Made by a program: the position numbers and the translations under genes. This document shows, in pieces, positions 1-64,000 of a DNA stretch of 64,000 bases. Position 1 is the stretch's first letter; each line of letters begins with the position of its first letter. The stretch is taken from positions 1 through 64,000 of IMG/VR virus record IMGVR_UViG_3300024354_000015, one strand, 5' to 3'. The stretch comes from a virus. Under the pieces are notes generated by a model that was not told where the DNA came from, did no database searches, and saw only the letters and a list, made by a program, of their open reading frames with translations.

Positions 1-1143
1 TTCAAACAGTGGTGTATTCCGGTAGAAGGCTTCGTAGAGATCGGGAACTTCGTTGGGGTCAAAGAAGGTAATGTTTTCTCTGTTTTTAAATCTGCGCCAG
101 AAGAACGCACTGAGAACCACTCCATAGTCCATATGACGGACCCTTGTCTCATCTGTACCCTGATTATTTTTAAGCACAATAAGATCATCAAACTGATGAT
201 GCCAAATAGGATAGAAAACAGTAGCACTAGCATTACGAATACCTCCCTGTGAGCAACTACGTAGATCACCGAACCACTTTTTAAGGAATGGAATCATTCC
301 TGTATGCATAATTTCGCCACCACGTATGGGACTACCTAGTGGACGTAGACGTCCTATCTCCAAGCCGATGCCTGCACGTTTGCTGGCATACTTGGCCATC
401 ATCTCGCCGCTAGCGAATATACTGTCCAAATCATCATCAGACCTAATAAGAACGCAACTAGAAAATTGTTTAGTCGGAGTGCCAAGACCAGCAAGGACAG
501 GAGTAGCAAGAGTAAAAAGACCATCACTAGCAGCATTATAATATTCCTTAATGTAACGCATACGAGCAGTCTGCGGTTCTTCTTTATGAAAGACCGTGGC
601 GGCTGCCACCATATATCTAACCTGTGGCGTTTCGTAAATTTCCTTGGTGCTGCGATTACGCACCAGATATTTTTCTATTAGCTGTTCAATGGCAGCATAA
701 CTGTATTGCTCGTCTTTGTTATGGTCGATAAACTCGTCCATCTTGTTCCATTCTTCTTCAGTGTACCACTCAAGAAGTTCAGGAGTATAAAGTCCCACTG
801 CTACATTCTTTTTTATAATTTCGTATAGCCTGGGCACAGTATATTGGCCATAGACATCCTTGCGCAACATACTAAGGCGCTGTTTACCCGCCACGTATTG
901 ATAGTTTACGTGACCTAGGTCAGGATTATTTTCTACATCAATAAGATTTACTATGGCACGTAGAGTAATTTCATCTATCTCACGTGTAGTGATGCCGTCG
1001 TAAAAATGAGGCTGTGCTGTAATTTCGATCATTGATTGGCTGACATCAGCAGTGCCACTACAGACCTTGGCAATCTGTGTCTGCCATTTTTCTAACATTA
1101 GGGGTTCTTTAGTTCCATCTCTTTTTGTTACTTGAATTTGCAT
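1..1143 (-). CDS. nrdA: Ribonucleotide reductase class Ia large subunit, 3' part missing
   Basis: Reading on the minus strand from an ATG at 1143, 381 codons stay open to the window edge, so the C-terminal half is missing. The start (MQIQVTKRDGTKEP) is an ATP-cone like that of E. coli NrdA. It is followed by family blocks FYDGITTREI, TPTKQFSSCVLI (with the first redox-active Cys), KRAGIGLEIGRLR, GSPIRGGE and RVRHMDYGV. The enzyme reduces ribonucleoside diphosphates to dNDPs for phage DNA synthesis. The partner NrdB would be expected just outside the window. Identity is certain at family level; allosteric behaviour is not visible. Confidence 0.96.
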   Translation of the reverse strand, partial: MQIQVTKRDGTKEPLMLEKWQTQIAKVCSGTADVSQSMIEITAQPHFYDGITTREIDEITLRAIVNLIDVENNPDLGHVNYQYVAGKQRLSMLRKDVYGQYTVPRLYEIIKKNVAVGLYTPELLEWYTEEEWNKMDEFIDHNKDEQYSYAAIEQLIEKYLVRNRSTKEIYETPQVRYMVAAATVFHKEEPQTARMRYIKEYYNAASDGLFTLATPVLAGLGTPTKQFSSCVLIRSDDDLDSIFASGEMMAKYASKRAGIGLEIGRLRPLGSPIRGGEIMHTGMIPFLKKWFGDLRSCSQGGIRNASATVFYPIWHHQFDDLIVLKNNQGTDETRVRHMDYGVVLSAFFWRRFKNRENITFFDPNEVPDLYEAFYRNTPLFE

Positions 1144-1162
1144 AATTTGAGTCCAGTTTTTA

Positions 1163-1615
1163 TTATATTATATGTTTAAGCTCTAGCTCGGCAGAGTCGA
1201 TAGTTCTGACAAGCTGTAGGTCTGATTCGATGTGTTTTTTATTTACTACAGTGTCGTGAACTAAATTAAGCACATATTTTCCATCATCAATGAACACGGT
1301 GTTAAATTGCTCTCCGCTAGATCTATTTTTAAAAATTCTGATATCTATCATACTGTTCTGGCCGTGGTCGCTTAGGTAATAAGTATACACTATTCCTAGA
1401 GCTATTGCAAGATTACAGTACTCATTATCATAAATTAATTCCCAGGGATCAGGCCAATTTTTGACATTATCTGTGGTAAGGTAGTACTTAACAAAAGGAC
1501 AATAACTCCAAAGGTGAGAGATTTCCTTGATGGCCTGTTCCTTGTCTAAACTTGATATTCTAGATCTGAAACTTTGCCAAAAGCGAAGTCTCTCGTCGGG
1601 CTTCAAATTCCACAT
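1163..1615 (-). CDS. Hypothetical protein, 150 aa
   Basis: A soluble 150-residue protein without a recognised domain. It is rich in Trp and Tyr (WPDPWELIYDNEYCNLAIALGIVYTYY in the middle region, not quoted in full) and resembles the small uncharacterised proteins of marine T4-like phages. It sits 19 bases upstream of nrdA in the same direction and ends in TAA. No function is proposed. Confidence 0.75.
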   Translation of the reverse strand: MWNLKPDERLRFWQSFRSRISSLDKEQAIKEISHLWSYCPFVKYYLTTDNVKNWPDPWELIYDNEYCNLAIALGIVYTYYLSDHGQNSMIDIRIFKNRSSGEQFNTVFIDDGKYVLNLVHDTVVNKKHIESDLQLVRTIDSAELELKHII

Positions 1616-1637
1616 CGAGTAAGGAGTTTTTTAATAA

Positions 1638-2342
1638 TTATAAAGATTGAGCTTCGTAGCCTGTGCCAGATTCATTACCAGGTGTTTTAAGTAAATTATC
1701 TGGCGTGTAAAACATACTATTCATATAATAGTACAATTCAACATCTTCACTGCTTCTATTTTCAAATCTAATAGTAGCATATTCTATACCATCATCAAAC
1801 GTTCTAACATCAACATTAAAGTTCAAAAGGCTACTTGATGGAGACGGTTCACCATTGGAAATGTAGTCATCATTGATACTACTATCATAATCATCTAGAT
1901 TAGCATCATTTGTACCTGATCTAGCATTTTCTTTATAACTTATGGTAGCCACTCCTGACCTGCTGTAACCACCTGTTGTTCTTAATTGATATCTTATGTA
2001 GGTAGTGGGCTCAGCTTCAGTCAAAGGATATAAAACGAAAGGTATAGTTTCTAGAGTAGCAGGATCAGTGTTGCTAGAAGGAAGATTTTTGTACTTATTT
2101 GGAGGAATAGTTAATTTTATAACTTCATAAACACCAGAAAGACTTTCTGCAATGAAAGTGGCAAAACTTGCCTCTGTGACAATTTCTGTAACTCCAATTA
2201 CTGGAGCACCTTCTGCAAGGGTGCCATTACCTATATATAATCTTTGTGTATCTACACTGAAACCTAGCTCAGCACTGGCTAGTTGTGGTGGGCTTCCTGT
2301 GCCTCTACGATGTTTTATTTGAGAAATTTGTACAATTGCCAT
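1638..2342 (-). CDS. Fibre or baseplate-decorating protein with Mtd/HylP-like N terminus
   Basis: The first 45 residues (QIKHRRGTGSPPQLASAELG, then FSVDTQRLYIGNG) match the short repeat-like module that opens many phage tail-fibre and major-tropism-determinant proteins: 'RRGT...ELG...T..lyiGdG'. That module anchors the protein on the virion. The remaining ~190 residues are Ser/Asn/Asp-rich, beta-strand-like and unlike anything I recognise, as expected for a receptor-facing or decorating part. A CTAAATA box lies about 18 bases upstream of the start. Structural role is likely; position on the particle is unknown. Confidence 0.7.
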   Translation of the reverse strand: MAIVQISQIKHRRGTGSPPQLASAELGFSVDTQRLYIGNGTLAEGAPVIGVTEIVTEASFATFIAESLSGVYEVIKLTIPPNKYKNLPSSNTDPATLETIPFVLYPLTEAEPTTYIRYQLRTTGGYSRSGVATISYKENARSGTNDANLDDYDSSINDDYISNGEPSPSSSLLNFNVDVRTFDDGIEYATIRFENRSSEDVELYYYMNSMFYTPDNLLKTPGNESGTGYEAQSL

Positions 2343-2370
2343 ATACCTGCTCCTATTTCGTATTTAGCAG

Positions 2371-3081
2371 TTAGGCAGTTAGGTAGTAAAGTTCTACTCT
2401 ACGTAGCCACTGATCTTGCCAGTAAGCATAATCAGCCGGGGTCAGTTCAAACTCCTGATACTGTGGAGTAGCATAACTGCCATCAGGTAATTGCTCAGGG
2501 CGAGCACACATCAATATAACCCCAGACTTTATATCAGTGCCGTGAGTATTATTGTGTGCCTCTGCGTAGGCGACTAGCTGAATAAAATAATCATCTATCC
2601 ATTCTCGCTTCTTGGGTTTATTAGTTTGTTTAAAGTCCATAATAGCAGGCTTACCTTTCCACAGTCCAATACAGTCTGTGGTGCCGGCATAGAGTCCACT
2701 GTAATACACTGGCACTTCGCTACCCCAGTATTCAGTAACATTACCTAGTCCTTGAAGAATTACTTCAGCAGCCATAAACCAGCTGGGCTGGGCAAAGGGA
2801 TTAGTAGGTAATTCTCCGAGATCGTCATCACGTATATAACGTTCTAGATAGGTGTGCATACGAGTGCCACGGCTGGCTGCTTCGGTGGTAATAGCCTGTG
2901 CTTGTTTCTCACCTACTCGCGCTTTCCAGTCAGCCAGGACTTGCTTTTTTTCTGCTGGTGTAGTAGCAGCGAGAATAGTAGTGACACTGGGGACAGCCTT
3001 GCCGTCAGGCAAGCAATAGTGTCGCTTGCCGTCCTCAAATCGTCTAGTAAGAGTTTTATAGTCGTATCGTTGAGTAATCAT
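2371..3081 (-). CDS. PD-(D/E)XK exonuclease, MGME1-like
   Basis: A 236-residue nuclease of the RecB/MGME1-like group common in T4-like marine phages. Visible motifs are HYCLPDGKAVPSVTTIL at the N terminus, TRMHTYLE (alpha-helical motif), EVPVYYSGLYAGTTDCIGLW (core Asp) and PAIMDFKQTNKPK (the D-x-K active-site strand). The last part (FIQLVAYAEA) gives the conserved Q-x3-Y helix. It probably trims single-stranded DNA ends in recombination or repair. Its ATG directly abuts the iscA stop codon, so it is the last gene of the iscU operon. Confidence 0.8.
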   Translation of the reverse strand: MITQRYDYKTLTRRFEDGKRHYCLPDGKAVPSVTTILAATTPAEKKQVLADWKARVGEKQAQAITTEAASRGTRMHTYLERYIRDDDLGELPTNPFAQPSWFMAAEVILQGLGNVTEYWGSEVPVYYSGLYAGTTDCIGLWKGKPAIMDFKQTNKPKKREWIDDYFIQLVAYAEAHNNTHGTDIKSGVILMCARPEQLPDGSYATPQYQEFELTPADYAYWQDQWLRRVELYYLTA

Positions 3082-3408
3082 TTAAACTCTGAAACTTTCT
3101 CCGCAACCGCAGCGATCACGTTCGTTGGGATTAACAAACTCAAAACCTTCATTAAGGCCTTGGCGTCGGTAATCCATTGTAAGTCCATTGATGTAAGGCA
3201 AATCTTTGCCGCTAATCCAGACTTTTACACCATTAGAATCGTAGGTTGTCCATTCATTTGAATCAGGAACATTATCAACATATTCAAGTTTATAGGCTAG
3301 TCCGGAACAGCCCGTGGTCCTTACACCAATCATAATTCCCTGACCGCGACCACGTTTTTCTATTTGCTGTTTTACTTTTTTTGCTGCTGTATCTGTAAGT
3401 GTAACCAT
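3082..3408 (-). CDS. iscA: A-type iron-sulfur carrier protein
   Basis: At 108 residues this is full length for IscA/HesB. The three ligand cysteines are present: Cys34 (TTGCSG) and the C-terminal Cys100-Gly-Cys102 (DRCGCGESF). IscA-type proteins receive a cluster from a scaffold and pass it to apo-enzymes. The start overlaps the upstream radical SAM stop as TAATG, so the genes are translationally coupled. Marine phages are known to carry hesB-like genes. Here the direct link with iscU and a radical SAM gene suggests delivery of clusters to phage enzymes. Confidence 0.93.
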   Translation of the reverse strand: MVTLTDTAAKKVKQQIEKRGRGQGIMIGVRTTGCSGLAYKLEYVDNVPDSNEWTTYDSNGVKVWISGKDLPYINGLTMDYRRQGLNEGFEFVNPNERDRCGCGESFRV

Positions 3409-5135
3409 TATGCATACTCCGGAATTTTAATAATTCTACTTTTTCTACCGTTTTTAAAAAAGTTTGTTCTTTGTGTTTTGTCAACATTTTCCAAAACTAG
3501 TTTAGTAATGCTATCTGCAAACGCCCAGTGACTGGCAGCATAACCATATTCACAAGCCGAATATATTTTATTATTTAAATCTAAATCTACAGTGTAGTAA
3601 TAACTGTCTTTTTCTTTCCAATTAGTATATAGGTTTTCTCTTAACCCGTGATAATATTTGGTTTTAGTAAAAGCTGTAACAATTTTTTCAAAATCAAAAT
3701 TTAAATATTGATATAAAAACTTGAAGGTAGTAAGTGTAACATAAAATTGTGTAATAACCGACATTTCTACCATATCTGATTCAGAAAAAGATACACAAGA
3801 GGACATAAATGTGCCACGGAAGTACTTATGGTCTGCACTGTATCTTATACTATCGCTATAGGTAGGTTTCCATTTAGCAGCATATTCAGGATTCATATAG
3901 GCTGGACTGCTAGGTAACAAAGAATGTAAAAAGGGCTGAAGTACAATATTATGTCTAGCTATTTCTGCAAGTGTAGCTCTCCAGCTTTCTTTAGTTTGTC
4001 CCGGTAGGCCTTGAATTACTTGTACCTTGGTTTGTATTTGGGGATATGACTCTCGCAGTTCGTAGGCCATCTTTAAATGATCGTCCCAGCCTACATCAGG
4101 TCTATCGATGTTTTTAAGCACCTCTTTATTGATATCCTGAACTGCTAACATAAAACCAAGTCCAGTAGATTCAGTAAAATTGTTTGTGTTAATTCTAGCA
4201 ATAATATGAAACATCTTTAACACATTGTCTTTTTTAAGTTTAGCAAAATTGCCGTCTACTTTGAAACCTGCATTTTCCTTGGTATTTTTTTCAAGAATAT
4301 ATTTTACTAGATCTATATCTTCCTCGTATTGTCCCACGTTGGCATCTGATAATAATATATTTTTGATTCCTAGTTCCTGGAATAAATCTATTTCATCCTG
4401 ATAGCTGCCTTTGCGTCTAGTAGTTTTGTTAGTAAACCCTGAGTTCCAGTCACAAAAAGTACAAGCGTAGGGGCAGCCTCGTGTGAGTTCGTAGGGCATA
4501 CTTACTTCGTAACCCTGTTGGAAAATATCTTTTATTATTCTAGAAAAATAATCTCGATTATACAAATAGGGACTTGTTTTATTCTGTGGAACATATTTCC
4601 ATTCTGCGACTATCTGTTTATTTTTTTCCTTATCAAACCACGCAAGATTAGAAACATTAAATGCTATTAATTTTTTATCGTTTACAATACTATTAACTAA
4701 GTCAGCAAAAGCATTTTCGCCGGAAGCATAGATAGCATAGTCAACAAAAGGATATTTTGTAAAAAAATCTGGATTTTGTGCAACATCTATATGCGGTCCC
4801 CCCACAACTATTTTAGTTTGTGAAGGAATATGAGGCTTAATAGCCTCTAATTGTTCCATAATACTATCGTGATTCCAAATATAATGGCCTGTGCAAAATA
4901 GATCAGGTTTTTCTTTGTTTATTATGTCTATTAGTTCTTGATTGTTTTTTTCAAACTGTATAGGCAATAACCATTCTACCTTATTAGCTAAATCTGGATT
5001 GTTAAGTTCCAAGTGCGTTTTAAGATATACACTGGCTAGAGATGGATAAACAGTCTGTATACCGTCTCTGAAATAATCAAAATCAAAAGAAGCTGCAAAT
5101 ACTGCTACTTTATGATAAAATAAAACTTTTATCAT
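3408..5135 (-). CDS. B12-binding-domain radical SAM protein
   Basis: 575 residues. An N-terminal cobalamin-type Rossmann domain (KIVVGGPHID, about residues 108-117) precedes a radical SAM core with the CxxxCxxC cluster motif at Cys221, Cys225 and Cys228 (TRGCPYACTFCDW). The ~200-residue C-terminal region is specific to this protein. Such enzymes cleave SAM at a [4Fe-4S] cluster to start radical chemistry, often methylation or ring rearrangement. The substrate cannot be read. It lies between iscU (ATGA overlap at 5132-5135) and iscA (TAATG overlap at 3406-3410), which links it to cluster assembly. Confidence 0.88.
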   Translation of the reverse strand: MIKVLFYHKVAVFAASFDFDYFRDGIQTVYPSLASVYLKTHLELNNPDLANKVEWLLPIQFEKNNQELIDIINKEKPDLFCTGHYIWNHDSIMEQLEAIKPHIPSQTKIVVGGPHIDVAQNPDFFTKYPFVDYAIYASGENAFADLVNSIVNDKKLIAFNVSNLAWFDKEKNKQIVAEWKYVPQNKTSPYLYNRDYFSRIIKDIFQQGYEVSMPYELTRGCPYACTFCDWNSGFTNKTTRRKGSYQDEIDLFQELGIKNILLSDANVGQYEEDIDLVKYILEKNTKENAGFKVDGNFAKLKKDNVLKMFHIIARINTNNFTESTGLGFMLAVQDINKEVLKNIDRPDVGWDDHLKMAYELRESYPQIQTKVQVIQGLPGQTKESWRATLAEIARHNIVLQPFLHSLLPSSPAYMNPEYAAKWKPTYSDSIRYSADHKYFRGTFMSSCVSFSESDMVEMSVITQFYVTLTTFKFLYQYLNFDFEKIVTAFTKTKYYHGLRENLYTNWKEKDSYYYTVDLDLNNKIYSACEYGYAASHWAFADSITKLVLENVDKTQRTNFFKNGRKSRIIKIPEYA

Positions 5136-5518
5136 TGATCTGCTAAATGTTTACTTTTATAGTCTGCTAGGGCCGCTTTAATTGCATCTTCCGCCAATAT
5201 GGAACAGTGGATTTTGACTGGAGGTAACGCGAGTTCTTCCGCAATATCGGTATTCTTAATCGCTGCCGCCTCGTTAATACTCTTTCCTTTAAGCCACGTA
5301 GTGACAAGCGACGAAGATGCGATCGCTGAACCGCAACCATAAGTCTTAAATTTGGCATCTGTAATAATGTCATCTTCTACCTTAATTTGCAATTGTAAAA
5401 CATCTCCACAGGCAGGTGCGCCTACTAGACCAGTTCCCACTGCTGGGTCATTTTTATCTAATTTACCTACATTTCTTGGATTTTCGTAATGATCTACTAC
5501 CTGATCCGAATATGCCAT
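5132..5518 (-). CDS. iscU: Iron-sulfur cluster assembly scaffold IscU
   Basis: At 128 residues this is the length of bacterial IscU. All three cluster ligands are present: Cys37 (APACGDVL), Cys62 (YGCGSA) and Cys105 (HCSILAEDA). Asp39 follows Cys37, as in active IscU. The HscA-binding LPPVK motif is at residues 98-102, so it looks able to use the host HscA/HscB chaperones. It builds [2Fe-2S] clusters from host cysteine desulfurase sulfur. It is first in the iscU / radical SAM / iscA / nuclease operon. Confidence 0.94.
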   Translation of the reverse strand: MAYSDQVVDHYENPRNVGKLDKNDPAVGTGLVGAPACGDVLQLQIKVEDDIITDAKFKTYGCGSAIASSSLVTTWLKGKSINEAAAIKNTDIAEELALPPVKIHCSILAEDAIKAALADYKSKHLADQ

Positions 5519-5617
5519 TCTTGTCTCCTATATCTATATTTAATGTAAAAATGAGTCGCTGAAACTTTGGCCTAGTCTATACTATTTTGGGCCTATTGTA
5601 AAGTAAAAAGAGTGTTT

Positions 5618-6106
5618 TTATTTTTGTCTACGTTTTACTGCTTTGTTGGCCATTGCACTGACAGTTTGCTGAGAATTATCTGGCATATTAGCACTAGATA
5701 GATTGTCAGTATCATTGGTTTTGAATGTAACCGTGTCTGGTTCAATATTTTTGACTACATTTTTTACAGCGGGATTTCTGTCATTTAGATCCCTTAACGC
5801 ATCAGCAGTAAAACTATCAGTGCGTAGGGCATTGCCCAGTTGATCCAGAACGGCATCAATGTCCATTCTGGGTTCCATTTTATTTTTTATAATTCTTTGC
5901 TGAATCTGTGCTAGAGCTGCCACAGCAGGCATATCTTTTTTAGCGAGCTCTTGTTTGTGAAGTTGTTTATGTTTGAGTTCTGCTTTGCTCATTGGACTCG
6001 TTGGAGAGGCCTGACCCGGCTGTTCCAAACCCATTGGTTGCATATCAAGAGGGGGTGCAGGAGGCGCCAAGGGCGCCTGCTCGCTGACAAACTCTTTAAG
6101 ACGCAT
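5618..6106 (-). CDS. Putative capsid-internal protein with MRLKEF leader
   Basis: 162 residues with no known catalytic fold. The first residues MRLKEFVSEQ resemble the capsid-targeting leader of T4 internal proteins: a short amphipathic start followed by an acid, which the gp21 protease cleaves. After that come a Pro/Met-rich linker (residues 10-40) and a charged helical body. The TAATG overlap at 6104-6108 couples it to the upstream gene. Internal-protein role is inferred from the leader only. Confidence 0.6.
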   Translation of the reverse strand: MRLKEFVSEQAPLAPPAPPLDMQPMGLEQPGQASPTSPMSKAELKHKQLHKQELAKKDMPAVAALAQIQQRIIKNKMEPRMDIDAVLDQLGNALRTDSFTADALRDLNDRNPAVKNVVKNIEPDTVTFKTNDTDNLSSANMPDNSQQTVSAMANKAVKRRQK

Positions 6107-6777
6107 TATCTACGCTCACGACCTAGAGGCTCGTTACCGCCCACTGCTGCTGCGCTGGCTGCGAAATCATCTTGTGGTTCTTCTTCTTGATCTAGGTCAC
6201 TTACTTCAGGCTCCGGGCTGGACTCAGGACTTGGTCCCAGTGGTTCATTCATAGGAGCTTCCTCACCAGCTAATTGTCTAGCGCCACTGTCTAATGACTC
6301 TCTTGTAGAGTTTAAAACTGTAAGTAAATTGTTTAATGCTTCCTGTGCCTTGTTCTTAAAGCCGTCAGCCTGAGCTGTACCGATTTGATCCTTAATAGTA
6401 TCTAGTAAGGGAGGTAATTGCTCATTTAACATCTTGCTAGCATCTGTGATCATATCCTGAATACTATCAACCATATCCTTGGCTGCTAATACTGCTTCTG
6501 CACTTTCTAGTTCACCTTCTAGTAGCACATCCTGTTGTTTGATCCACTCTGTAAGTCCTTCACGAACCATAAGCATTTCCATATACTGAGGATCACGTTC
6601 GGCGCTGTGTATAGCAGCACTGCGACGTATGCGGTCTAGGCCCTCGTCCAGGGCTAGCTTGAGACGCTGGGCCTTGGCGTAGTCTAGTTTATCGTAGTCA
6701 ATTTTAAACCCGAAACGGCTTTCCATCACGCGGTTTAATTTCTTGGTTTTTTGTGGTGTTAGTTCTTTTAAGTTCAT
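6106..6777 (-). CDS. Conserved helical protein, probable virion or head component
   Basis: 223 residues. The N terminus MNLKELTPQKTKKLNRVMES and a predominantly helical middle match a conserved marine T4-like protein of unknown function. The last 60 residues are acidic, Pro/Glu-rich and disordered. The start again resembles a capsid-targeting leader. The upstream neighbour overlaps by ATGA (6774-6777). A head-associated role is an inference from the leader and neighbourhood. Confidence 0.65.
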   Translation of the reverse strand: MNLKELTPQKTKKLNRVMESRFGFKIDYDKLDYAKAQRLKLALDEGLDRIRRSAAIHSAERDPQYMEMLMVREGLTEWIKQQDVLLEGELESAEAVLAAKDMVDSIQDMITDASKMLNEQLPPLLDTIKDQIGTAQADGFKNKAQEALNNLLTVLNSTRESLDSGARQLAGEEAPMNEPLGPSPESSPEPEVSDLDQEEEPQDDFAASAAAVGGNEPLGRERR

Positions 6778-7298
6778 AATAGGTCTTCCCAGATTTTAAT
6801 GTATTTAGCACTTTCCAAACTTTCTTCCAGTTCTCGTTTAGCATTAGCTAGTGAAAGCTTGGATTCGTGATATCTAGTAGTATAAAGCAGCTTTTTAAAA
6901 TCATCTAGATTTGTTGTTCTATTGTTTAGCTTTTCTCTATAAAATTCTGTATCTTCGTAGCGTCTAGCAGTTTCCTGATCTGCATAAAGTATCTTATCAG
7001 CTAGTCTAAACTGATTTAGTGTAGTCAGAGCACAGTAGAAAATTGCAGCGGCCCTACTGTAAAAAATATGCACTTTAACCCCTGTTGTATCCACACGGTA
7101 GATATGAGTGCCTTGATGTCTTATTACAAAATTGCCTATAGTCCAGGTATTTTTGTTTATTTCTATGCAAAGTGGTACACGGGACCGTGATCTTATACGT
7201 CTATACTCTTGCTTGGTCCAGTTTTTTATTTTATCTAGTGCTAGATCTATTATGATCTGCCCTAGTTGGTTGTTTGTAAATGATTTGGTTGTTGTCAT
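6774..7298 (-). CDS. Hypothetical protein, 174 aa
   Basis: Basic N-terminal region (QEYRRIRSRSRVPLCIEINK) followed by a short beta-rich part (TWTIGNFVIRHQGTHIYRV) and a helical C-terminal half. No motif is recognised. It overlaps the downstream gene by four bases and the upstream gene by 68 bases in another frame. The overlap makes the exact start uncertain, but there is no later Met near the N terminus. Function unknown. Confidence 0.7.
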   Translation of the reverse strand: MTTTKSFTNNQLGQIIIDLALDKIKNWTKQEYRRIRSRSRVPLCIEINKNTWTIGNFVIRHQGTHIYRVDTTGVKVHIFYSRAAAIFYCALTTLNQFRLADKILYADQETARRYEDTEFYREKLNNRTTNLDDFKKLLYTTRYHESKLSLANAKRELEESLESAKYIKIWEDLL

Positions 7299-7476
7299 TG
7301 ATTCTCAATAGTAGATCTTTATTTACAAGTTGATTGGCTATCAACTGTTGTCTCTCCGACAGATCTGACTTTAAAATTGATTCCTTGGTTCTAAGTTCCT
7401 TGAGTAGCTCTGCTTCTTCGTTGTTGAGAGCTACGTGCAATTTTGTATTGGCTTTAAGGATTTCAGTTATTTTCAT
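7231..7476 (-). CDS. Small winged-helix-like phage protein with MKITEI leader
   Basis: 81 residues. The body (SERQQLIANQLVNKDLLLRI then NDNNQIIYK) has the helix-strand pattern of a small winged-helix module that recurs in T4-like marine phages. The N terminus MKITEILKAN looks like a capsid-targeting leader. Its last 23 codons overlap the next gene in a different frame. Function unknown; DNA binding inside the head would fit but is speculative. Confidence 0.6.
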   Translation of the reverse strand: MKITEILKANTKLHVALNNEEAELLKELRTKESILKSDLSERQQLIANQLVNKDLLLRINDNNQIIYKQPTRADHNRSSTR

Positions 7477-7733
7477 TTGGTGGCTAGATGTACTAAAAGT
7501 CCTATTACTGCTGTTAGTAAGATGCCCAGTACACTTGTGCCAATCGTTATGAACTGTTTATCAGTATTACTGGATTTGTGTGAAATAGTATCACGTATAG
7601 CCACCAGATGTTCTTCTACGTTTTCCAAACGTTTGTCTATTCCCGCAATTCTGCTTTCCAGTTGCTTATAACGTTCAGCGCAGAGTTCAACGTGCGCTTC
7701 TAGGTTTTCTTTTTCTATGTCTGTAGAGCTCAT
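7473..7733 (-). CDS. Coiled-coil membrane protein, XhlA-like
   Basis: 86 residues: a heptad-patterned coiled coil (about residues 5-55) followed by one C-terminal transmembrane helix (ITIGTSVLGILLTAVIGLLV) and a short positive tail. This is the layout of XhlA/holin-accessory type phage proteins, which are associated with lysis in other phages. The four-base ATGA overlap couples it to the next gene. The lysis role is not proven by sequence. Confidence 0.65.
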   Translation of the reverse strand: MSSTDIEKENLEAHVELCAERYKQLESRIAGIDKRLENVEEHLVAIRDTISHKSSNTDKQFITIGTSVLGILLTAVIGLLVHLATK

Positions 7734-7785
7734 TTTATTAATATTTTACTGACCCTGTATTTAGTAACTGCAAAATTTTAGTAAA

Positions 7786-7813
7786 AAATAAGGCAACCTA
7801 GGTTGCCTTATTT
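7786..7813 (-). terminator. Rho-independent terminator, perfect 28-bp palindrome
   Basis: The 14-base half-site AAATAAGGCAACCT is followed by its exact reverse complement. On the minus strand the stem is followed by TTTTTT. It lies just after the stop of the 7839-8222 gene and would end that transcript. Confidence 0.8.
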
Positions 7814-7838
7814 GACTTCTTTTATACTTACCTAGATA

Positions 7839-8222
7839 TTAGGAAAGTTGTAGTTTCATACCTACGTTGGTTACAGTAGTAGAAATATTAATACTTGCAC
7901 CTGTTAGTGCTGCATTAATGTTGGACTGTAGAGTGCTGGTTGTCCAATCACTTTCTTCTACTAATACACTTAGTAGAGGGCTGTCTACCTGATAGGCTAG
8001 GATAGTAGCGCGACTAGAGATAGCTCTTAGTGCAACTTCAATTGCTTCGCCTGCGCCAAATGCTGTAGCAATACTTGCATTAGCATTAACACCAAAAGCC
8101 TGAACTGGCTTACCGATACCGGTAGAGATAATAACTGCTTGTGAGTCTTGATTGCTAATGGCTGCATTAGCTGTGTTAGTTACTGGACTAGCACCACCAT
8201 TGGTTCTTGTAAATACTGGCAT
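7839..8222 (-). CDS. Small Ala/Ser/Thr-rich protein, probably structural
   Basis: 127 residues, low in charge and rich in Ala, Ser, Thr and Val, without Cys or catalytic motifs. The composition is that of phage head or tail decoration proteins. It is a single-gene unit: a TATAAATAA late-promoter box lies 40 bases upstream and a strong terminator directly follows. Late expression supports a virion role. No named family recognised. Confidence 0.65.
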   Translation of the reverse strand: MPVFTRTNGGASPVTNTANAAISNQDSQAVIISTGIGKPVQAFGVNANASIATAFGAGEAIEVALRAISSRATILAYQVDSPLLSVLVEESDWTTSTLQSNINAALTGASINISTTVTNVGMKLQLS

Positions 8223-8262
8223 TTTCTTGTTCCTTTAAAAATTCTGCGCACTGCGCATATCA

Positions 8263-8271
8263 TTATTTATA
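8263..8271 (-). promoter_or_regulatory. T4-type late promoter box TATAAATAA
   Basis: Exact match to the T4 late -10 consensus TATAAATA on the minus strand, upstream of the single-gene late unit 7839-8222. T4-like phages recognise this box with the gp55 sigma factor and the sliding clamp. Confidence 0.65.
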
Positions 8272-8295
8272 CCAAATGTATTAATTATCTTGGAA

Positions 8296-9663
8296 TTAGG
8301 CAGGATTTCTATTGCGACTTTTCTGGAAATTCTCTCTGCTAAATTCCAGACGATCAATAAGTTTAACTACCTGGCCATCGCCGCCTACAGCCACAAATCC
8401 CTCGGGCTTGGTTACTTTATAGCCGCTTTCCGTTTTGATAAATGTCCCCACAGTGCTTTCTATCATCTGTAGTTTCTTTACAAAAAACAACTTCAACTCC
8501 ACTGCTTTTTTATACAGTGCTAGTATGCTTAATAATGTGTTACTATTATCTGCTATAAACTTTTTGATAGCTTCCACACGTTCCAGTCTATCCTGTGCTG
8601 CTTGACTTTCAGGCCCGCCTTTAAGTTTGGCTATTTCTGCTTGCATTTTTTGTTCTACATAGTCCTGGAATTCCTTTAAGAACTCTATAGCACTTCCCAC
8701 CTGTGTTTCGCCCTGCTGTACCTTGGTGTTGATAAAAGGTTTAATATAGGTAACAAAATCGCTGGTTTTATTATTTCCTGCACCAAGGAATCTATCAAAT
8801 ACTGCAGGGTCAACCTTGCTAAAAATTACAGCAACACGATTAAGCTGTGATTCCACACGGCGAGCTTCCTGCGGTGTTAGTGTGGCAATACCTGTCATAT
8901 CTTCGTAATAGGCATCGTCCCACCAGACATCACGTATGTGTTCTAGGCTGCTTGGATTAAATCTAAAATGCGCCTTCATATCAGGTAGATTGGGAGTATC
9001 ACTTAGGGGTTCTTTCCCTTGCTCCTGTCTTTCCTGTTGATCTTCTGGAGTAGGTGGAGTCCACTGGTAGACTGTATGGAACACAATACCCAGTTTAGCT
9101 GCCTGCATCTGTTTTGCCAGGGCGGCCTGATTTTCCATATCCACTGCATAGGTAATAGTGTTAGGTGTAAAGGTTAGATAACGTCTTCCATTAATTTCTT
9201 GTTCTACTAGATCTCTATTAGTACCACGCACAAACAATAGATCGCCTTTAATAACATCCTTGATACCTAGCTTGGGAAGATACTGCAAACAAGCTTTGAG
9301 TGTAGCTGCAAGTTCAGGAACATCCCCATACCAGTTATCTATATCTTTGTTGCTTTTACAAAGTTTAGCAGCCTTACTAAAAACACTTTTTGTACCTATA
9401 AAAAATGTATTGTCTTCTGGATCTATACCACAGTGTATGGCTGGACTACCGTCCCACTTAACAGTAACACGAGTATTTTCTCCTGTGCCTTCCTTGGTCA
9501 ACATCTGTTTTAGACCTTCTATGTAGTTGAAAGCTTCTAGAGCACCCACATAACCCTTGTTAAAAATTTCATCTTCAAGATGTTCTAAGTGTGTTGCTTT
9601 CTCGTCAGACTCGTTGAGGCGTCTCCAAGTAGGTTGTGTATTTTTAATTTCAAAAAGTCGCAT
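8296..9663 (-). CDS. Conserved marine-phage protein with KxDG nucleotidyltransferase-like motifs
   Basis: 455 residues. TVKWDGSPAI (Lys69-Trp-Asp71-Gly72) looks like motif I of the covalent nucleotidyltransferases (DNA/RNA ligases, capping enzymes). IKGDLLFVRG could serve as motif III. The C-terminal GGDGQVVKLIDRLEFS resembles the motif V lysine strand. The family is conserved in T4-like cyanophages under a domain of unknown function. It also starts MRLFEI like the capsid-targeted set. Ligase-like activity is an inference; the family may be a degenerate, non-catalytic relative. Confidence 0.65.
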   Translation of the reverse strand: MRLFEIKNTQPTWRRLNESDEKATHLEHLEDEIFNKGYVGALEAFNYIEGLKQMLTKEGTGENTRVTVKWDGSPAIHCGIDPEDNTFFIGTKSVFSKAAKLCKSNKDIDNWYGDVPELAATLKACLQYLPKLGIKDVIKGDLLFVRGTNRDLVEQEINGRRYLTFTPNTITYAVDMENQAALAKQMQAAKLGIVFHTVYQWTPPTPEDQQERQEQGKEPLSDTPNLPDMKAHFRFNPSSLEHIRDVWWDDAYYEDMTGIATLTPQEARRVESQLNRVAVIFSKVDPAVFDRFLGAGNNKTSDFVTYIKPFINTKVQQGETQVGSAIEFLKEFQDYVEQKMQAEIAKLKGGPESQAAQDRLERVEAIKKFIADNSNTLLSILALYKKAVELKLFFVKKLQMIESTVGTFIKTESGYKVTKPEGFVAVGGDGQVVKLIDRLEFSRENFQKSRNRNPA

Positions 9664-9665
9664 TG

Positions 9666-10385
9666 TTATGGTGTTCCTTGTTCTGGAGCAGTTGCTGGTG
9701 CTGCTGTGGTAGATGTGCCTTGTTTACCAGCTATTTTTTGTTTTCTATTTTGTCTAGCTCTTTGAAGGTTAGCAGCACGTTTTTGTTGTGCTGCTGCCTG
9801 AGTGTTTATCTGTTGTGCCTGCTGACCAACAGTTTGAATTATAGAGTTTAAATTATTAATTTCTTCAGGATCAGTAAGTGGTCCACCACCCACATAGCGC
9901 CACTCTCTAGTTGTATTATCGTAACTATAACTATAGGGTTTTTTAGTGTTAGGATCTATTGTGCTTATTCTACTTGGAACATCTCGTCCCTGCTCGTCTT
10001 TGTAACCCACTCGTACAATACCTCTTGTACCATCAGCAAAACTAACATCATAGGTATTATCTTGATCCTGGCGAGGATTTACCTGACCTAGTTTAGCTGG
10101 CTTATAGGCTGCTGCACGTTGTGCCAACTGCTGCGCCTGCTGTTGTGCTTTTTGATATTCAGGACTTATGTTGCTTGTACTACTACTAGCATTAGCAGAG
10201 GTGGTGGTGGGAGCGTCAGTGTAGGGCGACGCTGTAGCTATTCTGTTCCTACGGGAGGTCTGAAAGGCCTGATCTGCGCCAGGCACTAGACCAGATATAA
10301 AACCCTGAGCGAATCCGGGTTGATTTTTTAAACTACCCAGTGGTGTTGCTGTGGTCTTCTCTAGGATTATTTCTTTTATTTTCAT
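9666..10385 (-). CDS. Putative capsid-internal protein with MKIKEI leader
   Basis: I start it at the second Met, 10385 (MKIKEIILEKTT), because this matches the leader of its neighbours and reduces the overlap with the upstream gene; an in-frame ATG lies seven codons earlier. The protein is 239 residues, low-complexity at both ends (Gln/Ala-rich), with a small central beta module (TYDVSFADGTRGIVRVGYKD). No enzyme motif. The upstream gene overlaps by about 50 bases. Confidence 0.6.
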   Translation of the reverse strand: MKIKEIILEKTTATPLGSLKNQPGFAQGFISGLVPGADQAFQTSRRNRIATASPYTDAPTTTSANASSSTSNISPEYQKAQQQAQQLAQRAAAYKPAKLGQVNPRQDQDNTYDVSFADGTRGIVRVGYKDEQGRDVPSRISTIDPNTKKPYSYSYDNTTREWRYVGGGPLTDPEEINNLNSIIQTVGQQAQQINTQAAAQQKRAANLQRARQNRKQKIAGKQGTSTTAAPATAPEQGTP

Positions 10386-10623
10386 TTTGTATTCGTTTAA
10401 CACCACGGCTGAACTTACTTAGATCCTGGGATCTAATACTGTTTAAAAGTCTACGCTCTAACTCATCCGCTTGTTCAGCATCGTAGTTCTCTCTTATAAA
10501 ACCTATAAGATTAATTGCGCCCTGTATTACGTGATTGGCGCGGCTTTCTACTAGACTTTCCCTATCTCGCTCTCGACGAATGCTATCTAGTTCCTCTAGT
10601 ATACTACGTGTGCGTTTTTGCAA
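10333..10623 (-). CDS. Hypothetical helical protein, 96 aa
   Basis: Highly charged and mostly alpha-helical (many Arg and Glu), with no cysteine or recognised motif. It ends at a TAG that lies inside the next gene. An ATAAATATT late-promoter-like box is located at 10642-10650, about 20 bases upstream of the start. Function unknown. Confidence 0.65.
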   Translation of the reverse strand: MQKRTRSILEELDSIRRERDRESLVESRANHVIQGAINLIGFIRENYDAEQADELERRLLNSIRSQDLSKFSRGVKRIQNENKRNNPREDHSNTTG

Positions 10624-10641
10624 GATCAGCTCCGGATTAGT

Positions 10642-10650
10642 AATATTTAT
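10642..10650 (-). promoter_or_regulatory. Late-promoter-like box ATAAATATT
   Basis: Near-match to the T4 late consensus on the minus strand, about 20 bases upstream of the 10333-10623 gene and between it and the helicase gene. Confidence 0.45.
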
Positions 10651-10653
10651 GTT

Positions 10654-12069
10654 TTATAGGGTTTTGGAAGTTTTAAGACTGGCCAGCATTTGTTTAAGCT
10701 TGGTACTCTGTGCTTCTCCAAGATCCTTGCTACCACTATCGTCGTCTGCACTGGAACTATCTCGAGATTCCACGTTGGTCTTGGCCTTGATCTGATCCAT
10801 AATACTGCCAACCTGTGGTTTCAATGTACCTGGTCCAGCGTCTTCCCCGGGATCAGTGATACGCATTGTTTCAATATTATAATCAAGATCTATCTTCATA
10901 CCCACCCCTGTACTACTACGACTCTTCATACACTGTATCTGGTAACGGCCTCGCTCGCGCATCTGACGACTAGTAAAAATACCAAATACATTATCTGCTG
11001 TGTTAATTTTACTGATACCACCCGAAATATGACTGTGGTCAAATTCTACTTCTTCCACAGCACTACGGTTTAGCTGACTTGCTGTGACCATTAGTACATT
11101 AAGTTCCTTGGCTAGGTTGCGCAATTCTTCAGATACATACTTGTCTTTAATAAACAAGTCATTGGGACTGACCTTAGCACTTACTGGCATCAACAAATCT
11201 AAATAGTCGATCATCACAAAGTCCACTGCGTTGCCAGTCTGTATCTGATATTCCTTGAGGAAACTTCTTATATCGTTGATGTTGCTTTGTGCGGGCAGTG
11301 CCTTGATGCGATACTTACCAGACTTTTTACTCACCAGCCTAATTTTAAGTTCTGTGTTTTCTACGTCTCGACGTATGTCCTTGGTACTTGTACCAGTTAA
11401 CATAGCATCTGTTCTCAAGCCACAAAGCTCTTCACTAAGTTCTAGACTGATATAGACACCACTCAGTCCCATCTGTAGCCAGCTTAGAGCTATGTTCATC
11501 ATAACCAGTGATTTACCTGATCCTGACCCACCGGCAAATATGTTAAGCTCTCCTCGACTAAATCCACCATAGAGTACTTTATCTAGTTGTGGCCATCCTG
11601 TGCTGACCTGTCCGCCACTGTTAAAGTATCTATTAATACGTTCACTGGGATTGGCAAAGTAGTCTGTGCCCATATCTCGGGTAAGTCCAATCTGCACTGC
11701 ATTTTTGATAATGTTTTCCACGGGATCATACTCGCCCTTTTCTATCATATCTGCAGATTTCAAGATAGCACGTTCCAGTTCACGTCGACGACTAAAGCCT
11801 TCAAACTCCTTTAGGAACCATTCTCTAGTACCATCATCAAGATTGTCAATGACTCTTAGCTCAACGCCGGTCACTGCCTGTACTTGTTCTCTACTAGGTA
11901 AACTTTTATAATCGTTACTATGCTGGCTGATAAATTTAGCCGCATCCTTAAGAGCTCGATCAAAGTTTTCATTATTGTAGATATTCTGAATCCTGACATA
12001 CATTTCAGGATCAGTGATCATTATTTCTAAAAATAACTTCTGTGTTTCTGTATTATAATCTTTTGCCAT
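10654..12069 (-). CDS. Replicative DNA helicase, T4 gp41 / DnaB type
   Basis: 471 residues, normal for gp41. Walker A is GGSGSGKS at residues 180-187, and Walker B is DFVMIDYLDLL near 285. DnaB-family blocks EELRNLAKELNVLMVTASQL and SRSSTGVGMKIDLDYN follow. A disordered acidic tail (about 420-460) may bind partners. It unwinds the fork and loads with the primase encoded immediately upstream, which overlaps it by one base (12069). Confidence 0.93.
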   Translation of the reverse strand: MAKDYNTETQKLFLEIMITDPEMYVRIQNIYNNENFDRALKDAAKFISQHSNDYKSLPSREQVQAVTGVELRVIDNLDDGTREWFLKEFEGFSRRRELERAILKSADMIEKGEYDPVENIIKNAVQIGLTRDMGTDYFANPSERINRYFNSGGQVSTGWPQLDKVLYGGFSRGELNIFAGGSGSGKSLVMMNIALSWLQMGLSGVYISLELSEELCGLRTDAMLTGTSTKDIRRDVENTELKIRLVSKKSGKYRIKALPAQSNINDIRSFLKEYQIQTGNAVDFVMIDYLDLLMPVSAKVSPNDLFIKDKYVSEELRNLAKELNVLMVTASQLNRSAVEEVEFDHSHISGGISKINTADNVFGIFTSRQMRERGRYQIQCMKSRSSTGVGMKIDLDYNIETMRITDPGEDAGPGTLKPQVGSIMDQIKAKTNVESRDSSSADDDSGSKDLGEAQSTKLKQMLASLKTSKTL

Positions 12070-13136
12070 TAATGCACTACTCCACGTTTTAGTAATTCTA
12101 TTTTAATTCTACTTGTTTCACAAGCATCCAGTATGGACTTGAGTACAAATAGCTGACCATATTTTACAACCGCTTCATTTATATCCTTGCAGGTTTCCCG
12201 CCAGACTGGGAAACTTACTGACCAACCTAGTTCAAGGGCTTGGTCCACTAATCGTTGTCCAGCCCAGATTTTTTTGCCGGACTTGGGATGAGGCTTGACA
12301 TCAAAATCAGGAACTACGATGATTTCTCTTTCTAGATTTTCTATAAGTTCAGCCTGCTGTTTACTTACTTCATTGGTCAATATTGCCACACCATCTATAC
12401 TCATAGCATCAAAAGGTCCTTCACAGACTATGACAAATTTTTTATCCGCTGTCTGTCTATCCAGGTTAAAAACAAAATCTGCTGGATGGCTACTTCTATA
12501 CTTGGGCTTTACATCATCTATTACAGCGCGAGCTGTGTAGCCCACTATATTTCCCTGATAGTAAAAAGGAATAATCACACGTTTATGTAGATTATAAGCT
12601 ACTTCAGGAGTCCACCGGAAGTTATATTTACTTGTATCTATCTTGCGGTCATCCATTATATACTTTACCACACTGTGGTACTCTTCGGGTATATGTTTAT
12701 AGTCTGCGAGAGTATAATGTGTGGCTAGTTCTACAATGTCCCTGGACTGCTCGGGAAGTTCTCTTGACTCAAAAGTTATGGCAGTATTTTCTTCTTGCAC
12801 TGCGAGTGCGCTGGGATCAATTAAGCTACGATATCTAGTTGCTTCTATTGCAAGACGTTGTATTTCTAGATCATCTGTGCCCAACCATTTAAGTAATCTT
12901 CTAAATTTATAACTAAGAGATCTGCCAGGCTGGTAGCTGGCTGTGTAAGAACAGTTAAAACAATGATAACTGACGCCACCTTCCGGAGTGGTTTTTATAC
13001 CACCGCGACTGCGTGTATCTGCACTTTCTCCACGATACACACAGCAAGGAGCATCAAAGCTTATCCAGCCACTCTGGCTGGTTTTTTTTCTAAAAGGAAG
13101 ATGTTGTAGGACATAGTCCTGAATGGCAGAATACAT
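12069..13136 (-). CDS. DNA primase, T4 gp61 / Toprim type
   Basis: 355 residues. The N terminus carries a zinc-binding site (Cys31-Cys32 and Cys59-x2-Cys62). The Toprim domain begins at FVIVCEGPFDAMSI (Glu239) and continues to VVPDFDVKPH with the DxD metal site near 277-279. It makes RNA primers together with the helicase gene that follows. The two genes share a base, so they are co-translated. Confidence 0.9.
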   Translation of the reverse strand: MYSAIQDYVLQHLPFRKKTSQSGWISFDAPCCVYRGESADTRSRGGIKTTPEGGVSYHCFNCSYTASYQPGRSLSYKFRRLLKWLGTDDLEIQRLAIEATRYRSLIDPSALAVQEENTAITFESRELPEQSRDIVELATHYTLADYKHIPEEYHSVVKYIMDDRKIDTSKYNFRWTPEVAYNLHKRVIIPFYYQGNIVGYTARAVIDDVKPKYRSSHPADFVFNLDRQTADKKFVIVCEGPFDAMSIDGVAILTNEVSKQQAELIENLEREIIVVPDFDVKPHPKSGKKIWAGQRLVDQALELGWSVSFPVWRETCKDINEAVVKYGQLFVLKSILDACETSRIKIELLKRGVVH

Positions 13137-13194
13137 AGTGTATATTCTACACTAGTTAGGTTGATTTAGCAAGACTTTAGAGTAAGGAATATGG

Positions 13195-14820
13195 TTAAAT
13201 ATGTTCCTGCCAGCTCAGACTAGCCACTGCGTCATCGTTATTTGTGGTTGCAATAGCAGCAATACAATAGATATCACTGACCCCATCAATAGTTCTACCT
13301 AGTTGTTGTGAAAAATCTATTTCGTTAGAACTTACAGAGGCTGCACCACCTTTATTTGATCCTACAAAAATGCCCTCGTTAATTACAGTGCCACCTGAAA
13401 GAGCATTGCTACTAATGTCATATTCAACACGACTATTGGTATCAGCACTTACCCAGGATGCCCCTGTGAGTGTGGGATTTAAAATAACTCTATATATAAA
13501 GGCTGCCTGCTGTAACCCATAAAGATCAAATTTACTAGGGGTCACAATTGAATCTATATTACCACTTTTTAACCTAATACAAATCAAAGGCCTAAACTCT
13601 GTATCTGATAAATTACGTCCGGTAAGTGCTGTACTTTTTGCTCTTGGAAGGCTTCTATTACTATATCCACCTTCTGATATAACTGTACTACAAATAGCTC
13701 TTAGATTACCTGCTGCACCTGTACTTGTTATTTCATATCGCACGGGTAAACAGGCAGTGGTCATATAAACTTTATCTAGTACATTAGCGTGATGGAAAGT
13801 GTGACAGATTATAAACTGACCATTTACAACAAATCCTGTTCTTACTGACCCCACACCTAGCCATTCTACATCACACCACCATATTTGGGATTTACTGAAG
13901 TTTAAAGTTATTCCGCTGGGCCCAGTGCCATCTAGTTTGTCTCCATTCCAGCTGGATCTAGCTATCTTTTCTGATGTATCGTCTACGGTACCTGAGGTAA
14001 ACTTTCTTATAACCATATTGACCGTGGTGCCATCAAGTTCTAGATAGACGCCATTTTGTGCTCCAAAATATCCCACACGCTGTCTTAATCCCACTGTGGG
14101 TGTGGTAGCTGCAAAAGTTACAAGGGTTAGTAAGCTTTTACCAGGTTGGTAGGCAAATACTTGTTTACTTTGTCTTATACTTTCATCGCCATTGGAGGAC
14201 ACTGACATAAGTACACTACTTTCGTTAGCTAGGAAAGAACTCGTACCTCCCGCAGTATCTTTCTGATTCCATTTAAACTCATTATCATTGTAGCGCATTG
14301 CCCCATCAAACAATGTAAAAGGATTGCTAATACGCAGTCTACCAAAGGCATCACTCTGTACAGGACTAAAGAAACTTGTGTCACTAGTACCTTTAACCCA
14401 GATGGGGTTAGATTCACTATTAGTGGTAGTGTTTTTACTAATAGCTATAGGGTTGCCTGTATCGTTTTTAATTTCTACTTCAGGTAAAGTTCCAATATTA
14501 ACATTGCCTGAGACTGTGGCAGTTACATTACCATCCACAGTGATACTCCCGCCACCATCTACCACTGTTACATTATTGGTTATAGCTACGTTACCGCCTA
14601 CAGGAAGATATGGTGTAGTAAGTATACCACTAGTTCCCACTTCTGTTATATGTGCGGAGTCTACGTTAACATTTCCCGGAACATTTACATTACCGCTAAT
14701 CACTATGTTGCCCTCTATACCAGTGCGAAGCGCAACGTCATCGTCATTAGTTAGATAAAGAGCATTAGTAAGATTTTTTAATCTATAATCAACGTTTGCT
14801 AATTTATTACTATCACTCAT
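13195..14820 (-). CDS. Large virion protein, fibre-like
   Basis: 541 residues, beta-rich. The N-terminal ~130 residues contain repeated short strands (SGNVNVPGNVNV, GNVAITNNVTV, DGNVTATVSGNVNIG), as in triple-stranded beta-helix fibres. A larger globular part follows (WWCDVEWLGVGSVRTGFVV and LPVRYEIT blocks), which recurs in tailed phages as a structural protein. It overlaps the small upstream structural gene by ATGA (14817-14820). Exact position in the particle is unknown. Confidence 0.72.
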   Translation of the reverse strand: MSDSNKLANVDYRLKNLTNALYLTNDDDVALRTGIEGNIVISGNVNVPGNVNVDSAHITEVGTSGILTTPYLPVGGNVAITNNVTVVDGGGSITVDGNVTATVSGNVNIGTLPEVEIKNDTGNPIAISKNTTTNSESNPIWVKGTSDTSFFSPVQSDAFGRLRISNPFTLFDGAMRYNDNEFKWNQKDTAGGTSSFLANESSVLMSVSSNGDESIRQSKQVFAYQPGKSLLTLVTFAATTPTVGLRQRVGYFGAQNGVYLELDGTTVNMVIRKFTSGTVDDTSEKIARSSWNGDKLDGTGPSGITLNFSKSQIWWCDVEWLGVGSVRTGFVVNGQFIICHTFHHANVLDKVYMTTACLPVRYEITSTGAAGNLRAICSTVISEGGYSNRSLPRAKSTALTGRNLSDTEFRPLICIRLKSGNIDSIVTPSKFDLYGLQQAAFIYRVILNPTLTGASWVSADTNSRVEYDISSNALSGGTVINEGIFVGSNKGGAASVSSNEIDFSQQLGRTIDGVSDIYCIAAIATTNNDDAVASLSWQEHI

Positions 14821-15041
14821 ACCCAGGGTCTTCCATTAATTAAACCTCCAGTGTTGGGGTTATTTACAACCGTATTACCACTGTACTGAGTGGGTAACTG
14901 TGTTATATCATAATTGTTTCTAGCTCTATAAGCAGGAGCAAGTACATTCCCTCCAGCCTGGCGGTCGATCTGAGCTAGGTCAAGTTTTGCAACTTGTCTA
15001 TCTTCCTTGCTAGATAAAGTACTGATCCCGTTAGCAGCCAT
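14817..15041 (-). CDS. Small protein of the structural operon, 74 aa
   Basis: 74 residues, hydrophilic and without motif, ending in NPNTGGLINGRPWV. It lies in tight coupling between two structural genes: three bases from the upstream gene and a four-base overlap with the downstream one. A virion or assembly role is inferred from context. Confidence 0.65.
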   Translation of the reverse strand: MAANGISTLSSKEDRQVAKLDLAQIDRQAGGNVLAPAYRARNNYDITQLPTQYSGNTVVNNPNTGGLINGRPWV

Positions 15042-15043
15042 AA

Positions 15044-15484
15044 TTATTTTGTATTGTTATGGACTCTTATCTGTCCGTAGGCGCCAAAATTATCATCAGT
15101 GTAGGCTGCGGTATTAGCTGAACCGTTATCAATTTTAATCATATAATTGTAGGTACTTCTGTCTAGCCCTGCTACATTGGCACTAGTTATAGTTAATGTC
15201 CATAACCCCGCTGCTGCGTTTATAGCAGTGGCAGTGCGACTTAGAACTACATTACTGTTTGCGCCCACATAATCATCAATTACATCTAGACGAACAGTGA
15301 CGTTGGATAAAACTGTGGGTTTCTGATCCTGATTCAAAAAACGTATCTGTATGGGATTATCCACCTCGGGGTATATATCCACTGTTCTAGTGTACACTTG
15401 TCTGTTCCTTACAGTTGTAGAAAGATCGGTGTCGTAGACCACCGTGATTCTATTATTATAGATGTAACTGGTTATTTGTTGCAT
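15044..15484 (-). CDS. Beta-sandwich structural protein, 146 aa
   Basis: 146 residues of alternating beta strands (NPIQIRFLNQDQKP, NVTVRLDVIDDY, GLWTLTITSANVAGL), of the type found in conserved neck, tail or fibre-associated proteins of marine T4-like phages. A TATAAATA box ends only four bases before the ATG. It heads the structural operon 13195-15484. No catalytic motif. Confidence 0.7.
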   Translation of the reverse strand: MQQITSYIYNNRITVVYDTDLSTTVRNRQVYTRTVDIYPEVDNPIQIRFLNQDQKPTVLSNVTVRLDVIDDYVGANSNVVLSRTATAINAAAGLWTLTITSANVAGLDRSTYNYMIKIDNGSANTAAYTDDNFGAYGQIRVHNNTK

Positions 15485-15488
15485 CTTG

Positions 15489-15496
15489 TATTTATA
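15489..15496 (-). promoter_or_regulatory. T4-type late promoter box, four bases from the start codon
   Basis: TATAAATA on the minus strand followed by CAAG and the ATG of the 15044-15484 gene. If used as a T4 late promoter, the mRNA would be almost leaderless. Confidence 0.6.
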
Positions 15497-15548
15497 TATT
15501 TAGTTATTTGGACATTTGGCGTCAGCACACTACCAGAACACTAAATAA

Positions 15549-15941
15549 ATGAGCATTTTTAATACGATGACACTACCAGATCACCAAAATATATTAAAAG
15601 ATCATCCTTTTTTAAGCTTTTTAACTTACGGGGGCAACGAGTACATTGGCATAGTCCAGAATCTGGACGATGTTATTACTAGCATCTACGATTTTGGCGC
15701 TTTAAAAACTGATCAGGAAAAAATGGCTTTTCTAGAGATGGGAGAGACCTGGTGGTGGGAAAGTAATAGACTTGTGCCCATAAACATATTTTTAAAATCT
15801 GACTGGTACCAGTTTAGATACACATTAAAAACATTCAACAGCAAGGACGTAGCTCTCAAATACGGCCCCGCTATTAGCCTAAAAGAAACAATCCTTAGGA
15901 AAAGTAAACGTAGAAGTATAATACTAGTTCGTAGAGTCTAG
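15549..15941 (+). CDS. Conserved hypothetical protein, 130 aa
   Basis: One of few plus-strand genes. 130 residues with the run HPFLSFLTYGGNEYIGIVQN near the N terminus and a basic tail (RKSKRRSIILVRRV). It is similar in style to small conserved marine-phage proteins. CTAAATAA directly precedes the ATG. The last 18 bases overlap the convergent 15924-16502 gene, and both stop with TAG. Function unknown. Confidence 0.7.
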   Translation: MSIFNTMTLPDHQNILKDHPFLSFLTYGGNEYIGIVQNLDDVITSIYDFGALKTDQEKMAFLEMGETWWWESNRLVPINIFLKSDWYQFRYTLKTFNSKDVALKYGPAISLKETILRKSKRRSIILVRRV

Positions 15942-16502
15942 TAGATTCATATGAACTGCCACTAGATGTGCATAGGCAACGGCGTGGCTTTTCTTAAAAT
16001 AATAACCACCGTCCTCGGGGCGATTCCAGATAGTCTGTGCTACTTCAGCCCAGGGCTTGCCAATTAAATGACGTTTAGCTGGCCTTATCACACTCAAAAA
16101 CATTGCCAGTCTGGGTATACTGTTTACTGCTTCGGGCATTTCTATAAGTGTTTTGTAATGATTACCTAGATGTATTAGTTTTGCGCAAAAATCTTGTTCA
16201 TAGAGGCGATGCCAGGCAGGTTCTTGTGCCATTAACTGTTTTAGATGCTCAGGGTCTCGAACAAGATTATAAACACTGACATTCAAAAAATCTAATTTAA
16301 GATATCCTAGTTCTTCTGCCGTTTTGTAATCAAGACTGGCCAACCCTGTATAGGGATCAACAGGGATTTCAGTAACATAGACACCACTGGCGTGACGTTG
16401 CCCATCCTCGAGTTTTGCAGGTGTGTGTTTAATAAGCTCTAGTATCTTGGACCTATCTGCAAAATCAATATCAATATCAGATGTAAATTTCATTTGATCC
16501 AT
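15924..16502 (-). CDS. Miniature DnaE-like protein (bacterial Pol III alpha fragment)
   Basis: 192 residues that keep, in order, several signatures of the bacterial DnaE palm and fingers: SDIDIDFADR (metal-binding Asp strand), RHASGVYV (like HAGGVVI), LGYLKLDFL (like VKFDFLGL), a shortened middle with IRPAK, and FKKSHAVAYAHLVAVHM (like NKSHSAAYALVSY). DnaE is over 1,000 residues, so most of the enzyme is gone. It may be a regulator, decoy or clamp-associated remnant. Activity cannot be claimed. Ends with TAG. Confidence 0.72.
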   Translation of the reverse strand: MDQMKFTSDIDIDFADRSKILELIKHTPAKLEDGQRHASGVYVTEIPVDPYTGLASLDYKTAEELGYLKLDFLNVSVYNLVRDPEHLKQLMAQEPAWHRLYEQDFCAKLIHLGNHYKTLIEMPEAVNSIPRLAMFLSVIRPAKRHLIGKPWAEVAQTIWNRPEDGGYYFKKSHAVAYAHLVAVHMNLLDSTN

Positions 16503-16759
16503 TTAAGTATAAACACTGCAAGTGCTAGGTCGTCTCGTAGACGCCATCGATTAATAAACGTTCGTTGGCCTAGGTTATTTTCTTCAACCCAGGAATTAAT
16601 TTCATCTAGTTCCTGTTCCGTATGATAATAATAATAGGCTAGGTCAGTGCTGTCGTAGGGATTATGTAGACACAACTCTAGGTCTCTTACCCAGTCAATT
16701 TTATAAAGTCTTTTAGGATTTTTCACAAAGTTTGTTATAACATCTGTAGTATAAAACAT
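16490..16759 (-). CDS. Small protein with C-terminal F-x-L-x-W motif, 89 aa
   Basis: 89 residues rich in Tyr and Trp, ending RWRLRDDLALAVFILKWIK. The same C-terminal pattern (R-x-R/W ... A/F ... F-x-L-K/R-W) recurs in the genes at 16760, 18141 and 50013. This marks a paralogous family of small marine-phage proteins. Role unknown. It overlaps the mini-DnaE start by 13 bases. Confidence 0.65.
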   Translation of the reverse strand: MFYTTDVITNFVKNPKRLYKIDWVRDLELCLHNPYDSTDLAYYYYHTEQELDEINSWVEENNLGQRTFINRWRLRDDLALAVFILKWIK

Positions 16760-16993
16760 TTAGAGATATTCCGCCCAGCGTAGTGCAAACATAGTGGCGA
16801 AGGCTGGATCTTCACCCCAGAACCTAAAATGCAATTCATTTTTAGCAGACATCAAGGCCCAGTCATAGTCAACGTCGCGTTCTAATCCTAGATCACGGCA
16901 CCAACGACTAATTTCTATACCTAGGGTGGCACGCCAACCTAGTTCCTGTCTAGTACTAGATTCCCTAGTTAAATCTAGTACAAATAATATCAT
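16760..16993 (-). CDS. Small protein with C-terminal F-x-L-x-W motif, 77 aa
   Basis: 77 residues, ending FRFWGEDPAFATMFALRWAEYL, the clearest member of the C-terminal F-A-L-R-W family in this window. It abuts the next gene and overlaps its upstream neighbour by four bases (16990-16993). Function unknown. Confidence 0.65.
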   Translation of the reverse strand: MILFVLDLTRESSTRQELGWRATLGIEISRWCRDLGLERDVDYDWALMSAKNELHFRFWGEDPAFATMFALRWAEYL

Positions 16994-17724
16994 AGGCCAG
17001 CTTGAGTCAATATTAACCTAGCCCACTCAGTGTCAGCCAGGTATTCCTTGAAACGACGATTCCAGTAATCAGGGTCAATATAAGGCATAACCAAAAGTAC
17101 TTGCTCTGGGCTAAGAGTGTCAAGAAAGCCCAGACCACTATCACAATTGTAAAGAACCCAAGGGCTAATACGACCGGTAGTAATATGGTAGCAGACACGA
17201 TTAGTGTTAGCGTGACGGAAATAATTACTATAATCGCCAAGAGAGTCCGTTCCATCCAGTCTAAGTTTTTCTGCATAATCCTGCATCTCCTTGATAGCTC
17301 GCTCCAGAGCATCTCTGGGGTTTTCTTTTCTTAAATATTCCCGCAACCATTCTTCATAAAAACTATCTTTACACCAATGATCTAGTTTTTTATTATTTTT
17401 TAATAACCAAGTTGTAAAGCTATTAGCATTAACAGCACGAACGCCAACCAGATATCTGCCGTAACGTACAAAAGCCAGATAGAAAGGACTGTCCACAAAG
17501 TCCTGATAGGTTTTAAGACGAGCTGATCCCTGAGTCGTTTCATAAAATTGTAAGTAGGCATTATATCCAATTTGTACTCCCTGTTCATTTTGTTGCTGCC
17601 AGCGACGTTTTTTCTCACACAGATGTGCCGCTAAAGAGCTTTCGCGGCGAAATACTTTATCACAATACTTACATTTAAAATCAGCCAAGTTCGCGTTTAA
17701 TGTCCTGTTCTGAGTAGCCTGCAT
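16990..17724 (-). CDS. C2H2 zinc-finger protein, conserved in T4-like phages
   Basis: 244 residues. A single C2H2-type finger lies near the N terminus (FKCKYCDKVFRRESSLAAHL, Cys18 and Cys21). The larger C-terminal domain (HITTGRISPWVLYNCDSG block) is conserved in marine T4-like phages but uncharacterised. Zinc-dependent DNA or RNA binding is a reasonable inference. It overlaps its neighbours on both sides. Confidence 0.72.
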   Translation of the reverse strand: MQATQNRTLNANLADFKCKYCDKVFRRESSLAAHLCEKKRRWQQQNEQGVQIGYNAYLQFYETTQGSARLKTYQDFVDSPFYLAFVRYGRYLVGVRAVNANSFTTWLLKNNKKLDHWCKDSFYEEWLREYLRKENPRDALERAIKEMQDYAEKLRLDGTDSLGDYSNYFRHANTNRVCYHITTGRISPWVLYNCDSGLGFLDTLSPEQVLLVMPYIDPDYWNRRFKEYLADTEWARLILTQAGL

Positions 17725-18151
17725 TTCTAGCCCATTCTTTTACAGTTTTAATGTCATTGAGCGACGCCAACAATTCAACATCATCTTGTTTTAAATCAGG
17801 ACGAAGATTAGCCAAGAATTTTACTAGTTTACTGTTGGTGGTGCCTTCACGTTTTTTTGTGGACTGCCAGTAGTGCCGTTGTGAGCCCAGTCCCGGGCTA
17901 ACTGTGGTTGCTAGTAGCCATTGTAATTTAGGATGTTTACTTAACTCAAAGAAGTTATGATTAAGTCTTTCATTGACAGCACGTATATACCATTCCTGCA
18001 TATCTGCGCCGCCTTCTACTCCAGCACCCCAGCGTATCATTAGAAAAGGGCTAAACTTTTTCCGCTCCTCATCTGTGAGTTCGTCCCAGAAATCTCTGTT
18101 CTTGGAATCGAACTGACGCATTTCATTTTGTATACTTAATTTATCGGTCAT
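17681..18151 (-). CDS. Possible clamp-loader small subunit (gp62-like)
   Basis: 156 residues with blocks SPFLMIRWGAGVEG, NHNFFELSKHPKLQWLLATT and SLNDIKTVKEWARNAGY. The overall arrangement (a short protein with a RW motif, a helix reading HPKLQWLL, and a C-terminal helix-turn-helix) resembles T4 gp62, which pairs with gp44 to load the clamp. This is a weak match, and no gp44 gene is seen nearby. It could equally be another conserved phage protein. Overlaps the upstream gene by 11 bases. Confidence 0.5.
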   Translation of the reverse strand: MTDKLSIQNEMRQFDSKNRDFWDELTDEERKKFSPFLMIRWGAGVEGGADMQEWYIRAVNERLNHNFFELSKHPKLQWLLATTVSPGLGSQRHYWQSTKKREGTTNSKLVKFLANLRPDLKQDDVELLASLNDIKTVKEWARNAGYSEQDIKRELG

Positions 18152-18416
18152 ATTTTAATAGAAACATAGTAAAGCTTGCTTCGTCCACGATGTCATAACT
18201 AGGTAGAATATATCCTGCATCATTTAAATGTATCCTGACACCATAATTTTGTTCTAACAAGACTTGCAGTTTGGTTAAATTTTCTAGATCAGGATCTTGT
18301 TTGACTGCATCCTCTCGAAAAATACGTAGCCTAGTCCAAAATTTGTCACGTTCTAGACGATAATCCCAAAAGTCAGTGACCAGACTATCAGGTGTTGTGT
18401 TGCCTTGTAAGTTCAT
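18141..18416 (-). CDS. Small protein of the F-x-L-x-W family, 91 aa
   Basis: 91 residues ending VDEASFTMFLLKYDR, a divergent copy of the C-terminal motif in the genes at 16490, 16760 and 50013. No catalytic motif. Overlaps the genes on both sides. Confidence 0.6.
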   Translation of the reverse strand: MNLQGNTTPDSLVTDFWDYRLERDKFWTRLRIFREDAVKQDPDLENLTKLQVLLEQNYGVRIHLNDAGYILPSYDIVDEASFTMFLLKYDR

Positions 18417-18648
18417 ATATTACTTTAACACGATCCAATGCTTCTTGTAAAGCAGGATTGGTGTCTGCTTGTTCTAATATAGGCATCCATTCGTCAGTAA
18501 GTTCCATTCTTCGGCGATTAATTTTTAGTGCGTATTCTTCACCTATTAGTACACGCTCCTTGGAACCCATCTCACGAGCATAGGTTCTCCCACCCACTCG
18601 TTCATAAATGTAAGTGACACCCGGTTTAAGACTACCCACGGTATTCAT
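18388..18648 (-). CDS. Hypothetical protein, about 86 aa
   Basis: I prefer the ATG at 18648 (MNTVGSLKPGVTYIYERVGG) because a GGGG run precedes it. A start at 18678 would add ten residues and deepen the overlap. The N-terminal part is a small beta module, the rest is helical and charged. Ends TGA inside the next gene. Function unknown. Confidence 0.6.
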   Translation of the reverse strand: MNTVGSLKPGVTYIYERVGGRTYAREMGSKERVLIGEEYALKINRRRMELTDEWMPILEQADTNPALQEALDRVKVIYELTRQHNT

Positions 18649-18787
18649 AGCCCCATTGCTCGTATAACCATCTAACAAAATCTCTAGCTGAATTATATTT
18701 TGCTTCCTCGTCAGTTAAAGATAAAGTATATTGTTCAGAAGCTTTACGTACACGTTCTAGCCATTCCTGTTCGCTTAGTTTACTCAT
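18632..18787 (-). CDS. Small acidic protein, 51 aa
   Basis: Start chosen at 18787 (MSKLSEQEWLERVRK), which has GGTGAT a few bases upstream; a longer frame to 18820 is possible. 51 residues. The stop is TAG followed one codon later by TAA, so amber readthrough would add a single residue. Function unknown. Confidence 0.55.
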   Translation of the reverse strand: MSKLSEQEWLERVRKASEQYTLSLTDEEAKYNSARDFVRWLYEQWGYEYRG

Positions 18788-18788
18788 A

Positions 18789-19352
18789 TCACCATACCTT
18801 ACTATAATTAACGATCTCACTCTGCCTACTTATATCCTTGACAAAGAAAGCACAGAGTGGACTTTCCACACCAGTTTCCAAGGGCACTGCCAACATCTGT
18901 CCAGGTTTAAGTTTAGGAAAATACCATTTTACATCCTGATAGATATCCATTACTTCTACTGGTTTAAATTCCGGCCTAAAACTCTTGATGGGATTGAAGG
19001 TGAACACGCTAAATCCTCGATCGTTTATACTAGTTAGAGGCACAACTTCTAGATCTCCCAGATCAGGTTCGCCAATTAATATCTGCCAGTCAACTGGCAT
19101 TTTTATTTCATTCTCGCCTATACGAAGCACCAGAGCTGGTGCATTAAAACTTTCTAGAAAAATTAGCGGAATATAATAATAATCGGGATTACGAGGATCA
19201 GAATTATCTAGAACACAGAATCTTACATCATCAATTTCTTCAGGTATTTCATTAAGGCTGTAGGCTGCATTAGTGTCTAGTTGTAATATTCTCAAATTAT
19301 TCTCCGTGTATTGCTTAAATTTAAAAGAGCTATTTCCATTCCACTCTTTCAA
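18789..19352 (-). CDS. Conserved hypothetical protein, 187 aa
   Basis: 187 residues, mainly beta-strand-like (MPVDWQILIGEPDLGDLEVV, RGFSVFTFNPIKSF). It contains KPGQMLAVPL near the C terminus. It is transcribed immediately after uvsW and overlaps its end by 23 bases. Similar proteins occur next to replication genes in marine T4-like phages. No biochemical role can be read. Confidence 0.65.
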   Translation of the reverse strand: MKEWNGNSSFKFKQYTENNLRILQLDTNAAYSLNEIPEEIDDVRFCVLDNSDPRNPDYYYIPLIFLESFNAPALVLRIGENEIKMPVDWQILIGEPDLGDLEVVPLTSINDRGFSVFTFNPIKSFRPEFKPVEVMDIYQDVKWYFPKLKPGQMLAVPLETGVESPLCAFFVKDISRQSEIVNYSKVW

Positions 19353-20841
19353 AGGTATAGGGGTAGTTAGCTTCAGTGTAAAACTTTTTACGTTGTGTTA
19401 GATGGCGTTTGGCAAATCTACAACTGCTGGTCAAGTCCCAGATTTGGACGAAGTCTTTGTCCTCAGCTCGTCTAATGCCTCGCCCAATACTCTGTATAAC
19501 ACGTACAAAGCTCTTTCCGGGTTCCAGAAGAACCAGATTAAAAATACGAGGGATATTAATACCCACAGCGGCCACACCATAAGTCGCCACAATAATCTTG
19601 TTAGTAGCAGTCGCAATTTCATCATATTCAGCTTGTCGAGTTTTAGATTTAGTGGATCCTGAAACAAACACTGCTGAATCAGGGGTCAGCATATTTAGTG
19701 CTTCCACTATTCCCCGGCCGGATTCTATTCTGTCCACTAATACAAGACTATTGCCAGTGTCTTTTATGTTATTGATTAATTCAGACAAAAATTTAATACG
19801 AGCTGTATCAGTAGTAAGATAATTTAGTTCGGATTTATAATCCGAATACTCTGCGTAATCCTGTAATTGTAATATATTCACGTGGCAGTCAGCTAGATGC
19901 CCTGCTTCCTGTAGCTCACTTGCACTAAGACGACCCACCACTGGCCCCAGTGTACATAGAATACTTACACGAGCGAAATCTTCTTTGGGTATAGTACCAG
20001 TCAGTCCCCAGCGTAGAGGCACACGACTAAAAACACCAGAAAGAAGTTGTTTGAGGACTTCTGCTTTAGCTTGATGTACTTCATCAACCATAACTAAAAC
20101 AACATCTTGTGCTAGATCATCTATTAGATAGTCTTTGGGATCTTTAAGTAACCTAAGGCTCGCTGGTTCGTCTTCAGCATTTCTACCCTGACTATTTTTA
20201 ATTAGAACATTGATACTCTGCCAGGTACAGATAACGTGCCTGTGTGCTAGTTCTTTTCTTTCTCCGTAATAGACTCCTACATCAAGACCTAGATTAATGT
20301 AATCTGCCTCGGTCTGTGCTACTAGACTTTTATTGGGCACAATGACAATGCTGCGCCCTTGCGATTCCACCGTCTTACTGAGAGCAGCAGTGATCAAGGT
20401 CTTGCCAGCACCTGTAGCTATCTCCTGAACACTCTGTGGATTTTCTAAAAAGTTATTGATTATTTCTACTTGATAGTCGCGGAAGGTTATGGGCTGTCCG
20501 GCCTGTGGATGACCCTGAGGCCAGGTTTTGTTGGCAAAGGTATCACTATCAAATCTGGGAAAGTTGAACTTAGTATTGTATTCTCTAGTGTCATTGATTT
20601 CAATATCATAGCCCTGATCATCTAGATAGGGCAGTATCTCGGGCAGTAAGTTAATGTAGGTAGTGCCACCTAACTGAAAATAACTTACCTTGCCATCCCA
20701 GCGTCCTAGACGTACCACAGGGAGATACCTGGCACCGGGAATTTCGAACTTGTACTTGTCCGAAAGATATTTTCTATGTTTAAGATCTAGTCCCTGTATT
20801 TTTACATTTACTTCGTCGTTAATCTGTAGTGTGGCTTGCAT
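19330..20841 (-). CDS. uvsW: Recombination/branch-migration helicase UvsW
   Basis: 503 residues, the length of T4 UvsW. After the small N-terminal DNA-binding domain (GRWDGKVSYFQLGGTTYI) come superfamily-2 motifs: Walker A ATGAGKT (142-148), DEVH box at 253-256, LTGTIPKED, and motif VI QSIGRGIRRAEDKD near 463-475. UvsW migrates Holliday junctions, unwinds R-loops and switches T4 replication modes. The gene ends with TAG, with a TAA two codons later. Overlaps both neighbours. Confidence 0.93.
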   Translation of the reverse strand: MQATLQINDEVNVKIQGLDLKHRKYLSDKYKFEIPGARYLPVVRLGRWDGKVSYFQLGGTTYINLLPEILPYLDDQGYDIEINDTREYNTKFNFPRFDSDTFANKTWPQGHPQAGQPITFRDYQVEIINNFLENPQSVQEIATGAGKTLITAALSKTVESQGRSIVIVPNKSLVAQTEADYINLGLDVGVYYGERKELAHRHVICTWQSINVLIKNSQGRNAEDEPASLRLLKDPKDYLIDDLAQDVVLVMVDEVHQAKAEVLKQLLSGVFSRVPLRWGLTGTIPKEDFARVSILCTLGPVVGRLSASELQEAGHLADCHVNILQLQDYAEYSDYKSELNYLTTDTARIKFLSELINNIKDTGNSLVLVDRIESGRGIVEALNMLTPDSAVFVSGSTKSKTRQAEYDEIATATNKIIVATYGVAAVGINIPRIFNLVLLEPGKSFVRVIQSIGRGIRRAEDKDFVQIWDLTSSCRFAKRHLTQRKKFYTEANYPYTFERVEWK

Positions 20842-21901
20842 TGTTTATTATGGCAATCTTTTCTGCGCTCTGTAACCAACGAGCACGTTTGTGGCCTATC
20901 ATAAAGGTAGTGGTAGTAACTAGCAATCTAGGCTCTATAGTGGCTTCGCTATCTCTGTCCAGGTAGACCAAGTCTTTACCATCTGTGTTCTTTTTAATCT
21001 TGGTCTGTCCTTGGTAAAGATACACTGGCAATCTATTAGTCAGTCTAGCATATTCTATAACTTTGTCAAGTGCCTGTGCTTCTTCTAGGTCTTTATCAAG
21101 CTTGATTGTTTTATTGACTAACCAGGGTATAAACTCCTTGTCAATATTTAATCTTTCTACTAGGCTAGTATCCACAGAGTAGCCTAGCACACTGCTATAA
21201 TCCACCAACCTAACTAGATTATTCAAGTCTAGCCCTCCTAGGTTTTCGTTTATATATTCTATTAGACTAGTGGCAGCATTAGTAATCACTAGTTTATCAT
21301 TTACTAGTCTAAGTTCTAGTTTGTAGGGTGTGCGTTCGCGTTCTAGCATAGCCTGTGCTAGTTTATCTATGTCATCACTAGTCTCAAAGTTATATATGTC
21401 TTTGACAGCCAAGATCCAGTTAAGAGTACTTTCAGTCATACCAAGGGCCCAGGTCTTTTCCTCGTCGTTCCATTTACCTGTGCCTTGACCTTCTTTGAGT
21501 TGTTTCTTAAGAGCGTTGATTAGTTCGCTGTCAAAGGGAAACTTTAAAATAAATTTATCTTGTTCTATGAAAACTCTACGTCTACGATCAATCTGACGTA
21601 TGGGCATTCTGTAATCTAGAGTTTCTTCCAGTCCTGGGGCAATTATAGGAGTAGGTAGGTTACTTAATTGTTTTTTGTACTTGCTGACCAGTTTCCTAGC
21701 TAGATCAGCCTGACGGTCAGTGTAACCTAGTTTTGTTTCCGAAGTCTGACAAGCTAGGCTCTCAACAATATTAACGTCGTACCGGGCCAGATTTATGGGA
21801 GGTTGCTGTTGATTGAACAGACCGTAGAGTGCGCCGCTGGCATCACGATACCCGCCCAAAAATTCGATATAATGCTCAACGTAGGGAAATGTATTTTTCA
21901 T
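20819..21901 (-). CDS. Conserved protein next to uvsW, possible helicase partner
   Basis: 360 residues. Residues ~108-165 (VFIEQDKFILKFPFDSELIN, then KWNDEEKTWALGMTES) have the strand-helix pattern 'f...fpf...li...K......W.....W.f' seen in HARP-like helicase accessory modules. The C terminus ends HKRARWLQSAEKIAII. It overlaps uvsW by 23 bases, so the two are made together. A partner role for UvsW is inference from layout. Confidence 0.6.
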   Translation of the reverse strand: MKNTFPYVEHYIEFLGGYRDASGALYGLFNQQQPPINLARYDVNIVESLACQTSETKLGYTDRQADLARKLVSKYKKQLSNLPTPIIAPGLEETLDYRMPIRQIDRRRRVFIEQDKFILKFPFDSELINALKKQLKEGQGTGKWNDEEKTWALGMTESTLNWILAVKDIYNFETSDDIDKLAQAMLERERTPYKLELRLVNDKLVITNAATSLIEYINENLGGLDLNNLVRLVDYSSVLGYSVDTSLVERLNIDKEFIPWLVNKTIKLDKDLEEAQALDKVIEYARLTNRLPVYLYQGQTKIKKNTDGKDLVYLDRDSEATIEPRLLVTTTTFMIGHKRARWLQSAEKIAIINNASHTTD

Positions 21902-21933
21902 AATTCATTATACAACATCTAGATTTACAAGTC

Positions 21934-21965
21934 AAAAAAAACCCTGTCTAATTTAGACAGGGTTT
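21934..21965 (-). terminator. Rho-independent terminator
   Basis: On the minus strand AAACCCTGTCTAA pairs with TTAGACAGGGTTT and is followed by a run of eight T. It follows the 22026-23422 gene group. A short second hairpin (CAGACCTTTAGGTCTG) lies at about 22005-22021. Confidence 0.85.
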
Positions 21966-22025
21966 GTAAGGTCCGCCGCAGGAGCTAACTGAAAATCAGC
22001 AGACCCAGACCTTTAGGTCTGAAAC

Positions 22026-22217
22026 CTAACCACCCGCACAGTAGGCGTGCCAGATGATATAATCTTTTACTAATGCAGGATCAGCTAGTTCAGGCGGTTG
22101 CATTTCAAAAGCCCTATTGGGCGTGGTCCACCAACGTTCTACTAGATCCTTGCTGCCTAGCATAGACATTAGGATTTGATCCAATCTGTCTCTCGATATT
22201 TTACCAGGTTGTGACAT
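22026..22217 (-). CDS. Small conserved protein, MbcA/DUF2384-like
   Basis: 63 residues. VERWWTTPNRAFEMQPPELA followed by DPALVKDYIIWHAYC resembles the C-terminal half of the MbcA/ParS/Xre antitoxin family ('W...PN.al....P.e.......v.dyl'). Such short copies are frequent in marine T4-like phages. No toxin partner is seen, so an antitoxin role is not claimed. Ends in TAG. Confidence 0.6.
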   Translation of the reverse strand: MSQPGKISRDRLDQILMSMLGSKDLVERWWTTPNRAFEMQPPELADPALVKDYIIWHAYCAGG

Positions 22218-22398
22218 CTGTAATATCTACCCTAAAATCATCGTCCAGATATAAAGAAAACTTAATTGTGTAGCTTGGCCCAATACCCGAGCTGTTATCT
22301 ATTTCCAGAGTATAATCATCTATCTCAGGAAATCGTTCCACAAGCTGGGCCATCTTTTTTATTTGTTCTTTTGTTAACAAAAGAGAATCTGTTGCCAT
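22201..22398 (-). CDS. Hypothetical protein, 65 aa
   Basis: Start taken at 22398 (MATDSLLLTKEQIKKMAQLV), right at the end of the AAA ATPase gene; a longer frame would run back into that gene. 65 residues: one helix, then a beta hairpin with SGIGPSYTIKFSL. Overlaps the next gene by 17 bases. Function unknown. Confidence 0.6.
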   Translation of the reverse strand: MATDSLLLTKEQIKKMAQLVERFPEIDDYTLEIDNSSGIGPSYTIKFSLYLDDDFRVDITDVTTW

Positions 22399-22399
22399 A

Positions 22400-23422
22400 T
22401 TATACCTTGACACAGGTAGTATTAGCCATTGCCTTCCATTTATTAGGGAAGCTCTTGCGGAGGTCAGCAATCTTGAGAGCCATACGCAGACTTAGTTCGC
22501 GCAGATTGTCCTTGGTTTCATCCATATACTCAATGATTTCTTCCTGTTCATCTTTGCTGAAATCATAACCATCAAACAATACACCGTCACCTGCAATCTG
22601 CTTAATACGCAGGATTTTGTCACGCTGAGTATCCAGGGTAAGATCCAGATAGTGGCAACGTGATTGCAGTGCATCCAAGTGATCACGCAGTTTTTGCGAT
22701 TTCATCTTGTCAAACTTAAGGTTAGTGATAAAGATAACACTGCCTTTAAAATCAAAGGTTGAGGGGATACCCTCGTCCTTGAGTACACGGCTCTCGCTCA
22801 ACCAGCTGATCTTGCGCTTCTTACCGGAATCCAGAGCACCTTTAAGCAAGTTAAGTGCGACGTCGTCTAGTAGGATACTGTCGCAATCATCAAACACGAT
22901 AACACAGTTCGAATCTGAATACTTGTAGAGAGTTTGATACAGACCAATTGGGCTGGCACTGCCTTTTACTACCTCTGCACGTAGGCGACGTCCAGCAAGT
23001 TGATCTATAAGTTGGGCTTTTTCAATTTCTTGCTCAACACCAAAGCTCTTACCAACACCAGGAGGACCACTTACAATCATAGCACGAATGTCGCCGTTAG
23101 TAGCAGCCTTGGTCATTTCGTGCAGGATTTCAAAACGTTCGCGAATACGAGCTATTGCTTCTTGGTCTGTCTCAGCTGGTGCAGCCTGTGTGGGCTTGGT
23201 GTTGTCTTCTACAACAAAATTACCATTTGTAAATTGATAGTCCATAGGACCTTTAACATTAATGCGGATCACTTTTGGACCGCCGGGAATCTGTCCATCA
23301 TTTTTGACAGCAATAAATGCGTTTTTGCCTGTGTTGGTAAAGGGCTGTTTTAGTTCAAACTGCATACCAGTACAGTCTTGATCGCGATAGCTGCCAGCAA
23401 TAATTTCCACAATGGGTTTCAT
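22400..23422 (-). CDS. AAA-family ATPase
   Basis: 340 residues. N-terminal ~75 residues form a separate beta domain. The AAA core has Walker A GPPGVGKS (119-126), Walker B VIVFDDCD (174-181), a sensor-1-like VIFITNL, and a C-terminal lid helix bundle. It is not a typical gp44 clamp loader. Similar stand-alone ATPases occur in many phages. Target unknown; position beside replication genes suggests DNA metabolism. Confidence 0.8.
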   Translation of the reverse strand: MKPIVEIIAGSYRDQDCTGMQFELKQPFTNTGKNAFIAVKNDGQIPGGPKVIRINVKGPMDYQFTNGNFVVEDNTKPTQAAPAETDQEAIARIRERFEILHEMTKAATNGDIRAMIVSGPPGVGKSFGVEQEIEKAQLIDQLAGRRLRAEVVKGSASPIGLYQTLYKYSDSNCVIVFDDCDSILLDDVALNLLKGALDSGKKRKISWLSESRVLKDEGIPSTFDFKGSVIFITNLKFDKMKSQKLRDHLDALQSRCHYLDLTLDTQRDKILRIKQIAGDGVLFDGYDFSKDEQEEIIEYMDETKDNLRELSLRMALKIADLRKSFPNKWKAMANTTCVKV

Positions 23423-23538
23423 AGTTAGGCTCCTTGGTAGTTATTAGTTTATTTCGTAATAATACAGGAACCCGGGGTTAAAGTCAACTGTTAACATTTT
23501 ATTAACTAAGTTGCTTAATTTGCAACGTTAATAAATTA

Positions 23539-23697
23539 TTAATCTGAATTTTTAGTAGTATCAGCTTCAATATACTGTTTAATTACTCGCATTGCCTTGC
23601 GGCTGCTATCATAAACGTATTCAAGATCTTCATCTTCTGTATGCACTACTAGAATAAAACCGTTGGCTGCTTTGCGAATTTCGATAGATTCAAACAT
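23539..23697 (-). CDS. Small conserved phage protein, 52 aa
   Basis: Too short for a usual ORF cutoff but well formed: MFESIEIRKAANGFILVVHT then EDEDLEYVYDSSRKAM and an acidic tail. This strand-strand-helix pattern recurs as a tiny protein in marine T4-like phages. Function unknown. Confidence 0.6.
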   Translation of the reverse strand: MFESIEIRKAANGFILVVHTEDEDLEYVYDSSRKAMRVIKQYIEADTTKNSD

Positions 23698-23773
23698 AGA
23701 AAAATCCCATAAGTGATTGATACCCCTATATTAACATAGAAGTATCAATACTGCAAGTGGAAATTTCTTCAGT

Positions 23774-25534
23774 TTATTTTTTTCTGTGGGTGTATTCCAC
23801 AAATTGGTTGTTTTCTAAAAATTCTTCGTCAGTGACGTAGGGGAACTGATCATTAATTGGTCTTCCCATTTCCAATTTGGGTTCAATAAGCACTCGTTGG
23901 TCAATCACACATTCTATTAATCTTGAACCTTGCTGGAATAAGTCACTGTCTAATTGCTTAAGGTCCACAACCTTGGTATATTTCATACCGTAGGCGGCAG
24001 CTAGTTTTTCAAAATCAGGAACACCTGGTCCCTGACCCTGTGTGGTGGCGTGATGGCGTCCACCCATATAACTATTCTGGAATTGACGTATCATACCCAG
24101 ACCCTGGTTATTAAATACCACCACTTTGATGTCTAGACCATATTCTCTTGCAGTCTGTAGTTCCTGTATGTTCATCTGTACACCACCATCACCATTAAAA
24201 CTGACTGCCTGAACTTCAGGATTTCCTATTAGGCTACCAATAGCAGCAGGTAGACTGTAACCCATTGCATAGTGACCGCTACTAGTAAATAATTTTTGTC
24301 TACCTTTACGATTCCACATCTGATAGAGCCAAACGTGGTTGGCACCAGCATCAGCAAAGATGTGCGCATCATCATCAAGCAGACTAGTTATCTTTCTAAC
24401 TACACTGTAGGGATTAAGACTGTTATATTTTTCACTTTCCTGACTAATATCGGTGTTTAGATATTTTTCTCTAATTCTATTAGTATATTCCAGCCAGTCT
24501 GAACTAGCTTCTGGCGCAGCAACATTAGGTAAAATTTTATCAAGGTGTGTAAGGTTAACTTGTATACCTGTAAATCTATCAGGATACTTTATTAATTCTT
24601 CGCCGTCAATATCCAGGGCCATTAGTTTAGCACTGGGCGCAAAATTATCCACGTTGCCTGAAGTCTGACGATTATCCAGTCTGCTGCCTAATACCAGAAT
24701 GCGATCTGCGTTTTGTATTACATAGTTACCACCACGGTTACCGTAGACACCAAAATGACCTAGATAGTTAGGCATACTATGATCAAAAATATTTAGAGCA
24801 CTCCAGCTGGCCACGAACGGTGTTCGAGTTTTCTGTAACCAGTCTACCATCTCTTGTTGTCTGCCTGCTAGTTCAACACCAGCTCCTAATACAACCAAGG
24901 GCCTTTGACCTGACTGGAAAAATTCATTTACGCTATTAGCAATAATTTGTGTTTGATCATCTGCAATACTGGGAACTTTAATTTCTGGTAACAATATTTC
25001 ATCTGTGCCTATGTCTTCCGTCTGTATGTCCATAGGAATGTCCACTAACACTGGTCCCATTCTGCCAGTAAACGCCTGTTCCACAGCAGTTTTAAGAGCA
25101 AGTGGTAGCTCACTGGCCTTGGTCACTGCCACGGCATAGTTACATACAGGCTTGGCCATACTTACAATGTCCATCTGCTGGAATCCAGCCTGTCTTACTT
25201 TGGCACCTTTATACTGTGCTACCTCTTTACCGTTCACCTGACCACAGATATGTAGGCTGGGTATGCTATCGTAGTAGCCGCAGGCGATGCCTGTTAATAG
25301 ATTACTTGCGCCTGGTCCGCTGGTGCAGAATGTCACCCCCAGCTGGCCGCTGGTTCGCCAGAGTGCATCAGCCGCCATAGCCGCTGCCTGTTCGTGCTGG
25401 AAGGCCACATAACTCATTCCAGGTGTTTCGCCCACTGCATCTAGCATAAAGGCACAAGCTCCGCCCTGTACTAAAAATACCTTGTTGCTATTAATTGCTT
25501 TTAAAAATTGTGCTACGTATTGATCGCCTCTCAT
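23774..25534 (-). CDS. Thiamine-diphosphate enzyme, acetolactate-synthase family (YerE-like candidate)
   Basis: 586 residues with the three-domain IlvB layout. Catalytic Glu48 (FQHEQAA) is in the PYR domain, and the diphosphate/Mg motif GDGGVQMNIQEL starts at 448, ending VVFNN at 476. In this neighbourhood (E1 3-dehydratase, 4,6-dehydratase, reductase) it is more likely a sugar enzyme than a branched-chain amino-acid enzyme. YerE of Yersinia is an IlvB homologue that adds a two-carbon unit from pyruvate to a CDP-4-keto-3,6-dideoxy sugar. The specific substrate is inference. No small IlvN-like subunit is seen. Confidence 0.8.
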   Translation of the reverse strand: MRGDQYVAQFLKAINSNKVFLVQGGACAFMLDAVGETPGMSYVAFQHEQAAAMAADALWRTSGQLGVTFCTSGPGASNLLTGIACGYYDSIPSLHICGQVNGKEVAQYKGAKVRQAGFQQMDIVSMAKPVCNYAVAVTKASELPLALKTAVEQAFTGRMGPVLVDIPMDIQTEDIGTDEILLPEIKVPSIADDQTQIIANSVNEFFQSGQRPLVVLGAGVELAGRQQEMVDWLQKTRTPFVASWSALNIFDHSMPNYLGHFGVYGNRGGNYVIQNADRILVLGSRLDNRQTSGNVDNFAPSAKLMALDIDGEELIKYPDRFTGIQVNLTHLDKILPNVAAPEASSDWLEYTNRIREKYLNTDISQESEKYNSLNPYSVVRKITSLLDDDAHIFADAGANHVWLYQMWNRKGRQKLFTSSGHYAMGYSLPAAIGSLIGNPEVQAVSFNGDGGVQMNIQELQTAREYGLDIKVVVFNNQGLGMIRQFQNSYMGGRHHATTQGQGPGVPDFEKLAAAYGMKYTKVVDLKQLDSDLFQQGSRLIECVIDQRVLIEPKLEMGRPINDQFPYVTDEEFLENNQFVEYTHRKK

Positions 25535-25549
25535 AGTGTTCCTCTGTAA

Positions 25550-26884
25550 TTAATTGAACAGACTCATAAATCCGTCTACTACTTCTCCAATATAGGCAAT
25601 CTGCTCGGGAGTGATTACCGGGCTAGTGCCGTGGAAGTAGGTGTTGGTCATTGCTAGTGTTGCATTGGGGAAATTATTTTTTGCTAAATTTTGATCCATT
25701 AAATGACTGTAAGCTGGTTGCAACATAATGTTACCAGCGAAGTAGGGTCTAGTCTGAATCAATTTTTCTTCCAGGTAGTCAACTATATCCGCACGAGTAA
25801 ACGGAGCGTTTGATCTTACTGTTAGTGGAAAAGCAAACCAGCTGGGGTCGCTGTGTTCCTGAGCTCTAGGAAGATGAAAATATTCTTCATATTTCTCGTA
25901 TATGGAAAATAATAGTTGGTAGTTTCGTCTACGTAGTGCGTGTATTTCCGGCAACTTATCCAGTTGTTTGATGCCCATTGCACACTGTAGTTCGATTGGC
26001 TTAAGATTGTATCCAATCTCATCATATACATATTTGTGATCAAAAATTTCATCCGGCATAGTGGGTATCCAATTTTTAAATCTAGTTCCACAAGTGCCAC
26101 ATTTTAGTTTATTAGCTTCAGGTCCCACACAATAACAGCCGCGACCCCATTCTCTAAAACTTCTTAAAATAATATCTTGTTCGGGATCATCAGTGGCTAC
26201 ATAACCACCTTCGCCCATAGTCATATGGTGAGCAGGATAAAAACTACAACTAGCCATAAGACCATAACTACCCAGTGGTTTCTCTCTATAGGTACTTCCT
26301 AGAGCATCGCAGCAATCTTCTAATAGAATAAGATCATATTTTTTAACTATTTCCATTACTCTATCCATATTGGGAGGATTTCCCAGTACGTGCGCAAAGG
26401 TAATGACTCTAATATCAGGATTTTGTTTAAGTGCAGCCTCCACCTGATCAAGATCTAGGTTGAGAGTATCAAGCTCTATGTCCACAAACACTGGCGTAAA
26501 ACCCATTTGCAATGTAGGGTTTAGTGTAGTAGGAAAACCTGCAATAGGCATAAGAACCTTGGTGCCTTTAGGTAAATTGTATCCACGTTTGCTGGTAAGA
26601 CTTGCCATCATTAATAGGTTACTGCTGCTACCTGAATTAGTAACTATACCAAGTTTTTTTCCAAACTGTTTGGGGAACTGTCGTTCAAATTTTAAACTTT
26701 CATTACCCATTGCCAACCAGCCACTAAGTAGGCTTTTGACACCTGCTAGATATTCCTCCTGATCGTAGTAGGCGCCAGCATAGTTTACAAAATCTCGACC
26801 CGCAGTCCAGGTACGGGATTCCTGACGTTCTTTATAATGTTGTTCTACTAATTCTAATATTTTATCAAGTGTTGGAGTTGTCAT
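25550..26884 (-). CDS. PMP/[2Fe-2S] sugar 3-dehydratase, E1 (RfbH/AscC) type
   Basis: 444 residues, DegT/aspartate-aminotransferase fold, but the PLP lysine is replaced by histidine in SFYPAHHMTMGEGG (His220). This is the hallmark of E1, CDP-4-keto-6-deoxyglucose-3-dehydrase. Cysteines Cys192, Cys250 and Cys252 fit the E1 cluster pattern C-x57-C-x-C exactly. The fourth ligand would be Cys262 or Cys265 (KCGTCGTRF), spaced a little wider than in known E1. It removes the 3-hydroxyl of a 4-keto-6-deoxy sugar and needs a reductase (E3), not found here. Confidence 0.88.
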   Translation of the reverse strand: MTTPTLDKILELVEQHYKERQESRTWTAGRDFVNYAGAYYDQEEYLAGVKSLLSGWLAMGNESLKFERQFPKQFGKKLGIVTNSGSSSNLLMMASLTSKRGYNLPKGTKVLMPIAGFPTTLNPTLQMGFTPVFVDIELDTLNLDLDQVEAALKQNPDIRVITFAHVLGNPPNMDRVMEIVKKYDLILLEDCCDALGSTYREKPLGSYGLMASCSFYPAHHMTMGEGGYVATDDPEQDIILRSFREWGRGCYCVGPEANKLKCGTCGTRFKNWIPTMPDEIFDHKYVYDEIGYNLKPIELQCAMGIKQLDKLPEIHALRRRNYQLLFSIYEKYEEYFHLPRAQEHSDPSWFAFPLTVRSNAPFTRADIVDYLEEKLIQTRPYFAGNIMLQPAYSHLMDQNLAKNNFPNATLAMTNTYFHGTSPVITPEQIAYIGEVVDGFMSLFN

Positions 26885-27608
26885 AGGGAATTTCTAAATA
26901 GTCGCAAAAATATTTCATAAGATCTATTACTTGTTGACTGCCACGACTAGCGTGGAAGTGTAGTATGTGTGCTGCATTAATATCAATACCGTTCCAGGAA
27001 TTATGCCAGGCAATGGCCTGTTCTGTTAGTGCCCTTAGGTTCATAGCTTGGTAAGCCAACTCAGGATGGAATCTATCCTCCATTGGTATATCCTGACTCC
27101 AGAACATATAATTATGCCTAACCTGATCAAATCCCCAGTGTTGATAAGGATGACCCACTCTCTGTGACCATAGTTGTTCGCCTAGGTCCCAGACTGTCCG
27201 ACTCATTGTATGAGGATAATACTGTATATCATCATTAAAATAATGCTGGAATTCACCTTCGCTTTTAGGATCTGTATAGTTAAACATCCTATACTCTTTA
27301 AATCTATCCCCAAACAGTGAGGTGGGTCTTATCATAATTGTATCAGCACCTGCAAAGAATATATTACAGGGCTCCTGATTCCAGATACGTTTAATATCCT
27401 CCCAGACAGCTAGAGTGTAAGTATCATTATCGTCTACTTCTTCTGTAAGCTGTATGTATTCAAAAGGCTCTTCCACATAATGCTCATAGCTAGCTCGACT
27501 GTATTGTGACATTTTTTGGTAGGCTAGGTAGAGATCACGATTTTTTTCCAGCATCCAGCCGTTACGTATGGGCCTTACTGAATTTACTATATAGTTTTTT
27601 ACTGTCAT
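26865..27608 (-). CDS. Glycosyltransferase-like protein of the sugar cassette
   Basis: About 247 residues, starting at ATG 27608, three bases after the upstream stop (a GTG at 27617 is also possible). IFFAGADTIMIRPTSLFG looks like the nucleotide-sugar and metal strand of a GT-A fold. Many Trp, His and Tyr. It overlaps the E1 gene by 20 bases and lies inside the cassette. The glycosyltransferase assignment is tentative. Confidence 0.5.
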   Translation of the reverse strand: MTVKNYIVNSVRPIRNGWMLEKNRDLYLAYQKMSQYSRASYEHYVEEPFEYIQLTEEVDDNDTYTLAVWEDIKRIWNQEPCNIFFAGADTIMIRPTSLFGDRFKEYRMFNYTDPKSEGEFQHYFNDDIQYYPHTMSRTVWDLGEQLWSQRVGHPYQHWGFDQVRHNYMFWSQDIPMEDRFHPELAYQAMNLRALTEQAIAWHNSWNGIDINAAHILHFHASRGSQQVIDLMKYFCDYLEIPYDNSNT

Positions 27609-27610
27609 TG

Positions 27611-28555
27611 TTACCACACAAAATTATTTCTATAGTATTCTACTATTTTTTCTAGCTCTGTGTCAAATATTGCCTGAGGTTGCCAGCCCAGATTCTTCAA
27701 TTTACTATCATCAATGCTGTACCTTACATCCTGCCCCTGCCTCATACTGGGCTCAATATAATCCTGTATGTTTTCTTCTATACCAAAAAGACCAAGAATC
27801 TTTTTAACCACTTCTATGTTTGGTAATTCTAGATTGCCGCTTATGTTATAGATTTCGTTTACTACACCAGAATTAATAATGTGTATGGTGGCCCTAGCTG
27901 TATCGGCAGCGTGTAACCAGGTCCTAATAGGTGTCCCGTTATTATGTAGGTCTATCTTTCTACCTATTTCCAGAAATTTAACACTCTTGGGTATAAGTTT
28001 TTCCACGTATTGTCCAATACCATAATTATTGGTAGGCCTAACAATGATGTAGTTAATACCGTGTGTTCTACTCCAGGCTAGCACTAGTTGATCAGCAGCA
28101 GCCTTGGTTGCGCTATAGGGATTACTAGGTTTGAGTAAATCTTTTTCACTATGACTGCCTTCTACAATATCTCCATAAACTTCGTCTGTGCTGTAGTGTA
28201 AAAATATAGGACGACGTTGTTTCTTTTTGGCTATAAGTTTTAGTAGATTATGAACACCATTAATGTTGGAATGTACAAAACTGTCACTATCTTCAATACT
28301 GTTATCCACGTGACTTTCTGCCGCAGTGTTGATTACATAATCACATTCATAGAGCATATCAAGATCATTAATGTCGCTTTCTATAAATTTGAAATTAGGA
28401 TAATTTTTAAATTCGGGTAGAAATTGTTGATTGGCTGCATAGGTAAGTTTATCTACACCACAAACGTACCACCCTAGGTTAAGACATTGCCTGGTTAGGT
28501 GGCTTCCTATAAAGCCTAGACATCCAGTTATGTATACTATTTTTTTATTATTCAT
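27611..28555 (-). CDS. NDP-sugar 4,6-dehydratase, RmlB type
   Basis: 314 residues, extended SDR. NAD site GCLGFIGSH (11-19), catalytic STDEVYGD (Asp/Glu at 124-125) as in RmlB, and Tyr147-x3-Lys151 (YSATK). The C-terminal half carries substrate blocks RPTNNYGIGQYVEKLIP and GTPIRTWLHAAD. It would turn NDP-glucose into the 4-keto-6-deoxy sugar used by E1. Overlaps the reductase gene by eight bases. The nucleotide (dTDP or CDP) cannot be told. Confidence 0.87.
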   Translation of the reverse strand: MNNKKIVYITGCLGFIGSHLTRQCLNLGWYVCGVDKLTYAANQQFLPEFKNYPNFKFIESDINDLDMLYECDYVINTAAESHVDNSIEDSDSFVHSNINGVHNLLKLIAKKKQRRPIFLHYSTDEVYGDIVEGSHSEKDLLKPSNPYSATKAAADQLVLAWSRTHGINYIIVRPTNNYGIGQYVEKLIPKSVKFLEIGRKIDLHNNGTPIRTWLHAADTARATIHIINSGVVNEIYNISGNLELPNIEVVKKILGLFGIEENIQDYIEPSMRQGQDVRYSIDDSKLKNLGWQPQAIFDTELEKIVEYYRNNFVW

Positions 28556-29360
28556 TGGGTTTATAATCCTCTATTCCCTGTTTCAAACCGTGTAAATCTA
28601 GATTAAGACTATATAATAAGTCACTGTTACCAGTATAATTTAGATCACTAGATCCCTGTAGTAAAACTTCCCCTGTTGGGCAATGTGTGTCAGCAAACAA
28701 TAATGCCTGATAGTATAGACTGTATTTTTCTTTATAGACTAAATTAATGTCTTTGATTAAGTCTTTTTGATCTGCATTTATGTAGTGTTTAACGACAGTG
28801 GCCATATCTCTATGACTAAAAAAATCAAATTTACGATCAATTACGCTAAGTTTGCCTGTGTTTAGAAGTCTCTTAAATAATCTGGAACTAGGCTCATTGT
28901 AACCAAAACAACCAAATAGTCTTAATGTATAAAAATTGTCTCTTTTCCAAATAGTGCGGGCAATATAGTTTTTAGCGAGCCCATAGGTGTCTATGGGATT
29001 ACGTTCTGTAATTTCCAGTTCTTGGACATTATTGATATCCCTAGCTCTATCGAATTCAGCCCCACTACCAAAGTTAATATATCTAAATTTAGATGGCTGA
29101 TGATAAAAATTAAGGAACATCTGCATATTTCTCTGCAAATCACTTAAATTAACATCGGTGGTATTAACACTACCGCCACTGAAAGCACAGTTAATAATTA
29201 CATCTGGGTGTTCTCGTTGTAGCCAGTCATAAACAGCAGTGTAGTTTAATAAGTCGAGATCTTTTCTAGTTACTGGTAATATAGTGCCAACATCTTTAAG
29301 TAGAACGCCGAGTAAATTTCCCAGAGTGCCATTGGCACCAAGTATGGCTATTTTTTTCAT
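28548..29360 (-). CDS. NAD(P)-dependent sugar reductase/epimerase, SDR type
   Basis: 270 residues. N-terminal GANGTLGNLLG dinucleotide site, then YGLAKN as the Tyr-x3-Lys pair and LRLFGCFGYNEPSSRLF as substrate-side block, like RmlD/4-ketoreductases. It probably reduces the keto sugar made by the other cassette enzymes. It overlaps NadE-like by ATGA (29357-29360) and the 4,6-dehydratase by eight bases. Confidence 0.8.
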   Translation of the reverse strand: MKKIAILGANGTLGNLLGVLLKDVGTILPVTRKDLDLLNYTAVYDWLQREHPDVIINCAFSGGSVNTTDVNLSDLQRNMQMFLNFYHQPSKFRYINFGSGAEFDRARDINNVQELEITERNPIDTYGLAKNYIARTIWKRDNFYTLRLFGCFGYNEPSSRLFKRLLNTGKLSVIDRKFDFFSHRDMATVVKHYINADQKDLIKDINLVYKEKYSLYYQALLFADTHCPTGEVLLQGSSDLNYTGNSDLLYSLNLDLHGLKQGIEDYKPNE

Positions 29361-30334
29361 AGATTAGATCTAAGAGCTTGGTCAAGATTGGCTAGTCCTT
29401 GATACCTATAACTATCAATAGGATGAGCAAGATTATAGGGGTTAGCTCGTTTAAAAGTACTTGATTTAATTCTATCCAGAATTTTTTTAACACGAGTTAC
29501 TGTATCTTGATCAGAGGGATCTACCTCTAACATTAGTAAAATCTGATCAGCAGTTTTTAGATTATGCCTTGCAACTGCCGTGACTAGAGACAATAAAACA
29601 ATATCAAATTCAAGATAGCTAAAGCCAAACTGTTCTTCATCACCATTGCTAATGCCTAGTCCGTCGGTGGGTCTTGCAAACACTGTGGAATCAGGCACAC
29701 CGGCCATTTCAGCAAGTTTAGGAACTTCCCAACTTTTGTTTAAACTTTGTATGGGTGCTAGATCACCAACGTCACCGTGTAGTGTCCAAAAACCTGCTGC
29801 TAGTTCGCTAAAGTTGTCAGTACTGCCTACTAGTCCCCCAATGCGTGAAGCTTCATTATAAACTGTCATCATACGCAGACGAACTCTTAGATTACCACTG
29901 CGCAGTGGACTATTGCCTAGACTAAAGTCTCGGGCTAGGAAACTATTATATAACCTATCAAAATCTTCAGTTAGATCTATATGTTTATGTTCTATACCTA
30001 ATGCCTGTATTGTTTCAATACCGCGGGCAGTTTCTTCAGGATTTTGATGTATAGGCATTGTTACGCCCAATACATTCCATCCTGCTTGTTTAAATAATGC
30101 AGCAGTAAGAGCACTATCTACACCACCACTCATTCCCAATGCAACATTTTCTATTTTATATTTGTCACGGTAATCACGAAGCCCTTGTACAAGGCGTTCC
30201 TGAAACACTTTTAAAGTATCTTCGTAGACGTAGGTATTTTTATAGATAAGTTTGTCAAGAGTTTGATCAAACCAAGCTCCCAGTGGAGCCATAGTAGTTT
30301 GCCTACTATATTTTAATATTTGATTTTTTAACAT
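29357..30334 (-). CDS. NadE-like ATP-pyrophosphatase (NAD synthetase family)
   Basis: 325 residues. PP-loop SGGVDS at 69-74, later GSTDNFSELAAGFWTLHGD and PKLAEMAGVP, then DGLGISNGDEEQFGFSY: the order of ammonia-dependent NAD synthetase. It could replenish NAD for the neighbouring NAD-dependent sugar enzymes. Alternatively it may amidate a carboxylated sugar, since it sits at the head of the cassette. The exact acceptor is not shown by sequence. Confidence 0.78.
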   Translation of the reverse strand: MLKNQILKYSRQTTMAPLGAWFDQTLDKLIYKNTYVYEDTLKVFQERLVQGLRDYRDKYKIENVALGMSGGVDSALTAALFKQAGWNVLGVTMPIHQNPEETARGIETIQALGIEHKHIDLTEDFDRLYNSFLARDFSLGNSPLRSGNLRVRLRMMTVYNEASRIGGLVGSTDNFSELAAGFWTLHGDVGDLAPIQSLNKSWEVPKLAEMAGVPDSTVFARPTDGLGISNGDEEQFGFSYLEFDIVLLSLVTAVARHNLKTADQILLMLEVDPSDQDTVTRVKKILDRIKSSTFKRANPYNLAHPIDSYRYQGLANLDQALRSNL

Positions 30335-30401
30335 AGGGTAGTTGAAAATATAGTGTATTTAACGTTTAGTTTACAGGTTATTAAAAAAATAGTCAAAGAA
30401 A

Positions 30402-30421
30402 AACCGCCCCTAGGGGCGGTT
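30402..30421 (-). terminator. Rho-independent terminator after tRNA(CUA)
   Basis: Perfect palindrome AACCGCCCCTAGGGGCGGTT, followed on the minus strand by TTTCTTTG and more T. It lies seven bases after the CCA of the CUA tRNA and closes the tRNA-region transcript before the sugar cassette. Confidence 0.85.
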
Positions 30422-30427
30422 AAATTA

Positions 30428-30502
30428 TGGTACTTCGGATGGGATTCGAACCCATTTAGCCCATTTTAGAGATGGGAGCATCAACCATTCTGCCACCGAA
30501 GT
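30428..30502 (-). tRNA. tRNA with anticodon CUA (amber suppressor)
   Basis: Complete cloverleaf with encoded CCA. Acceptor ACTTCGG/CCGAAGT, anticodon stem CCCAT/ATGGG with loop CTCTAAA, T-arm ATGGG-TTCGAAT-CCCAT. With U33 fixed, the anticodon reads C-U-A, which pairs with UAG. The amino acid carried cannot be read; discriminator is A. Confidence 0.82.
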
Positions 30503-30508
30503 TTATTT

Positions 30509-30982
30509 CTAGGCTGCTAGGACTTCTTTTAACCTATCTGCTGCATAACTAGCAGCGAAGGCACGAGGCTTCACCATTGGTATCACATTGCACACACCAC
30601 GAATATAACCCACAGCCTGTTGTATCACAATGCTGCTATTATGGCGCTCATCAGGATTAATGTCAAGATGTATTTGTACCTCACGATCACCAATTACGTC
30701 TACCAACTTCTGATAGAGTTCTGCCACCTTGTAGACTTCGTTCATAAGACGCATACTGGGACGGCTGGCTTTGTGATCATAATCAACTTCTGTCTGTACT
30801 TCACCAAAAATCTTACAACCGTGACAACCATCAATATGCACTACCACAGCCAGTGTATAATCAGCATACCACTTATTACCAACTTTATATCTGGCACTGT
30901 CTGCACCGATATAAATTTTGGTACTATCACTTTGTTGGTCTATAAATTTTTTTACTGCATCGATATCAAGTTTTCTTTCCAT
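30509..30982 (-). CDS. RNase H-like protein, YkuK/DUF458 family
   Basis: 157 residues. IYIGADSARYKVGNKWYADY opens the RNase H-like fold, followed by HGCKIFGEVQTEVDYDHK, VQIHLDINPDERH and the C-terminal block AFAASYAADRL, all typical of DUF458 (B. subtilis YkuK). Function of the family is not established. The gene ends TAG-AAA-TAA seven bases before the CUA tRNA, so suppression would add two residues. Confidence 0.82.
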   Translation of the reverse strand: MERKLDIDAVKKFIDQQSDSTKIYIGADSARYKVGNKWYADYTLAVVVHIDGCHGCKIFGEVQTEVDYDHKASRPSMRLMNEVYKVAELYQKLVDVIGDREVQIHLDINPDERHNSSIVIQQAVGYIRGVCNVIPMVKPRAFAASYAADRLKEVLAA

Positions 30983-31001
30983 TTACGCCTCTTGAATTAT
31001 T

Positions 31002-31077
31002 TGGTGCTGCTAACTGGATTCGAACCAGTGACCTCCGCCTTACCAAGGCGGCGCTCTACCACTAGAGCTATAGCAGC
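31002..31077 (-). tRNA. tRNA-Thr(GGU)
   Basis: Acceptor GCTGCTA/TAGCAGC, anticodon loop TTGGTAA, T-loop TTCGAAT, encoded CCA. It starts one base after the stop of the ClpP-like gene. Confidence 0.95.
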
Positions 31078-31078
31078 A

Positions 31079-31639
31079 TTATATTAAATGATCCGCTACA
31101 CCAAGGTCAATGATCTCCTGTGCAGTCAGATAAACATCCGTGGGTGGTAATAATTTAGATTTAACCTTGCTTGCGGGTAGCCCGGTGACTGTTTTAAGCA
31201 GATCAATCATACGCTGATTCATAAGTTCTCCGTCTTTCATCGTGGCCTTGAGATCGTGATGCTTGCCACTGAGATTGTCAGAATACTGATGACTCATAAA
31301 ACTTGCATTGGCACTGGCCCAGCGTTCCCCCTTTGTTCCTGCAGAAAAAATTAGAAATGCTGATGACATCACTGACCCAATGCCCACGGTCCTGATAGTA
31401 TGTGGGCTGTTCTTCATAACATCTATTAGAGCGAAGGCATCATAAAGATCTCCCCCTATACTGTTAATATATAACGTCAGTGTTTTTTGTTCTTTGGCTT
31501 GCAAATTTTCATAAAGAATCCATTTTATTGCTTCAGCTATGTTTTCTGAGTTAATTTCACCGTAGATATAATGTGTGGAATTTTCCAGTAACTTTAATTC
31601 AATACGTTGCCTAGCATCAAAATTTTCGTCTTTTTTCAT
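31079..31639 (-). CDS. ClpP-like serine protease
   Basis: 186 residues, slightly shorter than bacterial ClpP. LYINSIGGDLYDAFALIDVM matches the ClpP oligomer and substrate strand. SFMSHQYSD supplies the catalytic His (about 117), and PTDVYLTAQEIIDLGVADHL the acidic part. The nucleophile region reads GIGSVMSSAFLIF instead of the usual ASMGAFLL, so the catalytic Ser is shifted or ambiguous (Ser92 is my guess). It may mature virion proteins or act with host ClpX/A. Confidence 0.82.
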   Translation of the reverse strand: MKKDENFDARQRIELKLLENSTHYIYGEINSENIAEAIKWILYENLQAKEQKTLTLYINSIGGDLYDAFALIDVMKNSPHTIRTVGIGSVMSSAFLIFSAGTKGERWASANASFMSHQYSDNLSGKHHDLKATMKDGELMNQRMIDLLKTVTGLPASKVKSKLLPPTDVYLTAQEIIDLGVADHLI

Positions 31640-31666
31640 AAAAATCCTGGAAAACAGTCCTAGTAT

Positions 31667-32230
31667 TTACATAATAGGACCGTTCCCATTTTTAAAACCC
31701 ACTGAACCACCCTCAGCCTCGATACGCTTGATGACATCTTCAAACAGTATGGGACGAAAGTCTGTTTGTTCTACGCACACACAGTGATAGCGAGTATCAA
31801 CTACACCATCTTTCATTACGCGGTTTGCGTGAAGATGACCGTGTATGTTGGTACCAAAACGACCCAGGCTTTCCTCGTGGATGGGAATATGGCTCAGTAT
31901 CATTCCGTTCATAACGTGGTACGCACGTAGTTCACGGAAGTACTTTCTATATTCGTCATCACGGAAGATATCGTGGTTACCACGTATCAAGACTTTGTCA
32001 CCGTTTAGGCGTGCAAGTGTAGCAAGTGCTCGACGGTTAATAACAACGTCACCAAGATGATAGACTTTGTCGTTGGGCCTAACTCGTTCGTTCCAGGCTT
32101 TGACCATAAACTCATCCATTTCCTCGGGGTTGTCCCAGGGGCGCAGTTTGGTTACTCCATCGTTCCGCATAAAGCGGCAAACGCCAGCGTGACCAAAATG
32201 CGTGTCACTTACTAAAAACACTGCTGGCAT
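31667..32230 (-). CDS. Calcineurin-like metallophosphoesterase
   Basis: 187 residues with the metal-ligand motifs in order: SDTHFGH (8-14), LGDVV, RGNHDIF, SHIPIH and GHLH. This is a complete phosphoesterase core of the small phage type. The substrate is unknown; nucleotide or cyclic-nucleotide phosphoesters are usual for the family. Confidence 0.9.
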   Translation of the reverse strand: MPAVFLVSDTHFGHAGVCRFMRNDGVTKLRPWDNPEEMDEFMVKAWNERVRPNDKVYHLGDVVINRRALATLARLNGDKVLIRGNHDIFRDDEYRKYFRELRAYHVMNGMILSHIPIHEESLGRFGTNIHGHLHANRVMKDGVVDTRYHCVCVEQTDFRPILFEDVIKRIEAEGGSVGFKNGNGPIM

Positions 32231-32240
32231 TTTGCTCTCC

Positions 32241-32438
32241 TTATTTTAATTTTCTTAAACTATCTTCAAACCATCCACAGAGGGAATAATTTAATGTTGG
32301 TATATTGTCTTCATAAAACTCTTGCTCACAGGCTTCACGTATCATTGCGTAGAGTTTAACTATTCGTTCGGGATGGCCTCCCTGGCGCACTTCTTGTCTG
32401 ATAATACGCTTTAGCATCCATTGTTCAAATTTGTTCAT
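32241..32438 (-). CDS. Small protein, 65 aa
   Basis: Starts at ATG 32438 (MNKFEQWMLKRIIRQEVRQG), overlapping the upstream stop by ATGA; earlier in-frame codons lie inside the upstream gene. It is helical and ends with CGWFEDSLRKLK. Similar short genes are found in marine T4-like phages. Function unknown. Confidence 0.65.
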   Translation of the reverse strand: MNKFEQWMLKRIIRQEVRQGGHPERIVKLYAMIREACEQEFYEDNIPTLNYSLCGWFEDSLRKLK

Positions 32439-32713
32439 TGCGGCTCCTCGGTGTTTAGTATGTCCCAGGCTAACCCATTCCAAGGTTCGAATCCAATGCC
32501 TGTGCCCATCCAAGTGGTGCGATTCTCAACAATTTCCCACCACTCACCCGTGCTGTCTTTATACACTACACGATAGCTATCTCCTGTTGCATTGCGCACA
32601 GATCGAAGAACATTTTCTGCATCATTTGTAACTGAGACAGGGCCGTTGTCATCTTCAATAAAAATAATTTTACGGTCTCTATCAATGTCGTATATTGAAA
32701 ATTTACTTCTCAT
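32435..32713 (-). CDS. Conserved small protein, 92 aa
   Basis: Start at ATG 32713 (MRSKFSIYDIDRDRKIIFIE), since the longer frame to 32743 would overlap the upstream gene more deeply. A beta-rich fold with SVTNDAENVLRSV and YRVVYKDSTGEWWEIV. This type is conserved among marine myoviruses. No function known. Confidence 0.65.
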   Translation of the reverse strand: MRSKFSIYDIDRDRKIIFIEDDNGPVSVTNDAENVLRSVRNATGDSYRVVYKDSTGEWWEIVENRTTWMGTGIGFEPWNGLAWDILNTEEPQ

Positions 32714-32870
32714 TTGTTTTGTCACCTGTCTTTGCATAGACACAATAATGGCCAGAGTTTCTGGGCTGCTGTTTCAGTAGGTTAATGCATTCCGTCATTG
32801 TGGTAGTTTTGGCAACTACTGTGATGTCGGGCTGTCCAGCAATTAGTAAAATATTAAGTAAGATCCACAT
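32703..32870 (-). CDS. Small membrane-anchored protein, 55 aa
   Basis: The ATG at 32870 (MWILLNILLIAGQPDIT) overlaps the upstream stop as TAATG, so I use it rather than the longer frame. One N-terminal hydrophobic segment (a signal anchor) and a short soluble tail with two Cys. Unknown function; possibly acts at the host inner membrane. Confidence 0.6.
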   Translation of the reverse strand: MWILLNILLIAGQPDITVVAKTTTMTECINLLKQQPRNSGHYCVYAKTGDKTNEK

Positions 32871-33151
32871 TATCGCCAGGATCTCCAACCTGACCACTCG
32901 CTAGACCCAATGCGGCAGGTAAAGCTGTCAGATGTGTATCCTATCATATCAATCCAGTTCTTGGCAATGCCACGGAAGTACAGTTTAAATTCAAACTTAA
33001 GGTCAGGATTGCTCTCTTTGCTCATAGCATACTGCCACATAATAAAATCGTGTGCTAGAAACAGGGCGCGGATCAAACTATATAACACGCAGGCAATACC
33101 AAATATTCCCATACCCACTGCTACCATTCCGATATATGCGAAGATTTCCAT
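32870..33151 (-). CDS. Membrane protein, 93 aa
   Basis: An N-terminal transmembrane segment (FAYIGMVAVGMGIFGIACVL) followed by a second amphipathic segment and a soluble tail rich in Ser and Trp. Translationally coupled to the next membrane protein. Function unknown. Confidence 0.6.
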   Translation of the reverse strand: MEIFAYIGMVAVGMGIFGIACVLYSLIRALFLAHDFIMWQYAMSKESNPDLKFEFKLYFRGIAKNWIDMIGYTSDSFTCRIGSSEWSGWRSWR

Positions 33152-33266
33152 CGCCCGCTCCTTGTTAATTACTATACCGCTATTATAACCTATTTGGGGG
33201 ATAATGTCAACCAGAATTTTTGTTGCTTTTTTAACAATAAAAAAGTTACAATATTAGCAACATTGA

Positions 33267-33449
33267 TTAAAAATTGATTGACTTGCGTTCAAGTTTTTTA
33301 AGACTGTCACGCCGCATTAGGAAAGGTCTAGGATTGTTTTCTTTGTGAACAGTGAGATATTCTACGCCATCTATCACACGAACATCGCGAGTGTTCTCAC
33401 ATATCACACGTTCTTTACTACGTTCTACAATAAATGTAATAGGTTTCAT
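33267..33449 (-). CDS. Small basic protein, 60 aa
   Basis: 60 residues, MKPITFIVERSKERVICENT start, two beta hairpins and a Lys/Arg-rich C terminus. It resembles a tiny conserved marine-phage protein. Located between a membrane pair and tRNA-Gly(UCC). Confidence 0.55.
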   Translation of the reverse strand: MKPITFIVERSKERVICENTRDVRVIDGVEYLTVHKENNPRPFLMRRDSLKKLERKSINF

Positions 33450-33468
33450 TTACTATCTCCTTGAAACT

Positions 33469-33544
33469 TGGAGCGGGCGAAGAGGTTCGAACTCTCGACG
33501 TCTTGCTTGGAAGGCAAGTGCTCTACCAACTGAGCTACGCCCGC
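33469..33544 (-). tRNA. tRNA-Gly(UCC)
   Basis: Acceptor GCGGGCG/CGCCCGC, anticodon loop CTTCCAA, T-loop TTCGAAC, encoded CCA with U discriminator. Its U8-A9-G10 (33535-33537) is also the TAG stop of the upstream oxygenase gene. Confidence 0.95.
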
Positions 33545-34167
33545 ATAACTAATTGCTGGTTAAAAAACTCACTGTCTAAAATATCATATATTTCAGAAGT
33601 AAATCTTAAACTAGCGTTTATTCTTTCCTGACCACTTATATACATACCTCTGTGTGGTACAGCAATATTTACCCAGCTGGGCACTCCGCTGTCAATTCTA
33701 GCTATTTCTTTTGCAGTACCTGTGATTGTTCTGCCGCCAGGATCATAGATACCATCAGTGGCATAGTCGGGTATTTTAGCATTAAAATCTATTTCAGCAT
33801 CGTACCACACTGTGTAACTGCCTGTGCAACCTTGCACGGGTATATTAAGAGCTACATTAACATTAAATTCAGGATCGTCTATATGTATTGGTAATTCGGA
33901 ATATTCTGGTCTCAGCCAGAATAAACACAGCACGTCAAAGTATTTTAAAATTTTTAACCTATTCAATTCTCTCGTCAAACTTGGCAATTTTTTCAGTAGC
34001 TCTACTTTACTGTAGAGATCTTTAGTACTGTATCCCATTGTTTTTTCGCTGAATAACCTACTTGTCTTAGTTTCATTGAACAGATTTAAAATTTCTAGTT
34101 TTATATCAGCTAACGCATTAGGATCTATATTCGCGGGCTGATGCAGCCAGATTGGTATTTTGTTCAT
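33535..34167 (-). CDS. 2OG-Fe(II) oxygenase-like protein, 210 aa
   Basis: LPIHIDDPEFNVNVALNIPV gives a His-x-Asp metal pair on the expected strand. WVNIAVPHRGMYIS would give the distal His, and INASLRF the Arg-bearing strand. It is similar in plan to the plus-strand gene at 35414. The reading frame runs into tRNA-Gly and stops at the TAG formed by U8-A9-G10 of the tRNA. Substrate unknown. Confidence 0.65.
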   Translation of the reverse strand: MNKIPIWLHQPANIDPNALADIKLEILNLFNETKTSRLFSEKTMGYSTKDLYSKVELLKKLPSLTRELNRLKILKYFDVLCLFWLRPEYSELPIHIDDPEFNVNVALNIPVQGCTGSYTVWYDAEIDFNAKIPDYATDGIYDPGGRTITGTAKEIARIDSGVPSWVNIAVPHRGMYISGQERINASLRFTSEIYDILDSEFFNQQLVMRA

Positions 34168-34183
34168 TATACAAGTCTCTTAT

Positions 34184-34191
34184 TATAAATA
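34184..34191 (+). promoter_or_regulatory. T4-type late promoter box TATAAATA
   Basis: Exact late-consensus match on the plus strand 21 bases upstream of the 34213 gene, in the divergent gap between it and the minus-strand oxygenase gene. Confidence 0.6.
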
Positions 34192-34212
34192 TTTTACTAT
34201 TAAACTATCAAG

Positions 34213-34932
34213 ATGTCAAATTTTATCTATCTATTCAAAACACAAAGACTTAATATGTTTGAAATAGCTGGAGCTCAAATTATTAAAAATGCACCGGATC
34301 AATTTTATAATATATGTGATTATATTCTAGAGGACAAATTTTTAAAAATACGTGCCCTGGGAGAAATCGTTACAAACTTTTTACCAAGAATTGAAGGCAA
34401 TTACAGAAACTTCCGTAATGTTGACTGGCAATCTAGTCAAGATTATCTAGATAGTATAATTAATACTGCATTTAAGCAGGGTAAACATCTTATGTTTGGA
34501 ACTAATTCTCTAGAACAGTATAACTTTATAGTAGCAAAGTACCAGGATAGATGTTGTACTCTGGCAGTAACCTACACACAAGGAAGTTATCCCGCTTTAT
34601 TAGAACACCTTGTGGATCATCACATACATCTTTTAAAGACTTCAGGTATAGAAATAACACCACAGGATAAATTTAATCTAGAAAATCTAACTCTAGAAGA
34701 ACTTAAACAATACTATCTTAAAAGTTTTGATGAACAAGAATTATTGCCTGCTTGTTTTAATTTAGATTCAGACTATACTATAGATTATTTAGACCTTATT
34801 AACCCGCAAAAATTTAACAACTGGCTAGAAACTTTAGGATTTCCCTTTACCAATACTAGTATAAAGTTTTATGAGGATTGGCTACGGTTAAATGGCATCC
34901 AACAAAAACTTTTTGACACGCACATTGGGTAG
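34213..34932 (+). CDS. Hypothetical protein, 239 aa
   Basis: Plus-strand gene with an exact TATAAATA box 21 bases upstream. Mostly helical, with CCTLAVTYTQGSYPALLEHL and a His-rich stretch in the middle. This layout vaguely recalls phage P-loop-free transferases, but no motif is convincing. A later in-frame Met (34255) is an alternative start. The final 45 bases overlap the convergent phosphatase gene. Stops with TAG. Confidence 0.6.
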   Translation: MSNFIYLFKTQRLNMFEIAGAQIIKNAPDQFYNICDYILEDKFLKIRALGEIVTNFLPRIEGNYRNFRNVDWQSSQDYLDSIINTAFKQGKHLMFGTNSLEQYNFIVAKYQDRCCTLAVTYTQGSYPALLEHLVDHHIHLLKTSGIEITPQDKFNLENLTLEELKQYYLKSFDEQELLPACFNLDSDYTIDYLDLINPQKFNNWLETLGFPFTNTSIKFYEDWLRLNGIQQKLFDTHIG

Positions 34933-35283
34933 TCTAAACTTTCCAGTATCAGCTAGTCCTAGAACAATACCTACTTCACAAACTGCACCACTACGACAGA
35001 GACCTGCTGTGCAATGTACTACTACATTCATTCTGTCAGACACTGCACGTTTAAGTAACAAAGTGATATCCTGTGCCTGTGTTCTAGATATCTTGGTTTC
35101 TTCAGGGAAGCCATCTTGATCGTCGGCATCTAGAAATTCAAACCTATGGACTTCTTTAAAAGAGTGTTTGGGGGTAGGAAACCAGCCTGCAGGATCGGCT
35201 ATTTGTATCAACATACTATTGGGGCCAGCATCGAAATGATGCCCGTTTTTGACATCAATGGCGGCTACATTTTCTATCCACAT
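34888..35283 (-). CDS. Dual-specificity/tyrosine phosphatase-like protein
   Basis: 131 residues from ATG 35283, which follows tRNA-Ala; upstream codons are tRNA sequence. The active-site loop HCTAGLCRSG (Cys91, Arg97) is an intact C-x5-R phosphatase signature. Asp52-Ala-Asp-Asp is a candidate general-acid loop. Such phosphatases act on phospho-Tyr/Ser/Thr proteins, RNA 5' ends or phosphoinositides. In a tRNA region an RNA substrate is conceivable but unproven. Overlaps the convergent plus-strand gene. Confidence 0.8.
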   Translation of the reverse strand: MWIENVAAIDVKNGHHFDAGPNSMLIQIADPAGWFPTPKHSFKEVHRFEFLDADDQDGFPEETKISRTQAQDITLLLKRAVSDRMNVVVHCTAGLCRSGAVCEVGIVLGLADTGKFRLPNVRVKKFLLDAI

Positions 35284-35299
35284 AATACACTCCTTAAAA

Positions 35300-35375
35300 T
35301 GGTGGAGGTGACAGGACTCGAACCCGCTACCTTGACCTTGCAAAGGTCCTGCTCTCCCAGCTGAGCTACACCCCC
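35300..35375 (-). tRNA. tRNA-Ala(UGC)
   Basis: Acceptor GGGGGTG/CACCTCC, anticodon loop TTTGCAA, T-loop TTCGAGT, encoded CCA. One mismatch at the base of the anticodon stem. Confidence 0.93.
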
Positions 35376-35400
35376 ATTTTCTTTTACTATAACAACTCAC

Positions 35401-35408
35401 TATAAATA
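35401..35408 (+). promoter_or_regulatory. T4-type late promoter box, five bases from the ATG
   Basis: TATAAATA on the plus strand, followed by TTTTT and the ATG at 35414. Confidence 0.6.
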
Positions 35409-35413
35409 TTTTT

Positions 35414-35950
35414 ATGCTTCCCTACAAAGCCATAGACCTTCCTGACTTTCAAATTATTAAACCTAAGCTGATAGATCTTATGTACAAGACTATCACAGAC
35501 TTCGATTCTACAAACACCAAGGCTACCAGTCACGATCTTATAGAACAATATTGCCCAGAACTAGTAAAGTTTTTTAACGCAAACAATCTTGTACTAGATG
35601 TAGGAAGATTTTTTGTAACTCCACCTAGAGATGGGTTATACATCCACGTAGACGGAAATTCGGAAGTTTCCAGAATTTTTAGTCTTAACTTACCACTACT
35701 AAACTGCGATCAGTCGGAAATGATCTGGTGGGATAATGTAGATATTGTGGAATATCGTAGTCATCAATCCTACGGTAACAATATTGCCAAAATGGACGGT
35801 GAGAATAAAATTAAATTAGCTGGCCTTGCTCTTACCACACCACATCTAGTTAGAGTAGATATACCACACAGTGTGGAAAATAACCAGGATAAACTTAGAG
35901 CTATATTCTCAATGAGATTTAAACCTGAACCTTACCATCTTTGGTATTAA
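35414..35950 (+). CDS. 2OG-Fe(II) oxygenase-like protein, 178 aa
   Basis: Plus strand. GLYIHVDGNSEVSRIFSLNL provides the His-x-Asp pair. VRVDIPHSVENNQ gives the distal His, and RAIFSMRF the Arg strand, as in small phage cupin-type dioxygenases. WWDN in the middle is shared with related proteins. Its end touches the 5' arm of RNA element A. Substrate unknown. Confidence 0.68.
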   Translation: MLPYKAIDLPDFQIIKPKLIDLMYKTITDFDSTNTKATSHDLIEQYCPELVKFFNANNLVLDVGRFFVTPPRDGLYIHVDGNSEVSRIFSLNLPLLNCDQSEMIWWDNVDIVEYRSHQSYGNNIAKMDGENKIKLAGLALTTPHLVRVDIPHSVENNQDKLRAIFSMRFKPEPYHLWY

Positions 35951-36015
35951 TATTGAAACACACTACTCTCGTTGTGGTCGCCGCCGCGGAACGGCATCGC
36001 AATGTGCTTCAATAT
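35950..36015 (-). ncRNA. Hairpin RNA element A (CACATT/AGTGTG family)
   Basis: 66-base element. Its arms ATATTGAAGCACATT and AGTGTGTTTCAATAT (minus strand) pair over 15 positions with two G-U pairs. The inner part is GC-rich (CCGCGGCGG). The same arm core occurs at 39930, 40941, 48557 and 52312. No coding sequence. Confidence 0.65.
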
Positions 36016-36122
36016 GCAGTCTCGTTTATCGTCCGAGACTGCTAAGACGGGGTCTGTAGACTACTGACAATTTATCCTACTGTACGCCGTCAGTAAAGGC
36101 GACTTCCTCACACGCGATAATA
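36016..36122 (-). ncRNA. Structured non-coding stretch next to element A
   Basis: Contains a 9-bp perfect hairpin (GCAGTCTCG ... CGAGACTGC, 36016-36042) and further short stems. No ORF of note. It lies between a plus-strand gene and a minus-strand gene, so it may be part of one RNA with element A. Confidence 0.45.
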
Positions 36123-36407
36123 TTATATGTATCTGTCTATATAGAGACCAACACTAGCAGCTCTTTGTACTAGTCGTTGTTCCTTGATGCTTTCGGCATA
36201 GGCATACTGAGTTAAAAATTCAGTGTCCTTCATATAATTGTAATTTCTTAATAACCTAAGACCTTCCTGCATAGAAATAAGCTTGACAAGTTCGTTGTAA
36301 TTTTGTAATTCAGCATCTTGTCTTTTATACTTGGCTAACACTTGTTGATGTTGGCCAACTTGAGCATAGTCAGTTAGTAAAGAACTAGGCACACGGTAAA
36401 CTATCAT
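36123..36407 (-). CDS. Hypothetical helical protein, 94 aa
   Basis: 94 residues, mainly helix with many Gln, Arg and Tyr (LLRNYNYMKDTEFLTQYAYA). No motif. Four-base overlap with the upstream membrane protein gene. Confidence 0.6.
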   Translation of the reverse strand: MIVYRVPSSLLTDYAQVGQHQQVLAKYKRQDAELQNYNELVKLISMQEGLRLLRNYNYMKDTEFLTQYAYAESIKEQRLVQRAASVGLYIDRYI

Positions 36408-36652
36408 TGTTCTAGGTCCTTGGCATCAATGCAAGTACCGCCCTTGAACACATAGACATCACTGTCTATTCTTAACTGTTCAAAAACGTGGTTATTGACA
36501 CATTTGTAGGGATCTTTGTGATTGTCCATATAATACAATACCCCATAGCCTATGCCCGCTAGTAACATTAAAATAGGTATATATTTTAAATACTTAACTA
36601 TTTCGGGAAGAGCACTTAATATTTGAGGTAAATTCTTTAACAGGTCTTTCAT
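36404..36652 (-). CDS. Single-pass membrane protein, 82 aa
   Basis: One hydrophobic segment (IPILMLLAGIGYGVLYYM, about residues 25-42) flanked by a Lys-rich N-terminal part and a C-terminal domain with two Cys that could form a disulfide in the periplasm. A TTAAATA box lies five bases before the ATG. Confidence 0.6.
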   Translation of the reverse strand: MKDLLKNLPQILSALPEIVKYLKYIPILMLLAGIGYGVLYYMDNHKDPYKCVNNHVFEQLRIDSDVYVFKGGTCIDAKDLEQ

Positions 36653-36671
36653 ACCTGTATTTAACAGGGAA

Positions 36672-36881
36672 TTACTGATCTAGGCGTGGTACGCTCAAAG
36701 CGGTTCTAAAAGCTTCCAGTTCAGCCTCATCAAAAAACAGTTCCATCTTGGTCTGTATGGCCTCGGGGTCCTTGGCCCAGTCGAACTTAGTAAAAATATG
36801 CACTCTAAAAAGTGCCGGGGGAAAATCCACTGGCGTGACTTCACAATAGAGTTTATAACCCTGAGCTTCCGTTATTAGCAT
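36672..36881 (-). CDS. Small protein, 69 aa
   Basis: 69 residues, beta then helix (FRVHIFTKFDWAKDPEAIQT, FFDEAELEAFRTAL). Uncharacterised type seen in marine phages. Follows tRNA-Asn. Confidence 0.55.
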   Translation of the reverse strand: MLITEAQGYKLYCEVTPVDFPPALFRVHIFTKFDWAKDPEAIQTKMELFFDEAELEAFRTALSVPRLDQ

Positions 36882-36900
36882 TACTTTCCCCTTATAAAAT

Positions 36901-36976
36901 TGGCTCCAGCGGTTGGGATCGAACCAACGACCAATTGATTAACAGTCAACTGCTACTACCACTGAGCTACGCTGGA
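36901..36976 (-). tRNA. tRNA-Asn(GUU)
   Basis: Acceptor TCCAGCG/CGCTGGA, anticodon loop CTGTTAA, T-loop TTCGATC, encoded CCA, discriminator G. Confidence 0.95.
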
Positions 36977-36983
36977 ATAAAAT

Positions 36984-37059
36984 TGGTAGGAAGTGACGGG
37001 ATCGAACCGCCGACATTCTGCGTGTAAAGCAGACGCTCTACCAACTGAGCTAACTTCCC
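36984..37059 (-). tRNA. tRNA-Val(UAC)
   Basis: Acceptor GGGAAGT/ACTTCCT, anticodon loop TTTACAC, T-loop TTCGATC, encoded CCA. Seven bases upstream of tRNA-Asn, so the two form a pair. Confidence 0.95.
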
Positions 37060-37099
37060 ATATAACATTTTACTACTAAAAGTTTATTAAGTCGAATTG

Positions 37100-38152
37100 T
37101 TATTCGCCAAATAAACCAAAAACATAATTGTTGTAATACTTGTAAAAATATTCTAGACCTAGTTCCATAGGATTGTGTACAGGTCCGTAATCACTATAAT
37201 TATTGTTATTAAGATGACATCTACCCTGATCCATACGCCTTGCTATTTCATCATCTTCATAACAGGTTTCCATATAGGCAGCCTGATGAGCTTGAACAAA
37301 CTCAGGTTCAAATAAAGCTATATCCTCGGGATAATAAAATTCAACAATATTTTTTGTGCGCTGTGGTGTTTCCGGCCACAGACTAGAAATTACTAAAACT
37401 TCAGGATACCATTCCACCATTACATTAGGATAGATGGTCAGCCATATTGCCCCAAATTCAGGTATTTGTCCCTTACGATAATTCATTAATACATCGTGCC
37501 AGCGACGATAAACTGGTGTACCGGGAGTGCGCAATTCATTATGAACTCCCACAGTCTGCACACTATACCAGTCACCAAACTGCCAGTCTAGTTTATTACA
37601 ATCTACAAAATTACCAAGGCCAGGATGGAAAGGTACCACGTGATAATCGTCTAGGTAGACTTCTATAAAGGTCTTCCAGTTGTAATCACAATGATGTTCC
37701 TGAGTGCTATGGTACTGGTAATTGTTAAAATCAAAATACTTACCAGCTCTCATACCAATAAGATCTCGAACAATGTTAAACTTACCTGATTCAAAAAATA
37801 GACCGTTCCAGCTCTGTGTGCTAAATTTTCTTAGTGGTCTATTAGGGCAAGGATCAAAATGTGGGGCGCCAACAAGTTCGCCTTCTAGATTGTAGGTCCA
37901 GCCGTGTAATGGACAAATAATGTTTGATGTTTCTCCACTGCCTGTTAGCATTACTGCTTGGCGGTGGCGGCAGACATTTTCTATACACTCTATACCGTTG
38001 TTGTTTTTAACTAACACTCTACCACTATTGTCCTGTGGAAGTGTGCGATAGTTATTGACAGATAGTTCGTGTCCTAGATATCTTGCCTGTTTAAAAAGTA
38101 ATTGTTCGCGTTCTAATATTTTATCGTCGAAATAAAAATGACTGGGTTTCAT
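37100..38152 (-). CDS. Rieske non-haem iron oxygenase (alpha subunit type)
   Basis: 350 residues. The Rieske [2Fe-2S] site is complete: Cys61-x-His63 (CRHRQAV) and Cys80-x2-His83 (CPLHGW). The catalytic domain shows EVYLDDYHVVPFHPGL with His171 and His176 as mononuclear iron ligands. Such enzymes hydroxylate aromatic or other organic substrates, or do O-demethylation. No ferredoxin reductase is nearby, so host electron carriers would be needed. The start overlaps the upstream small gene as TAATG. Confidence 0.9.
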   Translation of the reverse strand: MKPSHFYFDDKILEREQLLFKQARYLGHELSVNNYRTLPQDNSGRVLVKNNNGIECIENVCRHRQAVMLTGSGETSNIICPLHGWTYNLEGELVGAPHFDPCPNRPLRKFSTQSWNGLFFESGKFNIVRDLIGMRAGKYFDFNNYQYHSTQEHHCDYNWKTFIEVYLDDYHVVPFHPGLGNFVDCNKLDWQFGDWYSVQTVGVHNELRTPGTPVYRRWHDVLMNYRKGQIPEFGAIWLTIYPNVMVEWYPEVLVISSLWPETPQRTKNIVEFYYPEDIALFEPEFVQAHQAAYMETCYEDDEIARRMDQGRCHLNNNNYSDYGPVHNPMELGLEYFYKYYNNYVFGLFGE

Positions 38153-38301
38153 TAAATTATTTTTTTAGTATCAGTTACGACAAGTCCCATCTCTTTTAAA
38201 TGTCGTGCAACAAGTGTATCTATATGTTTATTAACTCTTTTTATTGCTGCATTACATTTTTTATCTAGTTCAGTATCAGTTTTGACTTTTTTCTTAGTCA
38301 T
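38152..38301 (-). CDS. Small Lys-rich protein, 49 aa
   Basis: Short ORF MTKKKVKTDTELDKKCNAAI and onwards, ending VVTDTKKII. It fills the gap exactly, overlapping the oxygenase start as TAATG and the upstream gene by eight bases, which argues that it is translated. Function unknown. Confidence 0.55.
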   Translation of the reverse strand: MTKKKVKTDTELDKKCNAAIKRVNKHIDTLVARHLKEMGLVVTDTKKII

Positions 38302-38590
38302 TATTTACTCCCTGAGTGGGTGCTAGGTTATATCTTCTTCTATATTGAGAGTCCACACTACCTGATGCTTCAGGACTAATATATTTAACATTGGATTCCA
38401 CAGGCAGGCCAAAAGTTTTTAAGATGTTAGCCTTGTCTGCCTGGCTACCGCAAGATTTTACACACTCTTGCACTATTAATTTAGCCAATCTCAGTATGGC
38501 CTCTTTATCATAATCGTCAAGATTGTCCCAGCAACCCTGAGCAGTCATACCTGCTTGATACATAAGGTCGTCCAATAGATTGCTATTCAT
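38294..38590 (-). CDS. Small protein with LIVQEC helix, 98 aa
   Basis: 98 residues. ILRLAKLIVQECVKSC matches the 'LIVQEC' helix of a small marine-phage family, and the next gene is a divergent copy (FARLVVQECLDIL). Role unknown. Confidence 0.6.
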   Translation of the reverse strand: MNSNLLDDLMYQAGMTAQGCWDNLDDYDKEAILRLAKLIVQECVKSCGSQADKANILKTFGLPVESNVKYISPEASGSVDSQYRRRYNLAPTQGVNND

Positions 38591-38828
38591 TGTCTTGATT
38601 TCTCCCTAGACCAAAATGTTGTTTTAGATCCTGTCTAAAACTTTTTAAGTATATATCCCTCTCTTCTTTACTGTCTTCCCGAATGTGTTCATTTAAAATG
38701 TCTAGACATTCCTGTACAACTAACCTAGCAAATATTTTATTATAATGTTCTATCCAAAGGTCAGGAGCCAGTACTCCCTTGGGCACTGACTCCTTGGCTT
38801 TCTCTGAAATGTTTTTTATTAAATCCAT
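38583..38828 (-). CDS. Small protein with LVVQEC helix, 81 aa
   Basis: 81 residues with IFARLVVQECLDILNEHI and a terminal KQHFGLGRN, the usual ending of this small marine-phage family. Ends in TAG inside the next gene. Paralogue of the 38294 gene. Confidence 0.62.
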   Translation of the reverse strand: MDLIKNISEKAKESVPKGVLAPDLWIEHYNKIFARLVVQECLDILNEHIREDSKEERDIYLKSFRQDLKQHFGLGRNQDNE

Positions 38829-38839
38829 TTAATTATTTT

Positions 38840-38917
38840 TGGACCGTCCTGAGGGAGTCGAACCCCCGACCTTCAAGTTCGTAGCCTGATGCTCTAATCC
38901 TACTGAGCTAAGGACGG
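38840..38917 (-). tRNA. tRNA-Arg(ACG)
   Basis: Acceptor CCGTCCT/AGGACGG, anticodon loop CTACGAA, T-loop TTCGACT, encoded CCA. Starts two bases after the stop of the gene upstream. Confidence 0.94.
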
Positions 38918-38918
38918 A

Positions 38919-39122
38919 TTAATCTCTACGTTTTTTCCAATCATAACCAGGTCCAGTTTCCGTTACACCAAACTCGCCAACCATATCAGCAAGCTCGCTG
39001 CACATAGTAACATACTTTCTACCAGTACTTCTAAGATGCTGACAATAATTAAGTGCTTCTGTCATATCTTCAAATTCTTGACCGTAGGTTTCATCACCGT
39101 AGGTCCAATATACTTTATACAT
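38919..39122 (-). CDS. Small conserved protein, 67 aa
   Basis: 67 residues, starting MYKVYWTYGDETYGQEFEDM, then a helix (TEALNYCQHLRSTGRKYV) and TETGPGYDWKKRRD. A typical conserved small marine-phage protein of unknown role, located between two tRNA genes. Confidence 0.62.
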   Translation of the reverse strand: MYKVYWTYGDETYGQEFEDMTEALNYCQHLRSTGRKYVTMCSELADMVGEFGVTETGPGYDWKKRRD

Positions 39123-39138
39123 ATCTACTTTCTTAACT

Positions 39139-39225
39139 TGGTGGGTGCTCTCCGATTCGAACAGAGAAGGCCAAAGACAACAGATTTACAGTCTGCCCCC
39201 GATACCATTACGGGACTAAGCACCC
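39139..39225 (-). tRNA. tRNA-Tyr(GUA)
   Basis: Class II, 87 bases. Acceptor GGGTGCT/AGCACCC, anticodon loop CTGTAAA, T-loop TTCGAAT, encoded CCA. Confidence 0.94.
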
Positions 39226-39336
39226 AATCTAAATCTTGCTATGTTCTTTTGCGAGAACTCTAGTTGCAGTCTGAGAGGCTTGAGTCCTAGGATACAGAGG
39301 CCGTCCTGCCACAGCGTAAAGCGACACTGTGCATCT
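39226..39336 (-). ncRNA. Hairpin-rich spacer between tRNA-Tyr and tRNA-Glu
   Basis: 111 bases without ORF. Contains GTTCTCGCAAAAGAAC and a CACAG...CTGTG stem. Reported as a spacer with structure; independent RNA identity is uncertain. Confidence 0.3.
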
Positions 39337-39413
39337 TGGTACACCGTAGGGGATTCGAACCCGCTCTAGCCACCTTGAAAGGGTGGTGACCTCAACCAGA
39401 TGTCTAACGGTGC
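39337..39413 (-). tRNA. tRNA-Glu(UUC)
   Basis: Acceptor GCACCGT/ACGGTGT, anticodon stem CCACC/GGTGG with loop CTTTCAA, T-loop TTCGAAT, encoded CCA. Confidence 0.94.
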
Positions 39414-39488
39414 AATAAAAACTCTCGGCAAGCCTAAGCCACCTGCCTTCCCCTACCTATCAAGGCTTAGATGTAGTGTAGAGAAACT

Positions 39489-39563
39489 TGGCGGTCCCAA
39501 GGGGAGTCGAACCCCTCCTTCTGCCGTGACAGGGCGGTGTACTAACCGATATACTATGGAACC
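39489..39563 (-). tRNA. tRNA-Asp(GUC)
   Basis: Acceptor GGTTCCA/TGGGACC, anticodon loop CTGTCAC, T-loop TTCGACT, discriminator G and encoded CCA. It lies at the downstream edge of the large structured RNA block. Confidence 0.94.
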
Positions 39564-39929
39564 TTATATTAGTATTATATTAGTAAGTGCTATCGTGCCA
39601 ATTTAGGAGTCCGGTGCTTCCGTTCCAGAGCGTATGGCTGGTTATGTCAGGACCTGTTCCACGCCAGTTAGGCCCGCATAGTAAATGATCAGTTTACGAT
39701 ACCCAATGTTTCATCGATAACACTTGCTAATATATTGGTTAGGCCACGCTTTTCCACGGTCGCCCCTATCCTGGAGTTGTTACCCTGTCCGAACACTGTT
39801 TGGCAGACGGCCGACGAAGTGTCCACGCTGCTAGGTCGTCTGTCTCTAGTAACGCTAACGGTGCCCTAGCCACCGGGCCTTGTCGTGTGCCATACGCTAC
39901 TTTTAGGAAAGTAGTAACCGGATTCTTGA

Positions 39930-40018
39930 CTTTCTGAAACACACTATATCCAATCTCAAGGGCACTCTTTAGAATGCGACTCATACTTGTGAAATCCACT
40001 ACAATGTGTTTTAGAAAG
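39930..40018 (-). ncRNA. Hairpin RNA element C (CACATT/AGTGTG family)
   Basis: 89-base element with arms CTTTCTAAAACACATT and AGTGTGTTTCAGAAAG (minus strand), 15 of 16 positions paired. It has the same core as elements A, B, D and E, and lies inside the large RNA block. Confidence 0.6.
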
Positions 40019-40352
40019 TGTTAAGACTGAGATTACATCTTAACTACAAGCACCTCGGGTATTATAGTCAGCCTTGCGAGCCAATCTTCTCCACGACATC
40101 CACAAGATCCATATCGCTATGTGATCCAGTCTGCTTGCAGCATCGCCGTTTAAAGACAGGCAGTAGTCTTGTCATTGTATGCTACTCTGTACCTTATTAC
40201 CCGTTGAACTTGCGGTCCATTAAGCCTTGCGAGCTACGAATCTTCTAGTACAAATCAGTTTCACCTTGCGGGTTAGACTGAACTTAGTTAGCTTACGCCC
40301 TAAGTGTTAGATGCTTTTCACATACAACCGGAGCAGTCTTTGCGTTTTTGTT

Positions 40353-40425
40353 TAATGATAGTTGGATTTGAACCAACTGCCTACAGTTTAAAAGGACTGT
40401 TGCTCTACCAATGAGCTATATCAAC
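40353..40425 (-). tRNA. tRNA-like structure, Lys(UUU)-like, degenerate
   Basis: D-arm GCTC-ATTGGTA-GAGC and T-arm GTTGG-TTCAAAT-CCAAC are good. The anticodon stem ACAGT/ACTGT closes an eight-base loop CCTTTTAA. The acceptor GTTGATA/TATCATT has a T-T mismatch, and no CCA is encoded. It may be a decayed tRNA or a tRNA-like domain of the surrounding RNA. Confidence 0.55.
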
Positions 40426-40940
40426 CTACTATGATGTGCTGCTCCAGTTGCCGCATACTCTTTTGGAATACACGATACAACACACCACGTACCTTTCGCC
40501 TGCCGGCTACTCAGTAGTATTTCACGATTCTTGTGACGCCTCACAGCAGCCCCAAGTACCATTCATACTGCACACAAGCCCTTGGCTGCGAAACCTTGGA
40601 CAAATGCACTACCCTTTCTCATACCAACTAACTGGTTGGTTTTGTAGTGAAGTCAGCACCACCTGTTACTTTCCTTGCACCCTAGTTCCCTTGCGGGCTA
40701 GTCGATACAAGTTCTTTCCACTACACCAGCTTCATTGTTACAACCACCGGTCTTATCAGTGATCGCTACCTCGCGGTAGTGAGCAGGCTTGTTTAACTGG
40801 ACCATCTCTGGCGCAGTCCTGTAGGAGGATTCTGCTTTGGGTGACTCACGCCACTTATCCTTAGTTAGACGGCGAACCGCCTAACAAGAGATTAAACTCC
40901 CTAAGTATCTATATTACAGCTAAATTCTTTTAATGTCAAC

Positions 40941-41080
40941 CACCATATTGAAACACACTCCCAAGGGGCTGTCATTAACCCACTTGTAACTTTGTACAAC
41001 CTGTCGGGTAGCTACTTCCGTACTCTTGTACTCACCGTGAAGCTGGCACGGCAATGACAGAAATGTGCTTCAATATGGTG
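40941..41080 (-). ncRNA. Hairpin RNA element B (CACATT/AGTGTG family)
   Basis: 140 bases. Arms CACCATATTGAAGCACATT and AGTGTGTTTCAATATGGTG (minus strand) pair over 19 positions, and an inner stem CTGTCATT/AATGACAG extends the fold. The arm sequence ATATTGAAGCACATT is identical to that of element A, 5 kb away. Confidence 0.68.
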
Positions 41081-41241
41081 CAAACAAATGCGATGGGATT
41101 CGAACCCAACCTAGACGCCCGGTCACGGAACTCATCCACACCTGCAAGTGCTTCAACTCTCCGCTACTGGGGCTTCTGTGCCAGCCAATACACTTACGCA
41201 GCCTGTCATATCCCATTGCAGTGTTATATGAACAGTCTTGT
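41081..41241 (-). ncRNA. Non-coding stretch with a T-arm-like motif
   Basis: About 160 bases without ORF. A perfect tRNA T-arm (TTGGG-TTCGAAT-CCCAT) ends near 41092, but I find no matching acceptor, D-arm or anticodon arm, so this is not called a tRNA. It lies between elements B and F. Confidence 0.35.
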
Positions 41242-41470
41242 ACCATATTAAAATATATTAGGATGCTTCACAGAGATCGCAGCCTTTGAACTCTGCCCAA
41301 CCGTGCCGTCCACGGATTTGTCTGTGTCACACATTACGTTCCTAGTTGTTCCAGCGTCCTCCTGATATTATCTCAAGGTTTCGTGAGACCTAGCAAGAGC
41401 CACTCCGTCAAGTGGTTATCCTCTTCTAGGCCCCCTACTGGCTAGGTAACCTAATATATTTTAATATGGT
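41242..41470 (-). ncRNA. Element F: 229-base unit with 21-bp perfect inverted arms
   Basis: Arms starting ACCATATTAAAATATATTAG on both strands pair perfectly over 21 positions. The first four bases of the 5' arm are the ACCA end of tRNA-Leu(UAG). Inside lie CAAGGTTTCGTGAGACC-type and CCGTGGACGGCACGG-type stems. No gene on either strand. Confidence 0.5.
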
Positions 41471-41550
41471 GCCCCAGGGGAGACTCGAACTCCCACACCT
41501 TGCGATACTAGTTCCTAAGACTAGCGTGTCTACCATTCCACCACCAGGGC
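41467..41550 (-). tRNA. tRNA-Leu(UAG)
   Basis: Class II. Acceptor GCCCTGG/CTGGGGC, anticodon stem CTAGT/ACTAG with loop CTTAGGA, variable arm ATCGCAAGGTGT region, T-loop TTCGAGT, encoded CCA. Confidence 0.94.
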
Positions 41551-41658
41551 ATTGTTTTACTAATTGTTATAGAACTTTTTTCTACTACTTGGGCTGCATC
41601 GTTTAGTGCAGTCTTATATTATATCATCTAGTGCAATTACTGTCAACTACTTTTTTAA

Positions 41659-41901
41659 TTAATTTATTTCCAAGTTGGTTAAACGCAGATAACCACCCAT
41701 CAACCTAGTCTTGCCAGTATGCCCAGCAAGCTCTAGACTATTTTTAATTTTAGCAATATCACTTTCTTTAGTAAGGTAGCCCACGTGAAAACAAACATTA
41801 CGCATCGCTTCACCATCACTAGCGCGACTTTTATCCGTCCAGCTCTGAAAATATTTAATTTGTTTATTAACAATTTCACGTGCTTGTTTAGTTGTTAACA
41901 T
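41659..41901 (-). CDS. Hypothetical protein, 80 aa
   Basis: 80 residues, MLTTKQAREIVNKQIKYFQS start, basic and helical, then a short beta part (RLMGGYLRLTNLEIN). A good ribosome site AAGGAGCAAGCA precedes the ATG. Function unknown. Confidence 0.6.
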   Translation of the reverse strand: MLTTKQAREIVNKQIKYFQSWTDKSRASDGEAMRNVCFHVGYLTKESDIAKIKNSLELAGHTGKTRLMGGYLRLTNLEIN

Positions 41902-41974
41902 TGCTTGCTCCTTATCGTTTACTATACCGCTATTTTAACGATTTGGTGCATTAATGTCAACTGTTGTAATTTTG

Positions 41975-43516
41975 CTAATTAGTTGCTAAAAAAGCAAGCA
42001 TTTTCTGCTTGTATTCTGTTACAAAAGCCTGTTTGCTGTCCTTGACTTCCTGCCAGTCTATTTCTATGTTTTTTAAATTTTGCACTCTGTCCAGCGTAAA
42101 ATTATTATAGTTCATTAGAGCCCAGGCGGTTTGCCCAGGGATATGGTAACGACTGCTTTGCTGCAACCTAGTCACTAGTTCTGTTTTCTTTTCTCTAGCC
42201 TGGTCAAAGTTCATATGATCGTTAGCCCAGTTGAGTATGCCCTGACCCTCACTACCTAGATCTCTGTATCCATACTCAGGCCATTTTTTGTCAAAATCGC
42301 TCTGTAAAAAATACTGGTTAGGCTTGGCTATCATCAATGCTTCGAAATAAGCCGAGTGTAAGGGAAACTCACCACTATCTATTAAGTCAAATGTATGCTG
42401 CACTTCTTCTAGAGTTTCGTGTGGTAGACCTATTATAAACAGTCCGTGCATCAAGAGATTATTGCCGTAGGTTTTTTTAATATCCTTGACAGTCTGTATC
42501 TGTCTAGCAGCATCAAAGCCTTTACCTACTACCAGTCCAGTCTCTTTTTTCAGAGTTTCTATACCAAAGCTAGTGGCCCTTAGGCCAATATCAAATAATT
42601 TTTTAATGCGCTCGGGCTTGGTAGCTAGCAGATCCAGTCTGTTGTAGGACCAGAATACTGGCTGAAAGCTTAACTGCTTAACCACTGATAACATTCTATC
42701 AAGTTTGTGATCGCTGTCATTAAACGTATCATCTAGTAACTGATAGGTAGTAATACCAAATCTGTCATAATTGCTCTGTAACTCATTATAGATTATTTCT
42801 TCTGTTAGTACGTAGTCTAGAGTTTTTTTGCCACGTTGTGGGAAACTACAAAATCTGCAATTAAAAATACAACCACGAGCTGGCTCAAAAGGCAGTACAC
42901 GATAGTTTAAAATATCACTAGCCTGCCAGTGCATTGCACTGTTGGCAAAATCATAGGTTTTTTCCTGATCGCGATGTACCACCGTTACACCGTGAATATT
43001 CCTATAACTATTGGGAATCTCAGTTTTGTTACTAAGGCTGTTAGCAACATCCATAATGGCCTGTTCAGCTAGACCTCTTACCACTATGTTGACATTCTTG
43101 TTGGCGCAGTCCTGATTAATTTTGTGGCCACCCAGTAAAATTTTACAATCAGGACTAAGCTTGTGTATTTCTTTAATTACGCTATTTTCAAAATCCTTAC
43201 CCTGTGGGAAAATACTGAGATTAGGCGCATAACCAAAAAATAGGTTGTCTATCCTGTCTAAATTTTTTAGAAAAGTCGTGCTAAAGCCCACAAACAGTGT
43301 TTCTTGTCCCACTGCAAGGTTGACAAGTGAAGTAATCTCTTCAAGAGTCCACTGACTAAGTTTATCAACTACTAGACAACTATACCCCTGTTCGCGTAGT
43401 GCGCTGGCTATTTTATAGGCACCTAGAGCTTTAACAGTTAAAACCTCGTCAGTAAAATCTGTAAACAGAACGACCTGATACTTTTTAGGACTCAAGATTT
43501 TTCTTTTTGCAGACAA
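41975..43516 (-). CDS. B12-binding-domain radical SAM protein (ACP cassette)
   Basis: 513 residues from a TTG at 43516, overlapping the ACP gene by 32 bases; the exact start is uncertain. An N-terminal cobalamin-type domain (CKILLGGHKINQD near 124-136) is followed by the SAM cluster motif Cys216-x3-Cys220-x2-Cys223 (ARGCIFNCRFCSF). The C-terminal 200 residues are family-specific. Being fused in expression to an acyl carrier protein, it may act on an ACP-bound substrate. Stops with TAG. Confidence 0.87.
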   Translation of the reverse strand: MSAKRKILSPKKYQVVLFTDFTDEVLTVKALGAYKIASALREQGYSCLVVDKLSQWTLEEITSLVNLAVGQETLFVGFSTTFLKNLDRIDNLFFGYAPNLSIFPQGKDFENSVIKEIHKLSPDCKILLGGHKINQDCANKNVNIVVRGLAEQAIMDVANSLSNKTEIPNSYRNIHGVTVVHRDQEKTYDFANSAMHWQASDILNYRVLPFEPARGCIFNCRFCSFPQRGKKTLDYVLTEEIIYNELQSNYDRFGITTYQLLDDTFNDSDHKLDRMLSVVKQLSFQPVFWSYNRLDLLATKPERIKKLFDIGLRATSFGIETLKKETGLVVGKGFDAARQIQTVKDIKKTYGNNLLMHGLFIIGLPHETLEEVQHTFDLIDSGEFPLHSAYFEALMIAKPNQYFLQSDFDKKWPEYGYRDLGSEGQGILNWANDHMNFDQAREKKTELVTRLQQSSRYHIPGQTAWALMNYNNFTLDRVQNLKNIEIDWQEVKDSKQAFVTEYKQKMLAFLATN

Positions 43517-43730
43517 GGTCTACAATGCTGGTCAGTGAAGACTTGCCTTCGTATTCATCTTCTTCAATAACGATTTGAAAATGATGTTCTAGTTCCATTA
43601 CAATTTCCACTGTGTCTAGACTGTCTGCGCCTAGAGTTTCTAGATCCAGATCATCGGAAATTTCATCTAGTGTTTTACCAAACTGCTTGGCCAAGATTTG
43701 TTTGACTTCTTGCTTAATTTGTTCTTTCAT
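43485..43730 (-). CDS. Acyl carrier protein
   Basis: 81 residues, four-helix ACP with the phosphopantetheine site at Ser37 (LGADSLDTVE). Acidic helix II and the overall length are normal. It would be loaded by host phosphopantetheinyl transferase. It sits directly upstream of a radical SAM enzyme and downstream of an acyltransferase-like and two TauD-like genes, so it probably carries the intermediate of a phage pathway rather than replacing host AcpP. Confidence 0.92.
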   Translation of the reverse strand: MKEQIKQEVKQILAKQFGKTLDEISDDLDLETLGADSLDTVEIVMELEHHFQIVIEEDEYEGKSSLTSIVDLVCKKKNLES

Positions 43731-43751
43731 AATTTCCTCTTGTTTATAACA

Positions 43752-44474
43752 TTATCCTAATACACTATTGTAAGGTCGTTCAACTCTTTTGGTATTGTTG
43801 GTGCCAAACTGTACTACTTCATTGGACACTGTGCCTCGAGCTAAGTAGACGAGTTCGTGTACAAAAGTTCCCTGACTGATCTTGACACCAGGCTTAAGGG
43901 CTTTAACTCCGGAACTTAGATAGACATCATTTTCTAAGATCTGAGCTGAGGCTAGTCCTACTGCTCGTTGCAGCACACAGTTTTCACCAATGGTGGTATT
44001 ATGGCCCACTTGTACCTGTCCATAGATATTAGTAAAGTCGCCCACTATACTGCCACTTTCAACCATAACGTGACAATCAATGAAACACCCATTGCCCAGT
44101 CTACTATATTTGGAAATTCTAGCAGTGGGATCTACTAGGCTTATACATTGTATGTTTTTTTGTCTTACCAAATCTATTAGATACTGTCTTTTTTGTCTGT
44201 TTCTCACCATTATGGGATCATCAATAGGGTTCCAGTTAGTGGCACAGAAAAAATTATAATTATTTAAGTACTGATCAATGTTTTTTTCTGTGTCAAGGAC
44301 CTTGACTCCACCAAGCTCGGCGGTATTACCCCAGTAATCATTATCTAACAGACCAGCTACTACAATACCAAGCTCTTCGCAGAGCTCGGTATATTTTTCC
44401 ATAACACTGTTAGACCCAAGAAATATCAAGGGCCTATCTGTGTTATTAATATGGTTGGAGTCTTGCTTGTTCAT
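43752..44474 (-). CDS. PglD-like hexapeptide acyltransferase
   Basis: 240 residues from ATG 44474, which has AGGAAC seven bases upstream; earlier Met codons lie inside the TauD gene. N-terminal Rossmann part (RPLIFLGSNSVMEKYTELC) binds the nucleotide-sugar-like substrate in PglD. The C-terminal half is a left-handed beta helix of hexapeptide repeats (SKYSRLGNGCFIDCHVMVES and NIYGQVQVGHNTTIGENC). It likely transfers an acetyl or other acyl group, perhaps to or from the neighbouring ACP. Confidence 0.82.
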   Translation of the reverse strand: MNKQDSNHINNTDRPLIFLGSNSVMEKYTELCEELGIVVAGLLDNDYWGNTAELGGVKVLDTEKNIDQYLNNYNFFCATNWNPIDDPIMVRNRQKRQYLIDLVRQKNIQCISLVDPTARISKYSRLGNGCFIDCHVMVESGSIVGDFTNIYGQVQVGHNTTIGENCVLQRAVGLASAQILENDVYLSSGVKALKPGVKISQGTFVHELVYLARGTVSNEVVQFGTNNTKRVERPYNSVLG

Positions 44475-45504
44475 CAAGTTCCTGTTCATATTGTCTGCGA
44501 CGGTCTGCATCAACTAATTTTGCAAATTCATCGTGAGTGTAAATCTCACCACGATATCGGACAGTCTGCGCTGGTTGAATGTTGGGATTAATTTTATTAA
44601 GATAAGTTATTACCCTATGCATCATCCTTTTGTCGCCATCTAGAATATTTGTTGGTCGCTTGTGTAGAGTGATCTCTTGATCCATAAACACAATCTGTCC
44701 ATCCTGCCAATCCTGCGTGTAGACATAACGATCATCATAAAAATGTTTCTTTAATTCACGGTAAAGGCGCCAGCTTTCTTCCTGGCTCATTCCCACAAAC
44801 CCATCAAAATCAAAGTGAGGGAATTTTACCCCCGGGCGTCCAGTGACTGTTTCGCTGTATAACTTTGTTTCCATTCCGTCTAGTGGCACACCGTTATAAT
44901 GAATAATCATAGTCTGTTCACGATTTAGTCCCGGGGCACATCCTTCTTCCCCTTCACGCCATTTATGACGCACTACAAGTTCTTTTACCATACTTTGCAT
45001 ATCTGAACTCAAGGACATAAATTGATCGTGTGTGGGCATAAACTGTGTCTGACTACCTGCACTGTCGCTCACACTCATTAGGCCAATCATACGAGGTGCA
45101 TCATCAAATGCACACTGATCACTGTGCCAATCTAATTCTCCGTTACTAAAAATTCCTTTAGGCCGGCCTCGATCATCTTTTAGGTAGCTAACACGACTAA
45201 CTGCGCCAGCAAGTTCACCCATACCATTATTGATGTAACCTAATTGTAGGAATAAATCACGCCAATGGCGTCCACTTAGTCTCTGACTTACTATGTAGTT
45301 ATGGATTAGAGCTCGACTAGGACTTCCCCACTGAGTCATTACATCGTATAACCGTTGTGTTGGTACTCCCTGATCAATGAATACCACACATTGATCTGCT
45401 ACTAGCTTACCAAGCTCAAATATTTCATCGTCCTGTGTGAGGTCTATGTCATAGACTTCTACACCTATGCTACCCTGGTAATTTTTTAATGGTCTTATTT
45501 TCAT
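44446..45504 (-). CDS. TauD/TfdA-type Fe(II)/2-oxoglutarate dioxygenase, copy 1
   Basis: 352 residues. The facial triad is visible: DWHSDQC (His127-x-Asp129) and the distal His in ITLHKRPTN, with MMHRVITYL as the 2-oxoglutarate Arg strand. It is a close paralogue of the gene immediately upstream, with shared blocks FSNGELDWHSDQC and DWQDGQIVFMDQEITLHKRP. These enzymes hydroxylate or halogenate small molecules, including ACP- or peptidyl-carrier-bound amino acids. Overlaps the next gene by 29 bases. Confidence 0.9.
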   Translation of the reverse strand: MKIRPLKNYQGSIGVEVYDIDLTQDDEIFELGKLVADQCVVFIDQGVPTQRLYDVMTQWGSPSRALIHNYIVSQRLSGRHWRDLFLQLGYINNGMGELAGAVSRVSYLKDDRGRPKGIFSNGELDWHSDQCAFDDAPRMIGLMSVSDSAGSQTQFMPTHDQFMSLSSDMQSMVKELVVRHKWREGEEGCAPGLNREQTMIIHYNGVPLDGMETKLYSETVTGRPGVKFPHFDFDGFVGMSQEESWRLYRELKKHFYDDRYVYTQDWQDGQIVFMDQEITLHKRPTNILDGDKRMMHRVITYLNKINPNIQPAQTVRYRGEIYTHDEFAKLVDADRRRQYEQELDEQARLQPY

Positions 45505-46544
45505 TCTGCAAACTCCAATTCTTGTTCATATTGTGTGCGACGGTCTTGATCAACTAATTTTACAAAATCTTCTTCAGTATAAACTGAACCTTGATATTTG
45601 TAAGTTGATCTTCTTATGGCGTATGCGCTGTCAGGGTACAAATAGTTAACATAGGTAATACTACGTGCCATTGTACGACGATCACCGTCTTTTACATTAG
45701 TTGGTCGTTTGTGTAGAGTAATCTCTTGGTCCATAAACACAATCTGCCCATCCTGCCAGTCTTGTGTATGCACGTAACGATCGTTGTAGACTACTGATTT
45801 AATTTCATCTAGTAATTTAATACTTTCTTCACGGCTCATACCCACAAATCCATCAAAGGTATGACTAGGAATTTTTATTCCAGTTAAGCCGCTGGCAGTT
45901 TCTGAATATAAGTTTGTTTCAAGTCCGTCAATGGGTACCATATTATATCTAAGCATCATTGACTGAGCCCTGTTTAAGCCAGGTGCCATAAGTCCCTCAT
46001 ACCAACGGTGCTTACAGACCAATTCCTTGATCATACTACGCATATCCGAGCTTAATGACTCGTAGGCATCGTGTGTGCATAAAAATTGTGTCTGGCTGTT
46101 TGCTGTATCACTTATACTTTGAAGACCAATAACTCGTTGTCCGTCGTCTATAGCGCATTGATCACTGTGCCAGTCAAGTTCTCCATTGGAAAATAAACCG
46201 CGTGGTCTATCTTTTTCTTTTTTAAGGTAACTTACTAGTGCTACGGATTTAAGTTCAGGAACTTCACTTGTTATATAGCGCAGATTAAGTGTTAGCTCGC
46301 GCCAGTGACTGCCTGTTAATAGTTTACGACTTACATAGTCAGTTATAATGGGATGACTTACATCGCCCCAGTTAATCATAGTTTTATAAAGTTGCTCGGT
46401 GCTAATGTGTTCATTGACAACTACTACACACTGACTGGCTGCTAGACGACCTAGTTCAAGAATTTCTTCTTGAGAGTTCCAATCAATATCATAAGCTTCA
46501 AGTCCAACACTAGCACCATAATTTTTCAATGGTCTAGTTTTCAT
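45501..46544 (-). CDS. TauD/TfdA-type Fe(II)/2-oxoglutarate dioxygenase, copy 2
   Basis: 347 residues, tandem duplicate of the 44446 gene with the same metal triad (DWHSDQC, ITLHKRPTN). Both begin MK(T/I)RPLKNY, and the ATGA overlap couples them. The copies have clearly diverged (for example in the 55-110 region), which suggests two sequential or alternative substrates rather than recent duplication. Confidence 0.9.
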   Translation of the reverse strand: MKTRPLKNYGASVGLEAYDIDWNSQEEILELGRLAASQCVVVVNEHISTEQLYKTMINWGDVSHPIITDYVSRKLLTGSHWRELTLNLRYITSEVPELKSVALVSYLKKEKDRPRGLFSNGELDWHSDQCAIDDGQRVIGLQSISDTANSQTQFLCTHDAYESLSSDMRSMIKELVCKHRWYEGLMAPGLNRAQSMMLRYNMVPIDGLETNLYSETASGLTGIKIPSHTFDGFVGMSREESIKLLDEIKSVVYNDRYVHTQDWQDGQIVFMDQEITLHKRPTNVKDGDRRTMARSITYVNYLYPDSAYAIRRSTYKYQGSVYTEEDFVKLVDQDRRTQYEQELEFAE

Positions 46545-46716
46545 TATTTGTCCTTGTGTTGGTGTAGTGCTCGCAGTGCATCCTGCTCACGGCTGGCGTT
46601 CTGTATTAACAATACAGTAAAGACATCAATATGTCAAGCGTCGTTTGAATTGCCGACGTCAATTAACTTGGCGTTGCACTTGTATTTATCACCTAGCAAG
46701 ACTAATTTTATTTTGC

Positions 46717-46791
46717 TGGCCGGTCCGGAGAGATTCGAACTCCCGACAGCTGGTTTCGAAGACCAGAACTCTTCCGCTGAGCTACGGACCG
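46717..46791 (-). tRNA. tRNA-Arg(UCG)
   Basis: Acceptor CGGTCCG/CGGACCG, anticodon stem CTGGT/ACCAG with loop CTTCGAA, T-loop TTCGAAT, discriminator G, encoded CCA. Confidence 0.94.
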
Positions 46792-46795
46792 TAAT

Positions 46796-46871
46796 TGGTG
46801 CCGACCCCTGGTTACGCTCCAGGCCATTCTGTTCTTCAGACAGACGCTTCCACTAGGTTAGCTTGGACGGC
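46796..46871 (-). tRNA. tRNA-Phe(GAA), unusual T-loop
   Basis: Anticodon stem TCTGT/ACAGA with loop CTGAAGA is Phe-like and CCA is encoded. The T-arm CCTGG/CCAGG has loop AGCGTAA instead of TTCRANY, position 8 is A rather than U, and the acceptor has one T-T mismatch. It may be a divergent functional tRNA or a decaying one. Confidence 0.72.
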
Positions 46872-46877
46872 TTAAAT

Positions 46878-46953
46878 TGGGGTGACTGATGAGAGTCGAA
46901 CTCACACTGTACGGAATCACAATCCGTGGCACTACCGTTATGCTACAGTCACC
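46878..46953 (-). tRNA. tRNA-His(GUG)
   Basis: Acceptor GTGACTG/CAGTCAC with discriminator C and an encoded extra G at position -1, both specific to tRNA-His. Anticodon loop TTGTGAT. Encoded CCA. Confidence 0.95.
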
Positions 46954-46960
46954 ATTGTTA

Positions 46961-47037
46961 TGGTAGGGGATATAGGATTCGAACCTATGAATGTCGGAAT
47001 CAAAATCCGATGCCTTGACCAACTTGGCGAATCCCCA
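46961..47037 (-). tRNA. tRNA-Gln(UUG)
   Basis: Anticodon stem TCGGA/TCCGA with loop TTTTGAT, T-arm ATAGG-TTCGAAT-CCTAT, encoded CCA. First acceptor pair is weak (U-U). Confidence 0.92.
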
Positions 47038-47044
47038 ATTGTTC

Positions 47045-47119
47045 TGGTACCTCCGGGTGGGAACGATCCACCGACCCTCGCCTTATCAAGACGATGCTCT
47101 ACCACTGAGCTACGAAGGC
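47045..47119 (-). tRNA. tRNA-Ile(GAU), altered T-loop
   Basis: Acceptor GCCTTCG/CGGAGGT, anticodon stem TCGTC/GGCGA with loop TTGATAA, encoded CCA. The T-loop reads ATCGTTC rather than TTCGATC, so U54 is replaced by A. Confidence 0.86.
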
Positions 47120-47123
47120 ATAA

Positions 47124-47131
47124 AATAAATA
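47124..47131 (+). promoter_or_regulatory. Late-promoter-like box, five bases from the ATG
   Basis: AATAAATA on the plus strand, then TTACT and the ATG at 47137. Confidence 0.45.
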
Positions 47132-47136
47132 TTACT

Positions 47137-47568
47137 ATGAATTTAAGATCCTACATAAACATAATTACCGAAGCAACAAAAAGTTCTGACAAAGTTCGTA
47201 GGGACGCATTTATCTACCTAGAACCCAGGAATAACATCAAGGACTTTGCTCAGTGTAGTAGCTGTTCTCATTTTATGCCGGACAGTGAAAGATGCACACT
47301 GTTTAGCAAAAACTACAAGGTGGTTGCTGAAGGCAGTTGTAGTCTCTACGTACAGGGTGTACCTGCAGATAATCAGGTTATAATGGACTCTATTACACCC
47401 AAGGATGCAGGCTACGTAGTTGCCAAGGTTAGATGTGAAAACTGTGTGGCACTAGAAGGAACTACTTGTACGTTTTTTGAAACTTTAAACCAAAAAATTC
47501 CTGATTTTTTCAATCTAGATACTAAGGTGAAACCCAGAGCTTGCTGTAACGCCTGGGCACCTAAATAA
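47137..47568 (+). CDS. Cys-rich protein with capsid-targeting-like leader
   Basis: Plus strand. I start at 47137 (MNLRSYINIITEATKSSD), because everything upstream in frame is tRNA sequence and a late box sits five bases before. The leader ends ..ITEA like T4 internal proteins. The body has ordered Cys motifs (CSSCSHFMPDSERC, GSCSLY, CENCVALEGTTC, ACCNAW), reminiscent of metal or Fe-S (HiPIP-like) sites. An injected metal-protein role is speculative. Confidence 0.65.
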   Translation: MNLRSYINIITEATKSSDKVRRDAFIYLEPRNNIKDFAQCSSCSHFMPDSERCTLFSKNYKVVAEGSCSLYVQGVPADNQVIMDSITPKDAGYVVAKVRCENCVALEGTTCTFFETLNQKIPDFFNLDTKVKPRACCNAWAPK

Positions 47569-47569
47569 T

Positions 47570-47647
47570 TGGTCGGGGAAGAGGGATTCGAACTCTCGAT
47601 CTCCTGCTCCCAAAGCAGGCGCTTTAACCAGACTAAGCTACTCCCCG
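47570..47647 (-). tRNA. tRNA-Pro(UGG)
   Basis: Acceptor CGGGGAG/TTCCCCG, anticodon stem CCTGC/GCAGG with loop TTTGGGA, T-loop TTCGAAT, encoded CCA. Its U8-A9-G10 (47638-47640) is the TAG stop of the HNH gene. Confidence 0.94.
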
Positions 47648-47955
47648 AGTTTTACATATTCTAATAACTTTTTGACATTTTTGTGAGTTTCTATTCCACC
47701 CACTGCGGTGTTGCATTTACAGCACAGGATACTTCTTACTTGCCCAGTCTTGTGGCAGTGATCTATCATACCGCCGCGGGCACCCACAAACATTTCTAAT
47801 TTTACCCCACACAAATAACATTTTTCTTTTTGTTTTTTGTGCAGAGCTAACATATCCAATCTAGTCATCCCATATCTGCGTAGGCCGTTTCTACATACTG
47901 TGCAGGTGGATATTTTTTGAGAATGTTTAATACCACAATGAAGACATTTTTTCAT
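47638..47955 (-). CDS. HNH / endonuclease VII-like nuclease
   Basis: 105 residues. Paired zinc Cys (CLHCGIKHSQKISTCTVC; CYLCG and CCKC) surround the HNH-type core MIDHCHKTGQVRSILCC, which closely matches T4 endonuclease VII family sequences (DHCHKTG.VRGLLC). Small stand-alone copies between tRNAs are often homing endonucleases. The last codons and the stop are part of tRNA-Pro. Confidence 0.85.
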   Translation of the reverse strand: MKKCLHCGIKHSQKISTCTVCRNGLRRYGMTRLDMLALHKKQKEKCYLCGVKLEMFVGARGGMIDHCHKTGQVRSILCCKCNTAVGGIETHKNVKKLLEYVKLGE

Positions 47956-47974
47956 AAATTTATTTTAGTTAAAT

Positions 47975-48049
47975 TGGTAGAAGCGGAGGGAGTCGAACCC
48001 CCACAGCGCACCGTATGAAGGTGTTGCACTACCATTATGCTACGCTTCC
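47975..48049 (-). tRNA. tRNA-Met(CAU), elongator type
   Basis: Acceptor GGAAGCG/CGCTTCT, anticodon loop TTCATAC, T-loop TTCGACT, encoded CCA. Elongator Met is the likely role; Ile via lysidine is less likely because tRNA 54602-54679 fits that better. Confidence 0.88.
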
Positions 48050-48053
48050 TTTA

Positions 48054-48203
48054 TTAACTAGGTATAACTTTGGGAATATAAGGTACATTCCTAGGACCGT
48101 GTCGCTGCTCAAATAGTTGACGAGCTTCTTGAAGATCCTTGGCATACACCCTATCTTTAGTCTCTCCCTGAGGAGTACGCACAGTAGTTTCATACATTGG
48201 CAT
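48054..48203 (-). CDS. Small protein, 49 aa
   Basis: MPMYETTVRTPQGETKDRVY, then a helix (DLQEARQLFEQRHGPRNV) and IPKVIPS. This strand-then-helix design occurs in small conserved marine-phage proteins. It ends just before tRNA-Met and overlaps the SET gene end by 14 bases. A start at 48197 is also possible. Confidence 0.55.
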   Translation of the reverse strand: MPMYETTVRTPQGETKDRVYAKDLQEARQLFEQRHGPRNVPYIPKVIPS

Positions 48204-48561
48204 CTTGATCTCCTAATAAATCTTCGGAATATGGATAAGTTAATTCTTCACCTTTGTCAATATCTCTAGCCGCAAATGTTTCATTGCTATTACCTACGAC
48301 ATTTGGAGTTCGACTCCAATTCATAAATCTGTCATTGTCAAAACTTAATCTGTACATTTGAGATTCAGGATCTTTGTATCCCCAATGTAATATGTACTCT
48401 CGTGCGGCGAGTGGTAGAGAAATAAAATCCAAATAACACCACTCTAGATCTAGACCTGGTGTTAGCTGCCAGATTTTAGTTCCTTGTGGGACAAATTCAT
48501 CTGCAAATACTCCCAGTCCGTGTATAGGGCTAGGCCCTAGATAAGTTTTTACTAGTACCAT
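48190..48561 (-). CDS. SET-domain protein
   Basis: 123 residues from ATG 48561, whose codon lies in the 3' arm of RNA element D. SET-domain signatures are present: SPIHGLGVFADEFVPQGTKI, then FDNDRFMNWSRTPNVVGNSN (the RFxNxSxxPN block) and FAARDIDKGEELTYPY. SET proteins methylate protein lysines using SAM. The missing pre- and post-SET cysteines place it with small bacterial/phage forms. A host ribosomal or DNA-binding protein is a possible target, not shown. Confidence 0.82.
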   Translation of the reverse strand: MVLVKTYLGPSPIHGLGVFADEFVPQGTKIWQLTPGLDLEWCYLDFISLPLAAREYILHWGYKDPESQMYRLSFDNDRFMNWSRTPNVVGNSNETFAARDIDKGEELTYPYSEDLLGDQDANV

Positions 48562-48645
48562 ATAAAAACACATTCCTGGACAGTCGTATACTCTCCATAG
48601 CCCCGGGCGCTATTATTATTATATTCGAATGTGTTTTTATATGGT
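48557..48645 (-). ncRNA. Hairpin RNA element D (perfect 19-bp arms)
   Basis: Arms ACCATATAAAAACACATTC and GAATGTGTTTTTATATGGT (minus strand) pair without mismatch. The 5' arm begins with the ACCA of tRNA-Lys, and the 3' arm contains the start codon of the SET gene. It may control both tRNA 3' processing and SET translation. Confidence 0.65.
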
Positions 48646-48718
48646 AGGTGCGGTGAGACTCGAACTCACAACTTATCGGTTAAAAGCCGATTACTCTAAC
48701 CAGTTGAGTTACGCACCC
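48642..48718 (-). tRNA. tRNA-Lys(UUU)
   Basis: Acceptor GGGTGCG/CGCACCT, anticodon stem ATCGG/CCGAT with loop CTTTTAA, T-loop TTCGAGT, encoded CCA. Bases 8-10 are UAA and form the stop codon of the small gene upstream. Confidence 0.95.
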
Positions 48719-48816
48719 ATTGTAATACCATATAGTTGGAACATTATTGCTGCTCGTTTAAGCCTATCGCGATATGTCCAACCATATCTTAATAGACCCT
48801 TCTTGTCACTATCCAT
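48709..48816 (-). CDS. Very small protein, 35 aa, ending inside tRNA-Lys
   Basis: MDSDKKGLLRYGWTYRDRLK then RAAIMFQLYGITMGA. A strong ribosome site AAGGAG lies nine bases before the ATG. The frame reads through the first seven bases of tRNA-Lys and stops at its bases 8-10 (TAA). Function unknown. Confidence 0.5.
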   Translation of the reverse strand: MDSDKKGLLRYGWTYRDRLKRAAIMFQLYGITMGA

Positions 48817-48845
48817 AACAGGATCTCCTTGTTGTCAACGCATAA

Positions 48846-48882
48846 AAAAACCTAGCATACTACAATAGTACCTAGGTTAAAA
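48846..48882 (-). terminator. Rho-independent terminator (possibly bidirectional)
   Basis: AACCTAG ... CTAGGTT stem with runs of A on one side and T on the other, so it can end transcripts in either direction. It closes the transcript that covers the structured stretch 48885-49092. Confidence 0.7.
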
Positions 48883-49092
48883 AAATAAGTTGTCTGGCTA
48901 CTGATCCTCATCAGCCCCAGACTGGGCTGTTACTCCGTCCTCTACATTTACTTCTGGCAAGGCGTAGTACCCACCTACGATTTTTCAAGTCGCCCATATA
49001 GCGGGCCTTGAGGCTATCATCGTATGAGCCCTGGCATTATGGTGAAGCCAATTTACCCCCAGTTAATAACGTAGATGGGACTACGAGGTTCT
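48883..49092 (-). ncRNA. Structured non-coding stretch after tRNA-Thr(UGU)
   Basis: About 210 bases without a gene. Hairpin CAGCCC-AGTCTG-GGGCTG at 48912-48929 and a nested stem TCAAG-GCCC-...-GGGC-GA-CTTGA at 48985-49011. It sits between a tRNA and a terminator, so it is likely transcribed as a stable RNA tail. Confidence 0.5.
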
Positions 49093-49168
49093 TGGTGCCG
49101 CCGAAAGGAATCGAACCCTCGACATCCTGATTACAAATCAGGCGCTCTACCAACTGAGCTACAGCGGC
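49093..49168 (-). tRNA. tRNA-Thr(UGU)
   Basis: Acceptor GCCGCTG/CGGCGGC, anticodon stem CCTGA/TCAGG with loop TTTGTAA, T-loop TTCGATT, encoded CCA. Confidence 0.95.
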
Positions 49169-49174
49169 TAGAAA

Positions 49175-49444
49175 TTAATCTTTAACTCGTACTTGTGTTA
49201 CTGTATTTTCCTGATGTTCAATGTGTGGTTCTTGTTTTACAGGTTCTTTAACTTCCTTGGCAGGTTGTTCAAAGTTTCCTGATATAACATCCTTTATACT
49301 CTGCGGCACAATACTCCAGCTTAAAGGCTTCCACCATCTGTGAATCATATTGTTAATTAAAATTGCACAACCTGCTACTATCATACAGGCCACGCTAATC
49401 AATAAAGTACTTGTTACAAAATTTGTTGCTACTGTAATATCCAT
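49175..49444 (-). CDS. Single-pass membrane protein with charged tail, 89 aa
   Basis: N-terminal transmembrane segment (TLLISVACMIVAGCAILINN, about 13-32), then a Trp-rich interface and a long Glu/Lys/Gln tail. Similar layout to small phage membrane or spanin-like proteins, but no lipobox. Function unknown. Confidence 0.6.
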   Translation of the reverse strand: MDITVATNFVTSTLLISVACMIVAGCAILINNMIHRWWKPLSWSIVPQSIKDVISGNFEQPAKEVKEPVKQEPHIEHQENTVTQVRVKD

Positions 49445-49507
49445 AATTTTTTCCTAACTGCCTTACATTATACTTGAAAATACATTTAACACAAGTTTTT
49501 TGAACAA

Positions 49508-49729
49508 CTACCTGGAATAACGCCTTATATGATGAAATATTGGGCGCCTAGCTTTTCTTGATCCAGGGTCTCCTCCAACTACAAGAAACATCCCCTGTTT
49601 AAGACCGCGACTGTGTTTATCTACAAAATAGGCTAGGCCGCGATTGGTAGTCCTAATTAAACATTCGTTGTAATCATTAGTGACCATATAAATCTCTAGT
49701 CCAGTGTTATCATAGTCAACATAAATCAT
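49508..49729 (-). CDS. Small protein, 73 aa
   Basis: 73 residues: beta-rich start (MIYVDYDNTGLEIYMVTNDY), then LKQGMFLVVGGDPGSRK and a basic end. A late-promoter-like AATAAATA box is five bases before the ATG. Ends in TAG. Function unknown. Confidence 0.55.
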   Translation of the reverse strand: MIYVDYDNTGLEIYMVTNDYNECLIRTTNRGLAYFVDKHSRGLKQGMFLVVGGDPGSRKARRPIFHHIRRYSR

Positions 49730-49826
49730 CCAAATATTTATTTTACATTATTATCGATTAGGACCAGTAAGTACACTACAAGAATAAAAACTGCGATTGC
49801 CCCATTTTGTTTCCCCTTAAAGTAAC

Positions 49827-49902
49827 TGGAGCGGGCGATCAGGTTCGAACTGACGACATTTACCTTGGCAAGGTAACGCTCTACCAACTGAGCTACGCCC
49901 GC
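49827..49902 (-). tRNA. tRNA-Gly(GCC)
   Basis: Acceptor GCGGGCG/CGCCCGC, anticodon stem TTACC/GGTAA with loop TTGCCAA, T-loop TTCGAAC, encoded CCA. Nearly the same acceptor half as tRNA-Gly(UCC). Confidence 0.95.
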
Positions 49903-49909
49903 ATTGTTT

Positions 49910-50002
49910 TGGTACTTGGGGAGGGATTCGAACCCTCTCTAACCGCCCATCTAGCGTATCGAGGTTATAAATCTCGTCGTGCTACCGTTACACTACCCAA
50001 GT
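49910..50002 (-). tRNA. Class II tRNA with anticodon UAU (Ile-type codon AUA)
   Basis: 93 bases: acceptor ACTTGGG/CCCAAGT, long 22-base variable arm, T-loop TTCGAAT, encoded CCA. The only sensible anticodon stem (CGAGA/CCTCG, one A-C pair) leaves loop TTTATAA and anticodon UAU. A class II body with an Ile anticodon is unexpected. Amino-acid identity is uncertain. Confidence 0.7.
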
Positions 50003-50012
50003 ATAAATTATT

Positions 50013-50249
50013 TTACTGAGTCCATTTAAGGACGAAAAGAACTTGATCTCGCTCCCAGCGGAAAGCGACACCTATATTGTAAATTTGATCAGTGGGTTCA
50101 AAAGCCCAGTTAGAATATCTAGGGCCCACATTAGAGGTCAACCAGTTTTCCACGGAGTATAACCCCCAGACCCAGTCCAGTTGCGCATCGGGCATCTGTG
50201 GCCAGGGTATTTCCGCTCGGTACTGGAAGATATGCCAATCCCATAACAT
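50013..50249 (-). CDS. Small Trp-rich protein of the F-x-L-x-W family, 78 aa
   Basis: 78 residues with ten or more Trp/Tyr, ending VAFRWERDQVLFVLKWTQ, the C-terminal motif also found at 16490, 16760 and 18141. TATAAATA lies five bases before the ATG. Function unknown. Confidence 0.62.
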   Translation of the reverse strand: MLWDWHIFQYRAEIPWPQMPDAQLDWVWGLYSVENWLTSNVGPRYSNWAFEPTDQIYNIGVAFRWERDQVLFVLKWTQ

Positions 50250-50254
50250 AAAAA

Positions 50255-50262
50255 TATTTATA
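50255..50262 (-). promoter_or_regulatory. T4-type late promoter box, five bases from the ATG
   Basis: TATAAATA on the minus strand followed by TTTTT and ATG 50249. Confidence 0.55.
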
Positions 50263-50281
50263 AGATTGGCAAGATACTTTG

Positions 50282-50354
50282 AAGCGGGTGCTGGATTCGA
50301 ACCAACGATCTTCAGGTTATGAGCCTAACGGGATGACCTCTTCCCTAACCCGCA
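50282..50354 (-). tRNA. tRNA-Met(CAU), initiator-like
   Basis: Anticodon stem TTAGG/CCTGA with loop CTCATAA, followed by AGATCGTTGGTTCGAATCC as in bacterial tRNA-fMet. The first acceptor pair is open (U1-U72), an initiator hallmark. CCA is not encoded, unlike most tRNAs here. The three G-C pairs of a classical initiator anticodon stem are incomplete, so the call is tentative. Confidence 0.7.
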
Positions 50355-50365
50355 TCAAAGTATCC

Positions 50366-50443
50366 TGGAGCATCGGGCTGGATTCGAACCAGCGAATCGA
50401 AGGTTTTGCAGACCCCGCCATTAGGCCTCTCTGGTACCGATGC
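50366..50443 (-). tRNA. tRNA-Cys(GCA)
   Basis: Acceptor GCATCGG/CCGATGC, anticodon loop CTGCAAA, T-arm GCTGG-TTCGAAT-CCAGC, encoded CCA with U discriminator. Confidence 0.94.
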
Positions 50444-50624
50444 ATAGGTTGGAGGCTTATTACCTCCTAGATGTCCGTAGCGCATAGCGTCCTATACGTT
50501 CACTAGTAAATTCTAGCTATACCCCAACTACAGGCCGGACTATCTTTATTACATAAAATTTTTACGTCTAAACAACTGTTGCCATTTCCATTTAATATAA
50601 TGTGGCCATTCACGTAGAGGAAAT

Positions 50625-50816
50625 TTAAACAAGATATTCTTTCTCTTTAATATAATTGACTGTATTGAAACCAGCTACAATAAGCCAACCCAGTGTTGCA
50701 CTAAAATATCCAGACACTGCTGGCATATTCCCCTGCACATAATACGTGCCTATACCAATCGCCCCCATTATTACTAAAAGCACGGGTACAATTATTTTTA
50801 ATATACTGCCTTTCAC
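50625..50816 (-). CDS. Small two-helix membrane protein, 63 aa
   Basis: Start codon GTG at 50816, overlapping the upstream TGA by two bases. Two hydrophobic segments (about 7-25 and 36-53) and a short Lys/Glu end. GWLIVAGFNTVNYIK is shared with the upstream gene (GWLIVSADEYTYFK), so the two are tandem paralogues. Possible holin-like or channel-like role; not shown. Confidence 0.6.
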   Translation of the reverse strand: MKGSILKIIVPVLLVIMGAIGIGTYYVQGNMPAVSGYFSATLGWLIVAGFNTVNYIKEKEYLV

Positions 50817-50992
50817 AATGTCCCTCTAGTCTTAAAATAGGTGTATTCGTCTGCGCTGACAATTAACCAACCAAACAGGGCTGTTACATTAGCCCATATC
50901 GCCATATCATTGTGTTGATGTACAGCCAAGGCAAGATTAAGAAAACACAAAATAAAAATGCTAGTAGGAACTGCAAGTCTTAGATACTTCAT
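50813..50992 (-). CDS. Small two-helix membrane protein, 59 aa
   Basis: MKYLRLAVPTSIFILCFLNL start, a second segment ALFGWLIVSADEYTYF, ending TRGTL. Paralogue of the next gene, with coupled translation. Not seen in larger annotations because of its size. Confidence 0.58.
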   Translation of the reverse strand: MKYLRLAVPTSIFILCFLNLALAVHQHNDMAIWANVTALFGWLIVSADEYTYFKTRGTL

Positions 50993-51015
50993 AATTATAC
51001 TCCTAGAAAAATTGT

Positions 51016-51089
51016 TGGCTCCGGAGGAGGGAATCGAACCCCCACTAACGGTTTTGGAGACCGCCGCACTGCCACTATACTACTCCGGA
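51016..51089 (-). tRNA. tRNA-Trp(CCA)
   Basis: Acceptor TCCGGAG/CTCCGGA, anticodon stem GCGGT/ACCGT with loop CTCCAAA, discriminator G, encoded CCA. U8-A9-G10 (51080-51082) is the TAG stop of the upstream membrane protein gene. Confidence 0.94.
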
Positions 51090-51337
51090 TCTTTAATCAT
51101 ACCAGAAATCATTGTACTACGACGTTCCTGAATCTCTTTAATTTTTTCTTCCGATTCCAACTGCGTTAAATTAATTGAATAGACTACCCAGATCATCCAG
51201 GCGAAAAAGGAAATTGTAAATAGACCAAAAAGTGTATCACTATCTAGCCTAAACAAGAGCATTACAAACAGAGGAGCCAGTGTAGCTATGGCAATCATAC
51301 CCACTGTGCGACCTGCTGCTCGAAGTTTAATGTTCAT
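51080..51337 (-). CDS. Two-helix membrane protein, 85 aa
   Basis: Two transmembrane segments (TVGMIAIATLAPLFVMLLF and LFGLFTISFFAWMIWVVY), then a Glu/Lys-rich coiled tail. The final codons (GAT CCG GAG TAG) are the first bases of tRNA-Trp. Function unknown; membrane lesion or lysis timing would be a guess. Confidence 0.65.
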   Translation of the reverse strand: MNIKLRAAGRTVGMIAIATLAPLFVMLLFRLDSDTLFGLFTISFFAWMIWVVYSINLTQLESEEKIKEIQERRSTMISGMIKDPE

Positions 51338-51423
51338 TATGAACTCCTACTTAGTTAATGAAGTTCACATATTACTTTAAGTTCTAATTTAAGTCAATAG
51401 GTATTGATAGTTTTTGAACATTC

Positions 51424-51513
51424 TGGCGGAAGTGGTAGGATTCGAACCCACGGACCATTTCTGATCGTCTGTTTTCAAGACAGGTGCATTAAACCGGACT
51501 CTGCCACACTTCC
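51424..51513 (-). tRNA. tRNA-Ser(UGA)
   Basis: Class II, 90 bases. Acceptor GGAAGTG/CACTTCC, anticodon loop CTTGAAA, long variable arm, T-loop TTCGAAT, discriminator G, encoded CCA. Confidence 0.94.
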
Positions 51514-51522
51514 TTTATTTTG

Positions 51523-52143
51523 TTATGCTAGACCCAATAATACAAATTTTTTAACTAAATCGTATTTGGCAAAATCAGTGCTGCAATGTAATTGGTTTTT
51601 ATGCCATCTAATAACATCGCCTGCTTGCCATTCTAAATCTCTATCAACTGGAAGATACTGTATTTGCTCTCGGGTTTCAGGCTTACAATGCGAAAAGTCT
51701 TCTAGATCTAGTGTATTTTTAACACCTAACCATTCACTGGGCATTGGTTCTCCCATTTCATAACGTTTTTCGTAAAATATATCAAATGTTACAGTACGTA
51801 ATTTAGGACTAGTAACGAGAGGTATCAACAAAAAACATTGATGGTTTTCTTCTGCTTTAAAAGTATAGGTATCGTCCCACCAAGCATAATTGTCTATATG
51901 TATAGTATAGGGTTGGATACATTCTTTGTAGCTACCGTTTTCAAAATGATGATCACCTATTAGAGCTTGTATCTTTGGTTTAATAAAAGTATGGGCAAAA
52001 CTATCTTCAATATGGTAATCAAGGTTTTTATCAAAATTTAAATAATTTTTTGTAGCTATTGGCTGATTTTTAAAAAAATTTAAAATTTGATTAACTTCTT
52101 CTTGAGAAAATATATTCTTATATAAGAAACTTTTATTTACCAT
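51523..52143 (-). CDS. 2OG-Fe(II) oxygenase-like protein, 206 aa
   Basis: YTIHIDNYAWWDDTYTF has the His-x-Asp pair. The distal His lies in GDVIRWHKNQLHCSTDF, and the core strands FLLIPLVTSP fit a double-stranded beta helix. It belongs to the group of small phage oxygenases with WWD motifs (see 35414). Substrate unknown. The stop is ten bases from tRNA-Ser(UGA). Confidence 0.68.
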   Translation of the reverse strand: MVNKSFLYKNIFSQEEVNQILNFFKNQPIATKNYLNFDKNLDYHIEDSFAHTFIKPKIQALIGDHHFENGSYKECIQPYTIHIDNYAWWDDTYTFKAEENHQCFLLIPLVTSPKLRTVTFDIFYEKRYEMGEPMPSEWLGVKNTLDLEDFSHCKPETREQIQYLPVDRDLEWQAGDVIRWHKNQLHCSTDFAKYDLVKKFVLLGLA

Positions 52144-52162
52144 ATATCATCACTTAATAATT

Positions 52163-52257
52163 TGGCGGAGCGTGTTGGATTCGAACCAACGATCCAGATT
52201 TTTGTCCAGATGCTTTCTTAGCAGGAAAGTGCCTTCGACCAACTCGGCCAACGCTCC
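52163..52257 (-). tRNA. tRNA-Ser(GCU)
   Basis: Class II, 95 bases. Acceptor GGAGCGT/ACGCTCC, anticodon stem CTTTC/GAAAG with loop CTGCTAA, discriminator G, encoded CCA. Confidence 0.94.
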
Positions 52258-52311
52258 GTATTTTTCTAGTATATAGCCAAACTCACTAATTGTAAAGTAT
52301 ATTTGGTGAAC

Positions 52312-52422
52312 TATTCTAAAACACACTAACGGATTCGAACCGTCCACCTTAAAGGCCCCCTTACGGCGGCCCGGCTGCGTCCAGAGCATAGGCGTGTACT
52401 TAGCCCAGTGTGCTTTAGAATA
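52312..52422 (-). ncRNA. Hairpin RNA element E with tRNA-like T-arm
   Basis: 111 bases. Arms TATTCTAAAGCACACT and AGTGTGTTTTAGAATA (minus strand) pair over all 16 positions with one G-U. Just inside the 3' arm is a T-arm-like ACGG-TTCGAAT-CCGT. The inner seven pairs (GCACACT/AGTGTGT) could serve as an acceptor stem, but no convincing anticodon arm is found. Member of the CACAYT/ARTGTG family. Confidence 0.6.
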
Positions 52423-52569
52423 ATGCGAGTTACCTCGCATTATGTTGGGGTCGACACCCCAACCAGTAGTCTTACTCTCAACGTTCTCGCCGTGATTTCA
52501 TATATACTGTCCGCCCGTTTAGCTTTTTATAGTGAGCAGTGGCCTCGTTCCACATTGCACTTTACTGCT
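52423..52569 (-). ncRNA. Non-coding stretch upstream of element E
   Basis: About 145 bases with no gene seen. Several short stems (for example around GCGAGGTAACTCGC at 52424-52437). Listed because it continues the structured block. Confidence 0.3.
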
Positions 52570-52734
52570 TTATCGCCTCTTTATTAGCCGACGTAATTCT
52601 TGATTAAGTTCTGTTTGCCTGCGCAAACGTTCCATTTTTTCTTTAAACAATTGTTCAAGCAATCGATCGTTAAAAACAAAATTACGTTCTTCTAACTTTT
52701 TTTGAAACGACAGAATTTCCTGTTCAGTTGTCAT
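52570..52734 (-). CDS. Small coiled-coil protein, 54 aa
   Basis: MTTEQEILSFQKKLEERNFV then a charged helix (FKEKMERLRRQTELNQELRR). Ribosome site AAAGGGAGAA directly upstream of the ATG. Likely a dimeric helix; function unknown. Confidence 0.55.
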   Translation of the reverse strand: MTTEQEILSFQKKLEERNFVFNDRLLEQLFKEKMERLRRQTELNQELRRLIKRR

Positions 52735-52751
52735 TTCTCCCTTTATATAAA

Positions 52752-52786
52752 CAAAAACCCCAGGGTTTCGAGTCCTGGGGTTTTGT
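52752..52786 (-). terminator. Rho-independent terminator
   Basis: On the minus strand AAAACCCCAGG pairs with CCTGGGGTTTT around an ACTCGAAAC-type loop, followed by T-rich sequence. Ends the transcript from the MazG-like gene. Confidence 0.85.
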
Positions 52787-52806
52787 AGAATTCTATTTAA
52801 TTACAA

Positions 52807-52929
52807 TTATAAGACTCTACAAAGCCCCTGGTCTAGATTACTAATCTCGCGTGTAATCGCAACCCAATAGCCAGCTGGCTGCACTGAGCAGGGTTTTGAT
52901 ATAAACAAGTGTTGTAGGTTAGTTTTCAT
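52807..52929 (-). CDS. Possible very small protein, 40 aa
   Basis: MKTNLQHLFISKPCSVQPAG then YWVAITREISNLDQGLCRVL. The frame fills the gap between the MazG-like gene and the terminator, but there is no clear ribosome site. Low confidence. Confidence 0.3.
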   Translation of the reverse strand: MKTNLQHLFISKPCSVQPAGYWVAITREISNLDQGLCRVL

Positions 52930-52967
52930 AATTGTCGTATTGTAAATTTATTTAGTCTTTTTGTCAA

Positions 52968-53240
52968 CTACTTTTTAAAAATATTTGAAAAAACTTGCAA
53001 TTTTTGCAATTTTGCTAGTCTAGCAACTTCTACTTCCTGGGAGTCTACAATATTATGCTCCATCATTAACTGTAGCATACACATTAGATCTCCCACTTCC
53101 TGGGTTAAAACCTGTCTGTGCGGAAGCCCACTTTTGTGTAATTTATCTATACCAAAACGAAAACACTTGCTGATTTCCTGTATGACTTCAGCGCATTCTT
53201 CCTGGGTGATTACAAGTATTTCTCTATCAGTTTCGTTCAT
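52968..53240 (-). CDS. MazG-like nucleotide pyrophosphohydrolase
   Basis: 90 residues. QEECAEVIQEISKCFRFG followed by TQEVGDLMCMLQLMME gives the ExxE...ExxD metal motif of the all-alpha NTP pyrophosphatases. Such enzymes clear aberrant nucleotides or lower (p)ppGpp in cyanophage infection models. Ends in TAG. Overlaps the next gene by 14 bases. Confidence 0.82.
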   Translation of the reverse strand: MNETDREILVITQEECAEVIQEISKCFRFGIDKLHKSGLPHRQVLTQEVGDLMCMLQLMMEHNIVDSQEVEVARLAKLQKLQVFSNIFKK

Positions 53241-53772
53241 TTTGTATTTCCAATATAAAATTTATTACTATGCGTCTTTTGTGCAGCAGGGGTGGTGTTC
53301 CTCTGTGCTGTAACCTAGAGGGAAACAATATACCACTATTAAACACAGGACTTGCCTGTTCTAAAATTGTTTCATTCTCATCATATATTATAGTGTCGCC
53401 ATCGCTAGTGGAAACATAATAAACAAAACTTCTATAGTCAGTAGAATCGTGATCAGTATGTATTTCGTTAGCTAGCTCCTGCTCGGACATTTGCATATTA
53501 GTTAACAAATTAGCTTTTGCCCTGAAAATATTTTTTATTTTTATATCTGCTTTGCTTTCAATACTTGCAAGTATGGGATCTAGCATACGTGCATAGGTTG
53601 AATTAATTGCTCCGTTGATATAAAAATTATGTGTAAACTGAAAATTTTTTAAACTGCTCACTTCTTGATCTGTGAGTGTATTTTCGTTCCAATACCAAGG
53701 AAAATAATCATCCCCTAGTTTATTTTCTATATAAATTGCAGTGGGTAAATCCAGCAAATTAGTTAGTAACAT
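53227..53772 (-). CDS. 2OG-Fe(II) oxygenase (prolyl-4-hydroxylase-like), 181 aa
   Basis: Start at ATG 53772; upstream codons are tRNA-Arg. EIHTDHDSTDYRSFVYYVS gives His-x-Asp. FPSRLQHRGTPP gives the distal His, and RRIVINFILEI the Arg strand, the usual small P4H-like fold of marine phages. Substrate unknown, possibly protein or small molecule. Confidence 0.8.
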   Translation of the reverse strand: MLLTNLLDLPTAIYIENKLGDDYFPWYWNENTLTDQEVSSLKNFQFTHNFYINGAINSTYARMLDPILASIESKADIKIKNIFRAKANLLTNMQMSEQELANEIHTDHDSTDYRSFVYYVSTSDGDTIIYDENETILEQASPVFNSGILFPSRLQHRGTPPLLHKRRIVINFILEIQNERN

Positions 53773-53778
53773 TGTGTA

Positions 53779-53853
53779 TGGTCCGGCGTGAGGGAATCGA
53801 ACCCCCATTCACAGTTTAGAAGACTGTTGTCCTATCCGTTGAACGAACGCCAG
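53779..53853 (-). tRNA. tRNA-Arg(UCU)
   Basis: Acceptor CTGGCGT/ACGCCGG, anticodon stem ACAGT/ACTGT with loop CTTCTAA, T-loop TTCGATT, encoded CCA. Confidence 0.94.
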
Positions 53854-53858
53854 ATAAT

Positions 53859-54434
53859 TTAATTACATTCTATATTAAAGGATAAAGATATCCTAGTAGA
53901 TGCAGTATTATTTAGATTAACTAGATGCTCCAAATATGCTGGAAACATTATCAATCTACCCTCAATAGGACGATAGGTTACTTTATCGTAGCCAAAAGGA
54001 TATGTCATTGCATTTAACCAGGGATTGGGGCTCTTAAACTGCAATGAGCCATCTTCTCCATTAGTCTGATAAAAATATACACCAGAAAACAAAAAAGGAA
54101 GGTGATTATGAGGGTATTGGAACCCTTGTTTTTTAGAAATATTCACCCAGCTTTCTTTAAGCCTTAATGTGTAATTTAAATCATAGGACTGGCAAAATAA
54201 AGTTGCCTGATCCATTATAACTGTTTTCAAAACTTCTAGCCCCAAATCTTCTATTAAGTTACAATCAGTTTTGTACTTAAATGAAGTTTCTACTGAATCA
54301 CCCCAGGGATTTCCAAGATCTAATTCGAGAATCTTGGGCATAGCTAGTTGTATTGAATCCTGAACTTTTTCAAATTCTTCCTCTGACAAATCGTAATACA
54401 GAACAGGTACACTAAACCAATTTTCGATTGTCAT
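53859..54434 (-). CDS. 2OG-Fe(II) oxygenase, cyanophage type, 191 aa
   Basis: GFQYPHNHLPFLFSGVYFYQ and RLIMFPAYLEHLVNLN plus TRISLSFNIECN match the widespread phage 'putative 2OG-Fe(II) oxygenase' family (His, His and Arg strands). A TATAAATT box six bases before the ATG suggests late expression. Substrate unknown. Confidence 0.85.
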   Translation of the reverse strand: MTIENWFSVPVLYYDLSEEEFEKVQDSIQLAMPKILELDLGNPWGDSVETSFKYKTDCNLIEDLGLEVLKTVIMDQATLFCQSYDLNYTLRLKESWVNISKKQGFQYPHNHLPFLFSGVYFYQTNGEDGSLQFKSPNPWLNAMTYPFGYDKVTYRPIEGRLIMFPAYLEHLVNLNNTASTRISLSFNIECN

Positions 54435-54470
54435 TTTGTAAATTTATAAAAAGTTAGCAGAACTATATTT

Positions 54471-54555
54471 TGGTGCGACTGGCCGGAATCGAACCGGCAC
54501 GCCTTGCGGCGGCAGATTTTAAGTCTGCTGTGTATACCGATTTCACCACAGTCGC
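54471..54555 (-). tRNA. tRNA-Leu(UAA)
   Basis: Class II. Acceptor GCGACTG/CAGTCGC, anticodon stem GCAGA/TCTGC with loop CTTAAAA, variable arm CGCCGCAAGGCG, T-loop TTCGATT, encoded CCA. Confidence 0.95.
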
Positions 54556-54601
54556 ATATTCATTATATTACAGCGTAGTTTATTTAGTGTCAAGAATTCT
54601 T

Positions 54602-54679
54602 TGGTGGGCCTTGTTGGAGTCGAACCAACTACCACCCGATTATGAGTCGGATGCTCTAACCACCGTGAGCTAAAGGCCC
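54602..54679 (-). tRNA. tRNA-Ile2(CAU), lysidine type
   Basis: Acceptor GGGCCTT/AAGGCCC, anticodon stem TCCGA/TCGGG with loop CTCATAA, T-loop TTCGACT, encoded CCA. Body sequence resembles bacterial tRNA-Ile(CAU), which TilS modifies to read AUA. Confidence 0.85.
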
Positions 54680-54755
54680 AGTGCTGCACAAGCAACAACC
54701 ACATTATGCACGATAAATATTTTAATGTCTAGCTCTTTCTTACCAATTTGGATAA

Positions 54756-55454
54756 ATGTCAGCACTTGATCAAACTATAAAATTTATAGAAGCAAACAAA
54801 AGTAATACGTTTGTCTATGAAACAGATATCTCTGATCCTCTATTCCAGAGTAAAGCTCCCTATTTGGAATTATTACTAGATGCACCCTATGCAGGAATGT
54901 TACAGGAAGCTCGTGCATTAAAAGATAGATTTGTAACACACAGGCCACAGGACGGCGAGGGTTGGCGAAGTCTTTGTGTACACGGAATCAGTGCAGAAAA
55001 GACCGGAGTTCCAGAAGAATATGGCTATACTTCAGATCAAGTTCCTTATTCTTGGACAGATATAGCACCGTTGTGTCCTGTGACAGTGGACTATTTTAAA
55101 AATAAATTTCCCTATCAAAATTACGATAGAATAAGGTATATGTTACTGGAGCCCGATGGATATATCTCTCCACATTTTGATAACCCTGAGAGTTTTTTAG
55201 GAAGTGCAGTTAATATAAGTCTTAACAATCCCGAGAATTGTAGATTGGTTACCACTAGCGGTGAAGTGCCCTTTAAAGATTCTGGATCAGCGTTTTTGTT
55301 TAACACAAATTATACACACGCCGTTTATAATAACAGTCATCAGGATAGATTTCATATTATAGTTCACGGCACATTTGCTAGTGATTGGCAGAAAGTAGTA
55401 CGTAGTAGTTACCGCGCAGCGTTAAAAAAACAGATTAATCCATCACAATCATAA
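54756..55454 (+). CDS. Asp/Asn beta-hydroxylase-like oxygenase
   Basis: Plus strand, 232 residues. ISPHFDNPESFLGSAVNISL gives the first iron His and Asp. AFLFNTNYTHAVYNNSHQDR gives the distal His, and FHIIVHG the terminal strand, as in aspartyl/asparaginyl hydroxylases. A GATAAATA box at 54712-54719 and a 14-codon upstream ORF (54725) precede it. Converges on the 55435 gene with a 20-base overlap. Confidence 0.82.
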   Translation: MSALDQTIKFIEANKSNTFVYETDISDPLFQSKAPYLELLLDAPYAGMLQEARALKDRFVTHRPQDGEGWRSLCVHGISAEKTGVPEEYGYTSDQVPYSWTDIAPLCPVTVDYFKNKFPYQNYDRIRYMLLEPDGYISPHFDNPESFLGSAVNISLNNPENCRLVTTSGEVPFKDSGSAFLFNTNYTHAVYNNSHQDRFHIIVHGTFASDWQKVVRSSYRAALKKQINPSQS

Positions 55455-56961
55455 ACCCAGGTAAGTTATTACCAGGTATATGACTTGGAGCGTGATACTG
55501 GAATTTAAATTTTAGATCAGTAAATGCTGTTTTGACGGCAACCAAACCACCATTACCAGTGATGTCCAATCGACCTAGATAAGCTGGGCTTTGATTTACA
55601 ATGTTTGTCATCATTTCAGCATATTGTTCTGCATCACTGCCACGTGTGACTAAATTAAGCGTACCAACGCCTAATACATAAGTTAAAATATCTGTTGCTG
55701 CTTTGACTGTGTTGGTTCTAAAGCTAGGGTATCCCGCAGTTTTTTCTGCTTTAAGCTCCTTGGCTTTGCCCATATAGTAAGCACCATCAGCTGGTAATCC
55801 TGCGGGCTTTTCCCAACCACCAGCTGTCATTGCTGGATAAACAGTATTTAAAAAATCTGAATAGTATTCGGTAGGATTTTGAACTTTGTCCTTACTATAA
55901 ATTTTTTTAATTAATTCATTAACTAGAGCTTGTAGGCCATCATAGTCGTTAAAACTTCCACCTAAAATTTCCGTTAGTTTGACATACTCTGCTGTTTTTA
56001 CAAAGGCTGCACCGCGGATAATCTTGTCAACGTTTTTGCCACCAGCACTGGGGTGATAACCTTTAAAAAGTTGAAATAGTTTTTCTACTTTTTTACTGTC
56101 TTTACTTCCGGATTTTTTAAGTTTGTCTTCATAGCTATCCATTAGATCAGCAATGCTAGCAAAGCTTGTCCCAGACCCAGTAAGACTTTTTACGCTATAA
56201 TTATTTTTCCCCACTATTACATCAATTAAAGGGAAGTTTCCTTCTGCAGGAAACTCTATAAGTTCTCCTCCCTGGGAAAACATTATGGGTGCAAGTATCT
56301 CTCCGAAATCAACACTGAGTTGATTACGTGCTTTACTACCTAGTTTTTTATTTAACTCAGGGGATATAGTTCCTTGCCCTCCAGCCGCGGCTATGTCTAA
56401 TAGTTGTGAACAAATTTCAATTAATTCAGGTCGTGTTTTAATTTTATCTGCTAGGGCTTGTTTTGTGGCGCCTACTAATTCGTCCTTGTTATAAGTTCTA
56501 ACAGCTAGTCCCAGACTAACTGGTGTTAATTCTTTTTTACCTACACTAATACTTCCTTGATCACCAACTCCGGCTACTACTAGGGTGTAGATTATGTTCT
56601 TTATATCTTGATCGTCGCTGGGTAGTTGATGTGCCTTGCCTGGTTTAATTTGATCAATAACGTTACTAGTTGTGCTGTAGCTTAGGATGTTGGCACGATA
56701 TTGACCGCTAATTCTAAGTTGATCAGGATCAGGTGGTAGCTCGTCCAGTCCCAGACTGGCGAAGTAGTTGGTTATATCCTCGCGCTGAGCACCTTTAATC
56801 CTTATATAGATCACAGGACTCTCTGCTTTCTTTTCTACTTCAAAACGAATCCCCGGCATCACTGAGCCTAGGTTAGCAGCAAGAATACCAAGTTCTGCCC
56901 GGGTAGCATATCTTGCATCCACAGCTAGTTCCTGCAAGTTAAAAAGTTCCATAAGATTCAT
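55435..56961 (-). CDS. Large conserved protein with capsid-targeting-like leader
   Basis: 508 residues from ATG 56961 (MNLMELFNLQELAVDARY), four bases after a TATAAATA box. The leader resembles T4 capsid-targeting peptides. The central part (SVDFGEILAPIMF, then PLIDVIVGKNNYSVKSLTGS) has the E...D...(x)VK layout of PD-(D/E)XK-like nucleases; this is suggestive only. It is conserved in marine T4-like phages. A capsid-packaged enzyme that is injected with DNA would fit, but is not shown. Confidence 0.65.
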   Translation of the reverse strand: MNLMELFNLQELAVDARYATRAELGILAANLGSVMPGIRFEVEKKAESPVIYIRIKGAQREDITNYFASLGLDELPPDPDQLRISGQYRANILSYSTTSNVIDQIKPGKAHQLPSDDQDIKNIIYTLVVAGVGDQGSISVGKKELTPVSLGLAVRTYNKDELVGATKQALADKIKTRPELIEICSQLLDIAAAGGQGTISPELNKKLGSKARNQLSVDFGEILAPIMFSQGGELIEFPAEGNFPLIDVIVGKNNYSVKSLTGSGTSFASIADLMDSYEDKLKKSGSKDSKKVEKLFQLFKGYHPSAGGKNVDKIIRGAAFVKTAEYVKLTEILGGSFNDYDGLQALVNELIKKIYSKDKVQNPTEYYSDFLNTVYPAMTAGGWEKPAGLPADGAYYMGKAKELKAEKTAGYPSFRTNTVKAATDILTYVLGVGTLNLVTRGSDAEQYAEMMTNIVNQSPAYLGRLDITGNGGLVAVKTAFTDLKFKFQYHAPSHIPGNNLPGFMIVMD

Positions 56962-56965
56962 CCTG

Positions 56966-56973
56966 TATTTATA
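56966..56973 (-). promoter_or_regulatory. T4-type late promoter box, four bases from the ATG
   Basis: TATAAATA on the minus strand, followed by CAGG and ATG 56961. CAGG may also serve as part of a ribosome site. Confidence 0.6.
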
Positions 56974-57050
56974 GTTTAAAAGTAAAATATTATGTATGTT
57001 GCAGCGCAATAAATATTATTACAACCTAACTTTATACAATAAAAACCAAT

Positions 57051-57212
57051 ATGTCAATCAAAAATACACTAGATAATTTAACGAAATGGCTGAGATCCGG
57101 GCCGCACACAGAAATCGAGGCTTTTATAGCTCGCAATAATCCTAAAAATGCGGCTGATGTAGAACATTTAATTAAACAATGGAATTATAGCCAGGAAAGA
57201 TGCTGGCTATAA
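57051..57212 (+). CDS. Small plus-strand protein, 53 aa
   Basis: MSIKNTLDNLTKWLRSGPHT, then EIEAFIARNNPKNAADVEHL and a Trp-ending tail. AATAAATA (57008-57015) lies upstream. It couples to the next ORF through TAATG. Function unknown. Confidence 0.55.
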   Translation: MSIKNTLDNLTKWLRSGPHTEIEAFIARNNPKNAADVEHLIKQWNYSQERCWL

Positions 57213-57295
57213 TGTTTAGAAAATTATTAGATTACATCATTGAGTATCGTTGTAAAAAGGCTGCTGAGTACCTAGACCATCTAGTTATACGCTAG
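57212..57295 (+). CDS. Very small plus-strand protein, 27 aa
   Basis: MFRKLLDYIIEYRCKKAAEY then LDHLVIR and TAG. A single amphipathic helix. Overlaps the convergent nucleotidyltransferase gene by 11 bases. Supported by coupling to the previous ORF. Confidence 0.45.
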   Translation: MFRKLLDYIIEYRCKKAAEYLDHLVIR

Positions 57296-58094
57296 TCCTA
57301 GTTTTACGCTCAATGTCATCTTCGTCGCAACGGGCACCATATTGAATTTCCACTAATTTTAATGGCTGATTCTTGGGATTACATAATTGGTGCCATTGAT
57401 TTTTTGCTATATGTAGACTTTGATGTTTTCCGTAGATACCACGTAACTCATAATCTGTGCTTCTGTCATTAATTGTATAAACTTCAGCAGTGCCTTCTAC
57501 AACGAACCAATGCTCAGCACGATCCTGGTGACGTTGCATACTTAAACTACAACCAGGTTCTACGGTCAATTCTTTAACTTTTGTATGATCACCCACAGTG
57601 TGTAATACTCTGTAATAGCCCCAATTACGATCTGTTTTAGGTGCTTTCCATTCTTCTAGTATCCAGCTACTTGAATTCTTTTTATCTTCACCACCTACCC
57701 CAAATACAAACTCACAATTAGGATCATTTACATCCATTTCGGGAATGTTTTTTGCAGTACGATCTCCACCGTTGGCAAAAATTAATTTATTATTTGGATA
57801 ATGTGCCCTTACTTGACGTATAAATTCTTTAGCAGACCCATCATCATCATCGAATGTATATACTTCATCAACCATAGCTAGATTGTTTACTATACACAAT
57901 CTTTCGTTCCAGGGCATAAACGCACGGCCTTTTTTACGTTCCAGCCATTCATCACTGTTAAGCCCCACTATCAAATAGTGCCCTAGTTTTTTTGCTTCTT
58001 TAAAATAGGCAATATGCCCAGAATGTACTGGATCGAAACCACCTGTAACTAAAACTATAATATCTTTATCTTCTATTTCATTTTGATTTTTCAT
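57285..58094 (-). CDS. Cytidylyltransferase-like/cupin fusion
   Basis: 269 residues from ATG 58094, overlapping the upstream stop as ATGA. Residues 18-27 (GGFDPVHSGH) carry the HxGH nucleotidyltransferase motif as in HldE-C, TagD and RfaE. The C-terminal 110 residues form a cupin like the GDP-mannose/mannose-6-P isomerase tail (EPGCSLSMQRHQDRAEHWFV). It could activate a sugar-1- or polyol phosphate with CTP/ATP and isomerise or sense a sugar. Its partner methyltransferase and the sugar cassette point to glycan modification. Confidence 0.82.
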   Translation of the reverse strand: MKNQNEIEDKDIIVLVTGGFDPVHSGHIAYFKEAKKLGHYLIVGLNSDEWLERKKGRAFMPWNERLCIVNNLAMVDEVYTFDDDDGSAKEFIRQVRAHYPNNKLIFANGGDRTAKNIPEMDVNDPNCEFVFGVGGEDKKNSSSWILEEWKAPKTDRNWGYYRVLHTVGDHTKVKELTVEPGCSLSMQRHQDRAEHWFVVEGTAEVYTINDRSTDYELRGIYGKHQSLHIAKNQWHQLCNPKNQPLKLVEIQYGARCDEDDIERKTRTSV

Positions 58095-58858
58095 ACTTGA
58101 CTCCAACGGCAATAATGTCCTGATATCCAATGTGTAAAAATATCTTCCTGTCTTATTTCTCCAGTGGTTTTTATTCCCACCACTGCACTGTCTGGTAATA
58201 CATTTAAATCTACCAAATCTCCTAAGCTAGTATTTTTGGGATCAAGCTCGGGATTGTTTGTCTTATATACCATACTATAAATCCAGGGATCATTGGGTTT
58301 TTTATAAAAATGCCCTGTCCTACAATCGAAACCCGCAACTGCTAACATATACATCAGATTTGTAATATTATAGTTAAAGTAACTATAGCTAAGTGTCCTG
58401 GGATGCTGTACACCTTGATCATCTTTAATAGATGATTGTGGAGTAATCAATATTATAGCACCGCCAGGGTTAAGTTGTTTATTCCAAGTTTTTAAAGTGG
58501 TAAGTGGATTAACGCTGAATCTAAAACTATCGTGACTCCAAATTAAATCTGCCTTGATTCCTGGATCATATTGTTCAAAATCTCCTTGTACAAACTTAAG
58601 ATTATCTCTTAAATGTATTTTCAATCTTTTATCTATGTCCAGCGCATAACATTGTATATTGTAGGGTCTTTCTGTTCTAGGATTAATTTGTGTGGCCCAC
58701 CATTGTGTATCAAAACCAGCACCGCAGCCCATATCATAGACTACACTTACACTCTGCATAAAATCTTCGTATTTTTCAAGAAGCTGTAATGTTTCCAGAC
58801 TGTGTTGATGACTTTCTTCATCGCTAGCAAATAGTCTATTCCTAGATCTAGCATTCAT
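58091..58858 (-). CDS. SAM-dependent methyltransferase
   Basis: 255 residues. Motif I VVYDMGCGAGFDTQW (near 39-53), the acidic loop YALDID, then KFVQGDFEQYDP and GGAIILITPQ: a class I Rossmann methyltransferase. It is coupled by ATGA overlaps to the fusion gene downstream and to UvsY upstream. The substrate may be the product of the fusion enzyme. Confidence 0.83.
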   Translation of the reverse strand: MNARSRNRLFASDEESHQHSLETLQLLEKYEDFMQSVSVVYDMGCGAGFDTQWWATQINPRTERPYNIQCYALDIDKRLKIHLRDNLKFVQGDFEQYDPGIKADLIWSHDSFRFSVNPLTTLKTWNKQLNPGGAIILITPQSSIKDDQGVQHPRTLSYSYFNYNITNLMYMLAVAGFDCRTGHFYKKPNDPWIYSMVYKTNNPELDPKNTSLGDLVDLNVLPDSAVVGIKTTGEIRQEDIFTHWISGHYCRWSQV

Positions 58859-59307
58859 ATAACAATATCTTCCATACCAGCAGTGCGTAATCTAGCTACG
58901 TGACCAAGCATAAAGTTTTTACTTTCTAATCCCTTCATAAGACCTAGCCATTTATTTCTAATCAGAGCTACTTCATTAATAATAGTCTCATAGTCAATTA
59001 CTTCGTCTTCTCCGTCAGTATATTTTTCTGCATCTCTACTAGTCAAAGATCTGTTATAATTTTCTAGATATTTTTGAAAATGCCTACGTCGTATTTTTTT
59101 AAGTTGTATATTTAGGTAATTTAATACTGCTTCTATTTCTTGAAGTTGATTAAATCTGTGTTCAGTTATTCCAGGAAGATTCGCAACATTTTTTTCTAAG
59201 TTTCCTTTGACCGTACAGTCCTGTTTGGCCTGAATTAATTCAGATTCATAGTAACTTATAAAGTCTGGTATTTTACCTAGATCGGAAACTATTTGATTAT
59301 ACCACAT
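58855..59307 (-). CDS. uvsY: Recombination mediator UvsY
   Basis: 150 residues, helical, basic in the middle (IRRRHFQKYLENYNRSL) and ending with the pattern typical of cyanophage UvsY (INEVALIRNKWLGLMKGLES, KNFMLGHVARLR). UvsY helps UvsX displace gp32 on single-stranded DNA. The nearby uvsX and gp32 support the assignment. Sequence similarity to T4 UvsY itself is low. Confidence 0.72.
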   Translation of the reverse strand: MWYNQIVSDLGKIPDFISYYESELIQAKQDCTVKGNLEKNVANLPGITEHRFNQLQEIEAVLNYLNIQLKKIRRRHFQKYLENYNRSLTSRDAEKYTDGEDEVIDYETIINEVALIRNKWLGLMKGLESKNFMLGHVARLRTAGMEDIVI

Positions 59308-59311
59308 TTAA

Positions 59312-59548
59312 TTAATCTTCATAATCGTAATTTTCATCATCATCTTCAGATTCTGATGCATATTGTTGATAACTGCGTTTAGTATATTGATCTGTCATTG
59401 CGAATTCATTTAGATCTAGATCACCCAGCAAATCAACTAGTACACTCATTAAGTTGTCGCTAGCCTCTTGCCTATCCTTGGCAGGAATATACTGTTTGAG
59501 TATACTATATGTTTCTGTAAGTGTATCAATTTCAATACTCATTTTCAA
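59312..59548 (-). CDS. Small acidic protein, 78 aa
   Basis: 78 residues, strongly acidic C-terminal half (ESEDDDENYDYED). Similar small acidic genes accompany uvsY in marine T4-like phages. Overlaps the upstream radical SAM gene by 17 bases. Function unknown. Confidence 0.65.
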   Translation of the reverse strand: MKMSIEIDTLTETYSILKQYIPAKDRQEASDNLMSVLVDLLGDLDLNEFAMTDQYTKRSYQQYASESEDDDENYDYED

Positions 59549-61070
59549 ATTCCTTTTTATTAAGTTTAAGTAAATCGTGTATTTGGTATTCCATAGTGGT
59601 CAATGTTGTGGGAAATCTATTATATCTTAGCTTCATAACTAATTTAGTTGTCTCAGCATATCTCAAAAATCTTTCTTTAATAGTTAGCTCGGGATTAGAG
59701 TCAGCAGTCCAAAGATTACCGTATTCATTATTATACAAGTGAATGCCTAGTTCTGTCGACATATTAGACAGAGGAGTATCAGGTAGTATTACAAGTGGAC
59801 TATCTAGACTTATACCTATTATGGTATCGTCTATTAGATATTTTTGATATTTTTTTAACAAGTTAAGGGTGTCATTGTGATCTTCTAAAGTTTCTGTAGG
59901 ATAACCAGTAAACATTAATAAAAAGTTTTCTATTTTATACTTACTGCACATTTCCAGATGCCAGTCTATATCTTGGTTACTAAATTTTTTCCCAAGATGT
60001 TCGCGTACACGTTCACTACCAGATTCTACTCCTATCTGTATTTGTTTACACCCTGACTCTTTTAACAATGCAAACATTTTTTCCGGATGCTGTGATCTAG
60101 GTCTAATAATAAACTGACCGCTATATTTTATATTTTTAAGACCAGGATGTGTTTTATGTAGATCTATTAATCCTGTTGTGAGATCATTAAGTTGTTTAAG
60201 AGATCCATTTAGTAAACTATCAGAGAAAAAATAATCAGTTACTCCGTGTTTTAGATAATTTTGTGTTATTTCCCGTACTACATTTTGACCTGATCTGAAT
60301 CTGAACTTTTTCCAAATAGCTCCCACGTCACAAAAAGTGCATCTACGCACACAGCCACGGCTAGCAGTGATTGTCACTGTTCTAGTAGGGTTGCCAGGAT
60401 TTACATAATCCTGAAAATTTATTTTATTATAGGAAGGCAATGCCAGTGCATCTAAATTATCTATTTGAGGAGCCCAAGTTTCATATTCTGTTGACTTATC
60501 ATTTAATCCCAGAACATTGTTGCCTTTAAAAAATTCATCTAAGACGACATCACCTTCGCCCATAACATAATAATCAACTAGATTATTTTCTAAAAGAAAC
60601 TTACCAAAAGATCTACCGTTTTTTTCTTGGCCAACTAGCGATTTATTCCCATAGCCCGCTGACACACCAGGGCCACCTGCTATTATTTTTATGTCTAAAT
60701 TATGTTTGATACGTTCTAATAGCCTTTTAGCTAGTAAGTGTTGCATCACACTAAAAACTGTTGCAGCAATAAGATCTGCTTGGTATGACTTTATTTTTTC
60801 CACTGCTAGATCTAGAACATTCTCAAGAACACTCAAGGAGCCAGGGTTTGCTAGTTCTAGATTTTCTAAATCCTTTTCTGATCTAGCTACATATATTTTT
60901 TCTGTGATATCTGCATTTACATTATTTCTAAAAAATATATTAAAGTCAAAAAAATTGTAATTTATATTGTTATTCTCGCAGACGCCAGCTACAAATGCAG
61001 CGCCTGGTGGTGGCCTGTCCACAGAAATTAATCCTGACGTTATAATCAAGACATTGTTAAACTTTGACAT
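59532..61070 (-). CDS. B12-binding-domain radical SAM protein (third copy type)
   Basis: 512 residues. N-terminal cobalamin-type domain (IKIIAGGPGVSAGYG near 127-141), then the cluster motif Cys240-x3-Cys244-x2-Cys247 (ASRGCVRRCTFCDVGAI), and QIGVESGSERVREHLGKKFS typical of the radical SAM barrel. It differs clearly from the other two radical SAM proteins. It is coupled to the preceding 61057 gene (14-base overlap). Substrate unknown. Confidence 0.87.
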   Translation of the reverse strand: MSKFNNVLIITSGLISVDRPPPGAAFVAGVCENNNINYNFFDFNIFFRNNVNADITEKIYVARSEKDLENLELANPGSLSVLENVLDLAVEKIKSYQADLIAATVFSVMQHLLAKRLLERIKHNLDIKIIAGGPGVSAGYGNKSLVGQEKNGRSFGKFLLENNLVDYYVMGEGDVVLDEFFKGNNVLGLNDKSTEYETWAPQIDNLDALALPSYNKINFQDYVNPGNPTRTVTITASRGCVRRCTFCDVGAIWKKFRFRSGQNVVREITQNYLKHGVTDYFFSDSLLNGSLKQLNDLTTGLIDLHKTHPGLKNIKYSGQFIIRPRSQHPEKMFALLKESGCKQIQIGVESGSERVREHLGKKFSNQDIDWHLEMCSKYKIENFLLMFTGYPTETLEDHNDTLNLLKKYQKYLIDDTIIGISLDSPLVILPDTPLSNMSTELGIHLYNNEYGNLWTADSNPELTIKERFLRYAETTKLVMKLRYNRFPTTLTTMEYQIHDLLKLNKKEFENEY

Positions 61071-61584
61071 TTTGCAATAGTGCTTCTATTTTTTCTATTT
61101 TTTCTAGTATAACTTTCTGTCGTTCTTCCGAATAGTTTTCAGAATATAATTCATTGAATTTTAAACTATGATTTAATTTTTCGTCTAATACCCAGGTTTT
61201 GACAGGAAACTTAAATTTTAATTCCCAGTAAGCATTATTTAACGCCCAGGTTAGCGCCTGTGGATAAGGACCATTGGGAGTAAAATATACTCCCTGATAT
61301 TTAATTAGATCTGGGACCAAAATGTCATCAAGATAAAGATTTATCAATGTTACAGATTGATCTTTAACAATAGTATTGTCAACTAGGACTGTACTATTGG
61401 GATGTTTTCCGTATAATTCTATTCGTAATACGTGGTCTCCCTCCATTAAATCAAGAGGTATATTTACCCTGGCATAGTCCGATTCAAAACTAAAGTCCTC
61501 ATAAAGATCGTCATTAACGTAGAGTTTAATCTTGGGCCAACCCAGAGATTCAGTTGCTGTAAACTCCAGGGTTAAAATATCCAT
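61057..61584 (-). CDS. Carbohydrate-binding-module-like protein, 175 aa
   Basis: 175 residues. The first ~100 form a beta sandwich with paired strands (LGWPKIKLYVNDDLYEDF, DHVLRIELYGKHPNSTVLVD) similar to glycan-binding jelly rolls. The last 40 are a charged helix. It lies directly before the UvsX gene and is coupled to the radical SAM gene. Function uncertain; glycan or virion binding is possible. Confidence 0.6.
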   Translation of the reverse strand: MDILTLEFTATESLGWPKIKLYVNDDLYEDFSFESDYARVNIPLDLMEGDHVLRIELYGKHPNSTVLVDNTIVKDQSVTLINLYLDDILVPDLIKYQGVYFTPNGPYPQALTWALNNAYWELKFKFPVKTWVLDEKLNHSLKFNELYSENYSEERQKVILEKIEKIEALLQNVKV

Positions 61585-61585
61585 T

Positions 61586-62650
61586 TTATTCTTCTGTCGC
61601 TAGTTCTTCCAGTTTAGCTTTTTTATGTGGATTTGCTGTGAAGTCAGCCATTACTTGGTCTAGGCTACCATCCTCGTTACGTTCCCACGCCTTACGGAAC
61701 TGTTTGATCACAGTACCATCTGCTAGGGTGTATTTAAGACTGTTGCCTTCCTTGGCCAGTAACCCCTTTTCTTCAAAAAGATCTACCAACCCGCTATAGG
61801 GATTCATACCTGTTTCATAGGGAATCTTTACTTGAACACTTTCAAAAGGTTTAGCATAACGAGTTTTCATAATCTTACAGGCAGCTCGAATACCTTTGAC
61901 GTCACTGACTTTGTTGCCGTCCTCATCCTCTTTAAGTTTGAGTTTACGCATAGCGACAACGATTGAGCTTGCATAGATAAAGCCCTGACCACCTGAAATT
62001 TTATCGTCAGGATCAAACATATCCTGTGATGCGTAAGTGTGGTTAGTTGCAATTAGTCCTATATTCAAACTGCCGAACATATTTACACAGTTACGAACTA
62101 GTGCTGTTAAAGCCTTGGGCTTACGGCCCATATCACCCTTCAAATCACCTGCTTCAAACTGATTAACATCAGTGGGAGTTAATAACATACCTAAACTGTC
62201 AATAATAAACAACACTTTGGGTCGATCATTTTCCGGAAGCGTTTTGTATTCTTTGACAAAATCATTTATAACCTTGGCCACGTCGTCGATCATCGCCATA
62301 TTCAGTTTTAATAGTTTATCTTCACTAGTGTCTACACCCAGTGCGTGTAACCAGGCTTCATCAAGTGCGTTCTCAGTATCAATGAGAATAACATAAATGC
62401 CCTGTTGTTGAGCGTTCTTGACAAGATTTCCCGAACAGATAAAACTTTTACCTGCTCCAGATTCTCCTGCGAATACAGTCACTTTGCCTAGCGGAACCCC
62501 ACGGTTAAAATCTCCACTAATGAGATAGTTTAAAGCATAGTTGTTTGTGCTAATCCAATCTGTTGGATCTTGAAATCCCACAGATATGCCGTCTATGCTC
62601 TTAGTAATGTTTTTCCTAAATTTACTTACATCAAAAGGTTTGGTTGCCAT
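61586..62650 (-). CDS. uvsX: RecA-like recombinase UvsX
   Basis: 354 residues. Walker A GESGAGKS at 62-69, Walker B VLFIIDSLGML, and NIGLIATNHTYASQDMF (the loop/Q motif region of UvsX). The C-terminal tail is acidic, as usual. It pairs DNA for recombination-dependent replication with UvsY and gp32. Confidence 0.95.
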   Translation of the reverse strand: MATKPFDVSKFRKNITKSIDGISVGFQDPTDWISTNNYALNYLISGDFNRGVPLGKVTVFAGESGAGKSFICSGNLVKNAQQQGIYVILIDTENALDEAWLHALGVDTSEDKLLKLNMAMIDDVAKVINDFVKEYKTLPENDRPKVLFIIDSLGMLLTPTDVNQFEAGDLKGDMGRKPKALTALVRNCVNMFGSLNIGLIATNHTYASQDMFDPDDKISGGQGFIYASSIVVAMRKLKLKEDEDGNKVSDVKGIRAACKIMKTRYAKPFESVQVKIPYETGMNPYSGLVDLFEEKGLLAKEGNSLKYTLADGTVIKQFRKAWERNEDGSLDQVMADFTANPHKKAKLEELATEE

Positions 62651-62652
62651 AA

Positions 62653-63471
62653 TTATTCCTTGATTAAAATTTTAAATATATTTTTTTGATTTTTTATTTT
62701 TTGTAAAGAGTGTTCCAGATCTTCTACTAACCCCAATGGTATTCTTCCGTGCCCTAGTTTTTTATCACAGGGATCTATGCTATTATCTTTCATCCATTGT
62801 ACATAATTCTCGTCAGAAAGCAAACTATACGGAAAAAATATCAAACTGGCCTCGCCACTGTAATAATGGAGATTTTGAAGTCCAGGGTAATCGATGGGGA
62901 GGTTGTCTTGATATAGATCTAGGAACTCTTTGCCTAACTCTGCATAATGCAGGTATAATGTACCAGCAGGCAGATCAAATTCAAAAAAATCATAGTCTTG
63001 TGGATCTAAACTTATTCTTCTATATTGATCTTTATTGAAACTAAAATAGAGATAGGGTACTTCAGGTATTTTAGTTTCTACTCTGTGCAGATAAAAGTTT
63101 AAATTTCTAATAGCATCTTTAAGTTCCTTGTTGGCCAAGCTAAAGATTCTGGTTGGGCTACCAAATCCCCCGCTTAGTTTTTCAAACTTACTGTGTAGAT
63201 AATTGAAATAATCCTGAGGCTGATCTAGAATATTATCTCTAACTTCTATAAAATTTTTAAGATACTTGTTTATTATTAGACAACTATCCATCAAAATTTT
63301 ACAAGATTCTTCCAGAGATAATAATCCACTAAAAGCTTCATCTTGATTGATTTCACAGTTTTCCAGACACCATTGAAATTCCTTTGCCCATTTTCGAGCA
63401 AAGGAATTATCGTACAGATTGATGTCAAAAGACTCTTCTCCTGAAGAGCCCAGTAACACAGTAAGTTTCAT
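62653..63471 (-). CDS. Hypothetical protein between gp32 and uvsX, 272 aa
   Basis: 272 residues, mixed helix and strand, many Tyr and Phe (DYDFFEFDLPAGTLYLHYAE). A one-base overlap with the gp32 gene couples it to DNA metabolism. No known motif. Role unknown. Confidence 0.7.
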   Translation of the reverse strand: MKLTVLLGSSGEESFDINLYDNSFARKWAKEFQWCLENCEINQDEAFSGLLSLEESCKILMDSCLIINKYLKNFIEVRDNILDQPQDYFNYLHSKFEKLSGGFGSPTRIFSLANKELKDAIRNLNFYLHRVETKIPEVPYLYFSFNKDQYRRISLDPQDYDFFEFDLPAGTLYLHYAELGKEFLDLYQDNLPIDYPGLQNLHYYSGEASLIFFPYSLLSDENYVQWMKDNSIDPCDKKLGHGRIPLGLVEDLEHSLQKIKNQKNIFKILIKE

Positions 63472-64000
63472 TACTGAGTTTTTCTGTTGCGGATCATCGC
63501 TAGGATGTCTTCAGCCTTTTGTGCAGCAGGTTTCGTAGCAGGCTGTGCTGTAACTGTGGCCACTGGTTTAGTAGGTTCAAAAGGAGGGTCAGTATCCTCA
63601 TCAGCTACTTCTACTGGACGACTAGTCGTTGGCTTTGCCGCTGCACTAGTTGTCGCAGTGCCAGAATCGTCACCACCAGTGCTAAGGCCATAGGGTTTGT
63701 AATAATTGCCCCAACGTTCAGGATCATAGGCCTCACCATCTACACTTGCTTCAAACATTTCCTTGATAATGCGGAGTTCTTCCTCATTAGGACGTTTGGG
63801 TAGGAAATCAGACAGATTAAACAAACCAAATTGTTCAATGGCATTGGCCTCGTCCTGTGTTAGTGCAGACTCCTTACGTGCCCAACCGCTAGTACTGTAA
63901 TCAGCGTATTCACCCTTTTTAGATTTTTTAATATTGAAATCAAGGCCGCTGGCATAGTCAGTGGGAATACTTTCTAATTCAGGATCCATAAGGCTGTCCT
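63471..64000 (-). CDS. Single-stranded DNA-binding protein gp32, 5' part missing
   Basis: The frame stays open to the right window edge (codons before Met 63989 read ..DSL), so the N-terminal oligonucleotide-binding half lies outside. Visible are LMDPELESIPTDYASGLDFN, ADYSTSGWARKESALTQDEA and NLSDFLPKRPNEEELRIIKE, blocks of the core of cyanophage gp32. The disordered Thr/Pro/Glu-rich C-terminal tail fits the protein-interaction region. Confidence 0.87.
   Translation of the reverse strand, partial: DSLMDPELESIPTDYASGLDFNIKKSKKGEYADYSTSGWARKESALTQDEANAIEQFGLFNLSDFLPKRPNEEELRIIKEMFEASVDGEAYDPERWGNYYKPYGLSTGGDDSGTATTSAAAKPTTSRPVEVADEDTDPPFEPTKPVATVTAQPATKPAAQKAEDILAMIRNRKTQ

What the first reader, a model, noticed from the sequence alone, without database searches (positions are those of the whole stretch)
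35950..52422. A family of five hairpin elements sharing a CACAYT...ARTGTG stem core
Elements A (35950-36015), B (40941-41080), C (39930-40018), D (48557-48645) and E (52312-52422) each have 15-19 bp inverted arms whose inner ends are always CACA(C/T)T and A(A/G)TGTG. A and B share an identical 15-base arm although their insides differ. Outer arm bases co-vary (TATTCTA vs CTTTCT vs ATATTG), so structure is kept while sequence changes. This suggests a common RNase or protein site that releases or protects RNA pieces of the tRNA transcript.
Basis: seen in the sequence. Interest (0 to 1): 0.8.

Follow-up and report, generated by a model that had tools for sequence, protein, structure and literature searches.

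The report
Swappable RNA hairpins behind phage tRNAs
In uncultured tRNA-rich phages, a conserved hairpin often sits directly on the 3' end of a tRNA or another structured RNA, pairs with the tRNA's own CCA tail, and carries at its tip small RNA modules that have been exchanged between genes and phages; what the modules do is not known.

Summary
The five hairpins are real. The same stem recurs in many IMG/VR phage contigs but hardly in bacterial genomes: an 18-nt arm has a matching partner arm in 105 of 120 viral loci and 0 of 117 genome loci.

Where a tRNA 3' end lies within 14 nt of the core, the stem starts on its CCA in 83 of 87 cases. Pairing covers the discriminator base and CCA and ends at the acceptor stem, so this looks like an RNA-level trailer stem that clamps the tRNA tail. 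A hairpin of the same kind is the removable spacer of permuted tmRNA in the 22 of 25 phage genes that I could parse, and one follows GOLLD in 5 of 7 cases.

The interiors are exchangeable modules. One 36-nt module lies in such stems in 14 of 14 places, in about eight gene contexts. One identical 72-nt module sits behind tRNA-Lys in one phage and inside a tmRNA in another. Two phages share both flanks but hold different modules.

Best reading: a processing stem at the 3' boundary of stable phage RNAs that hosts swappable RNA modules. Anatomy and exchange are shown; cleavage, enzyme and module function are inferred. RNase III or tyrosine recombinase in the records: 0 of 30.

The parts
35950..36018 (-). 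Element A: arms CATATTGAAGCACATT / AGTGTGTTTCAATAT around the 36-nt module 'Y'; follows directly on a small hairpin (GCAGTCTCG/CGAGACTGC, by eye)
40942..41079 (-). Element B: arms ACCATATTGAAGCACATT / AGTGTGTTTCAATATGGT, 102-nt interior; begins on the ...TTTGCACCA end of an unidentified stretch (about 41080-41240)
39928..40020 (-). Element C: arms ACTTTCTAAAACACATT / AGTGTGTTTCAGAAAGT (one A.C mismatch); lies directly downstream of GOLLD RNA; its interior recurs 96% identical behind a tRNA-Lys in L061 with other outer arms
48557..48645 (-). Element D: ACCATATAAAAACACATT / AATGTGTTTTTATATGGT; the first four bases are the discriminator base and CCA of tRNA-Lys
52310..52424 (-). Element E: TTATTCTAAAGCACACT / AGTGTGTTTTAGAATAG; interior ends in a T-arm-like GGACGGTTCGAATCCGTT; the stem is kept in the relative L017 and the interior is alignable there
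48642..48718 (-). tRNA-Lys(TTT) whose encoded CCA forms the base of element D
40024..40488 (-). GOLLD RNA 3' domain (RF02032, 214 bits) with a tRNA inside; C follows it
41242..41469 (-).

Best explanation
The hairpins are RNA-level boundary stems at the 3' ends of stable phage RNAs. Shown: in the tRNA-strand transcript about 19 bp can form from the discriminator base and CCA of the upstream tRNA (ACCA pairs with TGGT) through a half-conserved middle to the CACAYT/ARTGTG core; the interior beyond it (median 52 nt) is an exchangeable module found unchanged, or nearly so, in different stems, genes and phages. Inferred: the stem is a processing site. Host enzymes (RNase P where the next RNA starts directly after the stem, and an RNase III-type or other endonuclease or tRNA 3'-processing enzyme at CCA|N) would cut it away. 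That would give the mature CCA end and release or discard the module, just as the same kind of hairpin must be removed from permuted tmRNA. Any RNA module that folds on its own could be hosted there because it is removed, so modules can be swapped.
For: Position: of 167 hairpins in 146 viral loci, 87 have a tRNA 3' end within 14 nt of the core and 83 of these have it at exactly 8 nt, directly after CCA. In the docked set pairing is 0.88-1.00 from position -12 (base 73) to +5 except at -4 (0.39), 0.83 at +6, and near shuffle level at -13 and from +7. Covariation where positions vary: -5 paired in 0.99 against 0.56 shuffled in the docked set; -12, -11, -10 paired in 0.84, 0.95, 0.99 against 0.65, 0.80, 0.81 and -7, -6, -5 in 0.95-0.99 against 0.71, 0.67, 0.50 in the other set. 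Strand: outside -4 and +4, 96 G.U against 22 A.C on the tRNA strand. Folding: C75 pairs with the 3' arm at P>0.5 in 71 of 75. In 27 of 156 unique hairpins the next tRNA starts exactly 9 nt after the core; 23 of these are also docked on a tRNA, so the hairpin is the whole spacer. Permuted tmRNA: 20 of 30 chosen records hold one over the cut-off; 22 of 25 spacers parsed, all hairpins directly on CCA with 8-10 of 10 pairs (shuffled 9 or more: 0.0009). Module exchange. Orientation is the same in 40 of 40 similar pairs that can be oriented.
Against: No transcript ends, no expression and no enzyme data exist here. Only 83 of 1,797 tRNA genes in these loci carry the core stem, so it is not needed for tRNA maturation in general. 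At position -4 the tRNA strand often has an A.C mismatch (65 A.C, 2 G.U over both sets), which does not fit a plain maximised stem. No RNase III in 30 records. Most loci were found with an arm pattern that contains ACCA, so the frequency of CCA docking is biased upward; 7 of 26 loci found by protein instead also carry the hairpin. 79 of 156 unique hairpins are not docked on a called tRNA at that spacing; orientation of 72 rests on the majority tRNA strand of the locus and 3 have none. The invariant CCA and core positions carry no covariation information in the docked set. In cultured phages and 30 bacterial tRNAs the docked stem was not found except on one MAG contig, so no laboratory system is at hand.
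Confidence: 0.6

Rival explanations
1. Selfish RNA-borne inserts: the hairpins are neutral or parasitic spacers, like the intervening sequences of bacterial 23S rRNA, tolerated because they are cut out; the modules have no function.
For: Same logic as 23S rRNA IVS (terminal inverted repeats forming a stem, excised by RNase III, horizontally acquired: PMC4990558, abstract and passages read). Modules occur in different contexts. The tRNA-Lys site of relatives L003-L005 holds a plain hairpin without core or module.
Against: No two hairpins within one locus have similar interiors (0 of 93 within-locus pairs), unlike a copy-number-driven parasite. Some modules are 90-100% identical across contexts, and module Y keeps a covarying pair (GCYG/CRGC; sequences), which suggests selection on the module.
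Confidence: 0.2
2. DNA-level recombination or mobile sites (integron attC-like folded sites, or MITE-like inverted repeats) that move the modules.
For: Inverted repeats with conserved inner ends, variable interiors and clear exchange at the arms.
Against: No tyrosine recombinase in 30 chosen records (other recombinase types were not searched). The stem boundary is the tRNA's single-stranded tail, not an arbitrary DNA point. G.U is favoured over A.C on the tRNA strand outside two positions. No flipped orientation in 40 oriented pairs, though some of these pairs may be simple descent. Outer arms differ in 17 of 45 similar-interior pairs, so the unit that moves does not bring whole arms along.
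Confidence: 0.1
3. Transcription terminators or mRNA-stability hairpins.
For: Stable stems between genes.
Against: No U-run after the 3' arm in the cases I read; in 27 of 156 a tRNA on the same strand starts 9 nt after the core; interiors are long and often structured.
Confidence: 0.05
4. Purely structural subdomains of larger ornate RNAs such as GOLLD.
For: C follows GOLLD, and in 5 of 7 GOLLD matches looked at (window, L046, L097, L122, L299) such a hairpin follows the GOLLD 3' end; L302 and the sub-threshold L303 showed none.
Against: Only 5 of 30 chosen records have GOLLD over the cut-off; 77 of 156 unique hairpins are docked on called tRNAs.
Confidence: 0.03

Closest known systems
Intervening sequences (IVS) of bacterial 23S rRNA (e.g. 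Coxiella burnetii, Salmonella; PMC4990558)
   Same: Removable insert closed by a long inverted-repeat stem in a stable RNA precursor; horizontal origin
   Different: Here the stem is docked on the CCA tail of tRNAs, in tmRNA spacers and behind GOLLD, not in an rRNA helix; interiors are mostly 36-100 nt (5th to 95th percentile), too short for the S23 ORF; RNase III cleavage is not shown; modules are exchanged between gene contexts
Intervening segment of permuted (two-piece) tmRNA (RF04321; PMC11915505, PMC9004378)
   Same: In these phages the segment is itself such a hairpin directly after CCA; it can carry the same modules as tRNA trailers (L122 with L056; L270/L271 with window A, 89%)
   Different: A tRNA trailer lies between two different RNAs, and only one strand is continuous with the acceptor stem; 4 or 5 nt instead of 8 lie between CCA and the core in the tmRNA examples with the core
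GOLLD RNA (RF02032; PMC12286853)
   Same: Found in the same phage tRNA arrays; the hairpin abuts its 3' end
   Different: The hairpin is outside the Rfam GOLLD model (match ends at 40024, element C is 39928-40020), and 24 of 30 chosen records have no GOLLD match
Mimivirus 3'-end 'hairpin rule' (Byrne 2009; seen only as a citation in PMC3521657, content recalled)
   Same: A hairpin marks RNA 3' ends in a large virus (recalled)
   Different: Eukaryotic virus, polyadenylation; no conserved core, no modules (recalled)
PhiTE pseudo-ToxI RNA (PMC3475682)
   Same: Small phage non-coding RNA, subject to recombination; named only as a comparison for the novel reading
   Different: Sequence relation not tested; there the RNA is a repeat array

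Membership tests
23S rRNA intervening sequence | Insert in a 23S rRNA helix | tested here: not met
   Elements lie behind tRNA, tmRNA acceptor pieces and GOLLD
23S rRNA intervening sequence | Terminal inverted repeats forming a stem | tested here: met
   About 19-bp stem
23S rRNA intervening sequence | Excision by RNase III | not testable with these tools
   No RNA data; RNase III domain in 0 of 30 phage records; host enzyme not examined
[quoted passage not shown]
   Not met for the five window elements: no RF04321 match in the window's record. Met for hairpins in 22 of 25 phage tmRNA genes elsewhere (3 not parsed)
Integron attC site | Associated tyrosine recombinase | tested here: not met
   PF00589 in 0 of 30 chosen records
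Integron attC site | R box GTTRRRY and its partner RYYYAAC (recalled) | tested here: not met
   Read by eye: the arm consensus, ACCATATWRAARCACAYT / ARTGTGYTTYWATATGGT, holds neither
Known Rfam family | Match to any of 4,227 Rfam models | tested here: not met
   None of the elements A-E matches, even at E up to 5
tRNA | Cloverleaf with anticodon | tested here: not met
   17 of 156 interiors have a T-arm-like string, but ARAGORN and cmscan call no tRNA in the five window elements

The most novel reading that the evidence does not exclude
Tailed phages share a horizontally exchanged library of small structured RNA modules that are plugged into CCA-docked stems of tRNAs, tmRNA and ornate RNAs, transcribed along with them and freed by tRNA processing. 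Each module would be an effector RNA, for example a decoy or mimic against host RNA-targeting defence, and each phage keeps a set of different ones.
Probability: 0.22. Interest if true: 0.92.

Novelty: new variant of a known kind. Interest (0 to 1): 0.74.

Why it matters
It offers a rule for part of the spacers in phage tRNA arrays: some are not filler but stems that grip the tRNA tail and carry swappable RNA modules, shared with permuted tmRNA and placed behind GOLLD. The rule makes testable predictions (RNA ends at CCA|N, loss with stem mutants, stable module RNAs). It also yields a catalogue of small phage RNAs, without an Rfam family in the window examples, which are candidates for RNA-based counter-defence.

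Tried and rejected
Rejected or set low: terminators (no U-run in the cases read, next tRNA 9 nt away in 27 of 156); integron or MITE DNA sites (no tyrosine recombinase in 30 records, no flipped orientation, boundary at base 73); GOLLD subdomain (few records have GOLLD); known Rfam family (no hit at E up to 5). 'Clean G.U proof of the RNA strand' had to be softened: +4 favours the tRNA strand (109 U.G, 1 C.A) but -4 favours the other (65 A.C, 2 G.U); only the remaining positions (96 against 22) speak for the tRNA strand. A constant 19-bp ruler was dropped as a general claim: tmRNA spacers with the core have 4 or 5 nt, not 8, between CCA and core, and L276/L277 have 9.

Led nowhere: BLAST for the hairpins in cultured phages (no match; weak hits only, among them 23 identical bases in phage Phosso); tests for CCA-docked stems in Phosso (0 of 49 tRNAs) and in three other cultured phage stretches (0 of 6; 38 of their 44 tRNAs have no encoded CCA). 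The fourth fetched stretch, CAKLQF020000003.1, reads like bacterial chromosome and was counted with the bacteria, where 2 of 30 tRNAs had a docked stem, both on L241. Strict hairpins in the genome loci: L241 (6 raw) and L257 (1). Rfam at gathering threshold on 15 loci listed 150 of 227 rows, so minor families there may be unseen. In one search my first parser of the tmRNA spacers failed, and the pair counts printed used a wrong register; one search gives the right one. 3 of 25 stayed unparsed (L306, L310, L314), and L270 and L271 are identical there.

Rows dropped before counts: 167 hairpins became 156 after identical ones were merged; 155 used, 76 of 77 and 76 of 79 (short or cut ones left out). 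A few of the 156 are probably coding look-alikes (L017 8930, L104 5404, L140 11884, L141 3342) and were kept. The 30 records were chosen by me for length; L037, L057 and L071 have no strict hairpin in their fetched loci.
Full report
WHAT WAS CHECKED. The window is part of an 88,243-base uncultured virus record with 29 ARAGORN tRNA calls, all on the minus strand, and a GOLLD RNA at 40024-40488. The five hairpins are at the places given, and RNAfold puts their long stems in the minimum-energy structure. None of them matches an Rfam family, even at E up to 5.

THE FAMILY IS REAL AND FOUND IN VIRUSES. Relatives of the neighbouring protein (ORF 45501-46544; 26 loci) hold the same hairpins in 7 of 26 loci. 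Within 330 nt, the best partner for the arm has at least 15 of 18 pairs in 105 of 120 viral loci and in 0 of 117 genome loci. Strict hairpins occur in 96 of 120 viral loci (174 raw hits; six scrambled cores gave 1-9) and in 2 of 117 genome loci (7 raw hits; controls 0-1). Six of those 7 raw hits are on L241, a small MAG contig that may be viral, and one on L257.

IT SITS ON THE CCA. Of 167 hairpins in 146 viral loci, 87 have a tRNA 3' end within 14 nt of the core and 83 of these have it at exactly 8 nt, that is, the stem starts on the encoded CCA. All 83 tRNAs end in CCA, as do 1,666 of the other 1,714. tRNA-Lys is favoured: 44 of 96 tRNA-Lys genes against 39 of the other 1,701; the search pattern may add to this. 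Position by position (76 docked hairpins), pairing is 0.88-1.00 from base 73 (-12) to +5 except at -4 (0.39, mostly A.C), 0.83 at +6, and near the shuffled level at -13 (0.58 against 0.51) and from +7. So the stem takes in the tRNA's single-stranded tail and stops at the acceptor stem. In 27 of 156 unique hairpins the next tRNA starts 9 nt after the core, and 23 of these are docked upstream too, so the hairpin is the whole spacer. Folded with its tRNA, C75 pairs with the 3' arm at P>0.5 in 71 of 75.

RNA OR DNA. Covariation is strong where the sequence varies: -5 is paired in 0.99 of cases against 0.56 in shuffles (docked set), and -7, -6 and -5 in 0.95-0.99 against 0.71, 0.67 and 0.50 (other set); invariant positions carry no such information. 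On the tRNA strand there are 96 G.U against 22 A.C outside positions -4 and +4. Position +4 is U.G in 109 (1 C.A), while -4 is A.C in 65 (2 G.U); these two conserved departures point opposite ways and may be recognition features. Similar interiors keep one orientation in 40 of 40 pairs where both loci can be oriented; 5 further pairs involve loci without tRNAs, whose strand is arbitrary, and read as minus. No tyrosine recombinase (0 of 30) and no RNase III (0 of 30) was found in the chosen records; the same searches rang in 14 and 8 of 14 control genomes.

A WIDER RULE. In the same loci, 140 of 1,693 tested tRNAs have a CCA-docked stem of at least 13 of 14 pairs (shuffled mean 5.3), among them 64 that were not scored as core hairpins, many of them near variants of the core and a few probably chance. 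These include the plain hairpin behind tRNA-Lys in L003-L005, a 225-nt stretch behind tRNA-Leu in the window (41242-41469), and a roughly 100-nt RNA whose arms differ from copy to copy but stay complementary (L065, L066, L071, L092, L114, L139; grouped by eye).

LINK TO PERMUTED tmRNA. 20 of the 30 chosen records carry a permuted tmRNA over the Rfam cut-off (over the cut-off in 1 of 14 control genomes). For comparison, a survey found tmRNA in 402 of 18,146 phage genomes, with 53 two-piece structures (PMC9004378, passages read); my records were chosen for length and for the hairpins, so the two rates are not directly comparable. In 22 of 25 tmRNA genes I could parse the intervening segment; all 22 are hairpins directly on CCA (10, 9 or 8 of 10 pairs in 11, 10 and 1; shuffles reach 9 in 0.0009), and four have the CACATT/AGTGTG core (L043, L122, L295, L312), the others variants of it or other stems. 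The intervening sequence is absent from mature tmRNA and is cut by tRNA-processing enzymes (PMC11915505, passages read). GOLLD is followed by the hairpin in 5 of the 7 matches looked at: the window, L046, L097, L122 and L299; not seen in L302 and in the sub-threshold L303.

MODULES ARE EXCHANGED. Module Y (36 nt, window element A) was scanned in viral contigs: 14 of 14 occurrences lie in such stems (some copies are near-identical phages), in about eight contexts: behind tRNA-Ile, tRNA-Arg, tRNA-Lys, four other RNA ends including window element A, and in two identical permuted tmRNAs. The outer arms differ in the tmRNA, tRNA-Arg and tRNA-Lys cases and at the base of window A, and in the first three they fit each other there too. 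Module X lies in such stems in 10 of 13; the other 3 are unrelated sequence. L056 (behind tRNA-Lys) and L122 (inside a permuted tmRNA) share an identical 72-nt interior with only 7 of 12 outer-arm bases alike. L030 and L267 share 231 of 256 bases upstream and 56 of 56 downstream, but one holds X and the other Y. Of 45 similar-interior pairs, 17 have clearly different outer 5' arms (at most 9 of 12 alike). Within a locus no two interiors are similar (0 of 93 pairs). 60 of 156 unique hairpins fall into a cluster of similar interiors; the rest have no relative in this sample.

INTERPRETATION. The shown facts fit a removable stem at the 3' boundary of stable phage RNAs, with a module at its tip. 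That it is cut rests on the analogy with permuted tmRNA; the enzyme is inferred. The nearest known way of working is the 23S rRNA intervening sequence, a stem-closed insert excised by RNase III (PMC4990558, abstract and passages read). It is not a member of that family, since it is not in 23S rRNA.

PRINT STATUS. Searches that found no description of such tRNA-docked hairpins: (PMC open-licence papers only; titles and starts of abstracts of the listed papers seen). Papers of which I read passages: PMC12286853, PMC9004378, PMC11915505, PMC3521657, PMC3475682, PMC4990558, PMC3978253.

Noticed in passing
window 41242-41469: About 225-nt stretch docked on the CCA of tRNA-Leu; similar stretches by eye in L064, L106 and L140; no Rfam match over it.
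   Followed up: partly
window 52425-52570: Conserved stretch (GGGCGGACAGTATATATGAAA ... GTAAGACTACTGGTTGGGGTGTCGACCCCAAC) upstream of E, alignable in L017, by eye also in L030, L043, L104 and L140; no Rfam match over it.
   Followed up: partly
L065, L066, L071, L092, L114, L139: Roughly 100-nt similar interior (CTCTGTAAGCTCAGAG ... CAWATAGTGCAGAG) behind tRNA-Glu and tRNA-Ala with different but complementary arms from copy to copy (by eye).
   Followed up: no
records G000-G029: Permuted tmRNA over the cut-off in 20 of 30 chosen records, many more than a published survey of phages would suggest (PMC9004378).
   Followed up: partly
L299 and L102/L104: The module behind GOLLD in L299 (GGTCTACCGCCACCGAGAGG...) also occurs behind tRNA-Lys in L102 and L104 (by eye).
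   Followed up: no
window 39140-39226 (by eye): Likely tRNA-Tyr that ARAGORN did not call.
   Followed up: no
L028 926-1123: Group I intron match within the tRNA array of a hairpin phage.
   Followed up: no
L241 (JAPLNQ010000024.1): MAG contig labelled Planctomycetia with six raw hairpin hits and two CCA-docked tRNA stems; may be a binned phage contig.
   Followed up: no
L287 (CAKLQF020000003.1): Record filed as Acinetobacter phage MD-2021a carries bacterial housekeeping genes; looks like host chromosome.
   Followed up: no
L266 (Sinorhizobium phage Phosso): 51 ARAGORN tRNAs in the 49-kb stretch, but no CCA-docked stems among 49 tested; 23 bases identical to a hairpin phage near a tRNA-like stretch.
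   Followed up: partly
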